DNA from: Janthinobacterium sp. Marseille
GTDB taxonomy: Bacteria; Pseudomonadota; Gammaproteobacteria; Burkholderiales; Burkholderiaceae_D
Assembly: GCF_000013625.1 (NCBI RefSeq)
Contig: NC_009659.1
Location: 2,604,001 to 2,668,000 of the forward strand
Length of the DNA: 64,000 bases
Direction: 5' to 3'
A model generated the notes under the pieces. The model was not told the DNA's origin and made no database searches. It was given only the letters and a program-made list of their open reading frames with translations. Of the stretch, positions 1 to 64,000 are shown piece after piece (position 1 is the stretch's first letter; every line of letters begins with the position of its first letter). Position numbers and translations under genes: made by a program.

Positions 1-317
1 AACACACCGGGACGGTAGTTCTCGATGATGATGTCCGCTTCCAGCGCCAACTGTCGCGCAATTTTTTGTCCGCGTGCATCCTTCAGGTTCAGGGTCAGGC
101 TTTTCTTGTTACGCGCCTGTACCGACCACCACAGCGACGTGCCATCCTTCAGCACCCGCCATTGACGTATCGGGTCGCCGCCATCCGGTGATTCGATCTT
201 GATGACCTCAGCCCCGAATTCCGCCAACATGCGTGAACAAAAAGGCCCGGCGATCAATGTGCCGAGTTCGAGGACTTTAATACCGGCCAATGGACCGGAT
301 GCAGCTTTTTTTTCCAT
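1..317 (-). CDS. CaiB/BaiF-type CoA-transferase, N-terminal part (cut by left edge)
   Basis: Reading from the ATG at 315-317, the first 105 residues begin MEKKAASGPLAGIKVLEL and continue with a GAEVIKIE strand and an IIENYRPGV segment. These are typical of the N-terminus of class III (CaiB/BaiF) CoA-transferases, which move CoA between carboxylic acids through an aspartyl-CoA intermediate. The catalytic Asp (near residue 169 in the family) lies outside the window, so substrate cannot be guessed. The stop of the upstream HD-domain gene is only 5 bp before this start, so the two are probably co-transcribed. Confidence 0.88.
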   Translation of the reverse strand, partial: MEKKAASGPLAGIKVLELGTLIAGPFCSRMLAEFGAEVIKIESPDGGDPIRQWRVLKDGTSLWWSVQARNKKSLTLNLKDARGQKIARQLALEADIIIENYRPGV

Positions 318-322
318 GTTTT

Positions 323-982
323 TTAAGTTCGGTTCAGGGCGCGCAATTCTGCGCCGAGGTTGTGGCGTGCCTGCCCTTCTAGTTCCGCCGCCATCCTGGG
401 GGTATAAAACAAAGCCGGGCGCTGCAGGAAATCTTCGATCACCCGGCTCCGTCCGTGCCGGTAATCCTCACTTGCGACCCATGCGTATTCGGACTGTATG
501 GCCTTGCTGTAGGCCTGGTAAATCTTTTCTTCTGCACCGAGTATCGCCAGGTCCATATCGAGGAATAAGGGCAAATCGATAATCTCCGGCGCAGTCACCG
601 TATGTGTCGCCGTCGCGACGATACATTCCCAGACCGGCGGGATGTGATATTCATCGATATTCATCGCGATCATGGCACAGCGCGCCCACTCTGCACTGCG
701 CTGCTCATTGTCTTTCAGGTGGGTATCGTAGATGACGTCATGGAACCAGATCGCGAACTCGACTGTTTCCATCGAACGTATATGTTCACGCTGCTGCTCG
801 GCACGGCGTAGCAAGGCGGCCACATGCGAGAGATTGTGATAGCTGCGCTGCGGTTCTGAATAATGCCTGAGCAATTCCGCCCACACCGCATCCGCTGCTG
901 CGGCTTCAGCGAAGACAGCAGTTGTCAAAGCCTGCCATTTCTGCTGCAACCATTCCTGATTTTCCGTGGAAGCTGTCAACAT
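323..982 (-). CDS. Predicted metal-dependent HD-superfamily phosphohydrolase (COG4339 type)
   Basis: This 219-residue soluble protein has the motif order of the small HD hydrolases: YHNLSHV near residue 48 supplies an early metal-binding His, and WFHDVIYD near residue 80 is the HD dyad. The conserved block ATATHTV and the acidic FLDMDLAILG (near 140) match the COG4339 family, whose substrates are unknown. No signal peptide or membrane segment is seen. The start is the ATG at 980-982. It lies immediately upstream of the CoA-transferase gene and downstream of recR. Confidence 0.75.
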   Translation of the reverse strand: MLTASTENQEWLQQKWQALTTAVFAEAAAADAVWAELLRHYSEPQRSYHNLSHVAALLRRAEQQREHIRSMETVEFAIWFHDVIYDTHLKDNEQRSAEWARCAMIAMNIDEYHIPPVWECIVATATHTVTAPEIIDLPLFLDMDLAILGAEEKIYQAYSKAIQSEYAWVASEDYRHGRSRVIEDFLQRPALFYTPRMAAELEGQARHNLGAELRALNRT

Positions 983-1034
983 CGCTGATCACTTTCATGA
1001 AAGATGGAGCATCAAGCCGCGGGAGCCGGGTTCT

Positions 1035-1631
1035 TTACGTCGTGCGTCTATCCAGCATCGCACGCGCTATCGTACCGGCGTCTACATATTCCAGTTCGCC
1101 ACCAACCGGCACACCACGCGCCAGGCGGCTGACTTTGAGGCCGCGCGCTTTCAGCGTTTCGCTGATGTAGTGCGCAGTTGCCTCGCCTTCATTCGTAAAA
1201 TTCGTCGCCAGCACTACTTCCTGCACGATGCCGTCGGTAGCACGGCTGATCAATTTTTCGAGATGGATATCCTTGGGGCCTATGCCATCCAGCGGCGACA
1301 GGCGCCCCATCAACACAAAGTACAAACCCTTGAAAGTCAGCGTCTGCTCTATCATCAACTGATCACCCGGCGTTTCGACCACGCACAGCAAGGCCGGGTT
1401 ACGCTCGGCATCGAGGCAGGTTTCGCATACCTCATGCTCGGTGAAGGTATTGCACATCGCACAGTGCTGCACCTTTTCCACCGCCTGCGACAAGGCACGT
1501 CCCAGCATGGCGGCACCATCACGATCGTGCTGCATCAGGTGGTAAGCCATGCGTTGCGCCGATTTCGGGCCGACGCCCGGCAGGCGACGCAGGGCTTCAG
1601 TCAGGAAATCTAGGCTTGACGGTGTTTTCAA
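1035..1631 (-). CDS. recR: Recombination mediator protein RecR
   Basis: 198 residues, the usual length for RecR, which with RecO (and RecF) loads RecA onto SSB-coated gapped DNA. Visible in order: a helix-hairpin-helix ([19 protein letters not shown], residues 15-33), a four-Cys zinc site (C57, C60, C69, C72) and a Toprim domain starting at [10 protein letters not shown], with [17 protein letters not shown] near the C-terminus. The start codon is TTG (1629-1631), and no ATG is available before the conserved HhH. It is the last gene of dnaX-ybaB-recR, 21 bp downstream of ybaB, an order conserved widely in proteobacteria. Confidence 0.97.
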
Positions 1632-1652
1632 TGGCTATGCTTCAATACTTGA

Positions 1653-1979
1653 TTAGAACGGCATTTTGAAGCCAGGTGGCAAAGGCATACCTGCCGTCAC
1701 ACCCGACATCTTTTCTTGCGAAGTTGCTTCAGCCTTGCGCACTGCATCGTTGAATGCGGCAGCAACCAAATCTTCCAGCATATCCTTGTCGTCAGCCAGC
1801 AGCGATGGATCGATGGAAACACGTTTCACATCGTTCTTGCATGACATCACGACCTTGACCAGGCCTGCACCGGACTGGCCTTCAACTTCTATCGAAGCCA
1901 ATTGGTCCTGCATCTTTTTCATATTGTCCTGCATTGCTTGCGCCTGCTTCATCAGACCAGCCAATTGGTTTTTCATCAT
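1653..1979 (-). CDS. ybaB: Nucleoid-associated protein, YbaB/EbfC family
   Basis: 108 residues beginning [20 protein letters not shown], with a long amphipathic helix followed by a strand segment ([14 protein letters not shown]) and the C-terminal [16 protein letters not shown] tail seen here as [12 protein letters not shown]. This is the standard YbaB/EbfC profile, a dimeric DNA-binding protein of the nucleoid. An AAGGAG ribosome-binding site lies 7 bases before the first of two adjacent ATGs, which supports the start at 1979. It sits between dnaX (52 bp upstream) and recR. Confidence 0.96.
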
Positions 1980-2031
1980 GATCTTGCTCCTTTAAATAAT
2001 TCGGATTGATGTATGGGATTTACGTCTGCGT

Positions 2032-4053
2032 TTAAACCGGTTTGACCGATCCCGGCACTATGGTGGCACCGAATTCACGCATCAGTTTTTGTACAAAAGG
2101 GTCTTCCTGCATCGATTGTTCCGCTTCGCGCTGACGCTCGGCACGATCAGCAATTGCAGCGGCACTGGCAGTATGTTCGACCGCACCTATAGTGGTTTGC
2201 AAACGCACCGTCTGGCCGAAATGTTCACACAGGACAGCTGTTAACTTTTCCGCACTGCCATTCGCCAGCAAGACATCCACTGCAACCAGCAAGTCGAAGG
2301 TAATCTGCGCGCTTTCCGGCGTTGGCCCGCATTTGAGCAATTCGCTCTGCAGCGCCAGTTGCTGGGCCACGCCACGTACCGGCAGGATGGCGGCCAGTGC
2401 TGGCCAGTTGCCATCCCAGTTCAGGCTTGCTACCGGATGCAACTGGAAAGGACGCGCAACACGCGGTGCTGCAGGTACCGGTGCGGGTGCCGGCGCTGCT
2501 TCTGCTACTGCCGCAGGTTCCGGTTCAGTTTTTTTTTGAGCCACAGGGCTGGAAAATTCTTCAATACCATTGCTGCCGGCAAACGGCGGCTCATCATCCC
2601 ATGGCGGAGCCGGTGCCATATCGATCGCAGGAGAACGATCGGCGACTGCCATCGCCGGGCTTGGTGCCGCAACAGCAGCAGGTGCCGGAGCTGCTACCGG
2701 AGCAGCAGGCGCAACTGGTCGTGCTGCCGGTGCGGGTGCGCCCTTGACGCCGGCACGCGCTGCTTCCAGTGCCGCACGGGCCGGGCTCATCGCTCCCGTT
2801 GGACGTGCCACCGGCGCACTGGTGCTGGCGGCTTGCGGTGCCGCACTCAGGCGTGCCGCCGGTGCGCTGGCAGCGGGTGCCACGGCTGGTGTTGCAGCCG
2901 CCGGACGTGCAGCAGGTGCAGCCGCAGCGACAGGTTTGGCTTCCGCCGGGCCGAAGCCAGGACGGAAGGCCAGCATGCGCAACAGGGTCATCGAAAAACC
3001 GGCGTATTCATCCGGTGCCAATCCCAGTTCATTGCGGCCATGCACGGCAATTTGGTAAAACAGTTGTATCTCTTCCGCATCGAACAAGCCGGCCAGACGC
3101 ATCACATCGGCGTATTCCGGCAAGTCTTCCGGTACTGCGGCCGGCACGGTCTGCGCCAGTGCCACGCGATGCAATAAGGTGCAGAGGTCTTGCAGCGCTG
3201 CGTTATACGACAGGCTGCGTGTCGCCATCTCATCGGCCACAGCCAGCAAGCCTGCGCCATCTTTCTCTGCCAGGGCATCCAGTAAACGAATGAGAAAGCT
3301 TTGATCCAGCGCACCCAGCATGCCCTGCACTGCATCCAGCGTGACCTTGCCGGCCGCATACGCAATCGCCTGGTCAGTCAGCGACAAGGCATCGCGCATC
3401 GAACCGTGCGCACCTTGCGCCAGCAGGCGCAGGGCCGGTGTTTCGAATTCGATATTTTCCTGCCCGAGGATATTGTCCAGGTGCGAGACGATATGGCCGG
3501 GCGGCATTTGTTTCAGGTTGAATTGCAGGCAGCGCGACAACACGGTGACCGGGATTTTTTGCGGGTCGGTGGTCGCGAGGATGAATTTAACGTGTTCCGG
3601 TGGTTCTTCCAGCGTCTTCAGCATCGAGTTGAAGGCGTGGTTGGTGAGCATGTGCACCTCATCGATCATATAGACCTTGAAGCGCGCATTCGACGGTGCG
3701 TACACCGCCTGCTCCAGCAATTGCGCCATTTCATCGACGCCGCGATTGGACGCGGCATCCATCTCTATATAGTCAACGAAACGGCCGGCATCGATCGCCA
3801 CGCAGGCTTCGCATACACCGCAAGGCGTCGAGGTGATGCCGCCATTGCCATCGGGACCGACGCAATTGAAGGATTTGGCCAGGATACGCGAGAGCGTGGT
3901 CTTGCCGACACCGCGGGTACCGGTGAACAAATACGCATGGTGCAGGCGTTGGTTATCCAGTGCATGCGTCAAGGCTCGCACGACGTGCTCCTGCCCGACC
4001 AGAGTGTCGAAGCTTTTCGGACGATATTTACGGGCGAGAACTTGATAAGACAT
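2032..4053 (-). CDS. dnaX: DNA polymerase III subunits gamma/tau
   Basis: 673 residues from MSYQVLARKYRPKSF, the family's conserved start. An in-frame TTG 24 bases upstream is also open but adds non-conserved residues. The clamp-loader ATPase is clear: Walker A GTRGVGKT (45-52), zinc cysteines C64, C78, C81, C84, Walker B DEVHML (131-136) and the SRC sensor motif (173-175). An Ala/Pro-rich linker occupies roughly residues 370-545, and a domain binding the polymerase alpha subunit is expected at the C-terminus. Inside the linker, codons 506-509 contain nine A residues followed in the -1 frame by AAC TGA, so slippage would give a 509-residue gamma form. It is first in dnaX-ybaB-recR. Confidence 0.97.
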   Translation of the reverse strand: MSYQVLARKYRPKSFDTLVGQEHVVRALTHALDNQRLHHAYLFTGTRGVGKTTLSRILAKSFNCVGPDGNGGITSTPCGVCEACVAIDAGRFVDYIEMDAASNRGVDEMAQLLEQAVYAPSNARFKVYMIDEVHMLTNHAFNSMLKTLEEPPEHVKFILATTDPQKIPVTVLSRCLQFNLKQMPPGHIVSHLDNILGQENIEFETPALRLLAQGAHGSMRDALSLTDQAIAYAAGKVTLDAVQGMLGALDQSFLIRLLDALAEKDGAGLLAVADEMATRSLSYNAALQDLCTLLHRVALAQTVPAAVPEDLPEYADVMRLAGLFDAEEIQLFYQIAVHGRNELGLAPDEYAGFSMTLLRMLAFRPGFGPAEAKPVAAAAPAARPAAATPAVAPAASAPAARLSAAPQAASTSAPVARPTGAMSPARAALEAARAGVKGAPAPAARPVAPAAPVAAPAPAAVAAPSPAMAVADRSPAIDMAPAPPWDDEPPFAGSNGIEEFSSPVAQKKTEPEPAAVAEAAPAPAPVPAAPRVARPFQLHPVASLNWDGNWPALAAILPVRGVAQQLALQSELLKCGPTPESAQITFDLLVAVDVLLANGSAEKLTAVLCEHFGQTVRLQTTIGAVEHTASAAAIADRAERQREAEQSMQEDPFVQKLMREFGATIVPGSVKPV
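2524..2538 (-). promoter_or_regulatory. Candidate transcriptional/ribosomal slippage site in dnaX (A9 then -1 UGA)
   Basis: On the coding strand the sequence CAAAAAAAAACTGAA spans codons Gln506-Lys-Lys-Thr-Glu510. The run is nine adenines (2529-2537). A single -1 ribosomal shift, or insertion of one extra A by RNA polymerase, changes the reading to AAA AAC TGA and terminates at once. It falls in the disordered linker between the ATPase core and the alpha-binding region. E. coli makes gamma by -1 frameshifting in dnaX, and Thermus uses an A9 run with transcriptional slippage, so the position and design match known practice. Slippage itself is inferred. Confidence 0.7.
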
Positions 4054-4209
4054 AGGGCCGTTCGTGAATAAGGGCAAACCGCATTTTACCTGACACCGGC
4101 GTCGGATTTACAGTGTTCCTGCTTTCTCGTCGCCGGGTGCGCTATCCCATTGAAAAATCACGCTTTTTATCATGCAAATAAAGGCGGTTTTAGCGGTGGA
4201 AAGCGAAAA

Positions 4210-4237
4210 TTGGCAGAGGAAGCCGTCTGGCTATAGA
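4210..4237 (+). promoter_or_regulatory. Candidate sigma-70 promoter of aidB
   Basis: TTGGCA (4210-4215) and TATAGA (4232-4237) are separated by 16 bases, about 50 bp before the aidB start. The match to the consensus is 5/6 and 4/6. No Ada-box-like inverted element was recognised. Confidence 0.5.
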
Positions 4238-4287
4238 CTGAAGCCTCCATACGCACTTCCGCAATACCCAGTATCAAGGAGCGCATC

Positions 4288-5931
4288 ATGCAATGGACTA
4301 CCCATGAAGTCAGCAACCAGGTTCCGGAGCTGCTTGACTACAACCTGTTCAGCTGCGATAGCGTGCTGGTCACGGCGATAAAAAACAGTGCCGCCAGTTG
4401 GTATGCACCGGAGCTGGCGGCTTTGGGCGCCGCACTCGGCACACGGGAAACATTGCAACTGGGCCAACTTGCCAACCAGCATTTGCCGGAACTGCAAACC
4501 CATGATCGTTTTGGCAATCGCATAGACCGCGTCGACTTCCATCCCAGCTGGCATCAGCTGCTGGCCATGCAAAGACGCGCCAGCCTGCATGCGCTACCGT
4601 GGTCGCAGCCGCGGGCCGGAGCCCATATCGCACGCACCGCGGCCTACTATCTGCAGGCGCAGGTCGAGTCAGGTTCGCTCTGCCCTGTCACCATGACTTT
4701 CGCCGCCATTCCCTTGCTGCAACAGGAACCGGCACTGTTTGCCACGCTGAAAGACAAACTATTTTCAACCGGGCATGACGAGCGCGACTTGCCCTTGCCT
4801 GACAAGGCTTCGATGCTGGTCGGCATGGGCATGACAGAGAAACAGGGTGGTTCCGATGTACGCAGCAATACCACCGTCGCGCGTCCGCTGGAAAGCGCAG
4901 GTCGCGGCCAGCCTTATGCATTGACCGGACACAAATGGTTTTTTTCCGCACCGATGTGCGATGCGCACCTGGTACTGGCGCGTACCGAAGCCGGGCTGTC
5001 CTGTTTCTTCGTGCCGCGCTGGCGACCGGATGGCAGCAAGAATGCGATCCTGATCCAGCGCCTGAAAGACAAGTTGGGCAATCGCTCCAATTCGAGCAGC
5101 GAAGTCGAATTCCAGGATGCATATGGTGTGATGGTCGGCGAAGACGGGCGCGGCATTCCCACCATTATCGAAATGGCCAACCATACCCGGCTCGATTGCG
5201 TAATAGGCAGCACCGGCCTGATGCGCAATGCACTGGTGCAGGCGATCCACCATGCGCGGCATCGCCATGCATTCGGCTTGCCATTGGCAGAACAAGCATT
5301 GATGCAAAACGTGCTGGCTGACCTCGCACTGGAAAGCGAAGCCGCGACGCGCCTGATGCTGCGCCTGGCGCAAGCAGCCGAAGCGATTGACGATCCGGTC
5401 GAACGTGCATGGCGACGGGTGGTGACACCCGCCGCCAAATTCTGGATTTGCAAACGCGCACTGGAGTTTACAGGTGAATGCATGGAAGTCTGGGGCGGCA
5501 ACGGTTACGTGGAGAACGCGCCGATGGCGCGCATGTATCGTGAAGCGCCGGTTAATTCGATCTGGGAAGGTTCAGGCAATGTGATGTGCCTGGATGTCTT
5601 GCGCGCGATTGCCAAAGAGGCGGATGCCTTCAAGCTGTTGCTGGACGCATTGCTGGATATTGCCAAGGAAGACAAGGGCTTGCGCGAACTGATTGCGGAA
5701 TTACGCACCGACCTTGCGCTACCTGCGACTCAGCAAGAGATGCAGGCACGACGTTTTACGCAACGCCTGGTACTGGTCGCGCAAAGTTGCCTGATGCTGC
5801 AGGCAGCTCCGGCGAATATCGCCGATGCCTTTATCAGCAGCCGCCTCGATGCAGAAAGCGGCCGCGTGTATGGCACGCTGGCCGCACCACTCGCGGCAAA
5901 AGAAATACTTGAACGCGCATGGCCGCTATAG
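4288..5931 (+). CDS. aidB: AidB-type acyl-CoA dehydrogenase family flavoprotein
   Basis: 547 residues, near the roughly 540 of E. coli AidB. The AidB-specific motif MTEKQGGSDVRSNTT is present near residue 180, with the acyl-CoA dehydrogenase FAD-binding core (TGHKWFFSAPMCDAHLVLART) and a C-terminal helical domain containing TGECMEVWGGNGYVENAPMAR and INSIWEGSGN-like NSIWEGSGNVMCLDVLRA. AidB proteins are DNA-binding flavoproteins linked to alkylation-damage response; their true substrate is unsettled. AAGGAG lies 7 bases before the ATG. It is divergent from dnaX and convergent with the RND gene, with only 3 bp between the two stops. Confidence 0.92.
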   Translation: MQWTTHEVSNQVPELLDYNLFSCDSVLVTAIKNSAASWYAPELAALGAALGTRETLQLGQLANQHLPELQTHDRFGNRIDRVDFHPSWHQLLAMQRRASLHALPWSQPRAGAHIARTAAYYLQAQVESGSLCPVTMTFAAIPLLQQEPALFATLKDKLFSTGHDERDLPLPDKASMLVGMGMTEKQGGSDVRSNTTVARPLESAGRGQPYALTGHKWFFSAPMCDAHLVLARTEAGLSCFFVPRWRPDGSKNAILIQRLKDKLGNRSNSSSEVEFQDAYGVMVGEDGRGIPTIIEMANHTRLDCVIGSTGLMRNALVQAIHHARHRHAFGLPLAEQALMQNVLADLALESEAATRLMLRLAQAAEAIDDPVERAWRRVVTPAAKFWICKRALEFTGECMEVWGGNGYVENAPMARMYREAPVNSIWEGSGNVMCLDVLRAIAKEADAFKLLLDALLDIAKEDKGLRELIAELRTDLALPATQQEMQARRFTQRLVLVAQSCLMLQAAPANIADAFISSRLDAESGRVYGTLAAPLAAKEILERAWPL

Positions 5932-5934
5932 CAA

Positions 5935-8900
5935 TCAGCGCGCCGCCAACTCCTGCTCAGGCGTAATCTGCAAAGGACCGTCGCCGCTGAAGCGATCAAA
6001 GAAGAGATAGATCACCGGTGTAATGAATAGCGTAATCACTTGCGATACCATCAGGCCGCCGACCACGGCCAGGCCCAGCGGCTGGCGCAATTCGGCACCG
6101 GCACCCAGCCCCAGCGCGATCGGCAAGGCACCGACTGCCGCCGCCATCGTCGTCATCATGATCGGTCGGAAGCGCAGGATACAGGCGGAACGTATTGCTT
6201 CGGCCGGCGTCATGCCCTGATTGCGTTGCGCCTCCAGTGCGAAGTCGATCATCATGATCGCATTCTTCTTGACCAGGCCGACCAGCAGCAGGATGCCGAT
6301 AGTCGCGATCATCGTCAATTCAAAGCCGAAGATACGCAGCGTCAGCAAAGCACCGACTGCCGCCGATGGCAAACCGGCCAGAATCGTGATCGGGTGGATA
6401 TAGCTTTCATACAGCACACCGAGCAGGATATAAATCACGACGATAGCCAGCAAGAGCAAGGCCACCTGGCTCCCCTGCGAAGATTGGAACACCGCGGCAT
6501 CACCGGCATACGAAGTAATGACGCTGGACGGCAATTCAATCTGGCTCCGGATCTGGTCGATCTTGCCGGTCGCTTCACCGAGCGGCACACCGGGCGCGAG
6601 GTTGAAGGAAATCGTCACCGCCTGCAACTGGCCCTGGTGGTTGACCGAGATCGGCCCGGCCGTACGTTCCACTGTCGCCAGGCTGAGCAAAGGCACCAGC
6701 ACGCCGGTTTTGGCGCGCAGGTAAATCTTATTCAGGTCGGCTTCATCCTGTTGCCCGACATTCATGTCTTGCATGATGACGAAGTAACTATTATTACTGG
6801 TGTAAATCGTCGAGATCTGGCGATCGCCATAGGCGCTGTATAAAGCGGTACGGATATCCTGGATGGTGACGCCGGCTTCATTCGCCCGATCCCGGTTGAT
6901 GTTTACAACCGCTTGCAAACCCTTGAGCTGGGAATCGCTGGTGACGTCGATGAATGCCCGGTCAGCGCGCATGCGCGCCTGCATTTTTTCCGCCCAGTCA
7001 TTCAACTCATCCGGACGCACACTCTGCAATACGTATTGATACTGGCTCTTGCTGCTGCGGCCGCCAAGGCGCAAGTTTTGCACCGGCGTCATATACACCG
7101 ACAAGCCGGGAATACCGCTAACATTGCGGCGCAAGTCGCGCAAGACCTTATCCATGGATTCGCGTTCGCTGCGCGGCTTGAGGCCGATAAACATATTGCC
7201 GACATTGCTGTCGCGCGTGCGTGAGGTGGTGGTCGCCACATTCGGATCGTTTTGCACGATTTCGGCCGCCGCCGACACCAGTTTTACCATGGTCGGGTAG
7301 GACGCATCTTCCGGTCCTTCTATCGTCACGCTGATCTGGCCGATATCTTCTGTCGGGAAGAAACCTTTCGGTATCGTGATAAACAATATCGCGGTCAGCA
7401 AGAAAGTGCCGACCGCCAGCAAGAGGATGCTTTTACGATGGCTAAGTGACCAGTCGAGGCCGCGCGTATAGCCATGCAGGACACGATTGAAGAGCTTTTC
7501 AAATGAGCGGCTCAGCCAGTTTTCCTTTTCATGCTCGGCCGGCGACTCATGCTTAAGGAAGCGGCTGCACAACATCGGTACCAGCGTCAGCGACATCACT
7601 GCCGACACCATCACCGCCAGTGAGACGACAGCGGCGAATTCATAGAACAGCAATCCGATCACGCCCGGCATGAAGAAGATAGGAATGAATACCGCGACCA
7701 GTGAAATCGAAATCGAAATAATCGTAAAGCTGACTTCGCGCGAGCCCTTGAGTGCGGCGGCCAGCGGCTCCATCCCGTCTTCGATATGACGGACGATATT
7801 TTCCAGCATGACAATCGCATCATCGACCACCAGCCCCACTGCAATCGTGATGCCGAGCAGCGAAATATTATCGAGGCTATAGCCGAGCCAATACATCAAG
7901 GCGAAACAGCCGATCAATGAAATCGGCAGCGACAGGACCGGAATCAGCGTCGCCGACAAACGCTTGAGGAAGAGGAAGATCACCAGCACCACCAGCGCGA
8001 TGGTCAGCAGCAAGGTCAGCTTCACATCATGGATCGCTTCACGAATGGAAACCGAGCGATCATTCAAAACCTGCACATTGATCGACGCCGGCATCTGGTC
8101 CTTGAATTGCGGCAAGGTCTGCTTCACCGCATCAACCACTGCCACCGTATTCGCATTCGGCTGGCGCTGTACCGCCAGCACGATGGACGGTTCGCCATTC
8201 ACCCAGCTGCCGCTTTTGGTCGACTCGACACTGTCTTCAACCACCGCCACATCATTGAGGCGCGTGGTCTGGCCGTTACGGCTGCTGATGACCAGATTGC
8301 TGAAGGCTTCTGCATTACGCAACTGCTTGTTGGCTTGCAGGGTCAGGGTCTGCCGCGTACCGTCCAGCACCCCGACCGGCGAATTCGCATTCGCGGCGCG
8401 CAGTGCCAATGCAACTTCATCCAGTGTCATATTGCGTGCCGCCAATTCATCCGGCTTGACCTTGACGCGCACCGCAAAGCGACGCTGCCCGTAGACCTGC
8501 ACTTGCGCCACGCCATTGATGGTCGACAGTGATGGCGAAATCAGGTTTTCCGCATAGTCATTCAACTCGGACAGGGACAGCGAAGGTGAAGTCAGCGCCA
8601 GCAAGAGGATAGCTGCATCAGCCGGATTGACCTTGCGGTAGGCCGGCAAGGCCGTCATTTCTATCGGCAGGCTGCGTTGCGCACGCAAGAGCGCCGCCTG
8701 CACGTCGACCGCAGCAGCATCGATATCGCGGTTCTGGTCAAACTCCAGCGTGATCGAGGTATTGCCCAGCGTGCTGCTGGAACTGATGGTCGAGAGACCG
8801 GCGATGGTCGAGAATTGTTTTTCCAGCGTGGTGGCGACCGAAGCCGCCATCACTTCGGGACTGGCGCCGGGCAAGGACCCGGTAACGTTGATGACCGGCG

Positions 8901-9024
8901 TGTCGTAGCTCGGCAGCGCCGCGATCGGCAATTTGAAATAACAGAAAGCGCCGAGCACGACCACTGCGATCGAGAGCAACACAGTCATGACTGGCCGGCG
9001 TATGCAAAGTTCGGAAATATTCAC
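5935..9024 (-). CDS. RND-family inner-membrane efflux transporter (MdtB/MdtC-like)
   Basis: 1029 residues, the typical size of a hydrophobe/amphiphile efflux RND pump. The N-terminus MNISELCIRRPVMTVLL with the porter region GSLPGASPEVMAASVATTLE is characteristic. TM4 carries the proton-relay aspartates (GLVVDDAIVMLENIVRH) and the C-terminal half contains GLVKKNAIMMIDFALEAQR, a motif of the MdtB/MdtC branch. It should pump drugs or other amphiphiles using the proton gradient together with an adaptor and an outer-membrane channel. Only one RND subunit is encoded here, and no outer-membrane factor is near. The start codon is GTG. It is the second gene after the adaptor (68 bp gap). Confidence 0.93.
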   Translation of the reverse strand: MNISELCIRRPVMTVLLSIAVVVLGAFCYFKLPIAALPSYDTPVINVTGSLPGASPEVMAASVATTLEKQFSTIAGLSTISSSSTLGNTSITLEFDQNRDIDAAAVDVQAALLRAQRSLPIEMTALPAYRKVNPADAAILLLALTSPSLSLSELNDYAENLISPSLSTINGVAQVQVYGQRRFAVRVKVKPDELAARNMTLDEVALALRAANANSPVGVLDGTRQTLTLQANKQLRNAEAFSNLVISSRNGQTTRLNDVAVVEDSVESTKSGSWVNGEPSIVLAVQRQPNANTVAVVDAVKQTLPQFKDQMPASINVQVLNDRSVSIREAIHDVKLTLLLTIALVVLVIFLFLKRLSATLIPVLSLPISLIGCFALMYWLGYSLDNISLLGITIAVGLVVDDAIVMLENIVRHIEDGMEPLAAALKGSREVSFTIISISISLVAVFIPIFFMPGVIGLLFYEFAAVVSLAVMVSAVMSLTLVPMLCSRFLKHESPAEHEKENWLSRSFEKLFNRVLHGYTRGLDWSLSHRKSILLLAVGTFLLTAILFITIPKGFFPTEDIGQISVTIEGPEDASYPTMVKLVSAAAEIVQNDPNVATTTSRTRDSNVGNMFIGLKPRSERESMDKVLRDLRRNVSGIPGLSVYMTPVQNLRLGGRSSKSQYQYVLQSVRPDELNDWAEKMQARMRADRAFIDVTSDSQLKGLQAVVNINRDRANEAGVTIQDIRTALYSAYGDRQISTIYTSNNSYFVIMQDMNVGQQDEADLNKIYLRAKTGVLVPLLSLATVERTAGPISVNHQGQLQAVTISFNLAPGVPLGEATGKIDQIRSQIELPSSVITSYAGDAAVFQSSQGSQVALLLLAIVVIYILLGVLYESYIHPITILAGLPSAAVGALLTLRIFGFELTMIATIGILLLVGLVKKNAIMMIDFALEAQRNQGMTPAEAIRSACILRFRPIMMTTMAAAVGALPIALGLGAGAELRQPLGLAVVGGLMVSQVITLFITPVIYLFFDRFSGDGPLQITPEQELAAR

Positions 9025-9092
9025 TATGTATTTTGCCCAGGCAAAGTCATGGGGTGTAGGGATGCGCTATATGCTTAAAATCAGCCTGCAAA

Positions 9093-10226
9093 TCAGGTCG
9101 GTGCCACCGGTGTTGCCGGTACTTCTTTCTTTACTTCGCGGATTTTGGTGCCGGGCCGGAGGTTCTTGGTCCCCTCCACCACCACGCGGCTACCCGCCTT
9201 CACGCCGGAGACGGCAGCCTGCCCGCCTTCGATTGCCAGCACGCTGATCTTTTCTTCCTTCACGGTGTCATCCGGCTGTACTACGTACACCAGTTTATCC
9301 ACCGGACCGGTCACTACCGCCTGCGCCGGTACCAGCACTGCATCCGGCACTTCGCGCGACACCATGCTTACATTGATATAGCTACCAGGCCACAGCTTCT
9401 GTTCGGCATTTGCAAATTCCGCCTTCATGCGGATAGTGCCGCTTTGCGTATCGGCCAGGTTATCGATAAAGGTCAGCTTGCCGGTCAGGACTTCCTGCCC
9501 CGGCAATTGTGCGTGCACCGGTGCATTGCCTTGCGGATAAGTCGCACGGATGTTCGCCAACTCGCGTTCCGGCAGGGTAAAGCTGATCATGATCGGATCG
9601 ATCTGCACGATGGTGACCATCACGGTACCGGTCGGTTGCGCGAGACTACCCGGGTGCACATTGATGACACCGATACGACCGGAGATACCGGCCTTGATCT
9701 GGTTATCGCTCAAGGCCACGCTGCTGGACTGGATCGCCGCCTGGTTCGCGCGTGTCGTATTGCGCAGCGCATCCACCTTATTACGCGCGGTATCCACTAC
9801 CGCTTGAGACACGAAATTCTTCGCCAGCAAATCCTGGTTGCGCTTCAATATCTGCTCGGCATCGGCCAGTTCGGCCTGCGCCGCCGCCAGTTCGGCCGAG
9901 GCCTTGGCTACATTCGACTGGTCGCTGCGCTCATCCAGCGTAAACAAGAGTTGCCCGGCTTTGACGAACTGGCCTTCCTTGACATGGATGGTACGGACGA
10001 TGTTTTGCACCTTGGGCCGTACATCGACGGTGCTGACTGCGGTCACATAACCATTGGCGTTGACCGTGATCGGGATCGTCTTTTGCGTGGCGATTACGGT
10101 TTTCACCGATTGTGTGCCATCGCCGGACCTGCCCTTTTCCGCCTTGCCGCCGAATACCAGATAGGCGGCAGCCGCCAGTACGGCTACACCCACGCCTATC
10201 CACAGATATTTTTTACTTGCTTGCAT
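9093..10226 (-). CDS. Efflux periplasmic adaptor subunit (HlyD/MdtA-like)
   Basis: 377 residues with one N-terminal membrane anchor (residues 8-25), a barrel-sandwich/lipoyl half-motif (VRTIHVKEGQFVKAGQLLFTLD), a coiled-coil hairpin (roughly 95-160, Ala/Gln-rich) and the second half-motif DNQIKAGISGRIGVINVHPG, then beta-barrel and membrane-proximal domains. This is the standard adaptor layout bridging an RND pump to an outer-membrane channel. It is first of the two-gene efflux operon and divergent from the MarR gene. Confidence 0.93.
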   Translation of the reverse strand: MQASKKYLWIGVGVAVLAAAAYLVFGGKAEKGRSGDGTQSVKTVIATQKTIPITVNANGYVTAVSTVDVRPKVQNIVRTIHVKEGQFVKAGQLLFTLDERSDQSNVAKASAELAAAQAELADAEQILKRNQDLLAKNFVSQAVVDTARNKVDALRNTTRANQAAIQSSSVALSDNQIKAGISGRIGVINVHPGSLAQPTGTVMVTIVQIDPIMISFTLPERELANIRATYPQGNAPVHAQLPGQEVLTGKLTFIDNLADTQSGTIRMKAEFANAEQKLWPGSYINVSMVSREVPDAVLVPAQAVVTGPVDKLVYVVQPDDTVKEEKISVLAIEGGQAAVSGVKAGSRVVVEGTKNLRPGTKIREVKKEVPATPVAPT

Positions 10227-10318
10227 AAAGACTGCTTATCCTGAGCCGCCGTTTCGGCGTTTATAGAGTTGTACGCGAAAATTGCATGCGCAAGTTTAAC
10301 CTTACCAAGCATCAATTC

Positions 10319-10333
10319 GTTAGCTATACTAAC
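10319..10333. promoter_or_regulatory. Candidate MarR operator (inverted repeat GTTAG-N5-CTAAC)
   Basis: GTTAG (10319-10323) and CTAAC (10329-10333) form a perfect 5-bp inverted repeat with a 5-base spacer. It lies in the 133-bp gap between the efflux adaptor and the marR-type gene, 27 bp before the regulator start. MarR dimers typically bind such short palindromes in divergent promoters; binding here is inferred. Confidence 0.45.
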
Positions 10334-10359
10334 TAGTAAGCTTATCATGCCATCCGCCA

Positions 10360-10815
10360 ATGAATCCCAAGCCTGCCAACGATTTATCCGACTACCAGCT
10401 GGAATTGGGACAGACCATAGGCGATATCTCGCGCGCCTGGCGCTATCAGATGAACCAGCGCCTCAAGCCTTTCGGCCTCAATCTCTCGACACGCCAGGTC
10501 CTGGTTCAGTTGCAAAGGCATCCCGACGGCCTGATCCAGCGTGAGCTGGCGCGCAAATTGGGGATAGAAAGCCCGACCCTGGTACGCCTGCTGGATTTAC
10601 TGGAACGCAAGGAATGGATACAGCGCGTCACCTCGCAGATCGATAAACGGCAAAAATTCGTGGTCCTGACGCCGAAAGCGAACGAACAACTGCTGATTAT
10701 AGAAAAATTATCACGCGCCTTGCGTGCAGAAATGATGGAAGGACTGTCGATTGCTGAAATAGAAAGCAGCACGCTCGTCATGCGCAGGATGAAAAACAAT
10801 CTGCTCGCTGACTGA
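10360..10815 (+). CDS. MarR/SlyA-family transcriptional regulator
   Basis: 151 residues with the winged-helix MarR core: LSTRQVLVQLQRHPDGLIQRELARKLGIESPTLVRLLDLLERKEWI, then the wing TSQIDKRQKFVVLT with the conserved D-x-R. The N- and C-terminal helices fit the dimerisation region. It is transcribed divergently from the RND efflux operon, so it probably represses that operon and itself and releases on binding a small aromatic ligand (family knowledge, inferred here). Confidence 0.9.
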   Translation: MNPKPANDLSDYQLELGQTIGDISRAWRYQMNQRLKPFGLNLSTRQVLVQLQRHPDGLIQRELARKLGIESPTLVRLLDLLERKEWIQRVTSQIDKRQKFVVLTPKANEQLLIIEKLSRALRAEMMEGLSIAEIESSTLVMRRMKNNLLAD

Positions 10816-10912
10816 AGCGCAATATTGCGGTGAGATAGAGTGCAGTACCGGGGGAAAATACTGGGTAATGAGGGTTGCTATAGGTTCTTATATATAGCGA
10901 CACAAATAAAGA

Positions 10913-11008
10913 GGCGAGCCTTGTCTACGGCACTTGCAGGAAATGGCTGTGGCTGCTTCGTTCCCGACCTGACCAGGTTGGCCATGCCACAATGCGCAGG
11001 GGCCCGCC
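10913..11008 (-). ncRNA. ffs: 4.5S RNA, signal recognition particle RNA
   Basis: The minus strand contains CTGGTCAGGTCGGGAACGAA followed by GCAGCCACAGCC, the conserved tetraloop/asymmetric-loop region of bacterial SRP RNA (GGTCAGGTCCGGAAGGAAGCAGCCA in E. coli). The flanks close a long hairpin: GGCGGGCC at the 5' end (11001-11008) pairs with GGCTCGCC at the 3' end (10913-10920) with one G-U pair. Length of about 96 nt fits the short Gram-negative form. A promoter-like GGGACA-N17-TAAAAT lies just upstream. The RNA binds Ffh and targets nascent inner-membrane proteins. Confidence 0.93.
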
Positions 11009-11014
11009 GACATG

Positions 11015-11044
11015 AATTTTAACAGCAAAGGCGATGCCTGTCCC
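11015..11044 (-). promoter_or_regulatory. Candidate promoter of ffs
   Basis: On the minus strand GGGACA and TAAAAT are separated by 17 bases and the -10 ends about 7 bases before the first paired base of the 4.5S RNA. The -35 is 4/6 and the -10 is 5/6 to consensus. Boundaries are approximate. Confidence 0.45.
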
Positions 11045-11113
11045 CTGAGAATGCATGGATTTATGAATTTTCCCTGCGGCACTCAAGGCAAAATCATCTC
11101 TACCAAGCCGGAT

Positions 11114-11146
11114 AAAAAAATGCCTCTATATATAGAGGCATTTTTT
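11114..11146. terminator. Rho-independent terminator after ubiD
   Basis: TGCCTCTATATATAGAGGCA (11121-11140) is a perfect 20-base palindrome flanked by seven A residues on the left and six T residues on the right, so it can work in both directions. It lies 37 bp beyond the ubiD stop. Confidence 0.85.
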
Positions 11147-11182
11147 CTGCGCGCGGCAAACACCCCGCTGCTTGTTTACTAA

Positions 11183-12667
11183 TTAAATACCCAACTCTTG
11201 CCAGATCTGGTCGACGCGCTTTTTGACCTCGTCCGTCATCGTGATGGTACGCCCCCATTCGCGGTCGGTTTCACCCGGCCACTTATTGGTCGCATCTATC
11301 CCCATCTTGCTGCCAAGGCCGCTGACCGGTGAAGCAAAGTCCAGGTAATCGATAGGCGTGTTATCAACCAGCGTCGTATCGCGGATCGGATCAACACGGG
11401 TAGTGATCGCCCAGATAACTTCCTTCCAGTCGCGGATATTGACGTCTTCATCGACCACCACAATGAACTTGGTATACATAAACTGGCGCAGGAAGCTCCA
11501 GACGCCAAACATCACGCGCTTGGCATGGCCCGGATAAGCCTTCTTCATCTGCACCACCGCCATCCGGTAGCTGCAACCTTCCGGCGGCAGGTAGAAGTCG
11601 AGGATTTCAGAGAATTGCTTTTGCAACAATGGAATGAAGACTTCATTCAGTGCCACACCCAGCACCGCCGGCTCATCCGGTGGTTTGCCGGTATAGGTCG
11701 AGTGATAGATAGGGTCGCGCCGCATCGTGATGCGATCTATCGTAAAGACCGGGAAGGAATCCTGCTCATTATAGTAACCAGTATGGTCGCCATAAGGGCC
11801 TTCCAGCGCATGCTCATAACCGGATGGATGCGATTCGTCCGGGTAGATATGCCCTTCCAGCACGATCTCGGCCGAAGCCGGTACGCGCAATTCACTACCC
11901 AGGGCTTTGACCAGCTCGGTGCGGCTGCCGCGCAAGAGGCCGGCGAACTGGTATTCGGACAAACTATCCGGTACCGGCGTCACCGCTCCTAATATAGTAG
12001 CGGGGTCGGCGCCAAGCGCGACCGCGATCGGATACGGCTGGCCGCGGTTAACAATACTGTGTTCGCGGAAGTCGAGCGCGCCGCCGCGTTGGGCCAGCCA
12101 GCGCATGATGACCTTGTTGCGGCCTATCACCTGCTGGCGATAAATCCCGAGATTCTGCCGTTTCTTGTGCGGCCCTTTGGTAATCACCAGGCCCCAGGTA
12201 ATCAAGGGTGCGATATCGCCCGGCCAGCAATGCTGGATCGGCAGGCGCGCGAGGTCCACGTCATTGCCTTCCCACACGATGTCGTGGCAAGGTGCGCCGC
12301 GCAATTCTTTCGGCGCCATATCCCAGATCGATTTCACCAATGAGCCGAGGCCCATGATGTCCTTGAAACCCTTCGGTGGTTCCGGCTCCTTCAGCATGGC
12401 CAGCACGTGGCCAATCTTGCGCAATTCACTCACATCCGTGGCACCCATACCGAGTGCGACGCGATGCGGCGTACCGAAAAGATTGCCGAGCACGGGAATT
12501 TTTTGACCGGTCGGTTGCTCGAACAACAGTGCCGGACCTGCAGCCCGCAAAGTGCGGTCGCAAATCTCCGTCATCTCTAAATAAGGCGAAACTGGTACGT
12601 TTATGCGCTTAAGTTCGCCCATTTGTTGCAACTGAGAAATGAAGTCGCGTAAATCAGAATATTTCAT
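11183..12667 (-). CDS. ubiD: 4-hydroxy-3-polyprenylbenzoate decarboxylase UbiD
   Basis: 494 residues, standard for UbiD, which decarboxylates the polyprenylated 4-hydroxybenzoate ring in ubiquinone synthesis using prenylated FMN supplied by UbiX. The prFMN/metal-binding stretch [16 protein letters not shown] (175-190) and the catalytic [11 protein letters not shown] (289-299) are intact, as are [11 protein letters not shown] and [13 protein letters not shown]. Cytosolic, no membrane segments. The start is the ATG at 12665-12667. A strong terminator follows. Confidence 0.97.
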
Positions 12668-13153
12668 ATTTTTTTCGCCGTTTTGTACTTTGGACTTGAT
12701 TATTCAATTAAAACGCCCAAGTACCTGATTCCTTTGGCTTTTACCGGGTCTAGGCTAAAAACGTTAGATTCAAAAGTTATAGAATATTGATTTTATAGTG
12801 TTGACTTGATATAAACCGCCTCCTACAATTCGCGCAACTTGAAGAGCAGGCCCCGTATTTGAACACCAAACCGGGCAGAAAAGAAACTCTCTTCATTTCA
12901 CGGGATCGGGGTCCCACATGACATTTTAGGAGTGTTTTCAAAAGGCAGCTTTGCCTTCTCCCCGAAACAAGTTGTTTGCCAAGGGCACCGCTGCAATGTG
13001 CGCGACCCTATAAGTAATCAACTCCGACGTTTGCAGTACGCCGAGCGGCTACAAACGATTTCTCTGATTCACGGCATGTGCAGGGTTCTACGAAATAAAT
13101 TATTTGTTTTGTGGTGGAGCCTTTTACTTGCCGCGTCAATCCTGGAGTTTTTA
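12668..13153 (+). other. Gene-poor region with promoter and long 5' leader of the lytic transglycosylase
   Basis: The region between the divergent ubiD and transglycosylase starts is 486 bp. A strong promoter (12801-12829) would start RNA near 12836, giving a leader of about 318 nt. The leader contains short hairpins, for example AAGGCA-GCTT-TGCCTT near 12942-12957 and GGGA-N6-TCCC near 12902-12915. It also holds an open reading stretch from a GTG at 12932, in frame with the transglycosylase, but without a ribosome-binding site at usable spacing. I recognised no known riboswitch or RNA family. Confidence 0.5.
12801..12829 (+). promoter_or_regulatory. Strong sigma-70 promoter upstream of lytic transglycosylase
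   Basis: TTGACT (12801-12806), a 17-base spacer and TACAAT (12824-12829): 5/6 matches in both hexamers at ideal spacing. It is oriented towards the transglycosylase gene and lies about 325 bp before its chosen start. Confidence 0.7.
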
Positions 13154-14083
13154 ATGTTAAATCGAATTACCATGGCGATGCGTAAAGCCGCCAAGCAATC
13201 CGCACGACAGGTGATTGCGCATTCGACCACGATGCGCACCACCAATAATAAAGTCGTCGCAACCGCACGCCACGCCTTGATGGCGCTGGGCCTGACAGCA
13301 ATCGCAACCCTGGCCTTGATGTTCTTCAAGCCGGAAGTCGCGGAAAAAATCCAAGCCATTTCGCCGTTCTCGGACGCCGTAGCGGCCACGCCTTCGGATG
13401 AAGACATGTCGCCTATCGCTAACCTGATGGACGATCCGGCTTCTGCCGTAGTCGAGGATATGCCGGTTGTCAGCACCAATCCTGCGATGTTGGGTACCGA
13501 CATCCAGCAGCAACGCGTCACGCAATGGATCTCCAAGCGTTACCGCGTGGCGAACGATGCGACCAATATGCTGGTTTCGGCCGCATACCTGACGGCCAAG
13601 GAAATCAACCTCGATCCGCTGCTGATCCTGGCTGTGATGGCAATTGAATCACGCTTCAACCCGTTTGCCGAAAGCCCGGTAGGCGCGCAAGGCTTGATGC
13701 AAGTCATGTCAAAAGTGCATCACGACAAGTTTGCTGAAATGGGCGGCACCCAGGCTGCACTGAACCCGGTTGCCAACATCCGTGTCGGTTCGCTGATCCT
13801 GAAAGAGTATGTCTCCCGTGGCGGCTCGGTAGAAGCCGGCCTGAAACGCTATGTAGGCGCTGCAGGCATGGATAGTGACGCTGGTTACGGCGCCAAGGTC
13901 CTGGGCGAGTACGACCGCCTGAAAGCGGTTGCGAGCGGCAAGCGCGTTTCCGCCTTTGCTACGATGGCAAGCCGTGCCGCACCAAAAGCGCAGCCGGTAC
14001 CAAATGTTATCCAGGAGAAATCCGCAGCACTGGAAGACAAGAACGCACAAAAGCTGGATGGTGACAAATTCACATCACTGTAA
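13154..14083 (+). CDS. Membrane-anchored lytic transglycosylase (SLT domain)
   Basis: 309 residues from the ATG at 13154, preceded by TGGAG six bases upstream. Starting at the GTG at 12932 would add 74 residues but has no good ribosome-binding site. A single hydrophobic segment (about 40-58) anchors the protein. The SLT catalytic domain follows: LDPLLILAVMAIESRFNP with catalytic Glu165, then SPVGAQGLMQVM and NPVANIRVGSLILKEY. It should cleave the glycan strands of peptidoglycan to 1,6-anhydroMurNAc ends in the periplasm. The C-terminal about 50 residues are low complexity. A terminator follows directly. Confidence 0.88.
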   Translation: MLNRITMAMRKAAKQSARQVIAHSTTMRTTNNKVVATARHALMALGLTAIATLALMFFKPEVAEKIQAISPFSDAVAATPSDEDMSPIANLMDDPASAVVEDMPVVSTNPAMLGTDIQQQRVTQWISKRYRVANDATNMLVSAAYLTAKEINLDPLLILAVMAIESRFNPFAESPVGAQGLMQVMSKVHHDKFAEMGGTQAALNPVANIRVGSLILKEYVSRGGSVEAGLKRYVGAAGMDSDAGYGAKVLGEYDRLKAVASGKRVSAFATMASRAAPKAQPVPNVIQEKSAALEDKNAQKLDGDKFTSL

Positions 14084-14105
14084 AAGTGACGCGACATTAC
14101 AAAAA

Positions 14106-14129
14106 GGAGCCGAGTGGCTCCTTTTTTTT
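14106..14129 (+). terminator. Rho-independent terminator after lytic transglycosylase
   Basis: GGAGCC-GAGT-GGCTCC hairpin (14106-14121) followed by eight T residues, 22 bp past the stop. Confidence 0.9.
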
Positions 14130-14156
14130 GCCTGCTTATTTCAAGCCGGTTTCAGC

Positions 14157-15371
14157 TTACTTAATACGCCGATCACGGAAAGCCCGTAGCCGCGCCACCG
14201 CCTCCTGCAGGTTTTCCATCGAAGTCGCATACGACACCCGCACATACTGATGCGCGGTAGACGGACCGAAATCCAGTCCCGGTACGATCACCACGCCCGC
14301 TTCATTCAGGATATCCACCGTCAGCTGATCCGCATCATCGGACCAGGCGCTGCAATCGGCGTATACATAGAAGGCCCCGTCCGGCATCACCGGTACCTTG
14401 AAGCCCAGCCCTTCCAGTGCCGGCACGATATAGTCGCGACGACGCTTGAACTCCGCCTTGCGCGCTTCATAAATCGCCAAGGCTTCCGGTTCGAAGCAAG
14501 CCAGCCCCGCATGCTGCGCCAGGCTGGATGCGCAGATGAAGAGGTTTTGCGCCAGCTTCTCAATGGCTTGCACCAATTCCGGTGGCACCACCAGCCAGCC
14601 GAGACGCCAGCCGGTCATATTGAAGTACTTGGAAAAGCTATTGATGACGATCACATCCTCGCCCAGCGACAAGGCGGAAAACGGTTCGGCATCGTAGCGC
14701 AAGCCGTTATAGATTTCATCGACGATGGTAAAGCCCTGCTTCGCCCTTACCACTTCAACTATCTTGCGCAACTCATCGGCCTCTATCGAGGTCCCGGTCG
14801 GATTCGACGGCGACGCCAGCAAAACGCCGCGCGTTTGCGCACACCAGTTTTGCTCCACCATCGCGGCGGATAACTGGAAGCGATGCTCGGGACCGCTCGC
14901 GATCATCTTGGCCTGCCCGTCAAAGGCGGCGACGAAATGACGATTGCATGGATACGAAGGATCCGACATCAGTACCTGCGCATCCTTTTCCACCAAAGCG
15001 GCACAGGCCAGCAATAAGGCGGCCGATGCACCCGCGGTCACGATAATGCGTGCAGGATCGATTTCTATTCCGTACACCGCCTGGTAATGCGCGGCGATCG
15101 CGGCGCGCAATTCCGGCAAACCGGTGGCCGAGGTGTACTGCAATTTTCCATCTGCCATCGCGCGCGTCGCGGCATCTATGACCGGTTGTGCCGCGGTAAA
15201 GTCCGGCTCACCTATGCCCATATGGATGATGTGCCGCCCTTGTCGCTCCAGCTCGGCCGCCATCTTCGCCAATTCCATGACATGGAAAGGCGCGATGTGT
15301 TGCAGGCGCGAAGCGAGTTGTGTGAGATGCGAAGACAAAAGTGATTCCTCAATGAGAAGCGCCACCTGCAT
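14157..15371 (-). CDS. PLP-dependent class I/II aminotransferase (aspartate/alanine type)
   Basis: 404 residues with the fold-type I motifs: MGIGEPDF near residue 51, the PLP-stacking region TAGASAALLLAC, SPSNPTGT, the Asp in VDEIYNGLRY and the Schiff-base lysine in NSFSKYFNMTGWRLGW; RVSYATS carries the carboxylate-binding Arg. The amino-acid substrate cannot be fixed from sequence. The start is uncertain: the ATG at 15371 lacks a clear ribosome-binding site, while GAGGA precedes a TTG at 15338 that would shorten the protein by 11 residues. It is downstream of nusB (78 bp) and probably ends the rib-nus transcript. Confidence 0.88.
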   Translation of the reverse strand: MQVALLIEESLLSSHLTQLASRLQHIAPFHVMELAKMAAELERQGRHIIHMGIGEPDFTAAQPVIDAATRAMADGKLQYTSATGLPELRAAIAAHYQAVYGIEIDPARIIVTAGASAALLLACAALVEKDAQVLMSDPSYPCNRHFVAAFDGQAKMIASGPEHRFQLSAAMVEQNWCAQTRGVLLASPSNPTGTSIEADELRKIVEVVRAKQGFTIVDEIYNGLRYDAEPFSALSLGEDVIVINSFSKYFNMTGWRLGWLVVPPELVQAIEKLAQNLFICASSLAQHAGLACFEPEALAIYEARKAEFKRRRDYIVPALEGLGFKVPVMPDGAFYVYADCSAWSDDADQLTVDILNEAGVVIVPGLDFGPSTAHQYVRVSYATSMENLQEAVARLRAFRDRRIK

Positions 15372-15449
15372 CCGTGTCCAGCCAGGCTGGAAGCAAACGG
15401 AAATCAGGTGGCGGCAAGTCTTTCAGATTGCGTAACTGGAATTCTGCGA

Positions 15450-15920
15450 TCAGCCCTTGCGACCGGCGTTGATTTCCACTTCGCGTGCGCTGACGGCAAA
15501 CTTGTCCAGTACGCCATTGACGTATTTGTGGCCGTCTATGCCGCCAAACGATTTGGTCAGTTCGACCGCTTCGTTGATGACAACCTTGTACGGGATTTCG
15601 ATATGGTTTTTCAACTCGAAGGCACCGATCAACAAGGCAGCGTGCTCAACCGGTGACAAGGCCGAAATTTCACGGTCTATCAACGGTGCCAGGCCGGCGC
15701 GCAATTCGCCGACTTGTTTGACGGTGCCGTATAGCAGTGCATCAAAATGCTCGGCATCGGCTTTGTCGAAACCATGCGCCTGGCGAATATGCGTTTCAAT
15801 CACGCGTACATCTTCATTATTCAGCAGCCATTGATACAGGCCTTGCAAGGCAAACTCACGGGCGCGATGGCGCGGCGTGCGGTTTTTGCTCGGATTGGCG
15901 TGGTCGGTTTTTTGGGTCAT
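15450..15920 (-). CDS. nusB: Transcription antitermination factor NusB
   Basis: 156 residues with the all-helical NusB signature: [19 protein letters not shown] at 17-35, LLIGAFELK and the C-terminal [34 protein letters not shown]. It binds boxA RNA with NusE (S10) to prevent termination in rRNA operons. The position directly after ribH is a conserved proteobacterial arrangement. Confidence 0.97.
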
Positions 15921-16011
15921 GGCTCACAGCGCCGTCCTATATAGAAGGCGCTCATAAAGGGTTAACAATACATACGCTGCAATCAGTGCAGCGCAAACTC
16001 GAAGGGACGAT

Positions 16012-16500
16012 TTATTCCTGGTCGTCGGCTGCGTCGGCCAGGTCTTCCAGCGCAATCGTCAGGTTCGCCATCTCCACCGCAACGCGGGCGGCATCAGCGC
16101 CTTTTTCTTCCATCCGTGCTTCTGCCTGCTCATCGGTATCGGTGGTCAATACCGCATTCGCGATCGGCAAACCAAAGTCGAGGCCGACGCGGGTGATGCC
16201 GGCACCGGATTCATTCGACACCAGCTCGAAGTGATAGGTCTCACCACGGATCACCGCGCCGATGGCGATCAGTGCATCGAATTGCAGGGTTTCAGCCATC
16301 TTGCGCAAAGCCAAAGGAATTTCAAGCGCGCCGGGTACCGTGACATGCAAGACATCTTCGTCTTCGACACCCAGGTGTTTCAACTCGGCCAGGCAAGATG
16401 CCAGCAAACCGTGGCACACATCCTGGTTGAAACGTGCCTGCACGATACCGATGCGCAAACCCTGTCCTGCCAAATTCATTTCGTAGCTGCCTACTGTCAT
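16012..16500 (-). CDS. ribH: 6,7-dimethyl-8-ribityllumazine synthase
   Basis: 162 residues. The lumazine synthase motifs are present: [11 protein letters not shown] at the N-terminus, [36 protein letters not shown] and [13 protein letters not shown]. It condenses the ribitylaminouracil with the 4-carbon product of RibB, the penultimate step of riboflavin synthesis, in the cytosol. GGGGA lies before the ATG. Encoded between ribB (119 bp) and nusB (91 bp). Confidence 0.97.
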
Positions 16501-16619
16501 GGTGTTCCCCTTCTTGCGCGAAGCGCGTTTAATTCGCTTTTAATTCAACTGTTGTTTGAACCTTAGTGCAGTTAAGTGATTGAATCAACTCATCAATCCA
16601 AGCAAAACTGAACGAACGT

Positions 16620-17732
16620 TCAATTATCGGTGCGTGCCTGGTAACCGGTTACTTCCAGATCGAAACCTGCCATCGACGGCATCTTGCGCTGGTTCGCCAG
16701 CAACTTCATCTTGCCGACCGACAGGTCTTTCAGGATCTGTGCACCGATACCGTAAGTACGCAAATCCATATGCGCGGCACGTTGCTGTGGCCGGCTTTCC
16801 GGATTATTCAGGGCTTCAAACTGGCTAAAGAATTCATCGGCCGATTCTTCGCAATTGAGCAAAACCATCACACCGCGTTCCGACTGCTTGATCGCGGCCA
16901 TCGCCGAAGCCAGGTTCCACGAGTGGGTGGTCGCCTTGGTTTCCAGCCAATCCAGTACCGACACCGGCTGATGCACACGCACCAGGGTTTCCTGATCCGC
17001 CGAGATATCACCATGCACCAGCGCCAAATGCGCGCCGCCGCTAGGCTTGTCACGGTAGACGATAGTCTTGAAGCTGCCGTACACGGTTTCCATCACACGC
17101 TCGCCGACGCGGTCGACGATGGTTTCATGCTGGCTGCGGTAATGGATCAGGTCGGCAATCGTGCCTATCTTCAAACCATGTTCCTTGGCGAATTCGATCA
17201 AATCCGGCAGGCGCGCCATGGTGCCGTCGTCTTTCATGATTTCGCAAATCACTGCGGCCGGGGTCAAACCCGCCAGCTCGGCAAAATCACAACCGGCTTC
17301 GGTATGGCCGGCGCGCATCAGGACACCGCCCTTTTGCGCCTTCAGCGGGAAAATATGGCCCGGCTGCACGATATCGGACGGTTTGGCATTCTTCGCCACC
17401 GCCACCTGAATGGTCTTCGCGCGGTCAGCTGCCGAAATACCAGTCGTCACGCCTTCCGCCGCTTCGATAGATACAGTGAAATTGGTGCCGTAGGAAGTGC
17501 CGTTGCGCGTCGTCATCATGGTCAGCGCCAGTTGGTCGCAACGCTCTTCGGTCAGCGTCAGGCATACCAGGCCACGGCCGAACTTGGCCATGAAATTGAT
17601 CGCTTCCGGCGTTACGAACTCGGCGGCCAGGACCAGGTCGCCCTCGTTTTCACGGTCTTCTTCATCGACCAGAATCACCATGCGACCGGCACGCAATTCT
17701 GCAACGATTTCTTGGGTAGTTGAAATGGACAT
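16620..17732 (-). CDS. ribB: 3,4-dihydroxy-2-butanone 4-phosphate synthase with degenerate GTP cyclohydrolase II domain (RibBX type)
   Basis: 370 residues. The N-terminal about 200 residues are a complete RibB domain: [29 protein letters not shown] and [17 protein letters not shown], with the acidic loop and His expected for ribulose-5-phosphate conversion. The C-terminal half aligns with GTP cyclohydrolase II ([32 protein letters not shown]), but the zinc-binding C-x10-C-x-C is absent: the segment reading RVHSECLTGD in active enzymes is [10 protein letters not shown] here. Thus only the RibB activity is expected and a separate ribA should exist elsewhere. No FMN riboswitch was recognised in the 146-bp upstream gap. 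Confidence 0.92.
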
Positions 17733-17878
17733 AGATAATCTCGGAGTAGGCCGCTATTTTAAAGGATTTGCGCCCTTCCAGACCGGCAAATGACGAATCT
17801 ATTCAGGGATCAGCCGCGTACCAGGCCTGCCCGGCGGCTTATTTGGCGCTTTAGCGCAAATATTGCGTGAAGTACAAG

Positions 17879-18793
17879 CTACCAGGAATCACCAGCCTCT
17901 GACAGGCGCGACGCGAAGCGGGCACTGACAAAGTCCACGAAAGCCGTGACCTTGGCCGAGAGGTTCAGCCGTTCCGGGTACACCGCATAGATATCCGACG
18001 GCGGCAGGCTCCAGTCCGCCAGCACTTCGACCAGACGGCCGGAGCGCAGGTAAGCCGCCACATCCCATTGCGAGCGCATCAATATGCCGTGTCCGGCCAG
18101 CGCCCAGGCCAGCGTGGTTTCACCGTCATTGCTGCTGAGCGCGCCCCGCACCTTGATGCTTTCCTGCCGTTTGCCCTTATGCAAATGCCAGCTGCCATAG
18201 GCGGCATCGTTTTCGCGTAGCACGATGCATTGCAGCTTTTGCAAATCGCGCGGTACCGACGGTGTGCCATGCCGCTTTATATATGCCGGTGCCGCACACA
18301 GCAGGCGTCGGTTGGCTGCGATCTTGCGCGCAATGATGCGGGCATCCGGCATCTCGCCTATCCGTATGCCGATGTCGAAAGCCTGGTCGATCAGGTTGGC
18401 AGGCCGGTCGGATAACTGCAGTTGCACTTCAATTTCCGGATACTTTTCGATGAAGTCGGACACGGCCGGCGCAATGTGTCTACGCCCGAAACCAAAAGTC
18501 GCATTGATGCGCAGCAAACCCTTGGGTACCGCCCGACTACGGCTGACCGCACGCTCCAGTTCCTCAATCTCGGTCAGGATGCGCGCACCTTCGGCCAGGT
18601 AAATCTCGCCTTCATGCGTCACGCTCATGGTGCGCGTGGTGCGATTCAGCAGGCGCACGCCGAGGCGCTGCTCCAGGTTCGCCAGGCGTTTGGTCACTGC
18701 CGGCGGCGTTACGCCCAGCTCACGCGCCACGGCCGCCAGGCTGCCCTGCTTCACCAGCACGGAGAAAAAGGCCAAATCCGAGAGATCATTCAT
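17879..18793 (-). CDS. LysR-family transcriptional regulator
   Basis: 304 residues. The N-terminal winged helix is typical (LAFFSVLVKQGSLAAVARELGVTPPAVTKRLANLEQRLGVRLLNRTTR), followed by the two-lobed effector-binding domain. The subfamily resembles the DsdC/AmpR-distant group often annotated as putative dehalogenase or YafC-like regulators, but no effector can be inferred. It is divergent from the hydrolase-leuC-leuD operon with a 105-bp AT-rich gap, so it probably activates that operon. Confidence 0.9.
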   Translation of the reverse strand: MNDLSDLAFFSVLVKQGSLAAVARELGVTPPAVTKRLANLEQRLGVRLLNRTTRTMSVTHEGEIYLAEGARILTEIEELERAVSRSRAVPKGLLRINATFGFGRRHIAPAVSDFIEKYPEIEVQLQLSDRPANLIDQAFDIGIRIGEMPDARIIARKIAANRRLLCAAPAYIKRHGTPSVPRDLQKLQCIVLRENDAAYGSWHLHKGKRQESIKVRGALSSNDGETTLAWALAGHGILMRSQWDVAAYLRSGRLVEVLADWSLPPSDIYAVYPERLNLSAKVTAFVDFVSARFASRLSEAGDSW

Positions 18794-18898
18794 TATTAAA
18801 TTAAAAGAAAGAATAGACTGAATAAAGATGAATTATATGCTTCTTTAACAGCTATACAATTCAGTTCAGGATAAGCCGCCACCATCAGGGAGCCAGAC

Positions 18899-19777
18899 AT
18901 GTTTGCAGGATTCGAACGACACAACGCCAAAGTGAACGGCGTCAACATTGCCTATATCAAAGGCGGCCAGGGTCCGGCCCTGCTCCTCTTGCACGGCCAT
19001 CCGCAAACCCATGTGATCTGGCACAAGGTGGCGGATACCCTGGCACAACACTACACCGTCATCGCCAGCGACTTGCGCGGCTATGGCGACAGCGACAAAC
19101 CGCAAGGCTTGCCGGACCACAGCAATTACTCGAAACGCGTGATGGGTGAAGACCAGATCGCGCTGATGCAGCAACTCGGCTTCGAGCAATTCCTCTTGAT
19201 GGCACACGATCGCGGCGGCCGCGTCGCTTACCGCATGGCACTCGATCATCCGGAAGTCATACGCAAGCTGGTGATACTCGACGTCGCACCGACGCTGGCG
19301 ATGTATGAAAAAGCCAATCGCGCCTTTGCCACTGCTTACTACCACTGGTTCTTCCTGACCCGTCCGGCACCGTTTCCGGAAACCCTGATCAATTCGCATC
19401 CGGACGTCTACCTGCAGCACACCATCGCCGGTCGCAGCGCCGGGATGAAACCGTTCACGCCGGAAGCCTACGCCGAATACCTGCGCTGCCTGCGCGACCC
19501 GGCCACCATCCATGGCATCTGTGAAGATTACCGCGCCAGCGCCGGCATCGACCTCGAGCATGAACGGACCGACCTCGCCGCCGGTAACAAAATCCAGGCA
19601 CCGATGCTGGCTTTGTGGGGCAAACATGGCGTGATCGAACAATGCTTCCAGCCGCTAGCCGAATGGCAACACCTCGCCGCCAATGTGCGCGGCCACGCCC
19701 TCGATTGCGGCCACTACATACCGGAAGACGAGCCGCAACTCTTGCTGGATGAAGTCCTGCCCTTCCTCGCTGATTGA
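18899..19777 (+). CDS. Alpha/beta hydrolase, haloacetate (fluoroacetate) dehalogenase-like
   Basis: 292 residues, no signal peptide. The nucleophile is an Asp rather than Ser: MAHDRGGRVAYRM places Asp104 with Arg105 and Arg108, the carboxylate-binding arginines of fluoroacetate dehalogenases. Asp128 (ILDVAPT), His149-Trp150 (halide pocket) and the general base His272 (CGHYIPEDEP) complete the set known from that family. Such enzymes hydrolyse 2-haloacids to 2-hydroxyacids, though many relatives act on other substrates. AGGGAG precedes the ATG. It is 11 bp upstream of leuC, so it is probably co-transcribed under the divergent LysR gene. Confidence 0.85.
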   Translation: MFAGFERHNAKVNGVNIAYIKGGQGPALLLLHGHPQTHVIWHKVADTLAQHYTVIASDLRGYGDSDKPQGLPDHSNYSKRVMGEDQIALMQQLGFEQFLLMAHDRGGRVAYRMALDHPEVIRKLVILDVAPTLAMYEKANRAFATAYYHWFFLTRPAPFPETLINSHPDVYLQHTIAGRSAGMKPFTPEAYAEYLRCLRDPATIHGICEDYRASAGIDLEHERTDLAAGNKIQAPMLALWGKHGVIEQCFQPLAEWQHLAANVRGHALDCGHYIPEDEPQLLLDEVLPFLAD

Positions 19778-19788
19778 GAACACACCCC

Positions 19789-21195
19789 ATGCAAACCCGC
19801 ACGCTATACCAAAAACTGGTGGACTCGCATACCGTGAGCCGCCTCGACGAGCAACACGTATTGCTCTATGTCGACCTGCACATCATGAATGAATACACCA
19901 GTCCGCAAGCCTTTGCAGGTTTGCGCGCCCAGGGTCGCACGGTACTGCGCCCGCGCCAGCAACTGGCGGTGGTGTCACACATTATCCCGACCCATCCGGT
20001 GCAGGTCGGACAGCGCGTGATCTTCGATCCGCCATCCGCCTTGCAGGCGACCAACCTGAAAAAGAATTGCACCGAATACGGCATCAAGCTGCTGGATACC
20101 AATGATGCGGAACAAGGCATAGAACACATCATCGCGCCGGAACACGGCTGGGTCCGTCCCGGCATGGTGGTACTGTGCGGCGATAGCCACACCACCACTT
20201 ATGGCGCACTGGGTGCACTCGGTTTCGGCATCGGCACCTCGGAAGTCGAGCACATACTCGCGACACAAACACTGGTGTACCGGCTCGCCGACAATATGCG
20301 CATACGGGTCGACGGCGAGCTGCCTGTCGGCACTTCGGTCAAGGACCTGGTCTTGCTCATCATCAGCCGCATCGGTGCGCAAGGTGCGCGCGGTTATGCG
20401 GTCGAATTCTGTGGCAGCACGATCGCGGCACTGTCTGCGGAAGCACGCATGACCTTGTGCAATATGGCGGTCGAAGCCGGTGCGCGTGCGGCGCTGATCC
20501 GGCCGGATGCGACTACCTTCGCCTATATCAAGGCGCATGCAACTGACTTGGATGAAGCCGCTTACGCACAGGCACAACAAGACTGGCAAACGCTGTACTC
20601 GGATGAAGATGCCGCGTTTGAAGTTGACCATCAATTCGATGCGCGTGAAGTCGCACCGTATGTCACCTGGGGCACCAGCCCGGACCAGGCGATCCCGGTC
20701 AATGGCCACATTCCGGACACGGCACAGAACGATAACAAGGCACTGCACTATATGGGCTTGTCGGCCGGTGCATCACTGCTCGGCTTGCCGATAGAACGCG
20801 TCTTCATCGGTTCCTGCACCAATGGTCGCATCGAAGATTTGCGCATTGCCGCCGGCATCATCGCCGGCCAGCATGTCGCTAATGGCGTGCGTGCGATGGT
20901 GGTGCCGGGTTCAGGTGCAGTGCGACGCCAGGCGGAGCAGGAAGGCCTGGCCGATATCTTTATCGCTGCCGGTTTTGAATGGCGCCAGCCCGGTTGCTCA
21001 ATGTGCCTGGCAATGAATGATGATGTGTTGACGCCTGGCGAACGCTGCGCGTCGACTACCAATCGCAACTTCGAAGGACGCCAGGGCCGTGAAGGCCGCA
21101 CCCACCTGATGAGTCCGGCGATGGCCGCCGCCGCGGCGATTCGCGGTTGTATTTCGGATGTACGTGATTTGGCGAAGGAGCAAGCCCATGTCTGA
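19789..21195 (+). CDS. leuC: 3-isopropylmalate dehydratase large subunit (aconitase family), probable second copy
   Basis: 468 residues. All three cluster cysteines are seen: GSCTNGRIEDLR near residue 345 and CSMCLAMND near 405; GDSHTTTYGALGALGFGIGTSEVEHILATQT and the C-terminal STTNRNFEGRQG are also conserved. It should bind a 4Fe-4S cluster and isomerise a 2-alkylmalate with LeuD. The ATG at 19789 is chosen over an in-frame TTG 15 bases earlier. There is no leuB nearby and the unit is linked to a dehalogenase-like hydrolase, so it may be a paralogue with a different substrate (inference) rather than the leucine-pathway copy. Confidence 0.9.
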   Translation: MQTRTLYQKLVDSHTVSRLDEQHVLLYVDLHIMNEYTSPQAFAGLRAQGRTVLRPRQQLAVVSHIIPTHPVQVGQRVIFDPPSALQATNLKKNCTEYGIKLLDTNDAEQGIEHIIAPEHGWVRPGMVVLCGDSHTTTYGALGALGFGIGTSEVEHILATQTLVYRLADNMRIRVDGELPVGTSVKDLVLLIISRIGAQGARGYAVEFCGSTIAALSAEARMTLCNMAVEAGARAALIRPDATTFAYIKAHATDLDEAAYAQAQQDWQTLYSDEDAAFEVDHQFDAREVAPYVTWGTSPDQAIPVNGHIPDTAQNDNKALHYMGLSAGASLLGLPIERVFIGSCTNGRIEDLRIAAGIIAGQHVANGVRAMVVPGSGAVRRQAEQEGLADIFIAAGFEWRQPGCSMCLAMNDDVLTPGERCASTTNRNFEGRQGREGRTHLMSPAMAAAAAIRGCISDVRDLAKEQAHV

Positions 21196-21805
21196 CCAAA
21201 CCCTGCTGCAAGGCGTCGCGGCACCCTTATTACTGGCCAATCTCGACACCGACCAAATCATGCCCAAGCAATTCCTGCGCATCATCGATAAGGCAGGTTT
21301 GGCAAAAGGCGTTTTATACGATTTGCGTTTTCATCCGGATGGCAGCCCGCGCCCGGATTTCATCCTGAACCAGCCAGCGTTTAGCAATAGCAAATTCCTC
21401 ATCGGTGGTCCCAACTTCGGTTGTGGTTCCAGCCGTGAACACGCCGTCTGGGGCTTGCAACAGCTCGGCATAGAAGCCATCATCGCGCCCAGCTTTGGTG
21501 AAATCTTCTTTGGCAATGCGCTGAATAATCGCTTGTTGCTGATCATGCTGGAGCAGGAAAAAATAGCGGTGCTGCTGGATGATATGGAAAGCAGCGGCAT
21601 GCAATTGCAGATAGATTTAAATGCGATGACCGTCAGCAGCGCGTCGCACAGCTTCCCGTTTACGCTGGCGGCACGTCACCGCAAAATGATAGTCGAAGGA
21701 CTCGACATGATAGGTGCGACCATGCAGCTATTGCCCGAGATAGAACGCTTCGAACAAAGCCACGATGCACGTTTCCCGTGGACCAAGGTGCTGCCCGCCG
21801 CCTGA
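21188..21805 (+). CDS. leuD: 3-isopropylmalate dehydratase small subunit
   Basis: 205 residues from MSDQTLLQ. Swivel-domain motifs are present: LANLDTDQIMPKQFLR, GPNFGCGSSREHAVWGLQQLGIEAIIAPSFGEIFFGNALNN. The start overlaps the last 8 bases of leuC, which indicates translational coupling. It pairs with the large subunit to form the active isomerase. Confidence 0.92.
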   Translation: MSDQTLLQGVAAPLLLANLDTDQIMPKQFLRIIDKAGLAKGVLYDLRFHPDGSPRPDFILNQPAFSNSKFLIGGPNFGCGSSREHAVWGLQQLGIEAIIAPSFGEIFFGNALNNRLLLIMLEQEKIAVLLDDMESSGMQLQIDLNAMTVSSASHSFPFTLAARHRKMIVEGLDMIGATMQLLPEIERFEQSHDARFPWTKVLPAA

Positions 21806-21826
21806 TCGCAGCAAGCCCTGTAGCCA

Positions 21827-22693
21827 TCAGGGCAAGTCGCGCACGATTTGATAATCCTTGTCGCTGACGGGAACGAAGCGTGTGACGTTCAACTGGCGCA
21901 TCAGGTTTTCATTGGCATTGCCGCCGCTATCAAGGAAGACCGCTATGATCTTTTTCTTGATATCGGCGCACAAGCGACCACGCAAGACAAAGGGATTACG
22001 CGGGATGGCCGCCGAACGCCACAAGACCCGGAAATCTTCCGTTTTGACGCCGCTGTTTGCGACCGGCATCGCCAGGCTGGCGCTGGAAATGAAGGCAGCA
22101 TCAATCTTGCCCTTCTTCAGGTTTTGCATCGATTGATCATGCGCACCGCTATACACCAATTGCCCAAAATATTTTTCCAAAGGCGTCTGGACCACGCGTG
22201 GAAATACATGGCGCGGTATCAGCGCACCCGAAGTGCTGTCGGGATCGACCAGCGCCAGGCTCTTGCCGCGCAGGGATTCTATGGTTTGGTAGGGACCGTT
22301 ACTGCGCACGATCAGGACCGAGTGGTAAAAGGTATCTTCTTCGGTTTGCCCCGGCATCTTGCGCGACACAGTCGCGAATGCGGTAATACCCGGGTCCTGC
22401 TTCTTCGCCGACACATAGGCGGCCGGTCCCAGGCGTGCCAGGTCCACTGCACCGGATAACAAATCCTCGACCACTGCACCATAGGAAGTCGGCATCACCA
22501 CTTCAACCGGTATGCCAAGCGCAGTCTGCAAATCGGCAAACAAGGGCTTCAGCGATGCCACATCTTTTTGCAAGTCGCTCTGCGGCACCAGCGAAAAATG
22601 CAGGCGTGCCGGGCGCTCGCATTCGGCAGCCTGCACTGATGCCATCACCAAAAATAGCGATAAGGCACTGAGAACAAAATGTATGGCGCGCAT
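21827..22693 (-). CDS. PhnD-like periplasmic substrate-binding protein
   Basis: 288 residues with a cleavable signal peptide (VLSALSLFLVMASVQA, cut near residue 22). The fold is that of phosphonate/phosphate-type binding proteins: LVPQSDLQKDVASLKPLFADLQ, LLSGAVDLARLGPAAYV, DPDSTSGALIPRHVF and GKIDAAFISSASL. No ABC permease or ATPase gene is nearby. A GGAGGA site precedes the ATG. It lies only 12 bp downstream of a membrane-bound GGDEF-EAL gene in the same direction, so it more likely works as a periplasmic sensor feeding that enzyme than as a transporter component (inference). Confidence 0.85.
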   Translation of the reverse strand: MRAIHFVLSALSLFLVMASVQAAECERPARLHFSLVPQSDLQKDVASLKPLFADLQTALGIPVEVVMPTSYGAVVEDLLSGAVDLARLGPAAYVSAKKQDPGITAFATVSRKMPGQTEEDTFYHSVLIVRSNGPYQTIESLRGKSLALVDPDSTSGALIPRHVFPRVVQTPLEKYFGQLVYSGAHDQSMQNLKKGKIDAAFISSASLAMPVANSGVKTEDFRVLWRSAAIPRNPFVLRGRLCADIKKKIIAVFLDSGGNANENLMRQLNVTRFVPVSDKDYQIVRDLP

Positions 22694-22705
22694 GGAATCC
22701 TCCCC

Positions 22706-25060
22706 CTATGAAGGCGTGAACCTGCCGCGGCGCAGGATCTCGACTATTCCGGCGGCTGCTACCGGCCGCTTGAAATAAAAACCCTGCACCTGGTCGCAAC
22801 CGGCGGTCTTCAGGTGCACCAATTGTTCCTTGCTTTCCACGCCTTCGGCCACGACTTGCAAGCCGAGGTTATGTGCGAGTGAAATAGTGGAGGCAACGAT
22901 CACCGCATCGCTATTGTCATTGCGGATGTCGCGCACAAAGGAACGATCTATCTTGATCGCATAGATGGGCAGCTTCTTCAGGTTCTTCAGTCCGGAAAAA
23001 CCGGTACCGTAATCATCGAGTGCAATGCGCAAACCATTCGCCCTCAATTGCTCCAATACCCGGTTCGCAGTATCGAAGTCTTCAATAAAGCAGCCTTCGG
23101 TGATTTCAATTTCCAGCAAACCGGGTTCTATCTGGTAGCGCGCCAGCGTCTCCATCACGGTTTCCAGCAAGGCACTATCCTTCAATTGTTTCGGCGAGAC
23201 ATTGATCGCCACCGGTACCAGCGGCAAACCGGCGGCGCGCCAGTCGGCAATCTGGCGGCACGCGGCATCAATGACCCAGCGTCCAAGCAAGACAATCAAA
23301 TCATTCTCTTCTGCCAGCGTGATGAAATCATTCGGGAAAATCAAACCATGTTCCGGATGCTGCCAGCGCACCAGTGCCTCCAGCCCGACCAGGCCGAATT
23401 CCTGCAATTCAACACGTGGCTGGTAATGCAGGCAAAACTCGTCATCGCGGATTGCCCGCTTGAAGCGCGTCAGCAATTCCACATCACGCGCCGACGATGC
23501 ATTCAGCGAACTGTCGAAGAAACGATAGGTACCGGCACCGGCCGCCTTCGCGTGATACATCGCCGCATCGGCATGGGTCAGCAAGGTCTCCACATTCTGT
23601 CCGTCACGCGGATACAGCGCGATACCGATGCTCGGGCTGATTTCTATATCGTGGCCGTCAAGATCAGGGAAAGGTTCACGCACCACCTCAACCAGTTTGG
23701 CTGCAACCTTGGCGATATCGTTTTCAGATGTCATTTCCGAAATCAGCATGACGAATTCGTCGCCACCGAGGCGCGCCAGCAAATCATATTCACGCAGGGA
23801 TTCACGCAGGCGGCGCGCCACACCTTGCAGCAAGAGATCACCTACTGCATGGCCGAGCGTGTCATTGATCAGCTTAAATTTATCGAGATCTAGGAAAAAC
23901 ATTCCGTACAGCTTGCGACTGCGCCGCGCGCGCGCCAGCTCTGCCGCCGCCAGTTCGTAAAACAGCATGCGGTTCGGAATCCCGGTAAGGTAATCATGCG
24001 AAGCCTGCAGCAACGCACGCCCCTTCTCTTGTTCCAACTGTCCGATCAGGCTGCGCTTTTCCTGCTCCGATGCGGCCAGCACGTTATACAGGCGACGCTG
24101 CCGGTAAGCGATTACCAGCAGGCCAAACATCAGCAAGACGACCGCGACAGATACTATGATCGCCCGTTGCAGGTAATCGCGATGACGGGCCGTCAGGCGT
24201 GCCATTACATAACTTTGGTCACGTGTGACGACAACCGTAAACGGATAACTGCCCAGCATGCGGAACACGGCAATTTCCTGCTCGGCCGCGCCGGGCCGGG
24301 TGGCTTCGATGACACCTTCTGCCTCTTGTCCGTGCAGGAATTTTGCGTAATCGGAACCGGCATAATCGACACCAGCGGAAAGACCGGCTCCATTCAACTC
24401 AGCCAACTGATAGGCGTCGCGCGTCAGGATTTCAATGCGGCCACCATCGCCGAGATGGATGTCTTTATACAAACGCAGGAAATAACCAAGGTCTATCACC
24501 GCCGCCAGGAAGCCATGCTGGCGGTCAGCTGTTGCAAACGGAATCACTATCGGCACGCGCCACGCAGAATTATCACTAATCGATGGCCGCCCTACGACCA
24601 GCTGGATGTCCGTCCCACTCGCCATCGGCATCTGCTCTACCTTTTGTACCAATTGCATCAGTTCGGGTTCCGACCGGCGGTTGGCAGATGACTGCAGCAG
24701 GTTTGCCTGCCCGTCAAAGATCGCTATGCGCAAATAAGCCGGGTCACCGCTGAGCAAAGGCTTGAGTTGCAATTCGGCGAAGCGCTCTTCTTCCATCATC
24801 GAACGCCCGATCTTGGCGTAATGACTGGCGCGATCCAGTACTTCATTGAGGTTGGTGGCAACGATGGATGCGATATTCTGGCCGTCGGAAATCGAACTTT
24901 CCAGCACCAGCTCCTTCTCGTGTGCCATGCGCGACAGGGTGCCCCACCAAATAATGGCAAGCATCGCGAACGCCAGCAAAAAGGTAACGGGAACCAGACC
25001 TTTTTCACCGAGGATCAGATTATTGCCGTGCTTTTTCAGGAAGTGGAGTACGGATTGCAA
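22706..25060 (-). CDS. Membrane-bound diguanylate cyclase/phosphodiesterase (GGDEF-EAL)
   Basis: 784 residues: an N-terminal membrane segment (about 25-42), a periplasmic region of roughly 250 residues that looks like a Cache-type sensor, a second membrane segment (YLQRAIIVSVAVVLLMFGLL), a GGDEF domain with intact LARLGGDEFVML, and an EAL domain with LEALVRW, EITEG, DDYGTGFSGL and KIDRSFV all present. Both catalytic centres look intact, so it may make and/or degrade cyclic di-GMP. The start is a TTG (25058-25060) without a clear ribosome-binding site and is uncertain. The PhnD-like gene follows after 12 bp. Confidence 0.92.
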   Translation of the reverse strand: MQSVLHFLKKHGNNLILGEKGLVPVTFLLAFAMLAIIWWGTLSRMAHEKELVLESSISDGQNIASIVATNLNEVLDRASHYAKIGRSMMEEERFAELQLKPLLSGDPAYLRIAIFDGQANLLQSSANRRSEPELMQLVQKVEQMPMASGTDIQLVVGRPSISDNSAWRVPIVIPFATADRQHGFLAAVIDLGYFLRLYKDIHLGDGGRIEILTRDAYQLAELNGAGLSAGVDYAGSDYAKFLHGQEAEGVIEATRPGAAEQEIAVFRMLGSYPFTVVVTRDQSYVMARLTARHRDYLQRAIIVSVAVVLLMFGLLVIAYRQRRLYNVLAASEQEKRSLIGQLEQEKGRALLQASHDYLTGIPNRMLFYELAAAELARARRSRKLYGMFFLDLDKFKLINDTLGHAVGDLLLQGVARRLRESLREYDLLARLGGDEFVMLISEMTSENDIAKVAAKLVEVVREPFPDLDGHDIEISPSIGIALYPRDGQNVETLLTHADAAMYHAKAAGAGTYRFFDSSLNASSARDVELLTRFKRAIRDDEFCLHYQPRVELQEFGLVGLEALVRWQHPEHGLIFPNDFITLAEENDLIVLLGRWVIDAACRQIADWRAAGLPLVPVAINVSPKQLKDSALLETVMETLARYQIEPGLLEIEITEGCFIEDFDTANRVLEQLRANGLRIALDDYGTGFSGLKNLKKLPIYAIKIDRSFVRDIRNDNSDAVIVASTISLAHNLGLQVVAEGVESKEQLVHLKTAGCDQVQGFYFKRPVAAAGIVEILRRGRFTPS

Positions 25061-25441
25061 GGTGGCGGATAGGTAAATGGAGAGCGCGGCGGGCGCAGAG
25101 TTGCCATAGGTTAATGTTAGTGAGCAAACATTTCAACTTAATGACAAATGCCGGCAGTGCCGGAGCCGGCCGGGTCGGATGCAGCTTCCCCGCCACACTT
25201 GCGTCGACGCGTCAGTGCTCACCTTGCATAAAAAATAATTTGGCTTGGTAAACGCATGTCATCGTCATGTCATTTACGCCCGTTACAGTACGCCTTGTTT
25301 GCCACACTCCACTATAGGTTTGGGTGAACAAACCCAAGCCTGCCTCCTCACCGAAGCGGGCTTTTTTATTGTCTTCCATGCAGGCAAACAAAAGGCCTCT
25401 GCAACGAGAGGCCTTTTGGTCATACCCGGGCTGCTATCAGG
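25061..25441. other. Intergenic region, possible small RNA near its right end
   Basis: This 381-bp stretch has no supportable protein gene. Around 25313-25372 on the plus strand two hairpins follow one another: GGTTTG-GGTGAA-CAAACC, then AGCCTGC-N12-GCGGGCT followed by six T residues. The second hairpin has the form of a terminator yet no plus-strand gene precedes it, so a short RNA could end here. The downstream hairpin at 25390-25417 is the frc-side terminator. No tRNA was found. Confidence 0.35.
25390..25417. terminator. Bidirectional terminator after the CoA-transferase gene at 25442
   Basis: AAAAGGCCTCT (25390-25400), loop GCAACG and AGAGGCCTTTT (25407-25417) form a perfect 11-bp stem with A and T tracts, 24 bp beyond the stop of the minus-strand CoA-transferase gene. 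Confidence 0.85.
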
Positions 25442-26677
25442 CTAGATTGCCTTCACGCTACGCAATTGCGCAATACGCGACTCCTCATAACCCAGTACCT
25501 GCTGCAGGATTTCATCGGTATGCTCACCGAGTAATGGTGCCGGCGTAACGACTGCGGGCGAAGCCGACAGCTTGATCGGCATGCCTACCGTCCAGTACTT
25601 GCCGCGCTGCGCATGATCGACTTCGATATACATTTCGCGCGCATGCAAATGTTCATTCTCCGCAAGCTCGGCGGTAGACAGCACCGGTCCGCAAGGCACA
25701 TCGATTTCATTCAGTACCGTCATCAGTTCACTCTTTGTGTATTGCGCGGCAAAGCCGTTCAATATCGCCCACATCGCCTGCTGGTTGGCACGCCGACTCT
25801 CAATATTGGCAAAGCGCGGGTCTTCCAGCAAATGCTGACCACCGACCAGCTTGGCCAGTGCCGGCCACACTGCCTCCTGCACCACGACATACAGGTATTC
25901 TTCTGCACCGCCGCGCGCGCACCACAAGACATTACCCAACTGGCCGCCGCCGGAATCATTGCCGCCACGCGGCACCGAAAACAAGCCTTCGGTCGGCACC
26001 GAATACTCGGGCAATGGACCTTTTTGCAGTCGTTCGTGATCACGCATTTTCATGCGGATCAGGTTGAGTACGCTATCCATCATCGCCACTTCGACATACT
26101 GTCCTTCGCCATATTGCACACGATGATGCAGCGCGGCCAGGATGCCGATGACGAAATGCAGGCCGGTCCCCGAATCGCCAACCTGTGCGCCGGACACACA
26201 AGGCGGGCCATCGCTGAAGCCGGTGGTTGCCATTGCACCGCCCATCGCTTGCGCAACGTTTTCATATGCCTTGAAATCGGAGTACGGACCAGTGGAACCA
26301 AAGCCCTTGATCGATGCCATGATCAGCATCGGATTGATCGCGCGTACACGCTCCCAGGTAAAGCCGAAACGGTCCAGTACGCCGGGGCCGAAGTTTTCCA
26401 TCAGAACATCACACTTCGTCAGCAAGTCGGCAAAGATGGCCTTGCCTTCATCCGTTTTCATATTCACGGTAATCGAACGCTTATTGCAATTCAGCGTGCC
26501 GAAGTAAAGGCTGTCGACGCCGGGAATATCGCGTAACTGGCCGCGCGTGATATCGCCCTGCGGCGGCTCCAGTTTGATCACATCCGCGCCCATCCAGGCC
26601 AATAACTGCGAAGCCGAAGGACCGGCCTGTACATGCGTCATATCAAGAATGCGGAGACCTGCAAGCGCTTTACTCAT
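25442..26677 (-). CDS. CaiB/BaiF CoA-transferase, formyl-CoA:oxalate CoA-transferase-like
   Basis: 411 residues. Class III CoA-transferase with [18 protein letters not shown] at the N-terminus, catalytic Asp168 in GAQVGDSGTGLH, and a glycine loop SVPRGGNDSGGGQ that in Frc closes over the active site. It is clearly related to, but more divergent than, the second copy at 28217. The Trp after the glycine loop in Frc (QPGW) is changed to QLGN. It may use oxalate or another dicarboxylate. AAAGGA precedes the ATG. Divergent from the GlxA-type regulator gene. Confidence 0.88.
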   Translation of the reverse strand: MSKALAGLRILDMTHVQAGPSASQLLAWMGADVIKLEPPQGDITRGQLRDIPGVDSLYFGTLNCNKRSITVNMKTDEGKAIFADLLTKCDVLMENFGPGVLDRFGFTWERVRAINPMLIMASIKGFGSTGPYSDFKAYENVAQAMGGAMATTGFSDGPPCVSGAQVGDSGTGLHFVIGILAALHHRVQYGEGQYVEVAMMDSVLNLIRMKMRDHERLQKGPLPEYSVPTEGLFSVPRGGNDSGGGQLGNVLWCARGGAEEYLYVVVQEAVWPALAKLVGGQHLLEDPRFANIESRRANQQAMWAILNGFAAQYTKSELMTVLNEIDVPCGPVLSTAELAENEHLHAREMYIEVDHAQRGKYWTVGMPIKLSASPAVVTPAPLLGEHTDEILQQVLGYEESRIAQLRSVKAI

Positions 26678-26915
26678 TGTGCTTCCTTTAATTCAATTCA
26701 AATGGATATATCCGGACCACTCTGCACGATAGCCTGCGTCGGGCGGCAGCAGATTTGCGTATCTGCATCCCTCAAGCAGATTCGATAGGGATCGGCTATT
26801 ACCCCGGCAATGCAAAAGCAGCCAAACGGCATGCCATTCATTTTGAACTGTTAAAGACTTGGCGGAAACTGTATATTTACGTCGTTTTCAGCCAAATCGA
26901 TTTACTTCAGCGCCA

Positions 26916-27881
26916 ATGACTATCCAGGTTGCAGTATTAGCTTTTCCCGGCGTGCAATTACTTGATATTGCCGGTCCCGCCGATGTATTCATGGAAGCGG
27001 CGCGCCAGCTCAATGATGCGCGTGCTTATCGGGTGCAAATCATAGGGACCGAAAGTGGCCCCTTCAAATCATCGTCCGGCTTGTACGTGACACCGGATGC
27101 AACACTGCAAACTTTCAGGGGCGGCATAGACACCTTAATGGTGGCCGGCAGTCCGGACACCGACGTCATTACCGAAAACAGTACACGCGACGCATGGCTG
27201 AAAAAGCGTGCGAAGTCAGTGCGACGCATCGGTTCGGTATGTACCGGTGCATTGATACTCGGCATGGCCGGACTATTGGAAGGCAAGCGCATCACCACGC
27301 ACTGGAGCAGCGCGGAAAAACTCGCCACCATGTTCCCGCAAACCGAAGTCGATCCGGATTGCATCTATCTGCGTGACGGCAATCTATATACGTCGGCTGG
27401 TGTCACTGCAGGCATGGACCTGGCATTGGCGATGGTGGAAGAAGATCACGGGCGTGAGCTGGCACTGAAAGTCGCGCGCGAAATGGTGATGTTCGTCAAG
27501 CGACCCGGTGGCCAATCGCAATTCAGTTCACACCTGGCGGCACAGCATACCGAAGGCTCCACCATCGGCCAGATACAGGCATATGTGCTCGCCAATTTGC
27601 GTGCCGACCTGTCGGTACCGCAACTCGCGGAACGCGCACGCATGAGTGAACGCAGCTTCGCGCGTACCTTTAAAGCAGAAAGCGGCAGCACGCCCGCCTC
27701 CTTCGTCGAAGCCGCCAGGCTGGACCAGGCACGCCGCCTGATAGAAGAACAAAGCCAGCCACTCAAGCGTATCGCGCAGCTATGCGGCTTCAGCAACCTG
27801 GATGCAATGCGCAAAGCCTTCATGCGACGTATTTCGATCGGCCCGGCCGAATACCGGCGACGCTTCGCCAGTAAAGAATAG
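26916..27881 (+). CDS. GlxA-type regulator (DJ-1/PfpI domain plus AraC HTH)
   Basis: 322 residues from the ATG at 26916; an in-frame TTG at 26859 would add 19 residues. The N-terminal half is a DJ-1/PfpI-like domain (VAVLAFPGVQLLDIAGPADVF, nucleophile-elbow region RRIGSVCTGALILGMAGLL, TTHWSSAEKL). The C-terminal 100 residues form the double helix-turn-helix of AraC regulators (LSVPQLAERARMSERSFARTFK and IAQLCGFSNLDAMRKAFMRRISIGPAEYRRRF). Placed between two formyl-CoA-transferase-like genes, it is the obvious candidate regulator of both. Confidence 0.9.
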   Translation: MTIQVAVLAFPGVQLLDIAGPADVFMEAARQLNDARAYRVQIIGTESGPFKSSSGLYVTPDATLQTFRGGIDTLMVAGSPDTDVITENSTRDAWLKKRAKSVRRIGSVCTGALILGMAGLLEGKRITTHWSSAEKLATMFPQTEVDPDCIYLRDGNLYTSAGVTAGMDLALAMVEEDHGRELALKVAREMVMFVKRPGGQSQFSSHLAAQHTEGSTIGQIQAYVLANLRADLSVPQLAERARMSERSFARTFKAESGSTPASFVEAARLDQARRLIEEQSQPLKRIAQLCGFSNLDAMRKAFMRRISIGPAEYRRRFASKE

Positions 27882-28216
27882 CTGCGGAATACCGGCGGAA
27901 CAGGCGCGGCAAAAATCGGCCAAACGTCGCTTTTCAGCCATAATTCAGCGTGGCTATTTTTCATCAAAGATTCATTTCAAGCCACATTCACTATCATGTG
28001 ATGACGTCTTCCACGCTTCTACGGACAAGCCGAAAATAGACGTGGCAATGCCTGTTCATACTGGGCAGAATCGTTTTCGAACCATTCAACAAGCAGCTTT
28101 TGGCGGCAACGTACAGGCCTTGGACAGTGGTGATCTTTATCTGGAATGTGCACTTCCCGGCCCATCTACCGAAGGTGCCAATCCAGCCAAGCAAACGATT
28201 AAAAGGAATGCATATC
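27882..28216 (+). other. Intergenic region upstream of frc
   Basis: 335 bp between the GlxA-type regulator and frc. An open frame continues upstream from the frc ATG but lacks homology and is treated as leader. No convincing promoter, hairpin or operator was recognised. Confidence 0.4.
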
Positions 28217-29467
28217 ATGAGTAAGCCATTAGACGGCATCAAGATTATCGACTTTACCCACGTCCAGGCCGGTCCTTCCTGTGCCCAGCAATTGGCGTGG
28301 TTCGGTGCCGACGTCATCAAGGTAGAACGTCCAGGTTCCGGCGATGCAACGCGCACTTCATTGCGCGACATTCCAGATGCCGACGCCCTGTACTTCACCA
28401 TGTTGAACAGTAATAAACGTTCGTTGACACTCGATACGAAAAAAGCAGAAGGCAAGGAAGTCCTGGAAAAACTGATCCGTCAATCGGACATCATGATCGA
28501 GAACTTTGCGCCAGGCGCACTGGATCGCATGGGCTTCACCTGGGAATACATCCAGAGCCTGAACCCACGCCTGATCCTGGCCTCGGTCAAAGGTTTCAGC
28601 GACGGTCACTTCTATGAAGACCTGAAGGTCTACGACAATGTGGCACAGGCAGCAGGCGGCGCAGCGACCACCACCGGCTTCTGGGACGGCCCACCAACCA
28701 TCAGCGGTGCGGCACTCGGCGACAGCAATACCGGTATGCATCTGGCAATCGGCATCCTCGCTGCACTCCAGCACCGTCACCTGACCGGCCTCGGTCAAAA
28801 AGTGGCTGTGTCGATGCAAGATGCCGTATTGAACCTGTGCCGCGTCAAGCTGCGCGACCAGCAACGTCTCGAACGCACCGGCGTACTGGAAGAATACCCA
28901 CAGTACCCACACGGTACCTTCACCGATGTCGTACCACGCGGCGGCAATGCCGGCGGTGGCGGCCAACCGGGCTGGATCCTGAAGTGCAAAGGCTGGGAAA
29001 ACGATCCTAACGCTTATATCTACTTCACCATCCAGGGCACCGCATGGGAAGCGACAGCACGTGCCATCGGCAAACCTGAATGGGTGACCGATCCGGCCTA
29101 CGCGACTGCGAAAGCACGCCAGGACAAAATCTTCGATATCTTCGCCTACATCGAAACCTGGCTGGCCGACAAAGACAAATTTGAAGCGATTGAAATCCTG
29201 CGCAAATTCGACATCCCTTGTGGTCCAGTGTTGTCGATGAAAGAAATCGCGTATGACGAATCGCTGCGTCGTAGCAAGAGCATCGTCGAAGTCGACCATA
29301 AGGTACGCGGTAAATACCTGACGGTCGGCAGCCCGATCAAAATGTCCGGCGCCACGGTCGAAATCACGCCATCACCTTTGCTCGGTGAACACACCGATGA
29401 AGTCTTGGCGGAACTGGGTTACAACGCGACACAAATCGCTGCAATCCATAGCGCTGCCGCAGTGTAA
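28217..29467 (+). CDS. frc: Formyl-CoA:oxalate CoA-transferase
   Basis: 416 residues. It follows the Oxalobacter formigenes Frc sequence closely from [20 protein letters not shown] onward: catalytic Asp169 in [10 protein letters not shown], the block [11 protein letters not shown] (here [11 protein letters not shown]), [10 protein letters not shown], the flexible glycine loop [13 protein letters not shown] and the end motif [12 protein letters not shown]. It transfers CoA from formyl-CoA to oxalate in the cytosol, feeding oxalyl-CoA decarboxylase. No oxc gene lies in the window. AAGGA lies 9 bases before the ATG. A terminator follows 36 bp after the stop. Confidence 0.94.
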
Positions 29468-29503
29468 ACCTGCGTCAACAATCAGGCATGCAGTAATAAA
29501 CAA

Positions 29504-29525
29504 GGGCACCTGCGGGTGCCCTTTT
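29504..29525 (+). terminator. Rho-independent terminator after frc
   Basis: GGGCACC (29504-29510), loop TGCG, GGTGCCC (29515-29521), then TTTT. Confidence 0.85.
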
Positions 29526-29603
29526 CCATTGCGCGCGCATTCCATTGTGCCCATCGCGCAACGCAATCCGTCATACGGATTGACGGCCCGACCGCTATTT
29601 TGC

Positions 29604-29622
29604 CATAATGAGAACCATTCTC
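29604..29622. promoter_or_regulatory. Fur box upstream of the fecI-type sigma gene
   Basis: CATAATGAGAACCATTCTC matches 15 of 19 positions of the Fur consensus GATAATGATAATCATTATC. It is 80 bp before the sigma-factor start, so iron repression of the whole sigma-FecR-receptor unit is likely. Confidence 0.85.
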
Positions 29623-29701
29623 AACAAAGCCCAGCCAGCGCCACTCGTGGATTGCAAGCCAGCTTGATGCCTCCCCGGGCATCGCATCCCTGGAGCAAAC
29701 C

Positions 29702-30211
29702 GTGTCTGCCGCCATACCATCCGATTCTGTCGCCCAGCTATACAGCGAGCATCATGGATGGTTGCGTGGCTGGCTCGCCAAGAAGCTAGGCTGTTCCTTT
29801 GATGCTGCCGATCTGGCACAAGATACCTTCATGCGCATCGTCGCCAGCTATCAGCGCGGTACCGCGGCCGATGTGCGCGAACCACGTGCTTACCTGCGCA
29901 CCGTTGCGAATGGCTTGATGGTGGATTTATTCCGCCGCCGTTCACTGGAGCAGGCTTATCTGGATGCACTGGCGACGCTGCCCGAAGCAAGCGTCGCGTC
30001 ACCCGAAGAGCGCATGCTGGTGCTGGAAGCACTGCACAGCCTGGATGCCATGCTCGATACCCTGCCCGCCAAAGTCAGGACTGTCTTCCTGATGTCGCAG
30101 CTGGAAGGCCTGACCTATGCCGCCATAGCGGAACAACTCGGCATCTCGCTGCGCACTGTCAAACGTCATATGCAATTAGGATTCGCCCAATGCCTCAGCC
30201 TGATGCTTTGA
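29702..30211 (+). CDS. FecI-type ECF sigma factor (iron starvation)
   Basis: 169 residues with sigma region 2 (LYSEHHGWLRGWLAKKLGC, DLAQDTFMRIVAS, PRAYLRTVANGLMVDLFRR) and region 4 (LPAKVRTVFLMSQLEGLTYAAIAEQLGISLRTVKRHM). The start is GTG with GGAG six bases upstream. It is expected to be held by the FecR protein encoded next and to transcribe the receptor gene when a ferric siderophore is bound outside. A Fur box lies upstream. It overlaps the FecR gene by 22 bp. Confidence 0.93.
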   Translation: MSAAIPSDSVAQLYSEHHGWLRGWLAKKLGCSFDAADLAQDTFMRIVASYQRGTAADVREPRAYLRTVANGLMVDLFRRRSLEQAYLDALATLPEASVASPEERMLVLEALHSLDAMLDTLPAKVRTVFLMSQLEGLTYAAIAEQLGISLRTVKRHMQLGFAQCLSLML

Positions 30212-31173
30212 ATATCGCGACACCTGCGAGCGGCATCGACAAGCGGATTGTCATGGATGCGGCGAACTGGCTGGTCAAACTGCATTCACAGGAAATGGAT
30301 GCCAGCGATCACGCCTCGCTGAAAAGATGGTGCGAGCAAAGCACGGAACACCAACGCGCCTGGCATGCGGCGAATGAACTGGCACGCAATTTCGGCGCAG
30401 TACCTGCCGGCCTCGGATTAACCACGCTGGGACGCCAGCGCAATCGCCGCGCCGCGATGAAAACACTGGCTATCGTGTGCACGCTCGCACCGACCAGCTG
30501 GCTGGCGTGGACACATATGGCACGCGACAACTACCAAACCGCGACCGGTGAACGTTCGACTTATACCCTCGCCGATGGCAGCAGCCTGATGCTCAATACC
30601 GGCTCATCCGTTGATATTGTGTTTGACGACAAGCAAAGACTGTTACGCCTGCGTGCCGGTGAAGTGCTGGTCCAGACTGCTAAAGATAGCGCGCCTAACC
30701 CGCGCCCCTTCATTGTGCAAACCGGACAAGGCAGCGTACGTGCACTGGGTACACGTTTCATCGTGCGCCAGCGCGAAGACGCGACCGAGGTCGCGGTGTT
30801 GGAACATGCGGTCGAAGTCCGTGCGCTCGGCGTAGCAGACCCTGTCATCATAGCCGCCGGTTATGGCGGCAGCTTTGGCAAAACAGATATAGCCGCGCTC
30901 ACACCGCTGGCGAACAATGTGAATGCCAGTGCCTGGACGCAAGGCATATTGATTGCAGACAGGCAGAGGCTGGAAGACTTCCTCGCAGAACTCGGACGCT
31001 ATCGGCCCGGCATCCTGCGCTGCGATCCGGCAGTAGCGGACTTGCGGATTTCCGGGGTATTCCAGACCAGCAATACCGAGCAGGCGCTGAACGTGCTGCA
31101 GGAAACCCTGCCCGTCACCGTGCTGTCGCGCACGCGTTATTGGGTCACCGTGCTGCCGGCGCAGGATTCCTGA
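30190..31173 (+). CDS. FecR-type anti-sigma/sigma regulator
   Basis: 327 residues. Cytosolic N-terminus with the DUF4880-like anti-sigma segment (ANWLVKLHSQEMDASDHASLKRWCEQSTEHQRAW), a membrane segment around residues 95-112, the FecR periplasmic domain (TATGERSTYTLADGSSLMLNTGS, VRALGTRFIVRQ) and a C-terminal STN-like domain (LEDFLAELGRYRPGILRCDPAVADLRISGVF). It relays the signal from the receptor to the sigma factor. It begins inside the sigma gene in another frame, implying coupled translation. Confidence 0.92.
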   Translation: MPQPDALNIATPASGIDKRIVMDAANWLVKLHSQEMDASDHASLKRWCEQSTEHQRAWHAANELARNFGAVPAGLGLTTLGRQRNRRAAMKTLAIVCTLAPTSWLAWTHMARDNYQTATGERSTYTLADGSSLMLNTGSSVDIVFDDKQRLLRLRAGEVLVQTAKDSAPNPRPFIVQTGQGSVRALGTRFIVRQREDATEVAVLEHAVEVRALGVADPVIIAAGYGGSFGKTDIAALTPLANNVNASAWTQGILIADRQRLEDFLAELGRYRPGILRCDPAVADLRISGVFQTSNTEQALNVLQETLPVTVLSRTRYWVTVLPAQDS

Positions 31174-31274
31174 TGCGCTAAAACTTTCAGTCCAAAGTTG
31201 GCCCCTTTTTTCATCCTGTTCGGCAAGTCAGATAGGAGCAGTCAATCCACTGATTTGTCGAAAAGGAATTTCCC

Positions 31275-33773
31275 ATGCAGCGCACGCTACCCCGGCATCA
31301 CCTCATACGAGATCGCCGTAACTCATACCCTTTGTCACCCATGCGTCCGCTCGCAGCGGCAATCTGCTCTGCCATGCTGGGCATGGCGTTTGTCACTGCC
31401 ACGCTGGTGCCACAATCGGCATTCGCTGCCGATGCAAGCATGTCGAGCAGTAAAAAACACTATGCCATTCCGGCCGGTTCACTCAGCCAATCGCTGTACA
31501 GCTTTGCCAGCAATGCAGGCATCACCTTATCGTTTGATCCGGCCCTGACCGAAGGCCTGCGCTCGAATGGCTTGAATGGCAGCTATGCGGTACTGGATGG
31601 ACTCAATGCCCTGCTCGCCAATTCCGGACTGGTAGCGACGCCGGGTCAGAGCGGCGGTTACTTGCTGAGCAAGCGCCCCGCTTCGGATTCGGTACTTCCT
31701 GCTGTCACGGTCAACAGCGAGCGCAGCGCCACCACCGAAGGCACCGATTCCTATACCAGCGGCAGCATGAGTACCGCAACCGGCTTATCGCTGTCGCAAC
31801 GCCATACCCCACAGACCGTCTCTGTCATTTCGCGTCAGCAGATGGATGACTTCAACCTCACCACACTGCAGGAAATTGCCAAGGTCACGCCGGGGATTTA
31901 CAGCAAGGGACAAGCTGTCAGCGACCAGGAAACCAATTACTACGCACGCGGCTTTGTGCTGAATCATGTGAATGTCGATGGTTTGCCGGTGGATGTCAGC
32001 GGCTTTAACGAACGCAATGTCTCGGCCGATATGATCATGTATGACCGGGTCGAAGTGGTGCGTGGCGCTACCGGCCTGATGGAAGGTGCAGGCGCACCGG
32101 CCGGCAGCATCAACCTGGTACGCAAACGCCCTACCGCGGCTCCATTATTCAATGCCTCGGTCAGCGTGGGTTCGTGGAACAACAAGCAACTCACCATCGA
32201 TACCAGCCGCGCGCTAAATGAATCCGGCAGCCTGCGTGGTCGTGTCGCTGCCAGCTGGCGCGATAGTGATAGCTTCGTCGATGTCACCAACACCAAGAAC
32301 TACAGCGTGTACGGCATCCTCGAAGCCGACCTCAGTCCTAACACCACGCTGGGTGTCGGCTTTTCGCAGCAACGCACCCGCACCGATGGCGTCTTCATGG
32401 GCCTGCCTACGTATGCGGATGGCCGCCATATGAACCTGCCGCGTTCAACCTTCCTGAACAATGCAGACTCATTCCAGGATCGCGACAACGATGTCTACTT
32501 CGCCGACCTTGAAACCCGCCTGAACGGTGGCTGGCGCAGCAAGTTTGCAGTCACCCACATCAGTGCAGAATCCGCATCGCGCTATGCAAATAATTCCCGT
32601 ATCGCCGGCCAGCCCCTGCAGCGCAGCCAGTCGGACACCGGCTGGGGTTACAGCACGCAGCAAATCGTCGCCGATATGCGCGTCACGGGTCCGTTTGAAT
32701 TATTAGGCCGCCAGCATGAAGTGATCGTCGGCGCCAGCTACAGGAATGATACGTCCGATGCTTACCAGACCTGGGATTCATCTACCTCGCGCATCGTCAA
32801 TATCGGCAACTGGAATCCGTATGCGAATGCGGTCAGCGGTGGCCCGGCCGAGCCATACAACTGGGGCCGCAAGACACGTGAGAAAGGTTTGTACACAGCT
32901 GCCAACTTCAACCTGAGCGATGCTATGAAGCTGGTCATGGGCGGGCGCTTTGGCTGGTACACACAAGACGTCACCGGCTGGTATGAAACCAATAAGAAAT
33001 GGCGGCGCAGCCTGGATGAAAGCGCCAAGTTCATCCCCTATCTCGGCCTGGTCTATGACGTCGACAAACAGCACTCGCTGTACGCCAGCGCGACACAGAT
33101 TTTCCAGCCACAAAGTGCGATGGATGTGAATGGCAACACACTGGATCCACTGGAAGGCACCAACCTTGAAGTTGGTATCAAAGGCGAGTATTTTGGCGGC
33201 CAGCTCAATACCAGCGCAGCGCTGTTCCGCATCACACAAAACAATCGCGCGGTACGCGATGACCAAAACTGCCCGACCGGTGGTGCCATTTCCTGCTCCC
33301 GTGCTGCCGGCGAAATCGTCAGTGAAGGCGTCGACTTGCAAATATCCGGTTCACCATTGCCGGGCTGGCAAATCGCCGGTGGTTATACCTATGTAGCGGC
33401 CAAGTACACCAAGGATGGCAATCCAAACAATATCGGCAAACCGGTAGCTACCGATGAACCGCGCCATCTGTTCAAGCTCTATACCAACTACCGCCTCTCC
33501 GGCTCGCTGGATAAATGGAATATAGGCGCTTCCGCCTATGCACAAGGCAAAACCTCGCACACCGATGTCGGCTACAACACGGTACAGGGTGCATACGCAA
33601 TCTTTGGCTTGATGGCCGGCTACAAGGTCAATGACAATATCCAGCTCAAACTGAATATCGACAATATCTTCGATCGCACCTACTACCAGTCGCTGGACTA
33701 TGGCTGGTCAGGTGGCCTGGCACGTTACGGCGCGCCACGTAATGCCTTGCTGACCCTGAACTACAAGATGTAA
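31275..33773 (+). CDS. TonB-dependent siderophore receptor with N-terminal signalling (STN) domain
   Basis: 832 residues. After an unusually long N-terminus with signal peptide (cleavage near residue 51, SAFAADA), an STN domain follows (YAIPAGSLSQSLYSFASNAGITLSFDP), then the TonB-box/plug (TPQTVSVISRQQMDDFN, YARGFVLNHVNVDGLPVD, RVEVVRGATGLMEGAGAPAG) and a 22-strand barrel ending LNYKM. The plug resembles FhuE/FpvA-type receptors for hydroxamate-like ferric siderophores; the actual ligand is unknown. STN contacts the FecR protein, so this is a complete cell-surface signalling receptor. AAGGAA precedes the ATG. Confidence 0.94.
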   Translation: MQRTLPRHHLIRDRRNSYPLSPMRPLAAAICSAMLGMAFVTATLVPQSAFAADASMSSSKKHYAIPAGSLSQSLYSFASNAGITLSFDPALTEGLRSNGLNGSYAVLDGLNALLANSGLVATPGQSGGYLLSKRPASDSVLPAVTVNSERSATTEGTDSYTSGSMSTATGLSLSQRHTPQTVSVISRQQMDDFNLTTLQEIAKVTPGIYSKGQAVSDQETNYYARGFVLNHVNVDGLPVDVSGFNERNVSADMIMYDRVEVVRGATGLMEGAGAPAGSINLVRKRPTAAPLFNASVSVGSWNNKQLTIDTSRALNESGSLRGRVAASWRDSDSFVDVTNTKNYSVYGILEADLSPNTTLGVGFSQQRTRTDGVFMGLPTYADGRHMNLPRSTFLNNADSFQDRDNDVYFADLETRLNGGWRSKFAVTHISAESASRYANNSRIAGQPLQRSQSDTGWGYSTQQIVADMRVTGPFELLGRQHEVIVGASYRNDTSDAYQTWDSSTSRIVNIGNWNPYANAVSGGPAEPYNWGRKTREKGLYTAANFNLSDAMKLVMGGRFGWYTQDVTGWYETNKKWRRSLDESAKFIPYLGLVYDVDKQHSLYASATQIFQPQSAMDVNGNTLDPLEGTNLEVGIKGEYFGGQLNTSAALFRITQNNRAVRDDQNCPTGGAISCSRAAGEIVSEGVDLQISGSPLPGWQIAGGYTYVAAKYTKDGNPNNIGKPVATDEPRHLFKLYTNYRLSGSLDKWNIGASAYAQGKTSHTDVGYNTVQGAYAIFGLMAGYKVNDNIQLKLNIDNIFDRTYYQSLDYGWSGGLARYGAPRNALLTLNYKM

Positions 33774-33792
33774 AGGCAAGGCGTTGGAACCG

Positions 33793-33816
33793 GCCCCGCC
33801 TGTGCGGGGCTTTTTT
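33793..33816 (+). terminator. Rho-independent terminator after the siderophore receptor
   Basis: GCCCCGC-CTGT-GCGGGGC (33793-33810) followed by six T residues. The convergent histidine-kinase gene ends at 33815, overlapping the T tract. Confidence 0.9.
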
Positions 33817-35215
33817 AATGCGCGGGAAATATCAGCGAAAACTCCGTCAAGCCGTTTTCTTCACTCGTCACCGTCGCCCTGCCACCGTGCAAGGCCATGA
33901 TCGATTGCACGATTGCCAAACCCAATCCGGTGGACGTGGCCGAGTTGGAACGCGCCGCATCGCCGCGATAAAAGCGATTGAATACATGCGGGATATGTTG
34001 CGCTGCTATCCCCGCTCCCGGATTAACCACGGACACAGTGGCCCCGTCAGCTGTCATTACACCTTTCAGCACAATGGTCGCACCCCGCGGCGTATAAGGG
34101 ATCGCATTGGCTACCAGATTACCAATCGCACGCCGCAAGAGGATGGCATCGGCATACACCCTGCCACCGGCTTCAACCGTCAGCCTGACCCCGGCCTCGT
34201 CGGCCAGGCCTTCAAAATAATCGGCAATACGCTGCAACTCTTCCGGCAATGACAACGCAGACTTATTCAGCATCACATGCGTATGCTCGACCCGCGCCAG
34301 GAAGAGCATGCTTTCCACCATACGCGTCAGGCGCTCATACTCTTCCACATTGGAAATCAACAAACCCTGATAGTCTTCCACGCTCCTGGCTTGCACCAGC
34401 GCCACCTGCGTCTGCACCATCAGGTTATTCAGCGGTGTGCGCAAATCATGGGCCAGGTCAGCGGAAAACTGGCTCAAACGCTGGAAGCTGCCATCCAGCC
34501 GGTCCAGCATCGCATTGAAAGCCTGCACCAACTCATGCAGTTCCTGCGGTGCCGAACTGAGATCGAGGCGCGTATCGAGGCGGTGTGCAGTGATGGAACT
34601 GGCTTGCCCTGCAATCAATCTGACCGGACGCAAGCCACGGCGTACCAGGATGTAACCCAGCAGCGCTGCCAGCAAAGTACCGCACAATGCCGCCATGCCG
34701 ATTTCCACCCGATAAGCTTTCAAGAGCTCCATCCGATCAGACGCGGTGCGGGCCACCACGATGACTATCTTTTCACCGCTACGCACTTTCCCTTGCGCAG
34801 CAATCGCACGCGCGGTCAAACCGGTGGACGTCCAGAGCAAAGTAATGGAGCGTGGAACCGGATTCATTTCGAGCGGCAGCACCGCTATGGTTGGCAAACT
34901 GCCCTGGTCGGAATTGGTGTGCAAGATGATATTGCCATCCACATCCTTCAACATGATGATCAACCTGTCGTGGCTGGCGGCGGCATCAAGGAAGTAATGC
35001 GGGTCTTTGCGGATCGCTGCAATGCTGTCCGACTCCTCGGCCAGGTGTCGCATCAGGCTGATTTTTCCCATCAATTCCTGGTCATCGCGAAATTCCAGCT
35101 GGCCGGCGAGCGAGCGATACAAGTATGTACCTACGCCGGAAAAAATAAGCACCGAAACCAGGAAGAACAGCAAACCTATCCTGCTGGTCAAGGACATGCG
35201 CTGGATCAGTTTCAT
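33815..35215 (-). CDS. Heavy-metal-type sensor histidine kinase (CusS/IrlS-like)
   Basis: 466 residues. Two membrane segments (about 13-33 and 172-192) enclose a periplasmic sensor domain; the region reads like the CusS/CopS/IrlS metal sensor family. A HAMP segment is followed by the phosphoacceptor His in [18 protein letters not shown], the N box ([14 protein letters not shown]), a G1 box ([22 protein letters not shown]) and G2 ([12 protein letters not shown]). It should autophosphorylate in response to a periplasmic cue, likely metal ions (inferred). Its start overlaps the regulator stop by 4 bp. Confidence 0.93.
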
Positions 35216-35883
35216 TCGCCCTCCTCCAACACATAGCCGATGCCGCGCACGGTCTGTATCAATTTGCGCGGATGCGGATCATCCAGTTTGGCGCGCAGGC
35301 GGCGTATCGCAACATCCACTACATTGGTATCGCTGTCGAAATTCATATCCCACACTTGCGACGCGATTAGCGAACGCGACAATACTTCACCGCGACGCTG
35401 TGCCAGCAAATGCAATAGCGAAAATTCTTTCGCAGTCAGGTCCAGCCGTTCGCCATTGCGTGTCACACGGCGCTTCATGACATCAATCTGCATGTCTGCA
35501 ATTTCGATCAGGCTGGATTCCCGCACCGGGCCGCGCCTCAGCAAAGTCCGTACACGGGCAATCAATTCCATAAAGGAAAACGGTTTGACCAGATAGTCAT
35601 CCGCGCCCAGCTCTAGGCCTTTCACCCTGTCCTCTACTTCATCACGTGCTGTGAGAAAGAGCACCGGTGTATCACGTACCTTGCGCAATTCGCGCAGCAA
35701 TTGCCAGCCATCAAGCAGCGGCAACATGACATCAAGGATGACCAGTTCATAGCTTTCCTGTAGCGCCAGCTGCAAACCCTCTGCCCCGTCCCGTGCCCAA
35801 TCCACCACGAAACCTGCTTCGCGCAAACCTTTGCGCAGGTACTCACCGGACTTGACTTCATCTTCGACCAAAAGAATTTTCAT
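35212..35883 (-). CDS. OmpR-family response regulator (CusR/IrlR/CopR-like)
   Basis: 223 residues. Receiver domain with the acidic pair ED near residue 8, phosphoacceptor Asp51 in [15 protein letters not shown] and the Lys of VKPF, followed by a winged-helix output domain ([55 protein letters not shown]). GGGAAG precedes the ATG. It is first in the two-gene operon and divergent from the DUF4148 gene, with a perfect palindrome between them. Confidence 0.95.
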
Positions 35884-35940
35884 GCGTCACTTCCCGCCTT
35901 AATTGAATCCTGATTCTCGCTGATAGCAAACCGGCGATGG

Positions 35941-35956
35941 ATTACAAATTTGTAAT
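35941..35956. promoter_or_regulatory. Response-regulator binding site (perfect palindrome ATTACAAATTTGTAAT)
   Basis: A perfect 16-base inverted repeat. It fits the ATTACA-N4-TGTAAT type boxes bound by CopR/PcoR/CusR-family regulators. It lies 58 bp upstream of the regulator gene and 126 bp before the DUF4148 start, so it can control both directions. Confidence 0.75.
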
Positions 35957-36082
35957 GCTGTCGTCATGTCTGTGTGCGCACTGCCTTCCTACAATCCAGT
36001 CATCGCTACTTTCAACAGCAAAGGCTGCAAGCAAGGTAGCGCAAGAATTCGTCACAACAACCTTCTATCTGGAGAAATGAAA

Positions 36083-36421
36083 ATGAAACTCAACAATCTC
36101 ATCACAGTGGCCGCTATTTCTGTCACAACTGGTATCGCCTTCATCCCTTCGGCGAATGCGACGAATATAAAAATCGCACAAGCGGAAGAATCCAATTACC
36201 CGGTACTGCAATCTTCCGGGCCGGCCAAAACACGGGCTGAAGTGAAGCAGGAACTGAAAGAGGCATATGAAAAAGGATTGATGCCGGCCAGCGATAGTGC
36301 TTACCCGATCCTGCCGCAAGAAAAAAGCATGAAGACGCGCGAGCAAATCAAAAACGAACTTGAACAAAGCAAGCGCAGCGGTGAACGCCAGCGTATCGAA
36401 AGAAAACAATACAGCGGCTAA
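36083..36421 (+). CDS. Small exported DUF4148-type protein
   Basis: 112 residues from the ATG at 36083, with GGAG eight bases upstream; an ATG at 36077 would add two residues. Signal peptide MKLNNLITVAAISVTTGIAF continues to a cut after SANA. The mature part is short and charged and contains two copies of a Y-P-[VI]-L ... K-T-R-[EA]-[EQ]-[VI]-K-x-E-L unit, as in DUF4148 proteins of Burkholderiales, whose function is unknown. It faces the two-component genes across a shared palindrome and so is a likely target of that system. A terminator follows. Confidence 0.8.
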   Translation: MKLNNLITVAAISVTTGIAFIPSANATNIKIAQAEESNYPVLQSSGPAKTRAEVKQELKEAYEKGLMPASDSAYPILPQEKSMKTREQIKNELEQSKRSGERQRIERKQYSG

Positions 36422-36445
36422 GCTCGCAGGCATATGCACTACCGG

Positions 36446-36475
36446 GGGCGGGTTCGTAAATGAACCCGCCCTTTT
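36446..36475 (+). terminator. Rho-independent terminator after the DUF4148 gene
   Basis: GGGCGGGTTC (36446-36455), six-base loop, GAACCCGCCC (36462-36471), then TTTT. The stop of the DUF4148 gene is 25 bp away. The convergent glycosyltransferase ends at 36517. Confidence 0.88.
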
Positions 36476-36516
36476 CCGGCTTGCAATTCCGCCAGCCATG
36501 CTTCCACGTATCCGCA

Positions 36517-37533
36517 TCACTTCCGCTGTTCCCGGTAAGCATGCAAGTCTTCCGCTGCCAGCGGCGCGTCATACTCTTCCAGCAAATACAGCGGCCGGCG
36601 TTTGCTTTCAATAAAAAGTCGTCCCAGGTACTCGCCAATGATCCCTATCGCCATTAACTGCAGGCCGCCCAGGATCATCACGGTGACAATGAGTGTGGGG
36701 AAACCCTTTACCGATTCACCGACCAGCAGGGTTTTAAGGAAGAAGTAAGCAGCGTAAATAAAAGTAATGCCGGCACAAGCCGAACCCAGGTAGGTCGCAA
36801 TCTTCAGCGGCGCGACTGAAAAGCCGGTAATACCCTCCAGCGCAAAATTCCACAGTCGCCAGTACTGCCATTTACTCTTGCCGGCCACCCGCGCATCACG
36901 GTTATAGTCCAGCGTCACATTGCGATACCCTATCCACGCGAACAAACCCTTCATGAAACGGTTTCTTTCTTCAAGCAAGTTCAGCGCATCGACCGCACGC
37001 CGGCTGAGCAAACGGAAATCGCCGACATCTTCCGGCACCGGCACTTCACTCAGGCGATTAATGACACGATAAAAAGCGTGCGCGGTCGCCTTCTTGAACC
37101 AGGATTCCCCGCTGCGCTGCAGCCTGCGCATATTGACGATATCCGCACCGGCCAACCAGGCATCCAGCATCGCCGGTATCAGCTCGGGCGGGTCCTGCAA
37201 GTCTGCATCTATGATGATGACGGCATCGCCACGCGCCAGGCCCAGGCCCGCACTCATCGCTTCTTCCTTGCCGAAATTCCGCGTAAAGCGGGCCACGCCA
37301 ACGCGTGCGCTGGCAGCCTTTATTTGCTGCAGGATAAGGGGTGATTGATCGGTGCTGCCGTCATCTACATAGATGATTTCCCAGTCATGCCGGATACTTT
37401 CCAACACGCTTTCCAGTCGTGCATGGAACAAGGGCAATACGCTTTCTTCATTAAAAAGCGGCACAACTACTGTCAGTTTGTACGACGACGAACCACTCCC
37501 ATCAACACCGTGAATAGGATGCAAATTTTCCAT
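36517..37533 (-). CDS. Family 2 glycosyltransferase, GtrB/DPM-like membrane protein
   Basis: 338 residues. GT-A fold motifs: LTVVVPLFNEESVLPLF, VDDGSTDQS, GLARGDAVIIIDADLQDPPELI and MKGLFAWIGY; two C-terminal membrane segments (around 240-262 and 275-298). Such enzymes move a sugar from a nucleotide donor to undecaprenyl phosphate on the cytosolic side for later surface glycosylation. No flippase (GtrA) or second glucosyltransferase is adjacent, so the end product is unknown. Confidence 0.9.
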   Translation of the reverse strand: MENLHPIHGVDGSGSSSYKLTVVVPLFNEESVLPLFHARLESVLESIRHDWEIIYVDDGSTDQSPLILQQIKAASARVGVARFTRNFGKEEAMSAGLGLARGDAVIIIDADLQDPPELIPAMLDAWLAGADIVNMRRLQRSGESWFKKATAHAFYRVINRLSEVPVPEDVGDFRLLSRRAVDALNLLEERNRFMKGLFAWIGYRNVTLDYNRDARVAGKSKWQYWRLWNFALEGITGFSVAPLKIATYLGSACAGITFIYAAYFFLKTLLVGESVKGFPTLIVTVMILGGLQLMAIGIIGEYLGRLFIESKRRPLYLLEEYDAPLAAEDLHAYREQRK

Positions 37534-37690
37534 CTGAATCTCTTTATATTTTTTCGGCTATACGTATGCCGTGCTGCATATGCTGCGCACGCAGCGCCAT
37601 CCAATGCGGCTGGATAAAACCCGGCCGGGATGTGCTGTATTTTTTGAGAATGAGGTCAAGCAATACGCGTCCGCAACGACGGACGGATTG

Positions 37691-38086
37691 CTAGCTCAGG
37701 ACAGGGGAAAACCGGGGAGGACGGAAAGGCGCGTCAACAGTTGTGCAAGGAGACAGCACCAGATGAAAACAGGCGCCGGCGGATTTCTCTGCAGGCAGGA
37801 AGGCGAGCTGTGTATTGATATCGAGGAAAAGCTGCAGATGACTGGCGGCATGCAGCAGTTCGTGTTCGACGGCGATGGAATTGCTGGCGCTGGTACCGTC
37901 AGCCAACTCGGTCTGGTGCAGGGAAACAAAATCGGCAGTGGCAGTATCAGGCACTACATTGACGCTGTGTTCGAGTTCGTGGGTCAGCCAGTTGAAATGG
38001 TCATCGCTCCATAAGCCGACGTTAGTCACAAATGCAAACATGACCAAGACGGTTAAGGCGAAGTATTTCTTGACGGGGATATCCAC
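37691..38086 (-). CDS. Small hypothetical exported protein with His-rich clusters
   Basis: 131 residues starting at a GTG; no close family recognised. A hydrophobic N-terminal segment (KKYFALTVLVMFAFVTNVGL) looks like a signal anchor or signal peptide. The following region holds clustered histidines (DDHFNWLTHELEHS, VEHELLHAASHLQ), which could bind metal. The ribosome-binding site is weak, and the C-terminal 25 residues are Pro-rich. It is probably real, but could be spurious. Confidence 0.45.
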   Translation of the reverse strand: MDIPVKKYFALTVLVMFAFVTNVGLWSDDHFNWLTHELEHSVNVVPDTATADFVSLHQTELADGTSASNSIAVEHELLHAASHLQLFLDINTQLAFLPAEKSAGACFHLVLSPCTTVDAPFRPPRFSPVLS

Positions 38087-38237
38087 GATTTAGCTTTACC
38101 AGGATGAGTACCACTACGATGCCCCTATTCTATCCAAATTCCGCAACGCCGGTATCTTGTAAAACGCATGTCGGATGTACAACAGCATCGTCGTATGCAC
38201 GCTGCACCCGGCATTGGATGCAGGAAGATTCCGCAAA

Positions 38238-38702
38238 CTAGGCGACATCATCTTCCCGTATCTTGCTCCTGTACCGTCCCGGCGACATCCGCACATAACG
38301 TTTGAAGAAGCGCGCCAGGTGCGACTGGTCGGCATAGCCGCAGGCGAAGGCAATTTCTATCAGGGTGAGATTCTCCTTACGCAAGAGTATTTTCGCTTTC
38401 TCGACCCGCAATATTTGCAGGTATTGATTCGGCGTGACCCTGGCCGTTCGGCCAAAACGTTTGAAGAAACTGGTCCTGCTCATACCCAGGGTGGCGGCCA
38501 GCTCGGCGATCTGGAAGCCGCCGTGCAAACGATTATAAAAATAGTCATGTACCCGCTTCATCTGCGCTTCTGACAATGGTGCCTGGCCGTTATACGCAGC
38601 AGACGGACCGGCCATATTCACCTGCTTCGCCAAGACATTCGCCACGATAGTCCAGGCGATATAGTCACTACTCAAATTGCCGTTTTCTGTTTCATCCATC
38701 AT
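38238..38702 (-). CDS. Short AraC-type regulator (DNA-binding half only)
   Basis: 154 residues from the ATG at 38702; an ATG at 38729 would add nine. The double HTH is complete: FQIAELAATLGMSRTSFFKRF, TPNQYLQILRVEKAKILLRKENLTLIEIAFACGYADQSHLARFFKRYVRMSPGRY. It aligns along its whole length with the C-terminal half of the 338-residue AraC regulator at 42051, including the segment before the HTH, but the N-terminal sensing domain is missing. No remnant of it was recognised upstream. It could be a truncated paralogue or a constitutive partner. Confidence 0.85.
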   Translation of the reverse strand: MMDETENGNLSSDYIAWTIVANVLAKQVNMAGPSAAYNGQAPLSEAQMKRVHDYFYNRLHGGFQIAELAATLGMSRTSFFKRFGRTARVTPNQYLQILRVEKAKILLRKENLTLIEIAFACGYADQSHLARFFKRYVRMSPGRYRSKIREDDVA

Positions 38703-38729
38703 GTTTTTGCCGGAATACAAAAAGTACAT

Positions 38730-39553
38730 TCAATGACGCGAACCAACTCAATATCCGCAAGAAGACGGCGCCCGGCCGCCAGGCAGATTGCGCAGCTTGA
38801 TTTTTATGTGTTGTGAATGAAGAAAACGATGGCCACGACAAGGCCGCACCATCGAAGATGGACGTACACCGGACAAGGTGAATTTCATTGAATGCTTCCT
38901 GAATTCCTGGTTGCAGAAATACCATTTGACGCATCGCACCAAGTCATGAAGACCACCTCTGCGGGTGGTTTTATGTTGGTGTTTTCTGCATCTCCCTATG
39001 CCTCGGCTTAAGCGTTAGCGTGGACCATTGTCCAAGATGGCGTTCAGGAAATATTTGACGATCATCCAGATCGAGAATGATCGTCCGGAAATCTGATCGA
39101 ATAGGAAATGCGACGAATAGCGCCGCTGGCGGAAGTGTGGAAGAACGACCTGGACCATCAAGCACTCGCCCAAGAGCACACACAACCAAGGGAATGGCAT
39201 TCAAAAGTGAGCCGTTTTGAACGATATTAAAAATCAAAAATAGCGGTTCACGGACATACAAGCACCCTATGAAAATTCAAGCAAATACGCGTCATGCACT
39301 TTTGCTCCGCATGCGCATTCTTAGCGCCAAGACAATTTTCTCTAAAACATAAATTTAAGTACGATTATCCAAAATATGAACGATAGTTAAATATTGGAAA
39401 TAGCTATTTACAGATAATCCTCACAAGACAAGAACATTCTTATTGCATTGCAGTAACAAATGTTTTTGGCGGCACGCATTCCCCAAAAAGTTTTGCGTCG
39501 CCTTGCAAGCCGGCTCATCCCAGCCGGATCAACATTGTGAAATCGGATTAGCC
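38730..39553. other. 824-bp gene-poor, AT-richer region
   Basis: All frames carry only short open stretches without family resemblance, ending in scattered stops on both strands. One hairpin on the plus strand (ACCACC-TCTGC-GGGTGGT then TTTA, near 38952-38974) could be a weak terminator. The base composition is lower in GC than the flanks in 39240-39450. It may be decayed DNA or a regulatory region for the autotransporter; I see no supported gene. Confidence 0.4.
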
Positions 39554-41866
39554 ATGAAAACCTCTACGCCAAATTTGTACAAACGTTCAATCACCATTCC
39601 ACGTCGGTATTGCCTGACCCGGTCAGCCCAAAGCGCCCTCGCCATGCTGCTGTCATTGGGCACAGCGCCAGCGATGGCGCAGGTCTTCATAGAGAATGAC
39701 GAAGTCGTCAACGTACCGGGTACGCAAGCATCGCCATGGAATGTCGGAGAAGTTCTGGTTGTCGGTAGCAACGGCAGCGGCGAACTCAATATCAATGCGG
39801 GCGGTATCGTCAACGCAGACGGTTTGCAGATAGGTGGTCCGGGCAGTACCAGCAAAGTAACGATAGGAGCAGGCGGGCAAATCAATCTCAACAACCTGAC
39901 CGTGGTCGGCTTTACCGGTGAAGGTGAATTACGCATAGAGGCCGGCGGCATCCTGCGCGACAGCATGGGGTATATAGGTTTTAACCGCACTGCGCCAGGC
40001 AGGGTGCATGTCACGGGTACAGGTTCGCGCTGGGAAAATGACGCGGGAATAACCCTTGGCTACAGTGGAGAGGGCTTATTGCGCATTGCCAATGGCGGCG
40101 TCGTTTCCACCCCTTTTTTGACTATCGGGGAATTTCGTAATGCGAACGGTACATTGGTAATAGGCGGTATGCCGGACGCAGCAGCGGAAGTAGCCGGCAC
40201 ACTGGACGCGCCAACGGTCTGGTTTGGCTTCACCAGCGGCCAAATTATCTTCAATCACCTCAACGATGATTACATCTTTTCGCCCCTCGTCTTCGGTACC
40301 GGCGATGTGTATCAAATGGCCGGCACGACTATCCTGACCGGCGCAAATGAATACTTTGGCCGTACTACGGTCTCGGGCGGCACGCTGGCAGCCGGCGCGG
40401 CCAACCGTTTCAGCGCCAACTCGGATTACACGGTAACAGCCGGTGGCACGCTCGACACCCGTGGCTTCCAGCAAACGTTGCTGAGCCTGGACAATGGCGG
40501 CACTATCAATATCGCCAGCAGTGGCTTGAACAATGTCCTGACCGTCAGTGGCAATTACAACGGCCACAGCGGCAACATCATACTTAACACTGCACTGGGT
40601 GGCGACGACAGCGCCACCGACAAGCTGAATATTCAGGGCGATACGACCGGCACTACGACGGTCAACATCAACAATATCGGCGGGGTCGGCGCCCTTACCG
40701 GTACCGGCATCAAGATCATCGACGTGGCCGGTGCTTCCAACGGCACATTCCAGCTCAAGGGCCAATACCGCATCGACAACCTGGCGGCAATGGTAGTCGG
40801 TCCATACGCGTATACCCTGCAACAGAACGGCGTCGGCATTCCAGCCGACGGTGGCTGGTATTTGCACTCGCGCTATCAGGCCGGCGTACCGACGTATGAA
40901 AGCTATCCACAAACCTTGCTGGCGCTGAGCAGCCTGCCCAGCTTGCAGCAGCGCGTCGGCAATCGCATGTGGGCAGAGCCGGATGCAAGCGCCGCGGCGA
41001 CTCGCTATGGCAGCGGCAAAGCCGGTACCGGGATGTGGACCAGTATCGAAGGTCGGCGCGATAACATCAATCCTGCGCGCTCGACATCCGCAGCCGACTA
41101 CAACACGGATATCTACCGGATCCAGGGTGGCATAGACGGCTTGCTCTATGCAGACGAAAGCAGCGGTCAATTGATCGCCGGCCTCTCGGCACAATATGCG
41201 AACGGCCGCAGCGCTGTATCCTCGCCGGCAGGCAATGGCCGCATCAACACCGCCGGCTACGGCCTCGGTGCCAGCCTGACCTGGTATGGCAATAATGGCT
41301 TCTACGCCGACGGACAAGTACAGGCCAATTTTTACAATAGCGATCTCAGCTCGCCGACCGCAGGCATCAGCCTGGCCAAAGGTAATGATGGCCGGGCCTA
41401 CACGGCGTCGATCGAAGCCGGCCAACGGATTCAGATCGAACCCGGCTGGACGCTGACACCACAGGCGCAACTCAGTTATAGCACGGTGAAATTTGATGAT
41501 TTCACCGATGGCTTCGGCGCACGCGTATCGCTGGACCAGGGTAGCAGCCTGCGCGCGCGCCTCGGCCTGTCTCTCGATCATGAAAAAGTATGGCGCGACG
41601 GCAGCGGCAAGGCGAACCGTCAACATACTTACGCCGTCGTGAATCTCTATAACGAATTCAAGGATGGCACGCAGGTCAATGTGTCCGACATCAACTTCGT
41701 CAATCGCAATACGCGCTTGTGGGGTGGCCTGGGCGTCGGTGCCTCCTATAGCTGGGCGGACGGGAGATACATGATCTACGGCCAGGGCAGCGTCAACACC
41801 AGCCTGAATAATTTCGGTGACAGCACCTCGCTGGGTGCGACCGTCGGACTGAGGATCCTGTACTAG
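39554..41866 (+). CDS. Autotransporter (type Va) with beta-helical passenger
   Basis: 770 residues from MKTSTPNLYKRS (ATG 39554); an upstream in-frame start is not supported. Extended signal peptide, cut after APAMA (residue 42). The passenger (about 43-480) is rich in GGxL/xIGxxG repeats (VVGSNGSGELNINAGG, TIGAGGQINLNNLTVVGFTGEG), typical of right-handed beta-helix adhesins with PATR-like repeats. The C-terminal about 280 residues form the barrel, ending LGATVGLRILY. Its passenger should be displayed on or released from the cell surface. It is flanked by two related AraC genes. Confidence 0.9.
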   Translation: MKTSTPNLYKRSITIPRRYCLTRSAQSALAMLLSLGTAPAMAQVFIENDEVVNVPGTQASPWNVGEVLVVGSNGSGELNINAGGIVNADGLQIGGPGSTSKVTIGAGGQINLNNLTVVGFTGEGELRIEAGGILRDSMGYIGFNRTAPGRVHVTGTGSRWENDAGITLGYSGEGLLRIANGGVVSTPFLTIGEFRNANGTLVIGGMPDAAAEVAGTLDAPTVWFGFTSGQIIFNHLNDDYIFSPLVFGTGDVYQMAGTTILTGANEYFGRTTVSGGTLAAGAANRFSANSDYTVTAGGTLDTRGFQQTLLSLDNGGTINIASSGLNNVLTVSGNYNGHSGNIILNTALGGDDSATDKLNIQGDTTGTTTVNINNIGGVGALTGTGIKIIDVAGASNGTFQLKGQYRIDNLAAMVVGPYAYTLQQNGVGIPADGGWYLHSRYQAGVPTYESYPQTLLALSSLPSLQQRVGNRMWAEPDASAAATRYGSGKAGTGMWTSIEGRRDNINPARSTSAADYNTDIYRIQGGIDGLLYADESSGQLIAGLSAQYANGRSAVSSPAGNGRINTAGYGLGASLTWYGNNGFYADGQVQANFYNSDLSSPTAGISLAKGNDGRAYTASIEAGQRIQIEPGWTLTPQAQLSYSTVKFDDFTDGFGARVSLDQGSSLRARLGLSLDHEKVWRDGSGKANRQHTYAVVNLYNEFKDGTQVNVSDINFVNRNTRLWGGLGVGASYSWADGRYMIYGQGSVNTSLNNFGDSTSLGATVGLRILY

Positions 41867-42050
41867 CAATAGCCAATTATGCTGACATGGCAGACATGCA
41901 TATCAGGCGATGTTTACAAGCGAAAAAACCCTGATAAGATGAATTTCAACAACTCCAGCTATGGTTATTTTTGGATTGTATAAATCACCCAGCAAGACCA
42001 TGTGCCGACAAGTCAGTAGCAAGAGGATTTCTTGATCGTCGAGGCGCAAC

Positions 42051-43067
42051 ATGAAACAAGTATTTTCAACTGAAAACAATACTGCGCCACTTCCCCTTCC
42101 CGCGTCCGTTACCACGGAAGAGACAGCTCGCCATCTCAGGCCGTTATCGTCAGCACACTCTGAATATGTCTTGAACGAAACGACACTGGTCCTCGAAAAG
42201 AAACGTGAACTCATCCAGGGCAGCGATGGCCTGGGATGGAACAATATGGTGGCGGCACTCACGCGCAGCCAACCCCTGGAAGATTTCGTCCCTGCCAATT
42301 CTTCCTTGTTTTTCGCCGTCCCGCTTGAGAATATGCCCCTTGCCATCGAAACAGAAGGCAGGGTTCACCAAGCTGAAATGCCGGCCGATAGCCACGGCAT
42401 TATTGCCCCCGGTGTCAGCTACACGGTTGAACTGCAACAGCCTGGCACCTTTTTCTATCTGTTTATCAAGAATGAAATACTGGTTAATGTAGCGGATGAG
42501 ATTTTTGGCAAACGACTGGATGACATTGATATGTTTTCGCCTTTGCAAGAGACGGATAAAGGCTTGCAATCCCTGCTCCACAGTTGCCGCCACATGCTGA
42601 ATGAATCCCACGACAGTAGTTTTCGCAGCGACTATATCGCACAGGCGATTGTGGCCCAGTTCTATTCGAAGCATACGCAGCTACGCGATGTGCCACGGGT
42701 CATGGATAGCAAGGTCCCGCTGTCCCAGGGACAAATGAAACGCGTCAACGACTATCTGCAAGCCAATCTGCACGGCGCCTTCCAGATCGCGGACCTGGCG
42801 GCCAGCATAGGACTGAGCCGGACCGTTTTCTTTGAACGCTTTGTGCATACGATGAAGTACACGCCAAACCAGTATCTGCAAATACTTCGGATTAATCGCG
42901 CCAAGCAATTGCTGCGTGACCGCAAGCTATCGCTGGTCGATGTCGCCTTTGCCTGTGGCTATGCCGACCAATCGCATCTGTCCCGCTTCTTCAAACGCTT
43001 TGTCGGTGTATCGCCGGGCAAGTATCGCGGTGACTTTATTGGCGCCGGCACGGATATGCGAGGATAA
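42051..43067 (+). CDS. AraC-family transcriptional regulator
   Basis: 338 residues. The N-terminal about 200 residues form an unrecognised sensing domain (FAVPLENMPLAIETEGRVHQ, GTFFYLFIKNEILVNVADEIFG), followed by the AraC double HTH (FQIADLAASIGLSRTVFFERF, VDVAFACGYADQSHLSRFFKRFVGVSPGKY). GAGG precedes the ATG. Its HTH half is a close paralogue of the short regulator at 38238. Located just after the autotransporter, which it may control. Confidence 0.9.
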   Translation: MKQVFSTENNTAPLPLPASVTTEETARHLRPLSSAHSEYVLNETTLVLEKKRELIQGSDGLGWNNMVAALTRSQPLEDFVPANSSLFFAVPLENMPLAIETEGRVHQAEMPADSHGIIAPGVSYTVELQQPGTFFYLFIKNEILVNVADEIFGKRLDDIDMFSPLQETDKGLQSLLHSCRHMLNESHDSSFRSDYIAQAIVAQFYSKHTQLRDVPRVMDSKVPLSQGQMKRVNDYLQANLHGAFQIADLAASIGLSRTVFFERFVHTMKYTPNQYLQILRINRAKQLLRDRKLSLVDVAFACGYADQSHLSRFFKRFVGVSPGKYRGDFIGAGTDMRG

Positions 43068-43147
43068 ATACGCACATCGAAGCCCAGGGTATACGTGGAT
43101 TACCTTATCGAAATCCGCGACTTACCCTGGGCCTGGCTGCCCGACTA

Positions 43148-46100
43148 TCAGCGTCGCAGGTTACGCCGCTCCGTATCTGTGAGTTGACGCAATTGCTTTT
43201 CGCTTAAATCCATCTGGCCCAGTACTTCTACCGCACCATTCGGATCATAAGCGGATGGACTCCGGTTGCCGCCATCGTTACGGCGCGGCGCTTCCTCACC
43301 TTCATTACCGAAACCAAGCACCCTTACCGTAAAGATCGAAGGCAGGTTCTTGCGCGCTTCGCTGCGATCACGTTGCACCACATCCTGCGCCGCCATTGCC
43401 GCTTGCGATGCTGCCGCGCTGGCATTGGTCAAGGCACCGATATTGGTCGCTGCGATCACCGGCAAGCCTTTCGCTTCACCCTTGACCTTGATATTGTCGG
43501 CGTTCAGTATCTGCAAGGCGATGATGTTCAGATTGCCTGCAACGCGGATACCGGCGTCACCCGCATTGATGACACCTTCCGGTGCCGCCAGGTCGACGTC
43601 ACCATCACCGACGGTACCGATGCCGCTACCGCTCATGTCGGACTTCTCACGTATGCTCGTGTTGCCGTCCAGGTCGGTGATGACTTCCGGTGCCGTAGGA
43701 ACGCGTACCGTTTTAGCACCACGACCGGCATCGATACCACCACGGCTCGACCAGATTATCTGGTCACTGCCGCGCAGGCTGGCTTCCGGCACAAAGGACA
43801 GGATGCGTGACTGGTTCACCACGACATCTTCCTTCGCGAAGACATTAATATGGCCGGAACCCAAAGTCACCAGGCCATAACCGGGAGGAACACTGGCCCC
43901 CAAAGCGGCAACCTGCAAACCGCCACCAGGTGTCAACACATTGATGTCGCCACCACTCATGGTACGCACCATCATATTATTGGCCGCGACATTCCCCTTC
44001 CATGCATCACCGGGAAACAGGGTGGCGATGGCGGCGTAACCACGGTTATAACCACCGTTGAGCGGCAAATCATTGACGCCCGGTTCATTTTGATTGCGCC
44101 CTGCTTCGCGCAACTCCAGCATGTAAACCTGGCGGATGAATTGCTGTTGCGCCAGTTGCGGCAAGGCCTGGAAGCGGGCCCATGCGGCCAATGGCGTCAG
44201 GTCTTCCCCTGTCATGTCCTTCATATAAGAAACCAGGCCGCGGCGTGTTACCTTTTGCTGCCCACCTGCCCGCGTTTCGACTTTATCCGTCAGGTAAATA
44301 GGCAATACGCTACCGTCGGCGGCTTGCGCTTTCAGGTAATCCGGCATCGCAGCCACCCTGGATGGATCAAGGTAAGCAGCGGCAAATGCGTCATACCCTG
44401 TTGCGCTATTCATGCCACCCATGATGGTGACGGAAGCACCCTGCGACGGCAAACCTTTGATCTGCGTATCGGGCATAGGACGGTTATCAGCAGAGTTGTA
44501 CTGCTGGTTGCCCAGGGTCTGTATCTTCAGGTGATCCGCATAGACATCACGTCCGGCGGACAAGACCAAGGTACCAGGCCCCTCGATATTGATGCTACCG
44601 GTATCAAGGGTACGCGACGGTGCCAGTGCGCGGACATTCGCCATCGCCAGGATATCGTTACCGGCTTCCAGCAAGGTCACATCGCTGGCCCGCACATTCC
44701 GTGCATTAACCCGCATGCCACGAATATCGGTACCGGCGCGCACCCAGGTCTGTTCGTTGGCAGTCAAATCCAGTCCGACGATGGAGCCGCGACCTGCATA
44801 CAAGCGGCTAGGTTCAAAATCACCGGCCAATGGCAATACGTCCGGATTACTCAAGGCACGCATATATGGATCACCGAAATGCGATGCACCGAGCGGTGCG
44901 ATCACGTTCGCCAACACCGCTTCCATAATGGTCTGACCCTGGCCGCCCGGCATGAATGGCGAGGGCATCATCCCGGGTGTGGCATACGGCATCACCAGTT
45001 GTGCTTCATTATCGCCATTAAAATTGAGGCTGCGCAGTTCATCACGGTTTTGCGTTGCAAAGCGGATGTCGCCCTGTGCAATCAATTGCACATCATTGGT
45101 ATTGCCGGCCATGATACGCAACGGCCCCTGTATTTCCAGGTTGCCGTTCAGCGCCACCGCCGACAGCTGGGCCGGGAAGCGGTTGCGGGCCTGACCAATG
45201 AGATTGTCCTGCGCGGTCGTATTCATGCGCAGTGACACATCACGGAATATAAAATCACCCTGGTTCACAAAAGTGATATTGCCGCCGGTAGACACCAGCT
45301 TCAGGGCGGTGCGCTCGGTATAACCGCTCATATAAGCGCCGTAATCCAGGCCGGTCACCACGCCGTTACCGTCATTACCCTTACGTATCAGCAGCGGATC
45401 TATCACTGTTTGCAAGCGCAAATCACCAGCCGTACGCAAGCTGAGCGTAGCGTCACCCAATGCCAGTATCGGTGCCACCGAGAAGGTAAAGACATTGCTA
45501 TCAAGATCACCTTCATTCCATTGCACGGTGACGGTATTGCCAATTGCCGTGTCACCTGCCTTGATGTCACCGCTACCGCGTGCCACGTAATACTGCCCGC
45601 CGCGTATGCTGCCACCGGCCTCCACCGTCATCGCGCCGCCGTTGCGCATTTCCATCAGCATCGCTTCGCTGGCCGAGCGACCGCCACGCATGCGCATGGT
45701 GGTCGGTAAAACTACGACCAGGTTGCCCAGGTCACCACCGGCACTGACACTGACATTACCGCCGCCGAGCGCACCTACACCCTGCTGGAACTGGCCGTAA
45801 TTGATCCACCAGCTCGACTGCTCAGGCGGCAATATCAACTTGCCATAGCTGCCATCAGGCCGGATACCGTACTCATTGCTTTCATACTCGCCGAAGTAAC
45901 GCTGCTCATTCACTGCACCCTGGCGATTCAACCATTCAACAAAACGCTGGCCGGCCGGCTGCGCCTCGATATTTCCTTGCGCACTGATATCCAGGTTACC
46001 GCCCTCGGTACCGTAGCTCGCATTCGGATTCCCGGTCGTGAAATCGCTCCACGTCGTCATATCCTTGCGACCGGCGGTATAGATCACCGACTCCTTGTGC

Positions 46101-49100
46101 GCCAGTGTCAGGTCGCGACCGGCACGCACTTCCAGGTCACCGGTGCCGGTGCGCACCAGCTTGCCCGCCCCGTTGTCTACCGCCTTGTCCGGATCTGTAT
46201 CAGCTGTGCCGATGACGATATTGCCGCTGCCGGCAACTTGTGCGGCCAGCGGTTTCAGCGCCAGCGTATTGGCCGAACCAAGATCGGCACCTGCCACCAG
46301 GCGCAGGTTCCACGACGCGCCTTCCTGCAGGCTGCCGCTGCGATCCGCATTGTCAAAGCCATCGCTCAAATGTCCTTTGATGATCAGGTTGCCGCCTGCC
46401 CTCAGGGTCAGCGAGCCTTCCCGTGCACCGGCAAAATCGCTATGCAAATTCCAGTCGCTATTCATGGTCAGGTCGCCGGCACTTTCAATTGCAATGCCGG
46501 ACATGACTGCGAGACTGGTGCCGAGGCGATTCGCAATCGCAGTGGAAGCGGCATTGAACTGGTTAGCATCACTGATCGCGGTAGCCTTGACCGAATCAAC
46601 GGTGCTGCCATCGAAGTCGGCGACGTTATATGTAGCTACACCTTCCAGTACCGCCGAGCGTGCGCCGATGACATTGACGTTCAGTGCCGTGACATTGATT
46701 TCATTGTGTGCGGCATTTTGTTCTGCCCGTAACCTGAGCTTGCCGCCTTCATTGCCAGCCACATCTATGCTGCCACCTTGCAGGTTCAGCTGTCCGCCTG
46801 CCGCTTCCAGCGTCACGCGGCCGCTACCCAGCTCACCGGTGGCACCGGCCAGCAGTTGTGCACCTGTGTTCATGGTCACGCCATCGCCACCGGTAATGCG
46901 GATCGCGCCACCATATGCAGCACGTGCATCGATCGTGCCGGTAATCGTGATGCTGCCCTGGTCGGCGGTGAGGCCGAAGTCTTCCACCTTGGTCAAACCA
47001 TCGAGCGTGATATCACCCTGGCGTATGCGGAACTGACGCGAACGATTGAAGCCTGCGTTATTCAGTACCTGGCTGAAACCGGCGAAGTCATTCAGTTCGG
47101 CAATGTCCAGCGAGAACGAACCCGCTTTCGCATTCGCCGCGGCTTGGGCATTGATGCTGCCGCCGAGGATGACGGTACCGCCATTCGCCGCCGCTATCGA
47201 CAGGCTGCCGGCATTGCCGCCATCCTTGTGGGCGGCAAGATTGAGCGTGCTACCGGTATTGAGGCGCACATCGCCACCTACTGCGGACAGTTTGATATTG
47301 CCGGCATCGGCGTATTCGGCGACATCGAAGAATTGTTTGCCAAAGCCGCTGACATCGATCTGCGCGCCATCCACCAGCACCAGGTTACCGGCGGTAGCGG
47401 TCATGTCGACACTACCACCGTAGGCGACGATACGACCACCCAATAACACACTCGCACCGGAAAAATTCAAGCGCGAACCGAGGCTGTCCTGCAAATTATG
47501 CTGGCCGGCATCACCACCTGCCGTCGCCAGGATTTGCAAGGCACCGGCGGTCGTGATGTTTTGCACTGCACCGCCACGGCCCGTGAGCAATGGCGTATTC
47601 AGGCTCAGGTCTATCGCACCGGTATCAACACCACCTTTACCGGCCCCGATGATTTGGTCGCGACCATTCAATGCAATGTGATTGAAGCCGGCGAAGTTCT
47701 TTTGCCCTGCGCCGAGGATCAGGGTTCCCGCATCCATGGTGAAATTACCCGTACCCGAACCGCTGGCAGCAAGCTTGGCTCCGCTGTTCTCCAGGGTGAT
47801 GGTGTCGCCTTTGATCACAACGTCACCCGTATGTCCGACGAAGGCCGCGCCATCCAGGCTAACCGAACGTAAGGAGGATGCACCCAGGTCCACCGATTGA
47901 TAAAAATCGAAGCTGGAGTAACTGCGCAAAGTGAGGTTTTTCGAGTTCGCCAACTGTGCCAGCGCTGCACTATCCAGCACCAGGCCGCTGCCGCCACCGA
48001 AACTGATACGCCCTGCAGCCACTGACAGGTTGGTACCTGATACTTGCGCAGAAGCCGCCAACTCCGTGGTGCGGGTCGCATCAATCAACAGTGCACCACC
48101 ACCGTTCAGTACGGCACCGGCACCGACCGTGACGAGGCCACCGCGACTGGTATCAACACCGTCACGTATCACTTTGATTGCATCACCGTTGGCCACACGA
48201 ATCAGCGCGCCCCAGTCTTTGGCGGGGGTGGTCAATACATCGTCGCGTGCGTCTTTGGCGTCGATCACACCATCGAAGTTGTCATCCAGGTTGCCATCCG
48301 GATCGGTATACACCGCCGCTTGCTGTGGCTTCACGATCAGGTTGCCGGTGCTGCTGGAACCACTGCCTTTTGCACTGACGACACTGCCCGCATCAATCGC
48401 GACTTGCTCGGTAGCTGCAAGGATAATTTCCGGACCCGACAATTCCGAACCGGCACCATTCCGAACCACGATATCGGTCGCCGTTACACTCAGTTGTGTA
48501 CCGAGCAGATCTCCTTTACGCGTGCCGCCGATCAGCAAGCTGCCGGCACCGAAGTTGGACAGACCCGCGGCATCAATGATCAGGTAACCGTCCGCCTGCA
48601 ATGTACCCGCGTCCTGGCCTGCACCAACAATGGCGATTTTCTTGCCGGCGATATCCACCAAACCGCCACGACCGTCTTTATCCGCCTGCGACAACAAGGT
48701 GCCATCCAGCGTCAGGTGTGTGGTCGCATCAAACACCACTGCACCACCATCGCGCGCCAGGCGTGGCGTCACCACGTCCTGCCCGGTCAGGCGATACTGC
48801 GTCAGCTTGAAGGCATCCGACGCAAAGAAATTATTCGAAAAAGCTTCGTTGTATTCGGTATATTTGCGTAGTGTCGTACCCGACATCACACGCCAGGCCG
48901 AAGCCTGTGCATCTTCGGTATTGCCATAGGCGCTACCGGCCTTGCCTTGCATAATGATGCTGCCGTCGCGCATGACGATACCGGCACTCACCGGCCCACC
49001 CCACGCATTACCTGTGGCTTGCACTGCAAAGGCTCCCGGCAACAAGGCGTAACGTGCAGGCAGCAAGGTGTACCAGCCTGCAGCCAGGCCGGCACCGCCG

Positions 49101-52100
49101 GCCAGCCAGATGCGATTACCTGATTCCGCTCCGCTGATTGGCGCCGTGGCCTGCTGTCCCGGCATCACTGCATACATACCCGGCAGATTCAACACATCAT
49201 GCGAACCACCCGGTCCCGGCACAAATTCCCATGCATATAAATCACCACCACCACGAATGTCGACGATTGCACCTTGCGCCAGGTCTACTGTCGGCGCTTT
49301 CATCGTGATGCGTTTTTCCGGCGGTGAAGTCAGCGAACCGGCGGCCGGATTGCTGCCATCGCTTGCTTTGGTCGGATCTTTCCAGTGTTCATTATTTGAT
49401 AGCGTGCCATACGGTACGATCAGGCCTGCACCGGAAACAGAAGTGATACTGCCCGCACCCAGCGTCAGGCGATCGGCGGCAACCAGTTCGATTTGCCCGA
49501 ACGGTGCGCGCAACACGCCATTCTGTTCTATCACCGGCGCTTCCAGGCGCAAGGTACCGCCTGCCGATAAAGGCACGTAGGCATCATGGCCCGAACGTTC
49601 CACCGTGATCGATTCAGCGGAAACAATTTTTGCATTGACAGCTGTAGACGGATAAACCTGGCCCACCGTGATGATCAACTTGCCATCCACATCCAGCGTG
49701 CTATTCGCCGCCGCAGGATTCGTCGATGTATCTATCGGATAATTACCGACGCTGAAACGCAATTCCGCCGCATTCAATGCGGTCTCTGCAAAACTACGGA
49801 TGCTCACCGGTCCGGATAACGTGCCGGGACCGCTGGCGCCACCCACTACGTCGATCACATCCGCGTTCAGGCTCAGGCTGCCGGTACGATTGGCGACGAT
49901 TGGTGCCGCATTCGCCGAACTGGTTTGCTTGAGCCCGATGTAGGCCGCGCTCAGGCTGGCATGTCCGGTTTCGCCGGCGGCATGGCGCAGCGCACCGTCC
50001 ACGGTAATGCTTTTGCTCGCAGACAATTGCACATCGCCCAACTCTACCGCCCCGGTCGACGCCAACTCCAGATTGGCGAAACCGCCATTGGCAAACGATG
50101 CCGGACGCACGGTCAGCACGGAATTCACCGGTGTCAGGTTGCGGAAATCGACGCCGATGATATCGCGGAAGGCATCCAGTGCATCGTTGCTCAAACCAAA
50201 TGCCGTATAGTCGGTTGCGCCGCCACCCTGGCCGCCGCCGACCGGTGCAGTCGCGGAAACAGTCAAGGCAACGGTGGAAGCCGAAGCGAGATGGTCAAAT
50301 AACTGCTGCGTGATCACCATCGGCGGCATGCCGGGGAAACCGTACTGTTCCAATACCGCCGCAAAGTCCACGCCTATGATGCTGGCCGGGGTACAGAAAC
50401 CCGCCGTCTGGCACAGGACCTGCACAACCTGGTCTGCCAGGTTGCCACCGACACCTGCAGGTTTATGTTGCAATGACAGCTTGCCACCTTCCGCACCTGC
50501 GCCACCAGCGTTTGCCAACAAATCACCGGCTACCAAGCCTTCGCCACGTATGGTGATGGTGCCACCGTTACTCGCCAGGGATTGGGTGCCGGCACCACGC
50601 ACATCCACTACGCCATTCGCACCTGATACATCGATCAGGGAACCTGCTTCCAGCGTGACTTTTGCGCCGAGAATATCCACCGTACCACCGGCCAGCACTT
50701 CGCCCTGCCATAAACCGGAAGCATCCTGATAAATCGCCGGCACGCCACGCGCCAGCAATTGCGCAGCGGCACCGATCTGTATTTCCTTGCCCGTCAACTC
50801 GATACGGCCTGCCGGCGCTTCCAGGTGACCCAGCATCGTCAATACACCGTTTTCTCCACCGGCAGCCAGCCGGATCTGGCCCCGCGTATCGGTGATGATG
50901 CTGGCACCGCTACCCACATGGATCGCACCATCAGCCGTACCCAGGCTGATGCCACCGGCTTGCTGTTTGAGGCGTTGCTCCGGTCGCAATACGGCATGTG
51001 GTGCCAAGTCCGCCAGGCGTTCACCACTATGCACATCACGATATGCAAAGGAATTCAAATCAATGCCGACCGCTTCCTGCCTGACCGTCACACCATCCGC
51101 CACCACGATACCGCCATTGCCACGCACACTGACCGCAACCGTACCAAAGCCACGCTCACCAAACATGGTCGCAGGCAACAAGACGACGGCCGGGTCATTA
51201 CGAACGCCACCGATTTGTACCGAGGAACTGGTGTCAAGGAACAGGCTGCCCGCAGAGCCGGCGGCATAGGCACGCAGATTGAGTGCGCCCAGGTCCAGGT
51301 CGGGCGAGATACCGGACAGCGTGATAGAGCCTGCATTACCGACCCGCAAGGAAGGCAAGCCTTTGCTGCCGATATCGACACGGCCACCACCGGAAACATC
51401 AATTACCGCATTCGGATCGGCAACGATCTTGCCGACATACAGTTTGATTGATCCACCGTCCATCGCCCACGCACCGGACGACATGCCGTCGCGCCAGGCA
51501 TTGATCCATTGGCCGGAGACATCGAGGCCGCCGTGTTCACCTATCGTCAACTGACCGTTAGCCGAATCCAGTCCGATCGAGCCGCCTGCCGCGCGTATCA
51601 TGCCGTTGATGCGGATACTGCCGGTCGCGCCCTCGGCACCCGATACATTCAGCGAGGCACCCGGCGAGAGTTCCAGATTGGCGCCCGTCGACAATTCAAA
51701 ATCGCCACGGATGGTATTGAAAATGGTCCTGCCCATGCCGGAACTGTTCAGCATGTCATCCGACAGGAAAGTCAGTTTCTTTGATTGCGGATTGGCCGGA
51801 TCATTCGGCACATAGAAATCCGCGCCCAATGCAGTCGCAGAATTGAATGCATCATCCAAACGTTTCGGATCATGGCTAACGATAATCGTGCCAGGCGACC
51901 ATGGACGGTCTTCGACAGTGCCGCCGCCCAGTTCCACTTTGCCACCGATATTCGCATTCGGCTTTTGTTGCTGGCGATCACCAATGATCACGCCGCCCCA
52001 CAAGCCACCTTCGAGCACCATCGCATCACCGGCAAACACCTGCAGTGAACCGGCCTTGCGCCCTTCGACGTAACCGTTCTCCATCGCATCGCCGCCGAAC

Positions 52101-54439
52101 AGTGGATTGCGCCAACTCTTCTCAGCACCCCAGCGCGCATTTTTTACCGTGTACACACCGGCCAAGCCGACATATTCCATGTCAGGCATCGCCTGGTCCA
52201 TCGTATAGATGCGGCCGTCTGCGCCCCGGAGTTTGGTCGCGGTATTCATGCCGTCGGTATAACGAATAGAGCCGCCCGAGATATCGATCATCGAACCGGG
52301 ACGCGTGATCACCGCACCACCGGCACGCAGGGTAATGCTGCCGGCATCAGCCGACAGTTCTTTCAAATCGGTCTTGCCTACACCCACCCAGCCGGCGACG
52401 TCAGCCAATGGCGTACCAACCCACTCACCCGGCATGTACACCATCTGGCCGCTGGCATCTTTCCTTTGCACCCACTTCACACCGGCCATCGGGCCATCTT
52501 CAAAGACACCGTTTTCACGACGGTCGACGATGACTTTCTTGCCGCGCAACCAGGAGTCCAGCAATAACGGTGAATCGCGCAATTCATTGATGCGTAATTC
52601 GACTTCGATAAAGTTGCGCGACATCGCCACCAACATGTCCTGCAGACCGGCGACGCTGAGGAAGGCATCGCTATCGAGGTAAATACGGCTGGCGTCGCCG
52701 ATGCTGCCCTTGCGGTATGGCTGTTGCGTAAAGATCGGATTGACTGCGGATTCCATATTGATCTTGCCGGCCGGCACTATCACGCCCGCCTGCGATTTGA
52801 TATCGATCAATTTGCCGTACATACCGACCCAACCGGCCTGGTAGCGTGTCGCCAAAGCCGAGGCTTCAATCTCACTGGTGTCCGCCGCATCAGGCAATAC
52901 CTGCGTGACGCTGTTGCTACCCAGTGTCAGCGTACCGGCCGACCAATTGATAAAGTCGTCAAAGCCATCGGCATAGAAACGTGTACCGAGGCCCCAGGCA
53001 CGCATGAGGATGGAACCGTTGCGGTTGTTCAGCGCGGTTGTCGCCATCAACACACCGTTCTGTTGAATATCTTGCGCCTGCAATGTGATGTTGCCGCGAT
53101 CCGCTTGCACGGTACCGGTATTGATCACTTCATAGCCGACTGCTGCCGCACGCGCCGCCATTTCCGGCAACACGATATCGTGCAAACCTTTGACGTAGTT
53201 GACATCTGCATACGCTGGTTCCAGCCCGAGGCCGCTTTGTACCTGCCCGCCGGAAAAGAGCCAGCCGGATACCGCCGATGCCGTGACATCGAGGCCGCGC
53301 ACTGCATTCGGATCTGTCGACGACGGGGTCTTCAGATAAATATTCTCACCCGCCGCCAGGATCACCTGACCATCGGGTGCCGAGATGTAACCGGCATTCT
53401 TGACCTTCGGTGCAAACAACATGACTTTGCCGCCGCTATCAACTTCGATACGTGCACCGGCGTCCACCCGAACTTCACCTGGTGGCGCGCCCGGTTCGAA
53501 ACGATCTACCAGGCCGAGTTGATCGGGTACCGTGCCGTTGCCGGGCACATAACCCGATGCACCGTATACAAACGGCTTCTCCGGGCTGTACTCACCGAAT
53601 TGTGGAATCGGGAAATCATTACCCTGGTTCGATACCTTTTGTGCATTATTGATACCGAGCTTGAATTGCTCATCCGTCAGGCGCAGCGACGATGCCACCA
53701 GTGTGCGCGTATTGATCTGGCTGCTGCCGGTAAAGATGATGCCGTTGCGATTGATGATGTAGACCGCACCATCGGCCTTGATCTGGCCGGCGATTTCACT
53801 TGGCCGACCGTTCGGGTCATTGACGCGGTTGAGTGCGACCCAGCTATTGCTGCCGTCAGCTTTGGTACCGCTCTTCTGGTCGAAATTGACAATGGTGTTT
53901 TTACCGACATTGAAGGTTTCCCAGTTCAGGATGGCCTTCTCGCCAGTTTGTTTGATATCAACGAGGGTCTTGCCGCCATTCGTGCTTTGCGTCGGACCGT
54001 TCGCATTGATCCAGCCTGCGGTCAGGCTATTGGTATCGACCTTCAGGCCGCCTTCGCCCAAGCCATCCGGTATCGTTGAATTGCCATTCAGTGCGGCTTG
54101 CCGTGCGGCGGCCTGCATCGCCTGCTGGGCCGCAACATTGCGTGCTGCCATACTGAGATTGGCGAAGGCACGTTGCTGCTGCTCCGTCATCCTTTGCTGT
54201 TGCGCGGTAGGAGCACCGGCCGACATTGCCGGCATGCCGTTCGGCAGTTTGCCGGTGACAGCGGCGGCGGCTTGCACTGCCCCCTTCTGCGCATACCATG
54301 CGGCGCTGAACGCTTGCTGTGCGTGTACATTCCCGAGCATGCCACCAGTTGCCAGCATCAAGGCTATCGCATGCGCCAATGGTGAACGTTTAAACAGCAG
54401 GGTTTTGCCCGGTGATTCAGTGTGCGTCCGCGTATTCAT
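43148..54439 (-). CDS. Giant filamentous-haemagglutinin-family exoprotein (3763 residues, TPS domain plus DUF3739)
   Basis: One uninterrupted 11.3-kb frame. Long Sec signal with cut after NVHA (residue 40), a Gln/Ala-rich stretch (75-115), then the TPS/haemagglutination-activity domain about 121-260 (LNWETFNVGKNTIVNF, SEIAGQIKADGAVYIINRNG, NTRTLVASSL). The bulk is repetitive beta-helix sequence. Near residue 2043 there is an Asp/Asn-rich EF-hand-like stretch (DPDGNLDDNFDGVIDAKDA). A CX5C pair near 1343-1349 gives the only cysteines I found. The last about 360 residues hold the DUF3739 region and a tail shared with the second copy at 59909. The ribosome-binding site GGGG precedes the ATG. Such proteins are adhesins exported through TpsB pores; no TpsB gene is in the window. 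Confidence 0.92.
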   Translation of the reverse strand: MNTRTHTESPGKTLLFKRSPLAHAIALMLATGGMLGNVHAQQAFSAAWYAQKGAVQAAAAVTGKLPNGMPAMSAGAPTAQQQRMTEQQQRAFANLSMAARNVAAQQAMQAAARQAALNGNSTIPDGLGEGGLKVDTNSLTAGWINANGPTQSTNGGKTLVDIKQTGEKAILNWETFNVGKNTIVNFDQKSGTKADGSNSWVALNRVNDPNGRPSEIAGQIKADGAVYIINRNGIIFTGSSQINTRTLVASSLRLTDEQFKLGINNAQKVSNQGNDFPIPQFGEYSPEKPFVYGASGYVPGNGTVPDQLGLVDRFEPGAPPGEVRVDAGARIEVDSGGKVMLFAPKVKNAGYISAPDGQVILAAGENIYLKTPSSTDPNAVRGLDVTASAVSGWLFSGGQVQSGLGLEPAYADVNYVKGLHDIVLPEMAARAAAVGYEVINTGTVQADRGNITLQAQDIQQNGVLMATTALNNRNGSILMRAWGLGTRFYADGFDDFINWSAGTLTLGSNSVTQVLPDAADTSEIEASALATRYQAGWVGMYGKLIDIKSQAGVIVPAGKINMESAVNPIFTQQPYRKGSIGDASRIYLDSDAFLSVAGLQDMLVAMSRNFIEVELRINELRDSPLLLDSWLRGKKVIVDRRENGVFEDGPMAGVKWVQRKDASGQMVYMPGEWVGTPLADVAGWVGVGKTDLKELSADAGSITLRAGGAVITRPGSMIDISGGSIRYTDGMNTATKLRGADGRIYTMDQAMPDMEYVGLAGVYTVKNARWGAEKSWRNPLFGGDAMENGYVEGRKAGSLQVFAGDAMVLEGGLWGGVIIGDRQQQKPNANIGGKVELGGGTVEDRPWSPGTIIVSHDPKRLDDAFNSATALGADFYVPNDPANPQSKKLTFLSDDMLNSSGMGRTIFNTIRGDFELSTGANLELSPGASLNVSGAEGATGSIRINGMIRAAGGSIGLDSANGQLTIGEHGGLDVSGQWINAWRDGMSSGAWAMDGGSIKLYVGKIVADPNAVIDVSGGGRVDIGSKGLPSLRVGNAGSITLSGISPDLDLGALNLRAYAAGSAGSLFLDTSSSVQIGGVRNDPAVVLLPATMFGERGFGTVAVSVRGNGGIVVADGVTVRQEAVGIDLNSFAYRDVHSGERLADLAPHAVLRPEQRLKQQAGGISLGTADGAIHVGSGASIITDTRGQIRLAAGGENGVLTMLGHLEAPAGRIELTGKEIQIGAAAQLLARGVPAIYQDASGLWQGEVLAGGTVDILGAKVTLEAGSLIDVSGANGVVDVRGAGTQSLASNGGTITIRGEGLVAGDLLANAGGAGAEGGKLSLQHKPAGVGGNLADQVVQVLCQTAGFCTPASIIGVDFAAVLEQYGFPGMPPMVITQQLFDHLASASTVALTVSATAPVGGGQGGGATDYTAFGLSNDALDAFRDIIGVDFRNLTPVNSVLTVRPASFANGGFANLELASTGAVELGDVQLSASKSITVDGALRHAAGETGHASLSAAYIGLKQTSSANAAPIVANRTGSLSLNADVIDVVGGASGPGTLSGPVSIRSFAETALNAAELRFSVGNYPIDTSTNPAAANSTLDVDGKLIITVGQVYPSTAVNAKIVSAESITVERSGHDAYVPLSAGGTLRLEAPVIEQNGVLRAPFGQIELVAADRLTLGAGSITSVSGAGLIVPYGTLSNNEHWKDPTKASDGSNPAAGSLTSPPEKRITMKAPTVDLAQGAIVDIRGGGDLYAWEFVPGPGGSHDVLNLPGMYAVMPGQQATAPISGAESGNRIWLAGGAGLAAGWYTLLPARYALLPGAFAVQATGNAWGGPVSAGIVMRDGSIIMQGKAGSAYGNTEDAQASAWRVMSGTTLRKYTEYNEAFSNNFFASDAFKLTQYRLTGQDVVTPRLARDGGAVVFDATTHLTLDGTLLSQADKDGRGGLVDIAGKKIAIVGAGQDAGTLQADGYLIIDAAGLSNFGAGSLLIGGTRKGDLLGTQLSVTATDIVVRNGAGSELSGPEIILAATEQVAIDAGSVVSAKGSGSSSTGNLIVKPQQAAVYTDPDGNLDDNFDGVIDAKDARDDVLTTPAKDWGALIRVANGDAIKVIRDGVDTSRGGLVTVGAGAVLNGGGALLIDATRTTELAASAQVSGTNLSVAAGRISFGGGSGLVLDSAALAQLANSKNLTLRSYSSFDFYQSVDLGASSLRSVSLDGAAFVGHTGDVVIKGDTITLENSGAKLAASGSGTGNFTMDAGTLILGAGQKNFAGFNHIALNGRDQIIGAGKGGVDTGAIDLSLNTPLLTGRGGAVQNITTAGALQILATAGGDAGQHNLQDSLGSRLNFSGASVLLGGRIVAYGGSVDMTATAGNLVLVDGAQIDVSGFGKQFFDVAEYADAGNIKLSAVGGDVRLNTGSTLNLAAHKDGGNAGSLSIAAANGGTVILGGSINAQAAANAKAGSFSLDIAELNDFAGFSQVLNNAGFNRSRQFRIRQGDITLDGLTKVEDFGLTADQGSITITGTIDARAAYGGAIRITGGDGVTMNTGAQLLAGATGELGSGRVTLEAAGGQLNLQGGSIDVAGNEGGKLRLRAEQNAAHNEINVTALNVNVIGARSAVLEGVATYNVADFDGSTVDSVKATAISDANQFNAASTAIANRLGTSLAVMSGIAIESAGDLTMNSDWNLHSDFAGAREGSLTLRAGGNLIIKGHLSDGFDNADRSGSLQEGASWNLRLVAGADLGSANTLALKPLAAQVAGSGNIVIGTADTDPDKAVDNGAGKLVRTGTGDLEVRAGRDLTLAHKESVIYTAGRKDMTTWSDFTTGNPNASYGTEGGNLDISAQGNIEAQPAGQRFVEWLNRQGAVNEQRYFGEYESNEYGIRPDGSYGKLILPPEQSSWWINYGQFQQGVGALGGGNVSVSAGGDLGNLVVVLPTTMRMRGGRSASEAMLMEMRNGGAMTVEAGGSIRGGQYYVARGSGDIKAGDTAIGNTVTVQWNEGDLDSNVFTFSVAPILALGDATLSLRTAGDLRLQTVIDPLLIRKGNDGNGVVTGLDYGAYMSGYTERTALKLVSTGGNITFVNQGDFIFRDVSLRMNTTAQDNLIGQARNRFPAQLSAVALNGNLEIQGPLRIMAGNTNDVQLIAQGDIRFATQNRDELRSLNFNGDNEAQLVMPYATPGMMPSPFMPGGQGQTIMEAVLANVIAPLGASHFGDPYMRALSNPDVLPLAGDFEPSRLYAGRGSIVGLDLTANEQTWVRAGTDIRGMRVNARNVRASDVTLLEAGNDILAMANVRALAPSRTLDTGSINIEGPGTLVLSAGRDVYADHLKIQTLGNQQYNSADNRPMPDTQIKGLPSQGASVTIMGGMNSATGYDAFAAAYLDPSRVAAMPDYLKAQAADGSVLPIYLTDKVETRAGGQQKVTRRGLVSYMKDMTGEDLTPLAAWARFQALPQLAQQQFIRQVYMLELREAGRNQNEPGVNDLPLNGGYNRGYAAIATLFPGDAWKGNVAANNMMVRTMSGGDINVLTPGGGLQVAALGASVPPGYGLVTLGSGHINVFAKEDVVVNQSRILSFVPEASLRGSDQIIWSSRGGIDAGRGAKTVRVPTAPEVITDLDGNTSIREKSDMSGSGIGTVGDGDVDLAAPEGVINAGDAGIRVAGNLNIIALQILNADNIKVKGEAKGLPVIAATNIGALTNASAAASQAAMAAQDVVQRDRSEARKNLPSIFTVRVLGFGNEGEEAPRRNDGGNRSPSAYDPNGAVEVLGQMDLSEKQLRQLTDTERRNLRR

Positions 54440-54515
54440 ATCGCCCCAACTCCCATCTAGCAGATTCAGTCAGCCGGCTCCCAGGGTGTAGGGAACCGGA
54501 CATGTAACCATATGC

Positions 54516-54570
54516 ACCGATGACATTCATCATCGGTACTCCTGCGATCTAGACAGTTAAGCGCGCTTAA
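54516..54570. promoter_or_regulatory. Two perfect inverted repeats upstream of the giant haemagglutinin gene
   Basis: In the 198-bp gap before the gene, ACCGATGA-CATTCA-TCATCGGT (54516-54537) is a perfect 8-bp stem, and TTAAGCGCGCTTAA (54557-54570) is a perfect 14-base palindrome. Neither has a trailing T tract in the reading direction, so operator or mRNA-leader roles are more likely than termination. Confidence 0.5.
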
Positions 54571-54637
54571 ATCGGCAAATATTTTTATGTCGTTTTGATG
54601 ACATCAGAAACTGGCAGCGGCAGAGCGCCAGCCGGCT

Positions 54638-55645
54638 TCAGCTGAGCAAGACCACGCCGCCAGGAAGATTACTGATTTGCAAGCCGAGCGAACGCTGGAT
54701 TTGCGCCAGCGCTTTATCCAGTGCATCGAGACGGAAGCGACCGGTGACTGCCTTGGCCGCCATTTTTTTGTCGAGCAGGACGACGCGCCCGGGGCGATAA
54801 CGATTGATTTCTTCCACCACTTCAGCCAGCGGCGTTTCACTAAACCGCAATGAGCCTTCGCGCCATGCGGATACTGCTGCGGGATCAATGCTGGCGATAT
54901 TGCCCAAGGTCTTGTCGTCGTACATCAATTGTTCGCGCGCTGCCAGGATGACGCGACCTGCCGTGTGTGACACATGTACCCGTCCCTGCAGGCAAGTCAC
55001 ACAAACACCGTTCGCGGCAGACTTGACTTCAAAGCGGGCATTTTGCGCAGAGCTGCGACCTGCACCTGCGGCAACGACAAATATTTCATTGGTATTGACG
55101 ATATCGACCGCGGCTTCGCCAGCAATCAGGTCGATTCCGGCGACACCTGCACGGCTGTTCTTTACGGCGATGCTGGTGCGGGTATTGAGTTCCACGTTAA
55201 CATTTTCCGTCAGCGCCAGCTTGCGTTGTTCGCCGACAGCGGTACGGTAATCGGCGTTCAATTCTGCATACGAAGGCCAGAGGTTGAGTGGTGGACGGAA
55301 TACGACCACGGCGGCAGTGGCTGCGCTTGCGCACACGGCACCACCGAGGAAGGCACGACGTGCCGGACTGCTGACGCGGGAACGCGATGCCGGCTCGGCC
55401 TGCATCGCACCCGGATTGCGTGCCACTACCAATTCACTGGCCTGTCCCAGTTGCTGCCAGCGCCGACGTGCTGCAGAGAACGCTGCCGCGTGTGCCTGGT
55501 TTTCCGCACACCAGCGTTTCAGTGCGGCACCGTCGGCAGGCGTCATCTTGCCCGTCGCGACCTGACGCACCCAGGCGTAGGCTTGCTGTTCCAGCGCGCC
55601 CAGCGTTCTTTCATCATGGTATGAATGATTCATCATTTTCGTCAT
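54638..55645 (-). CDS. FecR-type anti-sigma/sigma regulator, Tat-like membrane signal
   Basis: 335 residues. N-terminal DUF4880-type anti-sigma segment (LEQQAYAWVRQVATGKMTPADGAALKRWCAENQ), a twin-arginine-like motif RRAFLGG (96-102) directly before the membrane segment (99-115), the FecR periplasmic domain (YRTAVGEQRKLALTENVNVELNTRT, AQNARFEVKS) and a C-terminal STN-like domain (LRFSETPLAEVVEEINRYRPGRVVLLDKKM). Tat-dependent insertion is known for some FecR-type proteins. It follows the sigma gene by 69 bp. No TonB-dependent receptor is encoded nearby, so its signal must come from another partner. Confidence 0.9.
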   Translation of the reverse strand: MTKMMNHSYHDERTLGALEQQAYAWVRQVATGKMTPADGAALKRWCAENQAHAAAFSAARRRWQQLGQASELVVARNPGAMQAEPASRSRVSSPARRAFLGGAVCASAATAAVVVFRPPLNLWPSYAELNADYRTAVGEQRKLALTENVNVELNTRTSIAVKNSRAGVAGIDLIAGEAAVDIVNTNEIFVVAAGAGRSSAQNARFEVKSAANGVCVTCLQGRVHVSHTAGRVILAAREQLMYDDKTLGNIASIDPAAVSAWREGSLRFSETPLAEVVEEINRYRPGRVVLLDKKMAAKAVTGRFRLDALDKALAQIQRSLGLQISNLPGGVVLLS

Positions 55646-55714
55646 GGCGTCACAGACAAGATCTTTGCAGCCTTGAAGACAAGACGGTTGGCAAACATAA
55701 AATCGGCAACATTT

Positions 55715-56230
55715 TTATTCATCCTTGGGCATATGCGCCATGCAGTACTCATGCGCACGCTTCAATTCGAGGCCGACCAGCCGGGGCGAGACACCAAAGC
55801 GTAACGCTGCATCCTGGTTCGACAAACCATCCACCCGTATCGCGAGGAAAATCGCACGGCGGCGGCGCGGCATGCTTTCGATGATATTCGCCAGCATTTC
55901 AATCTCATCACGGGCAGCGGCCACTTGTGCCGGACCCGGGGCCGGATCGGCGATTTCCACCATCAGGTTTTCCAGTTCGTCCGCATTCATATAGCGGCGA
56001 TCACGTTGCAGGCGGTCCAATGCAAGATTGGTCGCCACGCGCATCAGGTAGGCGGCCGGATTCTTGACCGGTCCATTGTCTTCATTGCGGTTTTCCAGGT
56101 GCAGCCAGGTGTCATGCAAGGCATCGCTGGCAACCTCGACCGAACCCAGGCGCCACGCAAGGCGGCGCTTCAGTTCGTCATAGCGCTGCGTCAGAAGCTC
56201 GCGCAGGGCCGACAGGCTGGAGTCACTCAT
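55715..56230 (-). CDS. ECF sigma factor (FecI-like)
   Basis: 171 residues from the ATG at 56230 (a GTG two codons upstream is also open). Region 2 is seen in LTQRYDELKRRLAWRLGSVEVASDALHDTWLHLE and NPAAYLMRVATNLALDRLQRDRR; region 4 in IESMPRRRRAIFLAIRVDGLSNQDAALRFGVSPRLVGLELKRA. It is less canonical in region 4 than the fecI-type gene at 29702 but clearly an ECF factor. It is paired with the FecR gene downstream and the STN-TonB_C gene 42 bp upstream. Promoter targets were not identified. Confidence 0.9.
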   Translation of the reverse strand: MSDSSLSALRELLTQRYDELKRRLAWRLGSVEVASDALHDTWLHLENRNEDNGPVKNPAAYLMRVATNLALDRLQRDRRYMNADELENLMVEIADPAPGPAQVAAARDEIEMLANIIESMPRRRRAIFLAIRVDGLSNQDAALRFGVSPRLVGLELKRAHEYCMAHMPKDE

Positions 56231-56272
56231 GGCCACTCAAAAAATGGATGGGATGGAGGCGCATGGCCAGTC

Positions 56273-56935
56273 CTATTGAAGGGAGCTGCATACAGGCTTT
56301 TCTTTCTTCGCACGCGGCTTGATAAGGATGACGAAGGGTTTTTCCGGCGCAGATGGTGCCTGGCTGACCTGGACCTTTTGCACTTCGCTGACAATCGCAG
56401 CATCACGCTGGCGATTGCCGGTGGTATCCAGCAAACGCGCTTCCTGTACCTGGCCGTCCTGTCCCATCTTCACCAGCATGGCCAGGCGATACGTGCCCAG
56501 CGCCAGGTCTTCGCGCGCACACAAGGCCCTGCGGATTCCCTCTTGCACCAGGCCGTCAAAATAGCGCGACGCGGACGTGGCCACAGGATGCGAAAGGGAT
56601 GCTTTGCCCACCACAGGAATAAGTACGAAGGCATCATCGGCGACCGACTGTATCGTCAGCCCGGTTCCTTCCAGCAGCATTTGCAAGGCTTGCTGCGGCA
56701 GGAAGAAACCTTGCACGGCGCTTGATATCTTGCCCGCCGCCAGTTCGGAAGAAAAGAACACCGACAGATTGGTGCTGGCATCAAATTTCTCCAGCGCGAC
56801 CTTCAGCGATTGCGCCGGCAGGTCAAACAGTATTTCGGTGCCGGCACGAACCTGGTGGCATACGAGGCTCAAGGCCAGCGCAGCCATACATCCCATCAAT
56901 GGGCGCACACCGGTATATGCGACTATGTTTGCCAT
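56273..56935 (-). CDS. Exported STN-domain protein with C-terminal TonB-like domain
   Basis: 220 residues: signal peptide (cut near residue 31), an STN domain (34-108: LPAQSLKVALEKFDASTNLSVFF, GKISSAVQGFFLPQQALQMLLEG, GLTIQSVADDAFVLIPV), then a TonB/TolA C-terminal-like domain (123-208: QEGIRRALCAREDL, YRLAMLVKMGQDGQVQEARLLDTTGN, AIVSEV) and a basic tail. STN domains normally sit on TonB receptors and touch FecR; here one is on a small soluble periplasmic protein next to a sigma/FecR pair. It probably replaces the receptor as FecR's partner (inference). Confidence 0.8.
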   Translation of the reverse strand: MANIVAYTGVRPLMGCMAALALSLVCHQVRAGTEILFDLPAQSLKVALEKFDASTNLSVFFSSELAAGKISSAVQGFFLPQQALQMLLEGTGLTIQSVADDAFVLIPVVGKASLSHPVATSASRYFDGLVQEGIRRALCAREDLALGTYRLAMLVKMGQDGQVQEARLLDTTGNRQRDAAIVSEVQKVQVSQAPSAPEKPFVILIKPRAKKEKPVCSSLQ

Positions 56936-57044
56936 ATGAGATTGGATGCCTGTTCATGCAGGGTGTTGGAGGAAATCAGGAAGGCAGGCATTCTTGGCGG
57001 CCTTTGCGCCTTTGCTTACGGCAGCCATTCTATGAAGAAAATAT

Positions 57045-57069
57045 GACCGCTCCATGACGGTCTTTTTTT
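57045..57069 (+). terminator. Terminator-like hairpin between the STN and HtrA genes
   Basis: GACCG-N8-CGGTC (57045-57062) followed on the plus strand by seven T residues. No plus-strand gene precedes it. On the minus strand it lies 50 bp past the HtrA stop and has a weaker T run (ATTTTC), so it may partly terminate the upstream genes. Confidence 0.6.
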
Positions 57070-57118
57070 GCAACACGGAAGTAATACACACACCATTCCT
57101 GTCGCTCTTCGCGGCTGT

Positions 57119-58480
57119 TTATTCAGGCTCACGGGTCGCCTGCTTTTGCGTTTCAATCGGAATAAACAAACGTGCCGCACCGCGCTGTATCAGCAATGCC
57201 GCTGCACCATCAGCCACCCCGACTTCGTCGGCCAGGCCCTGGATCGTACTAACCGTGCGGCCATTGACCGCCATGATCACATCACCGACTTTCACACCGG
57301 CACGCGCGGCTGCGGCATTGATACGCTGCACCAGCAAACCGCCATCTATCCGTAACACCAATTGTTCTTGCGGAAACAAAGGACGCACCACCAATCCCAG
57401 CGGCGTCGCCAGTTCCGGCTCTATCTTCGGTGCCGGGAGTGCATCGAAGCGATCCGGTACAACTGTCAACAAGAGTGCTTTTTTCTCGCGCCATACTTTT
57501 AAAACGGTTTCTTCACCCGGCGCCGAATCGGCGATAAAGATCAGGGCATCGGCAGATTGCAGTACTTCATTGCCCTTGACCTGCAAGATCACATCGCCGG
57601 ATTTCAAGCCGGCGCGATCCGCCGCCGCTCCCCGCTCAACGTAGCTGACGAGGGCACCGGCAGGTCGCGGCAAATGGAAGGATTCCGCCAGCGGCTGGCT
57701 GACTTCCTGCACGCTGACGCCGATGCGGCCGCGCGTGACCGCTCCCTTGTCCTGCAACTGTTCCTTGATACGCATCGCGGCATCAATCGGTATCGCAAAA
57801 GACAAGCCCTGGTAACCACCGCTATTGCTATAGATGCGTGAATTAATGCCGATGACTTCACCATACTGATTGAACAACGGACCGCCGGAATTACCCGGAT
57901 TGACCGGCACATCGGTTTGCAGGAAGGGAATGTAATCAGCACCGGGCAGGATGCGGCGTGTGGCGCTGATGATGCCGGCGGTAGCCGAGTTACTGAAACC
58001 AAAAGGTGAGCCTATCGCCAGCGCCCAGTCACCGACTTCCACTTTATTCGGATTGCCTATACGCACCGTGGGCAAGCCTTGCGCATCTATTTTCAGCAAG
58101 GCGACGTCGGCCACCGCATCGCTACCGATCAGGCGCGCCTTGAATTCCCGGCGATCCGGCAGCTTGACGCTGATTTGCGTACCGCGTGCCACCACATGTG
58201 CATTCGTCAGGATGTAGCCATCCGTGCTGACGATAAAGCCCGAACCCAGGCTCGCTTCTTCATTTGCATTTTGCGGTGAACGCAGTCGTTGCGCCTGGTC
58301 CCGTGCCACACCGATATTCACCACGGCCGGACCATAGGTCCTGGCCAGCGCGGAAAAATCCGGCGCACTCCACAAGGCGCCGTTCTGCATCCCGCCACAA
58401 GCACCGAGCAAGGAAGCCGATAGCAGGACGAGTACGAAGCCGGCCTTGCGCAGGGCAATCATCAAACGGTCACCAGACAT
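57119..58480 (-). CDS. HtrA/Deg-type serine protease lipoprotein with two PDZ domains
   Basis: 453 residues. Lipobox SLLGAC with the acylated Cys at 28. Trypsin-like domain with complete triad: His95 (LTNAHVV), Asp125 (ADVALLKID), Ser198 (NPGNSGGPLF). Two PDZ domains follow (about 250-340, DRAGLKSGDVILQVKG; and 370-450, ARAGVKVGDVIMAVNGR). It should act in the periplasm attached to a membrane, degrading or trimming exported proteins. Its start is 3 bp after the TonB-like gene stop, so it is in one transcript with it. In this cluster its substrate could be the giant haemagglutinins. Confidence 0.92.
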   Translation of the reverse strand: MSGDRLMIALRKAGFVLVLLSASLLGACGGMQNGALWSAPDFSALARTYGPAVVNIGVARDQAQRLRSPQNANEEASLGSGFIVSTDGYILTNAHVVARGTQISVKLPDRREFKARLIGSDAVADVALLKIDAQGLPTVRIGNPNKVEVGDWALAIGSPFGFSNSATAGIISATRRILPGADYIPFLQTDVPVNPGNSGGPLFNQYGEVIGINSRIYSNSGGYQGLSFAIPIDAAMRIKEQLQDKGAVTRGRIGVSVQEVSQPLAESFHLPRPAGALVSYVERGAAADRAGLKSGDVILQVKGNEVLQSADALIFIADSAPGEETVLKVWREKKALLLTVVPDRFDALPAPKIEPELATPLGLVVRPLFPQEQLVLRIDGGLLVQRINAAAARAGVKVGDVIMAVNGRTVSTIQGLADEVGVADGAAALLIQRGAARLFIPIETQKQATREPE

Positions 58481-58483
58481 GCA

Positions 58484-58987
58484 TCAGGTTTTTGCCGCGA
58501 AACTCAGGCTCAGCTGCAATACCATCGGCTGGCGCATATCCCGTGGTGGCGGTTCGGACAGCGATTGCGTCATCATCAAGGAACGCAAATCCGCATCTGC
58601 CTGGGCCTGTCCCAGGGAAGCGAATTCAGTACGCGAAATCTTGCCATCCGGTGCCACCCATACCTTTACCACCAATGGTGGCGGCAAAGGCTGGCCTTCT
58701 TTCAGCAAACGTTCCTGCATCCAGCCATGCAGGCGCACCACGGTATCGTTGGCCGGATCACTAAGCCATGCTTCCAGTTGGTTGCCTGCCATCTGCGCGT
58801 AACTGATCCAGTGCTGCGGTACGCTTTGCGCCATCGCGGTTTGCACCATCACCGGTGCCGACGAAACCGTCAAACCCACACCCAGCACACCCATCATTTT
58901 CAGGGCACGATTCCATGTGCGCTTGATGACACCCTGTGTTGCCTGCTCTTGCATGTTCTTCCCATTCATATCAATTCCCGTTTCCAT
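58484..58987 (-). CDS. Exported TonB C-terminal-like protein
   Basis: 167 residues from the ATG at 58987; an ATG at residue 7 is also possible. A hydrophobic segment (30-50) ends in APVMVQTAMA, giving a likely cleavage at residue 53. The rest (80-163) resembles the TonB/TolA C-terminal domain: RLHGWMQERLLKEGQPLPPPL, VVKVWVAPDGKISRTEF, DLRSLMMTQSL. There is no proline-rich spanner, so it is not a classical TonB. It is a relative of the second domain of the STN protein in the same cluster. Confidence 0.7.
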   Translation of the reverse strand: METGIDMNGKNMQEQATQGVIKRTWNRALKMMGVLGVGLTVSSAPVMVQTAMAQSVPQHWISYAQMAGNQLEAWLSDPANDTVVRLHGWMQERLLKEGQPLPPPLVVKVWVAPDGKISRTEFASLGQAQADADLRSLMMTQSLSEPPPRDMRQPMVLQLSLSFAAKT

Positions 58988-59015
58988 GGCTACCCTGCTT
59001 ATTTAATTTCGATAT

Positions 59016-59747
59016 TCAGCCGCAAATGATCCCGACCGATAGCGTCGCCGCGCGCGCTGCCGGTGATTGCGTTGCCCCCAGTTGTGCGGCATCGCTTTCC
59101 GCAAAAGGAATCCCGCCATCACGCAGGAATTGCTTGATCTGCGTCACACCAACCGCGCGTACCACGCTGGCACCGGTAGGCACACCCGCTGCCGCGGCCC
59201 GGCTCAACATGGTGCTGGCCACCGCGCCATGACTGGCCGAACCGGAAGCCACGCGTGCCACCACCACGCCCAGCACCAGGCCGGCGCCGCCAATCACCGC
59301 ACTGCCGCTGGCTCCCGGCTTCACACCTGATAACAACTGCATGCCGTCTTCACCCGGCACCGTGATCGCATTGCTGACCAGGGTGGCGCGTCCGGGCAAA
59401 CGCTGCAGCACGCTGTATGCTTCGGAAAACACGCCGACACTGCTGCCGCTGCGTGCTTCGGTCTGCGCCAGCGTGGCAGTCAAATAAGGTTTAAGCGAAG
59501 TGCGCAAGACCGCCAGGTCCAGCCCGGCATTCGCCAGGACCAGCTTTACTTCGACCACGCGACCATCCTTGACCGCATAAATCGTGCTGCAGCTCCCGAC
59601 CGCATGATGCGCAGTCAATACATCGCCGGCCGCATTCAGGAATACGCCGCTGGCATGGGTATCCAGCCCCGTGCGGGGCGGCAAGTCCGGCGCGGCCTGC
59701 ACTACCAGCGGCAGGCATGCCAACGCCAAAAAGAGCCGATGCATCAT
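59016..59747 (-). CDS. Exported trypsin-like serine protease
   Basis: 243 residues with signal peptide (cut near residue 19). Trypsin-fold motifs: TAHHAV with His48, LDLAVLRT with Asp78, and GASGSAV with Ser147, so the catalytic triad looks intact. There is no PDZ domain. GGGAG precedes the ATG by seven bases. It lies between the giant haemagglutinin (161 bp upstream) and the TonB-like gene, and probably works on the exported protein. Confidence 0.8.
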   Translation of the reverse strand: MMHRLFLALACLPLVVQAAPDLPPRTGLDTHASGVFLNAAGDVLTAHHAVGSCSTIYAVKDGRVVEVKLVLANAGLDLAVLRTSLKPYLTATLAQTEARSGSSVGVFSEAYSVLQRLPGRATLVSNAITVPGEDGMQLLSGVKPGASGSAVIGGAGLVLGVVVARVASGSASHGAVASTMLSRAAAAGVPTGASVVRAVGVTQIKQFLRDGGIPFAESDAAQLGATQSPAARAATLSVGIICG

Positions 59748-59908
59748 GCACGGCTCCCGCTGGCGACCATCTTTCGCATTAACTTCTTCATATCCTTCTT
59801 TCCCCGGTCATCCCCACCCTTGCGCATAAGGCAGGGCTGACCATAAGCAAGACGGAAATCGCGCGCTTCAAGTGACGTTTGTCACGAAAATGTCATAAAT
59901 CTATTGCC

Positions 59909-62900
59909 TTATTTTTTCAAACGACGCTGCTCCACCTCCGTCAGGCGTGCCATTTGGGCCGGGTCCAGATTGCCCTGGCCCAATACCTGGAAGGCACTAC
60001 CCTTGTCGTAAGCGGCACCACGTTGCGCGCCGCCGGCCGGAGCCGATGACGGCTGATCCGCGGCACCACCCTCAGGTACATCATTGCCAAAGCCGAGCAC
60101 CCGCACCGTAAAGACCGACGGCAGGTTCTTGCGTGCTTCGCTGCGGTCACGTGCCATCACATCCTGTGCCGCCGCTGCCGCCGAGCTGGCCGCCGCACTG
60201 GCATTGGTCAAGGCACCAACGTTGACGGATGCAATCATCGGGATACCGGTCGCCTCACCCGCCACCTTGATGTTGGCGGCATTCACCACTTGCAGCGCGA
60301 AGATGTTGACGTTGCCCGAAACCCGGATACCCGCTTCGCCGGCATCGATGGTGCCCAGCGGTGCGATCAGGTCGACGTTACCGGCTGCCGCTTCCGGTAC
60401 CGGGCTCAGGGTGGCAATACCGGCACCAGAGCTCGGCACTTGCGGCGACAGGGTCACATTGCCCCACTGGTCGTAGACGCGTTTAGGCGGCGTGTACAGG
60501 ACAGTCGTTTTGGAACCGCGGCCGGCATTGATGTCACCCTGTTCCGACCAGGCAAAGATATCGCCACCAAAGGTGGTCATCACGCGCGACAGGCCAAGCA
60601 ACAGGCTCTGTTCACTGAAGATCTGGATATCGCCCCTGCCTTGTGTGACGACACCCGCAGTTGCAGCAGGTACTTCACCCTGCACGCCGACCACGATCTG
60701 GCCGCCCGGCGCCATCAACTGGATATTGCCGCCGAAGTTGGTGTGTACACCGGCATTACCGAACATCGTGATGTCACCGCTGCGTACTATCGTGTCACCG
60801 TTGGTATCGCGATCAGGGAACAGCGTCGCGATCATGTCGCGGCTGCGCAAGAAGGAGTTATAGCGACGGCTGTCCGGATTGTTGTACTCACGACCGCCTT
60901 CACGCAGTTCAGCGTAATACACATTACGCAGGAAGATGCGTTGCTGTTCCGGTGCCAGAGCATTGAAATAAGCCAGTGCATCTGCCGTCGTACCGCTAAA
61001 GCCGTAACGCTCTTTCAACCATGTCGCCAGCTCGGACTCATAAGTCTTCGCCACTTTCCCCGCTTGTCCGGCCAAAGCTGAATTCGGATCTGCCAGGTTG
61101 GCCGGATCAAGATAAAGTTTGGTAATCGCGCTGAAGTCCGGCCCATTGATACCACCACCGGCCATCATCGCAATATCGGCACCCGGACGGTTATCACCTT
61201 GCACCAAACCACCGAGGCTGACGACACTGGCTTTGGCGTCTTGTGTCAGGTTGCGTCCGGCGCTCAGTTCCAGTGTGCCGGGACCGGCCACCTGGATGTT
61301 CGCGTAGAGGATGTCGCGTCCGGCGTGTACCAGCGAGATATCGTTGTCGTTGTTGTGCACGAACAGGCTGTTGGTGTTAACCACATCGCGTCCGGCCTGG
61401 ATGCGGGCAGCAGTCGCGCCGCGATACCAGGTCCGGATAGTGCGACCTATACCCGTCATGTCTTGCCTTACACCGCTATTCACGCCGATCACGTCACCGT
61501 TGACGGCATAGAACAATGCGGCGGAACTATCACCGGCATGCAAGGCGCTTGCGCCCAGCGTATCCGGACCGAAAGCGAATAAGGGGAAGTAATGCTGTTT
61601 GCCCAGAATAGCGTCACCGCTAAACTGATCATTACTCGTCATTCCACCATCCATGCTCAGGTTGGAAACCGCGATGCGTCCCTGTGCATTGAAACCGACA
61701 AATGCCGGATTGAACGGGGTCGGCAAAGGTGTATCGGAGCCCGACATGGCGATCGGATAGCCACCGCCATAGATGGAATTACCGGCGAGGAATTCGAGCG
61801 CACCGCTGGCCGAAGGAGCAAGCACCAGATACTTATTGGTATCGGTACCCGAAGAGCCTGGTGCCGCAGAGAAACCGTAATACAGGTTGCCGTTGGCCGC
61901 AGTCGCACGCAGGATGGACGGATACGTAATCACCATATCGCCGACATTGGCATTACCCGTGCTGGAGCCGCGATTCACAATGTCGGTACCCGGCGTCAGG
62001 TTGCCACCGGCAGCAAACAGATTGATCGCCGTATGCTTGTCCCATAGCGAGAACCAGCTTTGGCCACCACCCAGGTAGTTCGTACCATTCGCTGTATAAG
62101 GTGAGCTATTCACCGTAAATGTACGGCCCGGATCAGCGACCGTTGCCAGTACCAGATCACCCAGCGTATCCAGATAAATCGCTGTGTCACCCGGCACCAG
62201 TGTGATACCGCCGCTGCCGCTGGCAACCGTAGCTGTGAACGGATCTATGGTGCGGACGTCAGCTGCGTCACCATCGAAACCACGGAACTGCGCCAGCAAT
62301 TGACGGTAGCGTGGCTTGATGTCACCGATTGCAGTCGCTGCTACCGAAGTCGTGCCACGCAAGTTGATCAGGGCGCCGTTCAGGTCATGGTTCTGCACAT
62401 TGGCACCACCACTGCCAAATTGCGTTGCATCAAAATCCGGATTGAGTACACCACCCAAGCGTATGTGCAAGTCACCGCCACCGGTCAGTACCAGCTTACC
62501 GTCAGCATCGACGCGACCAGTGCTGCCTACCGCCGCGACCAGGGCCTGGCTGCGCGGGTAATTCTGCAGGGTATTGCCGGCGCCGCGGCGCGCCGTTACA
62601 CCTGCATCGCCACCTGCTTCAATATTCAGGTTACCGCCACCCAGGGTACCCAGTCCGGTGAAGCCAACCAGGTAAGGTTCCTGATACTCGGTTGCCCACA
62701 CAGTCGCCAGTGGCACTGCATAAGCACCGAAATTGATCCACCATGCAGTCGGTACGGCCTCACCTGCAGCGGAAGTACTGCCAGTACCCTGCCGCCACAA
62801 CCAGTTGCCGACGCTGGCACTTGGGACATTCGGCCGTTCCGGCCACGTGAAGGTACCCCATACATCGCCGGTGATGTCCTTGCCGACAGAAATGCTCAGG

Positions 62901-64000
62901 TTGCCGCCCTGCTCCGGATACCACGCCTGGTAAGCCGCCAGTGCTGCGCTGTAATCATTGCTTTGCGCACCGAGCAGGGTATTGTTGGTATGCAGGCCGC
63001 GCGGCTGATTGAACAGATCGACACCATTGCTGTCGAGTATGGTCGCCGAAGGTGTACCAGCGGTGTAGACGCCGTACGCCGATTGCATGCGGAAATCACC
63101 GGCTGCCGTCATGCCGATGTCACCGGTACCGGTACGCAGCACGCTGAACATAGGCGAGAGCAATGTATGCAGCGTGACGTCCCGCACCGGATTAATGGTC
63201 AATACGCACATGCCCGGGCTATCACAGATACCCAGTTCAACATATAAAGGATCTACTGGTGTGCCTTCTTCAAAGCCGGACGGAACAGCGTCAGGCCCCC
63301 AGGTGTATGACTTGCGCGCCGGATCGATGCCACACATCTCCGGTAAAACATCACAGAGCCACGTATCATCAACGCCGACAGGAGTACCAGGCACATAGCC
63401 CATACCCCATGGATCCTGATCCGTCCAGACAAAACCAGTACCGCCCGGCTTCACCTCTACGCGCGTCATCGCATGGGTATCAGCCAAAATAATGGAGCCT
63501 TTGGCAGCCGAATCAACTGCACGCCGGTCGGCTGACGCCATATCCGCGCCTGCCGTCAGCTGCAAACTCCAGCTGCTTGCACCCTTACCCAACATAGGTG
63601 CCAGCGCCCAGTTGGCGCCTTGTACGCCATTCACTTCGGGACGCAGGTTAATCGCTTTGTCATCGAGCAGCTCAACCCTGGTCATCGCCGGGATCAAGGC
63701 ACCACGCGCCAGCGTGATGGCGCTGCTGGCCGCCATCGCGACCGGCAACTTGTAGCCTTTCGGCCATACCAGGGCAGCCACGTCTGCGCTGCTGCGCAAG
63801 GCTGTACCAGCCCCCAGCTTCATACCGCTGCTCAGCGTGACGTCGCTCGCCATCACAGTACCAGCCGCCCAGGCTATGCTGCCATTGGCGTTGTATACAT
63901 TTGCCGCCAGCACGGTACCTGCACGCAGCGTGTGGTCAGCAGTCAACGTTACATCGACCGGCAAGACAGTGCCGCCAGGCAAACTCAAACCTGCTGCGTG
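59909..64000 (-). CDS. Second giant filamentous-haemagglutinin-family protein, C-terminal part (cut by right edge)
   Basis: The frame is open to the right edge, giving at least 1363 residues of C-terminal sequence. It is beta-helical and repetitive and includes two Cys pairs (near 63205-63225 and 63335-63360, CX5C and CX6C). The DUF3739 region is present (QRIFLRNVYYAELREGGREYNNP), and the last 100 residues (GALTNASAAASS, RDRSEARKNLPSVFTVRVLGFGN, LGQGNLDPAQM) match those of the giant protein at 43148. The signal peptide and TPS domain must lie beyond the window. It is upstream of, and in the same direction as, the proteases and the sigma/FecR genes. Confidence 0.9.
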   Translation of the reverse strand, partial: HAAGLSLPGGTVLPVDVTLTADHTLRAGTVLAANVYNANGSIAWAAGTVMASDVTLSSGMKLGAGTALRSSADVAALVWPKGYKLPVAMAASSAITLARGALIPAMTRVELLDDKAINLRPEVNGVQGANWALAPMLGKGASSWSLQLTAGADMASADRRAVDSAAKGSIILADTHAMTRVEVKPGGTGFVWTDQDPWGMGYVPGTPVGVDDTWLCDVLPEMCGIDPARKSYTWGPDAVPSGFEEGTPVDPLYVELGICDSPGMCVLTINPVRDVTLHTLLSPMFSVLRTGTGDIGMTAAGDFRMQSAYGVYTAGTPSATILDSNGVDLFNQPRGLHTNNTLLGAQSNDYSAALAAYQAWYPEQGGNLSISVGKDITGDVWGTFTWPERPNVPSASVGNWLWRQGTGSTSAAGEAVPTAWWINFGAYAVPLATVWATEYQEPYLVGFTGLGTLGGGNLNIEAGGDAGVTARRGAGNTLQNYPRSQALVAAVGSTGRVDADGKLVLTGGGDLHIRLGGVLNPDFDATQFGSGGANVQNHDLNGALINLRGTTSVAATAIGDIKPRYRQLLAQFRGFDGDAADVRTIDPFTATVASGSGGITLVPGDTAIYLDTLGDLVLATVADPGRTFTVNSSPYTANGTNYLGGGQSWFSLWDKHTAINLFAAGGNLTPGTDIVNRGSSTGNANVGDMVITYPSILRATAANGNLYYGFSAAPGSSGTDTNKYLVLAPSASGALEFLAGNSIYGGGYPIAMSGSDTPLPTPFNPAFVGFNAQGRIAVSNLSMDGGMTSNDQFSGDAILGKQHYFPLFAFGPDTLGASALHAGDSSAALFYAVNGDVIGVNSGVRQDMTGIGRTIRTWYRGATAARIQAGRDVVNTNSLFVHNNDNDISLVHAGRDILYANIQVAGPGTLELSAGRNLTQDAKASVVSLGGLVQGDNRPGADIAMMAGGGINGPDFSAITKLYLDPANLADPNSALAGQAGKVAKTYESELATWLKERYGFSGTTADALAYFNALAPEQQRIFLRNVYYAELREGGREYNNPDSRRYNSFLRSRDMIATLFPDRDTNGDTIVRSGDITMFGNAGVHTNFGGNIQLMAPGGQIVVGVQGEVPAATAGVVTQGRGDIQIFSEQSLLLGLSRVMTTFGGDIFAWSEQGDINAGRGSKTTVLYTPPKRVYDQWGNVTLSPQVPSSGAGIATLSPVPEAAAGNVDLIAPLGTIDAGEAGIRVSGNVNIFALQVVNAANIKVAGEATGIPMIASVNVGALTNASAAASSAAAAAQDVMARDRSEARKNLPSVFTVRVLGFGNDVPEGGAADQPSSAPAGGAQRGAAYDKGSAFQVLGQGNLDPAQMARLTEVEQRRLKK

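What the first reader, a model, noticed from the sequence alone, without database searches (positions are those of the whole stretch)
43148..64000. Eight-gene minus-strand cluster linking a FecI/FecR-type signalling pair to two giant haemagglutinins and two proteases
Seen: genes for two giant FHA-like proteins, a trypsin-like protease, an HtrA lipoprotein protease, a TonB-C-like protein, an STN-TonB_C fusion, an ECF sigma factor and a FecR protein are adjacent and co-directional. Known: sigma/FecR pairs are normally run by a TonB-dependent receptor. No receptor is present here. Inferred: the fusion protein senses secretion or ligand state of the exoprotein and passes it to FecR, which frees sigma to express the adhesins and their processing proteases.
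Basis: partly seen in the sequence, partly recalled or inferred. Interest (0 to 1): 0.85.

Follow-up and report, generated by a model that had tools for sequence, protein, structure and literature searches.

The report
Fourfold PUMA3-type adhesin signalling cluster
The eight genes are real and belong to a signalling-plus-giant-adhesin system already described in Pseudomonas aeruginosa and already noted as repeated four times in a Janthinobacterium; what looks new is DNA evidence that phosphate starvation controls it here too, together with a small protease unit.

Summary
Observation confirmed: eight co-directional genes (two DUF3739 giants, trypsin-like protease, TonB_C-like protein, HtrA lipoprotein, STN-TonB_C fusion, ECF sigma, FecR). 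A sigma/FecR pair with an STN-TonB_C protein instead of a receptor is the PUMA3/Vre system of P. aeruginosa, which drives a two-partner exoprotein. The genome has exactly the length of Janthinobacterium sp. Marseille, and Llamas 2009 already reports PUMA3 "repeated four times" in Janthinobacterium sp. All four DUF3739 exoproteins here follow a VreA-sigma-FecR triplet; three modules form one array with one TpsB-ExbB-ExbD-TonB operon.

Added here: PhoB-box-like repeats (two mismatches or fewer) upstream of vreA in 16 of 17 modules from this and related genomes, and at the tpsA1-3, tpsB and trypsin promoters, so phosphate starvation should gate the system; a candidate sigma -10 word, GTCTAG, in 7 of 17 leaders; in a 200-genome order sample only 3 of 23 DUF3739 genomes carry the triplet, and 15 of 15 informative others have no sigma/FecR beside the exoprotein; VreA's C-terminal half is kin to the operon's TonB. 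That the fusion senses secretion state is untested; deleting vreA in PAO1 left target promoters at wild-type level.

The parts
43148..54439 (-). tpsA3: giant TPS exoprotein, 3763 aa, TPS domain and C-terminal DUF3739
   Evidence: 24-33% identity in pieces to the other paralogues
54549..54554 (-). candidate sigma -10 word GTCTAG in the tpsA3 leader
   Evidence: 7 of 17 leaders against 0.2 expected
54587..54604 (.). PhoB-box-like repeat before tpsA3 (2 mismatches on either strand)
54638..55645 (-). fecR3 (VreR-like anti-sigma), 335 aa
   Evidence: FecR, DUF4880 and sub-threshold FecR_C
55715..56236 (-). sigma3 (VreI-like ECF sigma), 173 aa
   Evidence: Sigma70_r2 and r4_2; 39-50% identity to the three paralogues
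56273..56935 (-). vreA3: STN - TolA/TonB_C fusion, 220 aa, no beta-barrel
   Evidence: AF2 model and fold match
57043..57059 (-). PhoB-box-like repeat before vreA3 (2 mismatches)
57119..58480 (-). HtrA/Do-family serine protease, 453 aa, two PDZ, lipobox-like N-terminus (read by eye)
   Evidence: TIGR02037 403.5 bits, just under its cut-off of 416.2
58484..58987 (-). TonB_C-like protein, 167 aa
   Evidence: TonB_2 E 0.013; fold match to TolA/TonB C-terminal domains
59016..59747 (-). trypsin-like serine protease, 243 aa; H-D-S triad read by eye
   Evidence: Trypsin_2 1e-11
59850..59854 (-). candidate -10 start (CGTCT) 25 nt after the PhoB box of the trypsin gene
59880..59896 (+). exact PhoB-box-like repeat before the trypsin - TonB_C - HtrA unit
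59909..64000 (-). tpsA2: giant TPS exoprotein (4196 aa, runs to window coordinate 72499), DUF3739; cut by the window end

Best explanation
The window shows one whole (third) and part of another (second) of four PUMA3/Vre-type modules of one genome. Each module is vreA - sigma - fecR followed by its own giant two-partner exoprotein; one operon (tpsB, exbB, exbD, tonB, porin and others) serves the array. Proposed working: (1) in low phosphate, PhoB binds the repeat upstream of each vreA and the housekeeping sigma transcribes vreA-sigma-fecR [boxes shown; activity inferred from PAO1]; (2) FecR holds the sigma factor at the membrane [family knowledge]; (3) freed sigma, recruited with PhoB, starts tpsA, tpsB and the trypsin-TonB_C-HtrA unit, whose leaders carry a PhoB box and, at tpsB and the trypsin gene, CGTCT 25 nt further on [sequence shown, activity inferred]; (4) VreA's STN half can dock on the FecR C-terminal domain, and its TonB_C half, kin to the operon's own TonB, on whatever that TonB touches at the outer membrane; this would trim rather than switch sigma activity [inferred]; (5) HtrA and the trypsin-like protease act on exoprotein in transit [inferred].
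Against: No expression data. L038 has no box (3 mismatches); own vreA3, tpsA3 and tpsB boxes have 2 mismatches, a level seen by chance throughout the 75 kb (26 hits against 21 expected); tpsA4 shows no box. Seven of the 11 exact boxes of the genome are neither in this system nor at ppk. GTCTAG is absent from 10 of 17 leaders, and other 6-mers also reach 7 of 17; box-25-CGTCT occurs at four other places in the genome. ppk, pst and phoB are known Pho genes from recall. VreA was dispensable in PAO1.
Confidence: 0.75

Rival explanations
1. One reading: the fusion protein senses whether exoprotein is being secreted or bound and actively triggers FecR to free sigma.
For: STN half matches domains that contact anti-sigma factors, C-terminal half matches TolA/TonB domains and is kin to the operon TonB: profile hits limited to the C-terminal half lie within 5.5 kb of DUF3739 in 14 of 23 DUF3739 genomes.
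Against: In PAO1 vreA deletion left PpdtA and PphdA at wild-type level and virulence unchanged. Those tests used low phosphate only, so a role under another signal is not excluded.
Confidence: 0.15
2. The four sigma factors form one shared regulon: any of them can start any tpsA, so the modules are redundant rather than private.
For: Sigma proteins are 39-50% identical to sigma3; tpsA2, tpsA3 and tpsB leaders share GTCTAG although they belong to different modules.
Against: Each exoprotein keeps its own sigma and FecR next to it; tpsA1 and tpsA4 leaders lack the word.
Confidence: 0.4
3. The trypsin - TonB_C - HtrA unit is a passenger with its own job, not part of exoprotein processing.
For: The trypsin and TonB_C families pair with each other widely (22 shared contig lengths among 91 and 120 listed; consecutive locus tags in Oxalicibacterium flavum), mostly without a VreA match; no unit in G158 or G138; in Variovorax sp. 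KBW07 the TonB_C gene is on another contig than the VreA module.
Against: Own exact PhoB box and -10-like word like tpsB; VreA3 relatives share contig lengths with TonB_C (3) and trypsin (2) relatives among 28 listed; TonB_C homologue just before vreA in Xanthomonas sp. AmX2.
Confidence: 0.4
4. Chance neighbourhood of unrelated genes.
For: None beyond the variable position of the protease unit.
Against: Triplet and exoprotein together in 4 of 4 own modules, 11 of 11 named loci and both further order genomes with a full-length VreA.
Confidence: 0.02

Closest known systems
PUMA3 / VreA-VreI-VreR cell-surface signalling system with the PdtA-PdtB two-partner system, Pseudomonas aeruginosa
   Same: Order vreA-sigma-fecR; VreA-type STN plus TolA/TonB_C protein without barrel; linked TpsA, TpsB, ExbB, ExbD, TonB, porin, PPIase; pho boxes before vreA and exoprotein genes (paper passages; own).
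   Different: Four modules, each directly followed by its own tpsA; no hxc type II secretion genes between them in the stretches read; a protease unit with a PhoB box between modules 2 and 3; no phdA seen.
Fourfold PUMA3 repeat of Janthinobacterium sp. and Rhodopseudomonas palustris (Llamas 2009, Discussion)
   Same: Four PUMA3 clusters with tpsA homologues and a tpsB-exbBD-PA0696 set; very probably this very genome (length 4,110,251).
   Different: The paper says three clusters are followed by tpsA and the fourth by tpsB; here all four are followed by tpsA, the one before tpsB being frame-broken. The part of the paper seen says nothing of the proteases or pho boxes in this organism.
Canonical FecI/FecR/FecA signalling
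   Same: ECF sigma and FecR-type anti-sigma.
   Different: No TonB-dependent receptor; VreA-like protein instead.
FHA-type two-partner secretion (type Vb) and DegP of Bordetella
   Same: TPS domain exoprotein, TpsB with POTRA; HtrA-family protease as a plausible helper.
   Different: A review states that maturation protease genes appear not to be part of TPS operons (PMC5422565, passage); here two protease genes sit inside the array.

Membership tests
PUMA3/Vre cell-surface signalling | VreA-type protein: signal peptide, STN domain, TolA/TonB_C domain, no beta-barrel | tested here: met
   Length 220 aa; STN; folds; TonB_2 in paralogues. Signal peptide read by eye only.
PUMA3/Vre cell-surface signalling | vreA-sigma-fecR in that order, linked to tpsA and to tpsB-exbBD-tonB-PA0696-type genes | tested here: met
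PUMA3/Vre cell-surface signalling | pho box before vreA and before the exoprotein genes | tested here: met
   tpsA4 lacks one, and vreA3, tpsA3 and tpsB have 2 mismatches
PUMA3/Vre cell-surface signalling | direct sequence homology to PA0674-PA0676 | not tested
   No P. aeruginosa sequence was fetched; likeness rests on architecture, fold and gene order.
PUMA3/Vre cell-surface signalling | sigma activates tpsA with PhoB; FecR restrains it | not testable with these tools
   needs transcript data
Canonical FecI/FecR/FecA system | TonB-dependent transducer with STN domain next to sigma/FecR | tested here: not met
   STN proteins of the array are 226-280 aa frames, not the 800-aa-class receptors found elsewhere in the genome; no receptor
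Two-partner secretion (type Vb) | TpsA with TPS domain plus TpsB with POTRA and ShlB barrel | tested here: met
   TPS 2e-18 in tpsA3; ShlB 9.2e-25 and POTRA_2 3.1e-14 in the array's TpsB. That this TpsB serves all four exoproteins is inferred: six ShlB-family genes exist.
Pho regulon | direct repeats with 11-bp period, as at known Pho genes of the same genome | tested here: met
Pho regulon | PhoB binding and low-phosphate induction | not testable with these tools
   needs bench work
HtrA/Do serine proteases (57119-58480) | trypsin-like domain with PDZ domains | tested here: met
   the Do-family model scores 403.5 bits against a cut-off of 416.2

The most novel reading that the evidence does not exclude
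A bacterium keeps four parallel receptor-less signalling modules, each with its own giant adhesin, all gated by phosphate starvation and probably sharing one secretion port. VreA is a free-standing TonB look-alike: its C-terminal half, kin to the operon's TonB, probes the same outer-membrane partner and reports through its STN half to FecR, so each exoprotein tunes its own sigma, while a Pho-controlled protease unit clears or trims stalled exoprotein.
Probability: 0.15. Interest if true: 0.7.

Novelty: already known. Interest (0 to 1): 0.35.

Why it matters
The finding as posed is answered by published work, which saves effort. The additions turn a one-species result (phosphate starvation plus VreI) into a testable rule for a wider group of proteobacteria, suggest which promoters the sigma factors use, show that most DUF3739 loci sampled in the order lack this control, and point to a shared partner of VreA and TonB, which bears on the open question of what VreA does.

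Tried and rejected
Canonical FecA-type signalling: rejected, no receptor in the array. Chance neighbourhood: rejected. Conserved DUF3739-sigma linkage as a general rule: rejected by the order sample. Redox signalling between VreA (Cys139 and Cys216 invariant in 21 and 29 rows) and FecR (CVTC in 14 of 15): kept only as a note; the comparison FecRs were two, one of them badly aligned, and TolA domain III has a disulfide of its own (recalled). Trypsin-like protease as a conserved part of the module: no close relative among 399 order genomes (290 have generic matches; best non-self 34% identity), though the sample has no other genome of its genus. PDB sequence search with the TonB_C family gave nothing up to E 1. 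DUF3739 is not named in any held paper. A -10/-35 consensus for VreI could not be taken from the paper because the table letters are not held. Searches for earlier reports of this arrangement or of its phosphate control outside Pseudomonas returned Llamas 2009 for the arrangement and none for phosphate control in this organism; the library holds open-access papers only and I judged mostly from listings.
Full report

Beyond the window. The window is G000:C1:2604001-2668000 of a 4,110,251-bp single-contig genome. It has four DUF3739 places. Each belongs to a giant exoprotein gene with an STN-TonB_C protein, an ECF sigma and a FecR directly upstream on the same strand: module 3 (this window), module 2 (exoprotein 2663909-2676499, FecR, sigma and fusion up to 2679157), module 1 (exoprotein 2689552-2701275 plus a second frame 2688507-2689634 carrying DUF3739; FecR, sigma and fusion up to 2703707) and a distant module 4 (2153341-2168243). 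The exoprotein of module 1 is thus broken in frame just before DUF3739. Downstream of it come TpsB (ShlB, POTRA_2), ExbB (with DUF2341 and laminin-G-like regions), an ExbD-like frame, TonB, a porin, a 227-aa protein, a PPIase and two small genes; ExbD and the small genes were named by eye. Exoproteins 1, 2 and 4 are 48-54% identical over nearly full length, exoprotein 3 is 24-33% identical to them in pieces. The genome has six ShlB-family genes, only one of them in the array, so a shared port is an inference.

Which organism, and what is in print. The length equals that printed for Janthinobacterium sp. Marseille in PMC2040194 (passage) and PMC5670224 (passage); identity rests on that length, not on a record name. 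Llamas 2009 (PMC2729926; passages, section 7, first part of the Discussion) describes PUMA3: VreA has an STN-like and a TolA/TonB-like domain and no barrel, and VreI raises expression of tpsA, tpsB, exbB2, exbD2, PA0696-PA0699 and others. It states that in R. palustris and Janthinobacterium sp. [quoted passage not shown] PMC3566124 (passage) says that only one complete Janthinobacterium genome, strain Marseille, existed by 2013. So the core of the finding is published, very probably from this genome. The one difference is that all four clusters here are followed by a tpsA; the frame-broken copy may explain the paper's count.

Phosphate control. In PAO1, PhoB and VreI are both needed at PpdtA and PphdA, which have pho boxes, and PhoB at PvreA (PMC4971064, passages, section 21). 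I scanned for TGTCAYN5TGTCAY. In the 75-kb array there are 7 sites with at most one mismatch against 1.6 expected from a first-order Markov model; 5 of the 7 lie before tpsA1, tpsA2, vreA1, vreA2 and the trypsin gene, one lies inside tpsA2 and one at 2711380. At two mismatches the array has 26 sites against 21 expected, so the vreA3, tpsA3 and tpsB sites rest on position, not on rarity. Genome-wide there are 11 exact sites and 0 for the reversed pattern: three in this system (vreA4, trypsin, tpsA2), one at ppk, seven elsewhere. Beside phoB, phoU and pstC the pattern marks ppk (exact) and the gene in the place of pstS (one mismatch; not family-tested), and three overlapping sites precede an OlsB-like gene. 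In the 11 named loci, about 222 kb, all 8 sites with at most one mismatch lie before vreA (6) or tpsA (2); two of the loci are near-identical. In 250 bp upstream of vreA, with start codons of some relatives set by me, 11 of 17 modules have a site with at most one mismatch and 16 of 17 at most two; the miss is L038. In 12 of the 17 the site lies 90-125 bp before the start. Fisher's p is 2e-13 on 15 non-redundant modules.

Candidate sigma promoter. GTCTAG occurs in 7 of 17 leaders (tpsA2, tpsA3, tpsB, L028, L031, L037, G158) against 0.2 expected, though other words also reach 7 of 17 and shuffled sets reach 6.4 on average for their best word. On the gene strand of the 75-kb array it occurs three times, and all three are in leaders; in the nine named loci used it occurs three times on the gene strand, again all in leaders. 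tpsA2, L031 and L028 are orthologous leaders, so the independent count is smaller. At tpsB and the trypsin gene the PhoB box is followed after exactly 25 nt by CGTCTAGG and CGTCTTGC, at tpsA1 by GGTCATAG; tpsA2 and tpsA3 do not show that spacing. The box-half-25-CGTCT pattern occurs six times in the genome, two of them here.

How general is the linkage? Searching named genomes with the exoprotein N-terminus gave 11 loci, and in all 11 fusion, sigma and FecR stand before the exoprotein: Janthinobacterium, Herminiimonas, an Alcaligenaceae bacterium, Pandoraea, Xanthomonas, Variovorax and Pseudothauera. That search reaches close relatives only. In a sample of 200 genomes of the order, 23 have DUF3739 and only 3 have a full-length fusion: this genome (4 copies), G158 and G138. 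All three have DUF3739 downstream of it. The first look scored at most 14 candidates per genome. Of the 20 others I fetched 18 (not G118, G173); 3 stretches lacked the exoprotein start. In the 15 informative ones tpsB stands directly before tpsA in 15, exbB follows in 14 (the last is cut), and no sigma, FecR or full-length fusion was found with profiles from this family. Three of the 15 carry a PhoB-like site (one mismatch) within 400 bp before tpsB, two of them from one genus. So the triplet is a regulatory add-on to a wider DUF3739 exoprotein operon.

VreA and TonB. The fusion profile hits, with its C-terminal half only, a TonB-like gene within 5.5 kb of DUF3739 in 14 of the 23 DUF3739 genomes, and on the same contig in G158. 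[quoted passage not shown] no contact is shown.

The protease unit. Trypsin, TonB_C and HtrA genes are packed with gaps of 28 and 3 bp behind an exact PhoB box. Two of the four Trypsin_2 proteins of the genome are here. Close relatives of the trypsin and TonB_C proteins pair with each other (22 shared contig lengths of 91 and 120 listed; a proxy, as contigs were not opened), and VreA relatives share a contig length with TonB_C relatives in 3 cases and with trypsin relatives in 2, of 28. The unit is absent from G158 and G138. A role in exoprotein processing is therefore plausible but open.

Verdict. A known system, probably in a genome where it was already counted. The additions worth keeping are the phosphate boxes, the promoter word, the split between DUF3739 loci with and without the triplet, the VreA-TonB kinship and the protease unit.

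Noticed in passing
G000:C1:2688507-2701275 (outside the window, coordinates 84507-97275): Exoprotein gene of module 1 is broken in frame just before its DUF3739 region: two overlapping frames of 3907 and 375 aa. Sequencing error or real is unknown.
   Followed up: partly
window 25257-25273: Exact PhoB-box-like repeat in a gap between two minus-strand ORFs, one starting like a CaiB-type CoA transferase (by eye).
   Followed up: no
window 39443-41866 and 42051-43067: Plus-strand autotransporter with autochaperone domain, and an AraC-type regulator convergent with tpsA3.
   Followed up: no
window about 30526-31673: FecR and an STN protein in an 839-aa frame: looks like an ordinary receptor-type signalling pair, separate from this cluster.
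   Followed up: no
G000:C1:2152549-2153172: Extra ECF-type sigma gene right after the exoprotein of module 4, no anti-sigma gene seen beside it.
   Followed up: no
G000:C1:2684751-2686526: ExbB-type protein with DUF2341 and laminin-G-like regions at its N-terminus.
   Followed up: no
FecR and fusion proteins of the modules: CVTC motif in 14 of 15 TPS-linked FecRs (thin control) and two cysteines invariant in the fusions.
   Followed up: partly
relatives of window 58484-58987: Many relatives are named YbaB/EbfC DNA-binding protein in a source, others TonB C-terminal domain-containing; the fold favours the latter.
   Followed up: partly
G000:C1:2572844-2572887: Overlapping PhoB-like sites before an OlsB-like, a phosphodiesterase-like and a glycosyltransferase-like gene, resembling a lipid-remodelling operon (recalled) (OlsB-like scores below the family cut-off).
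   Followed up: no
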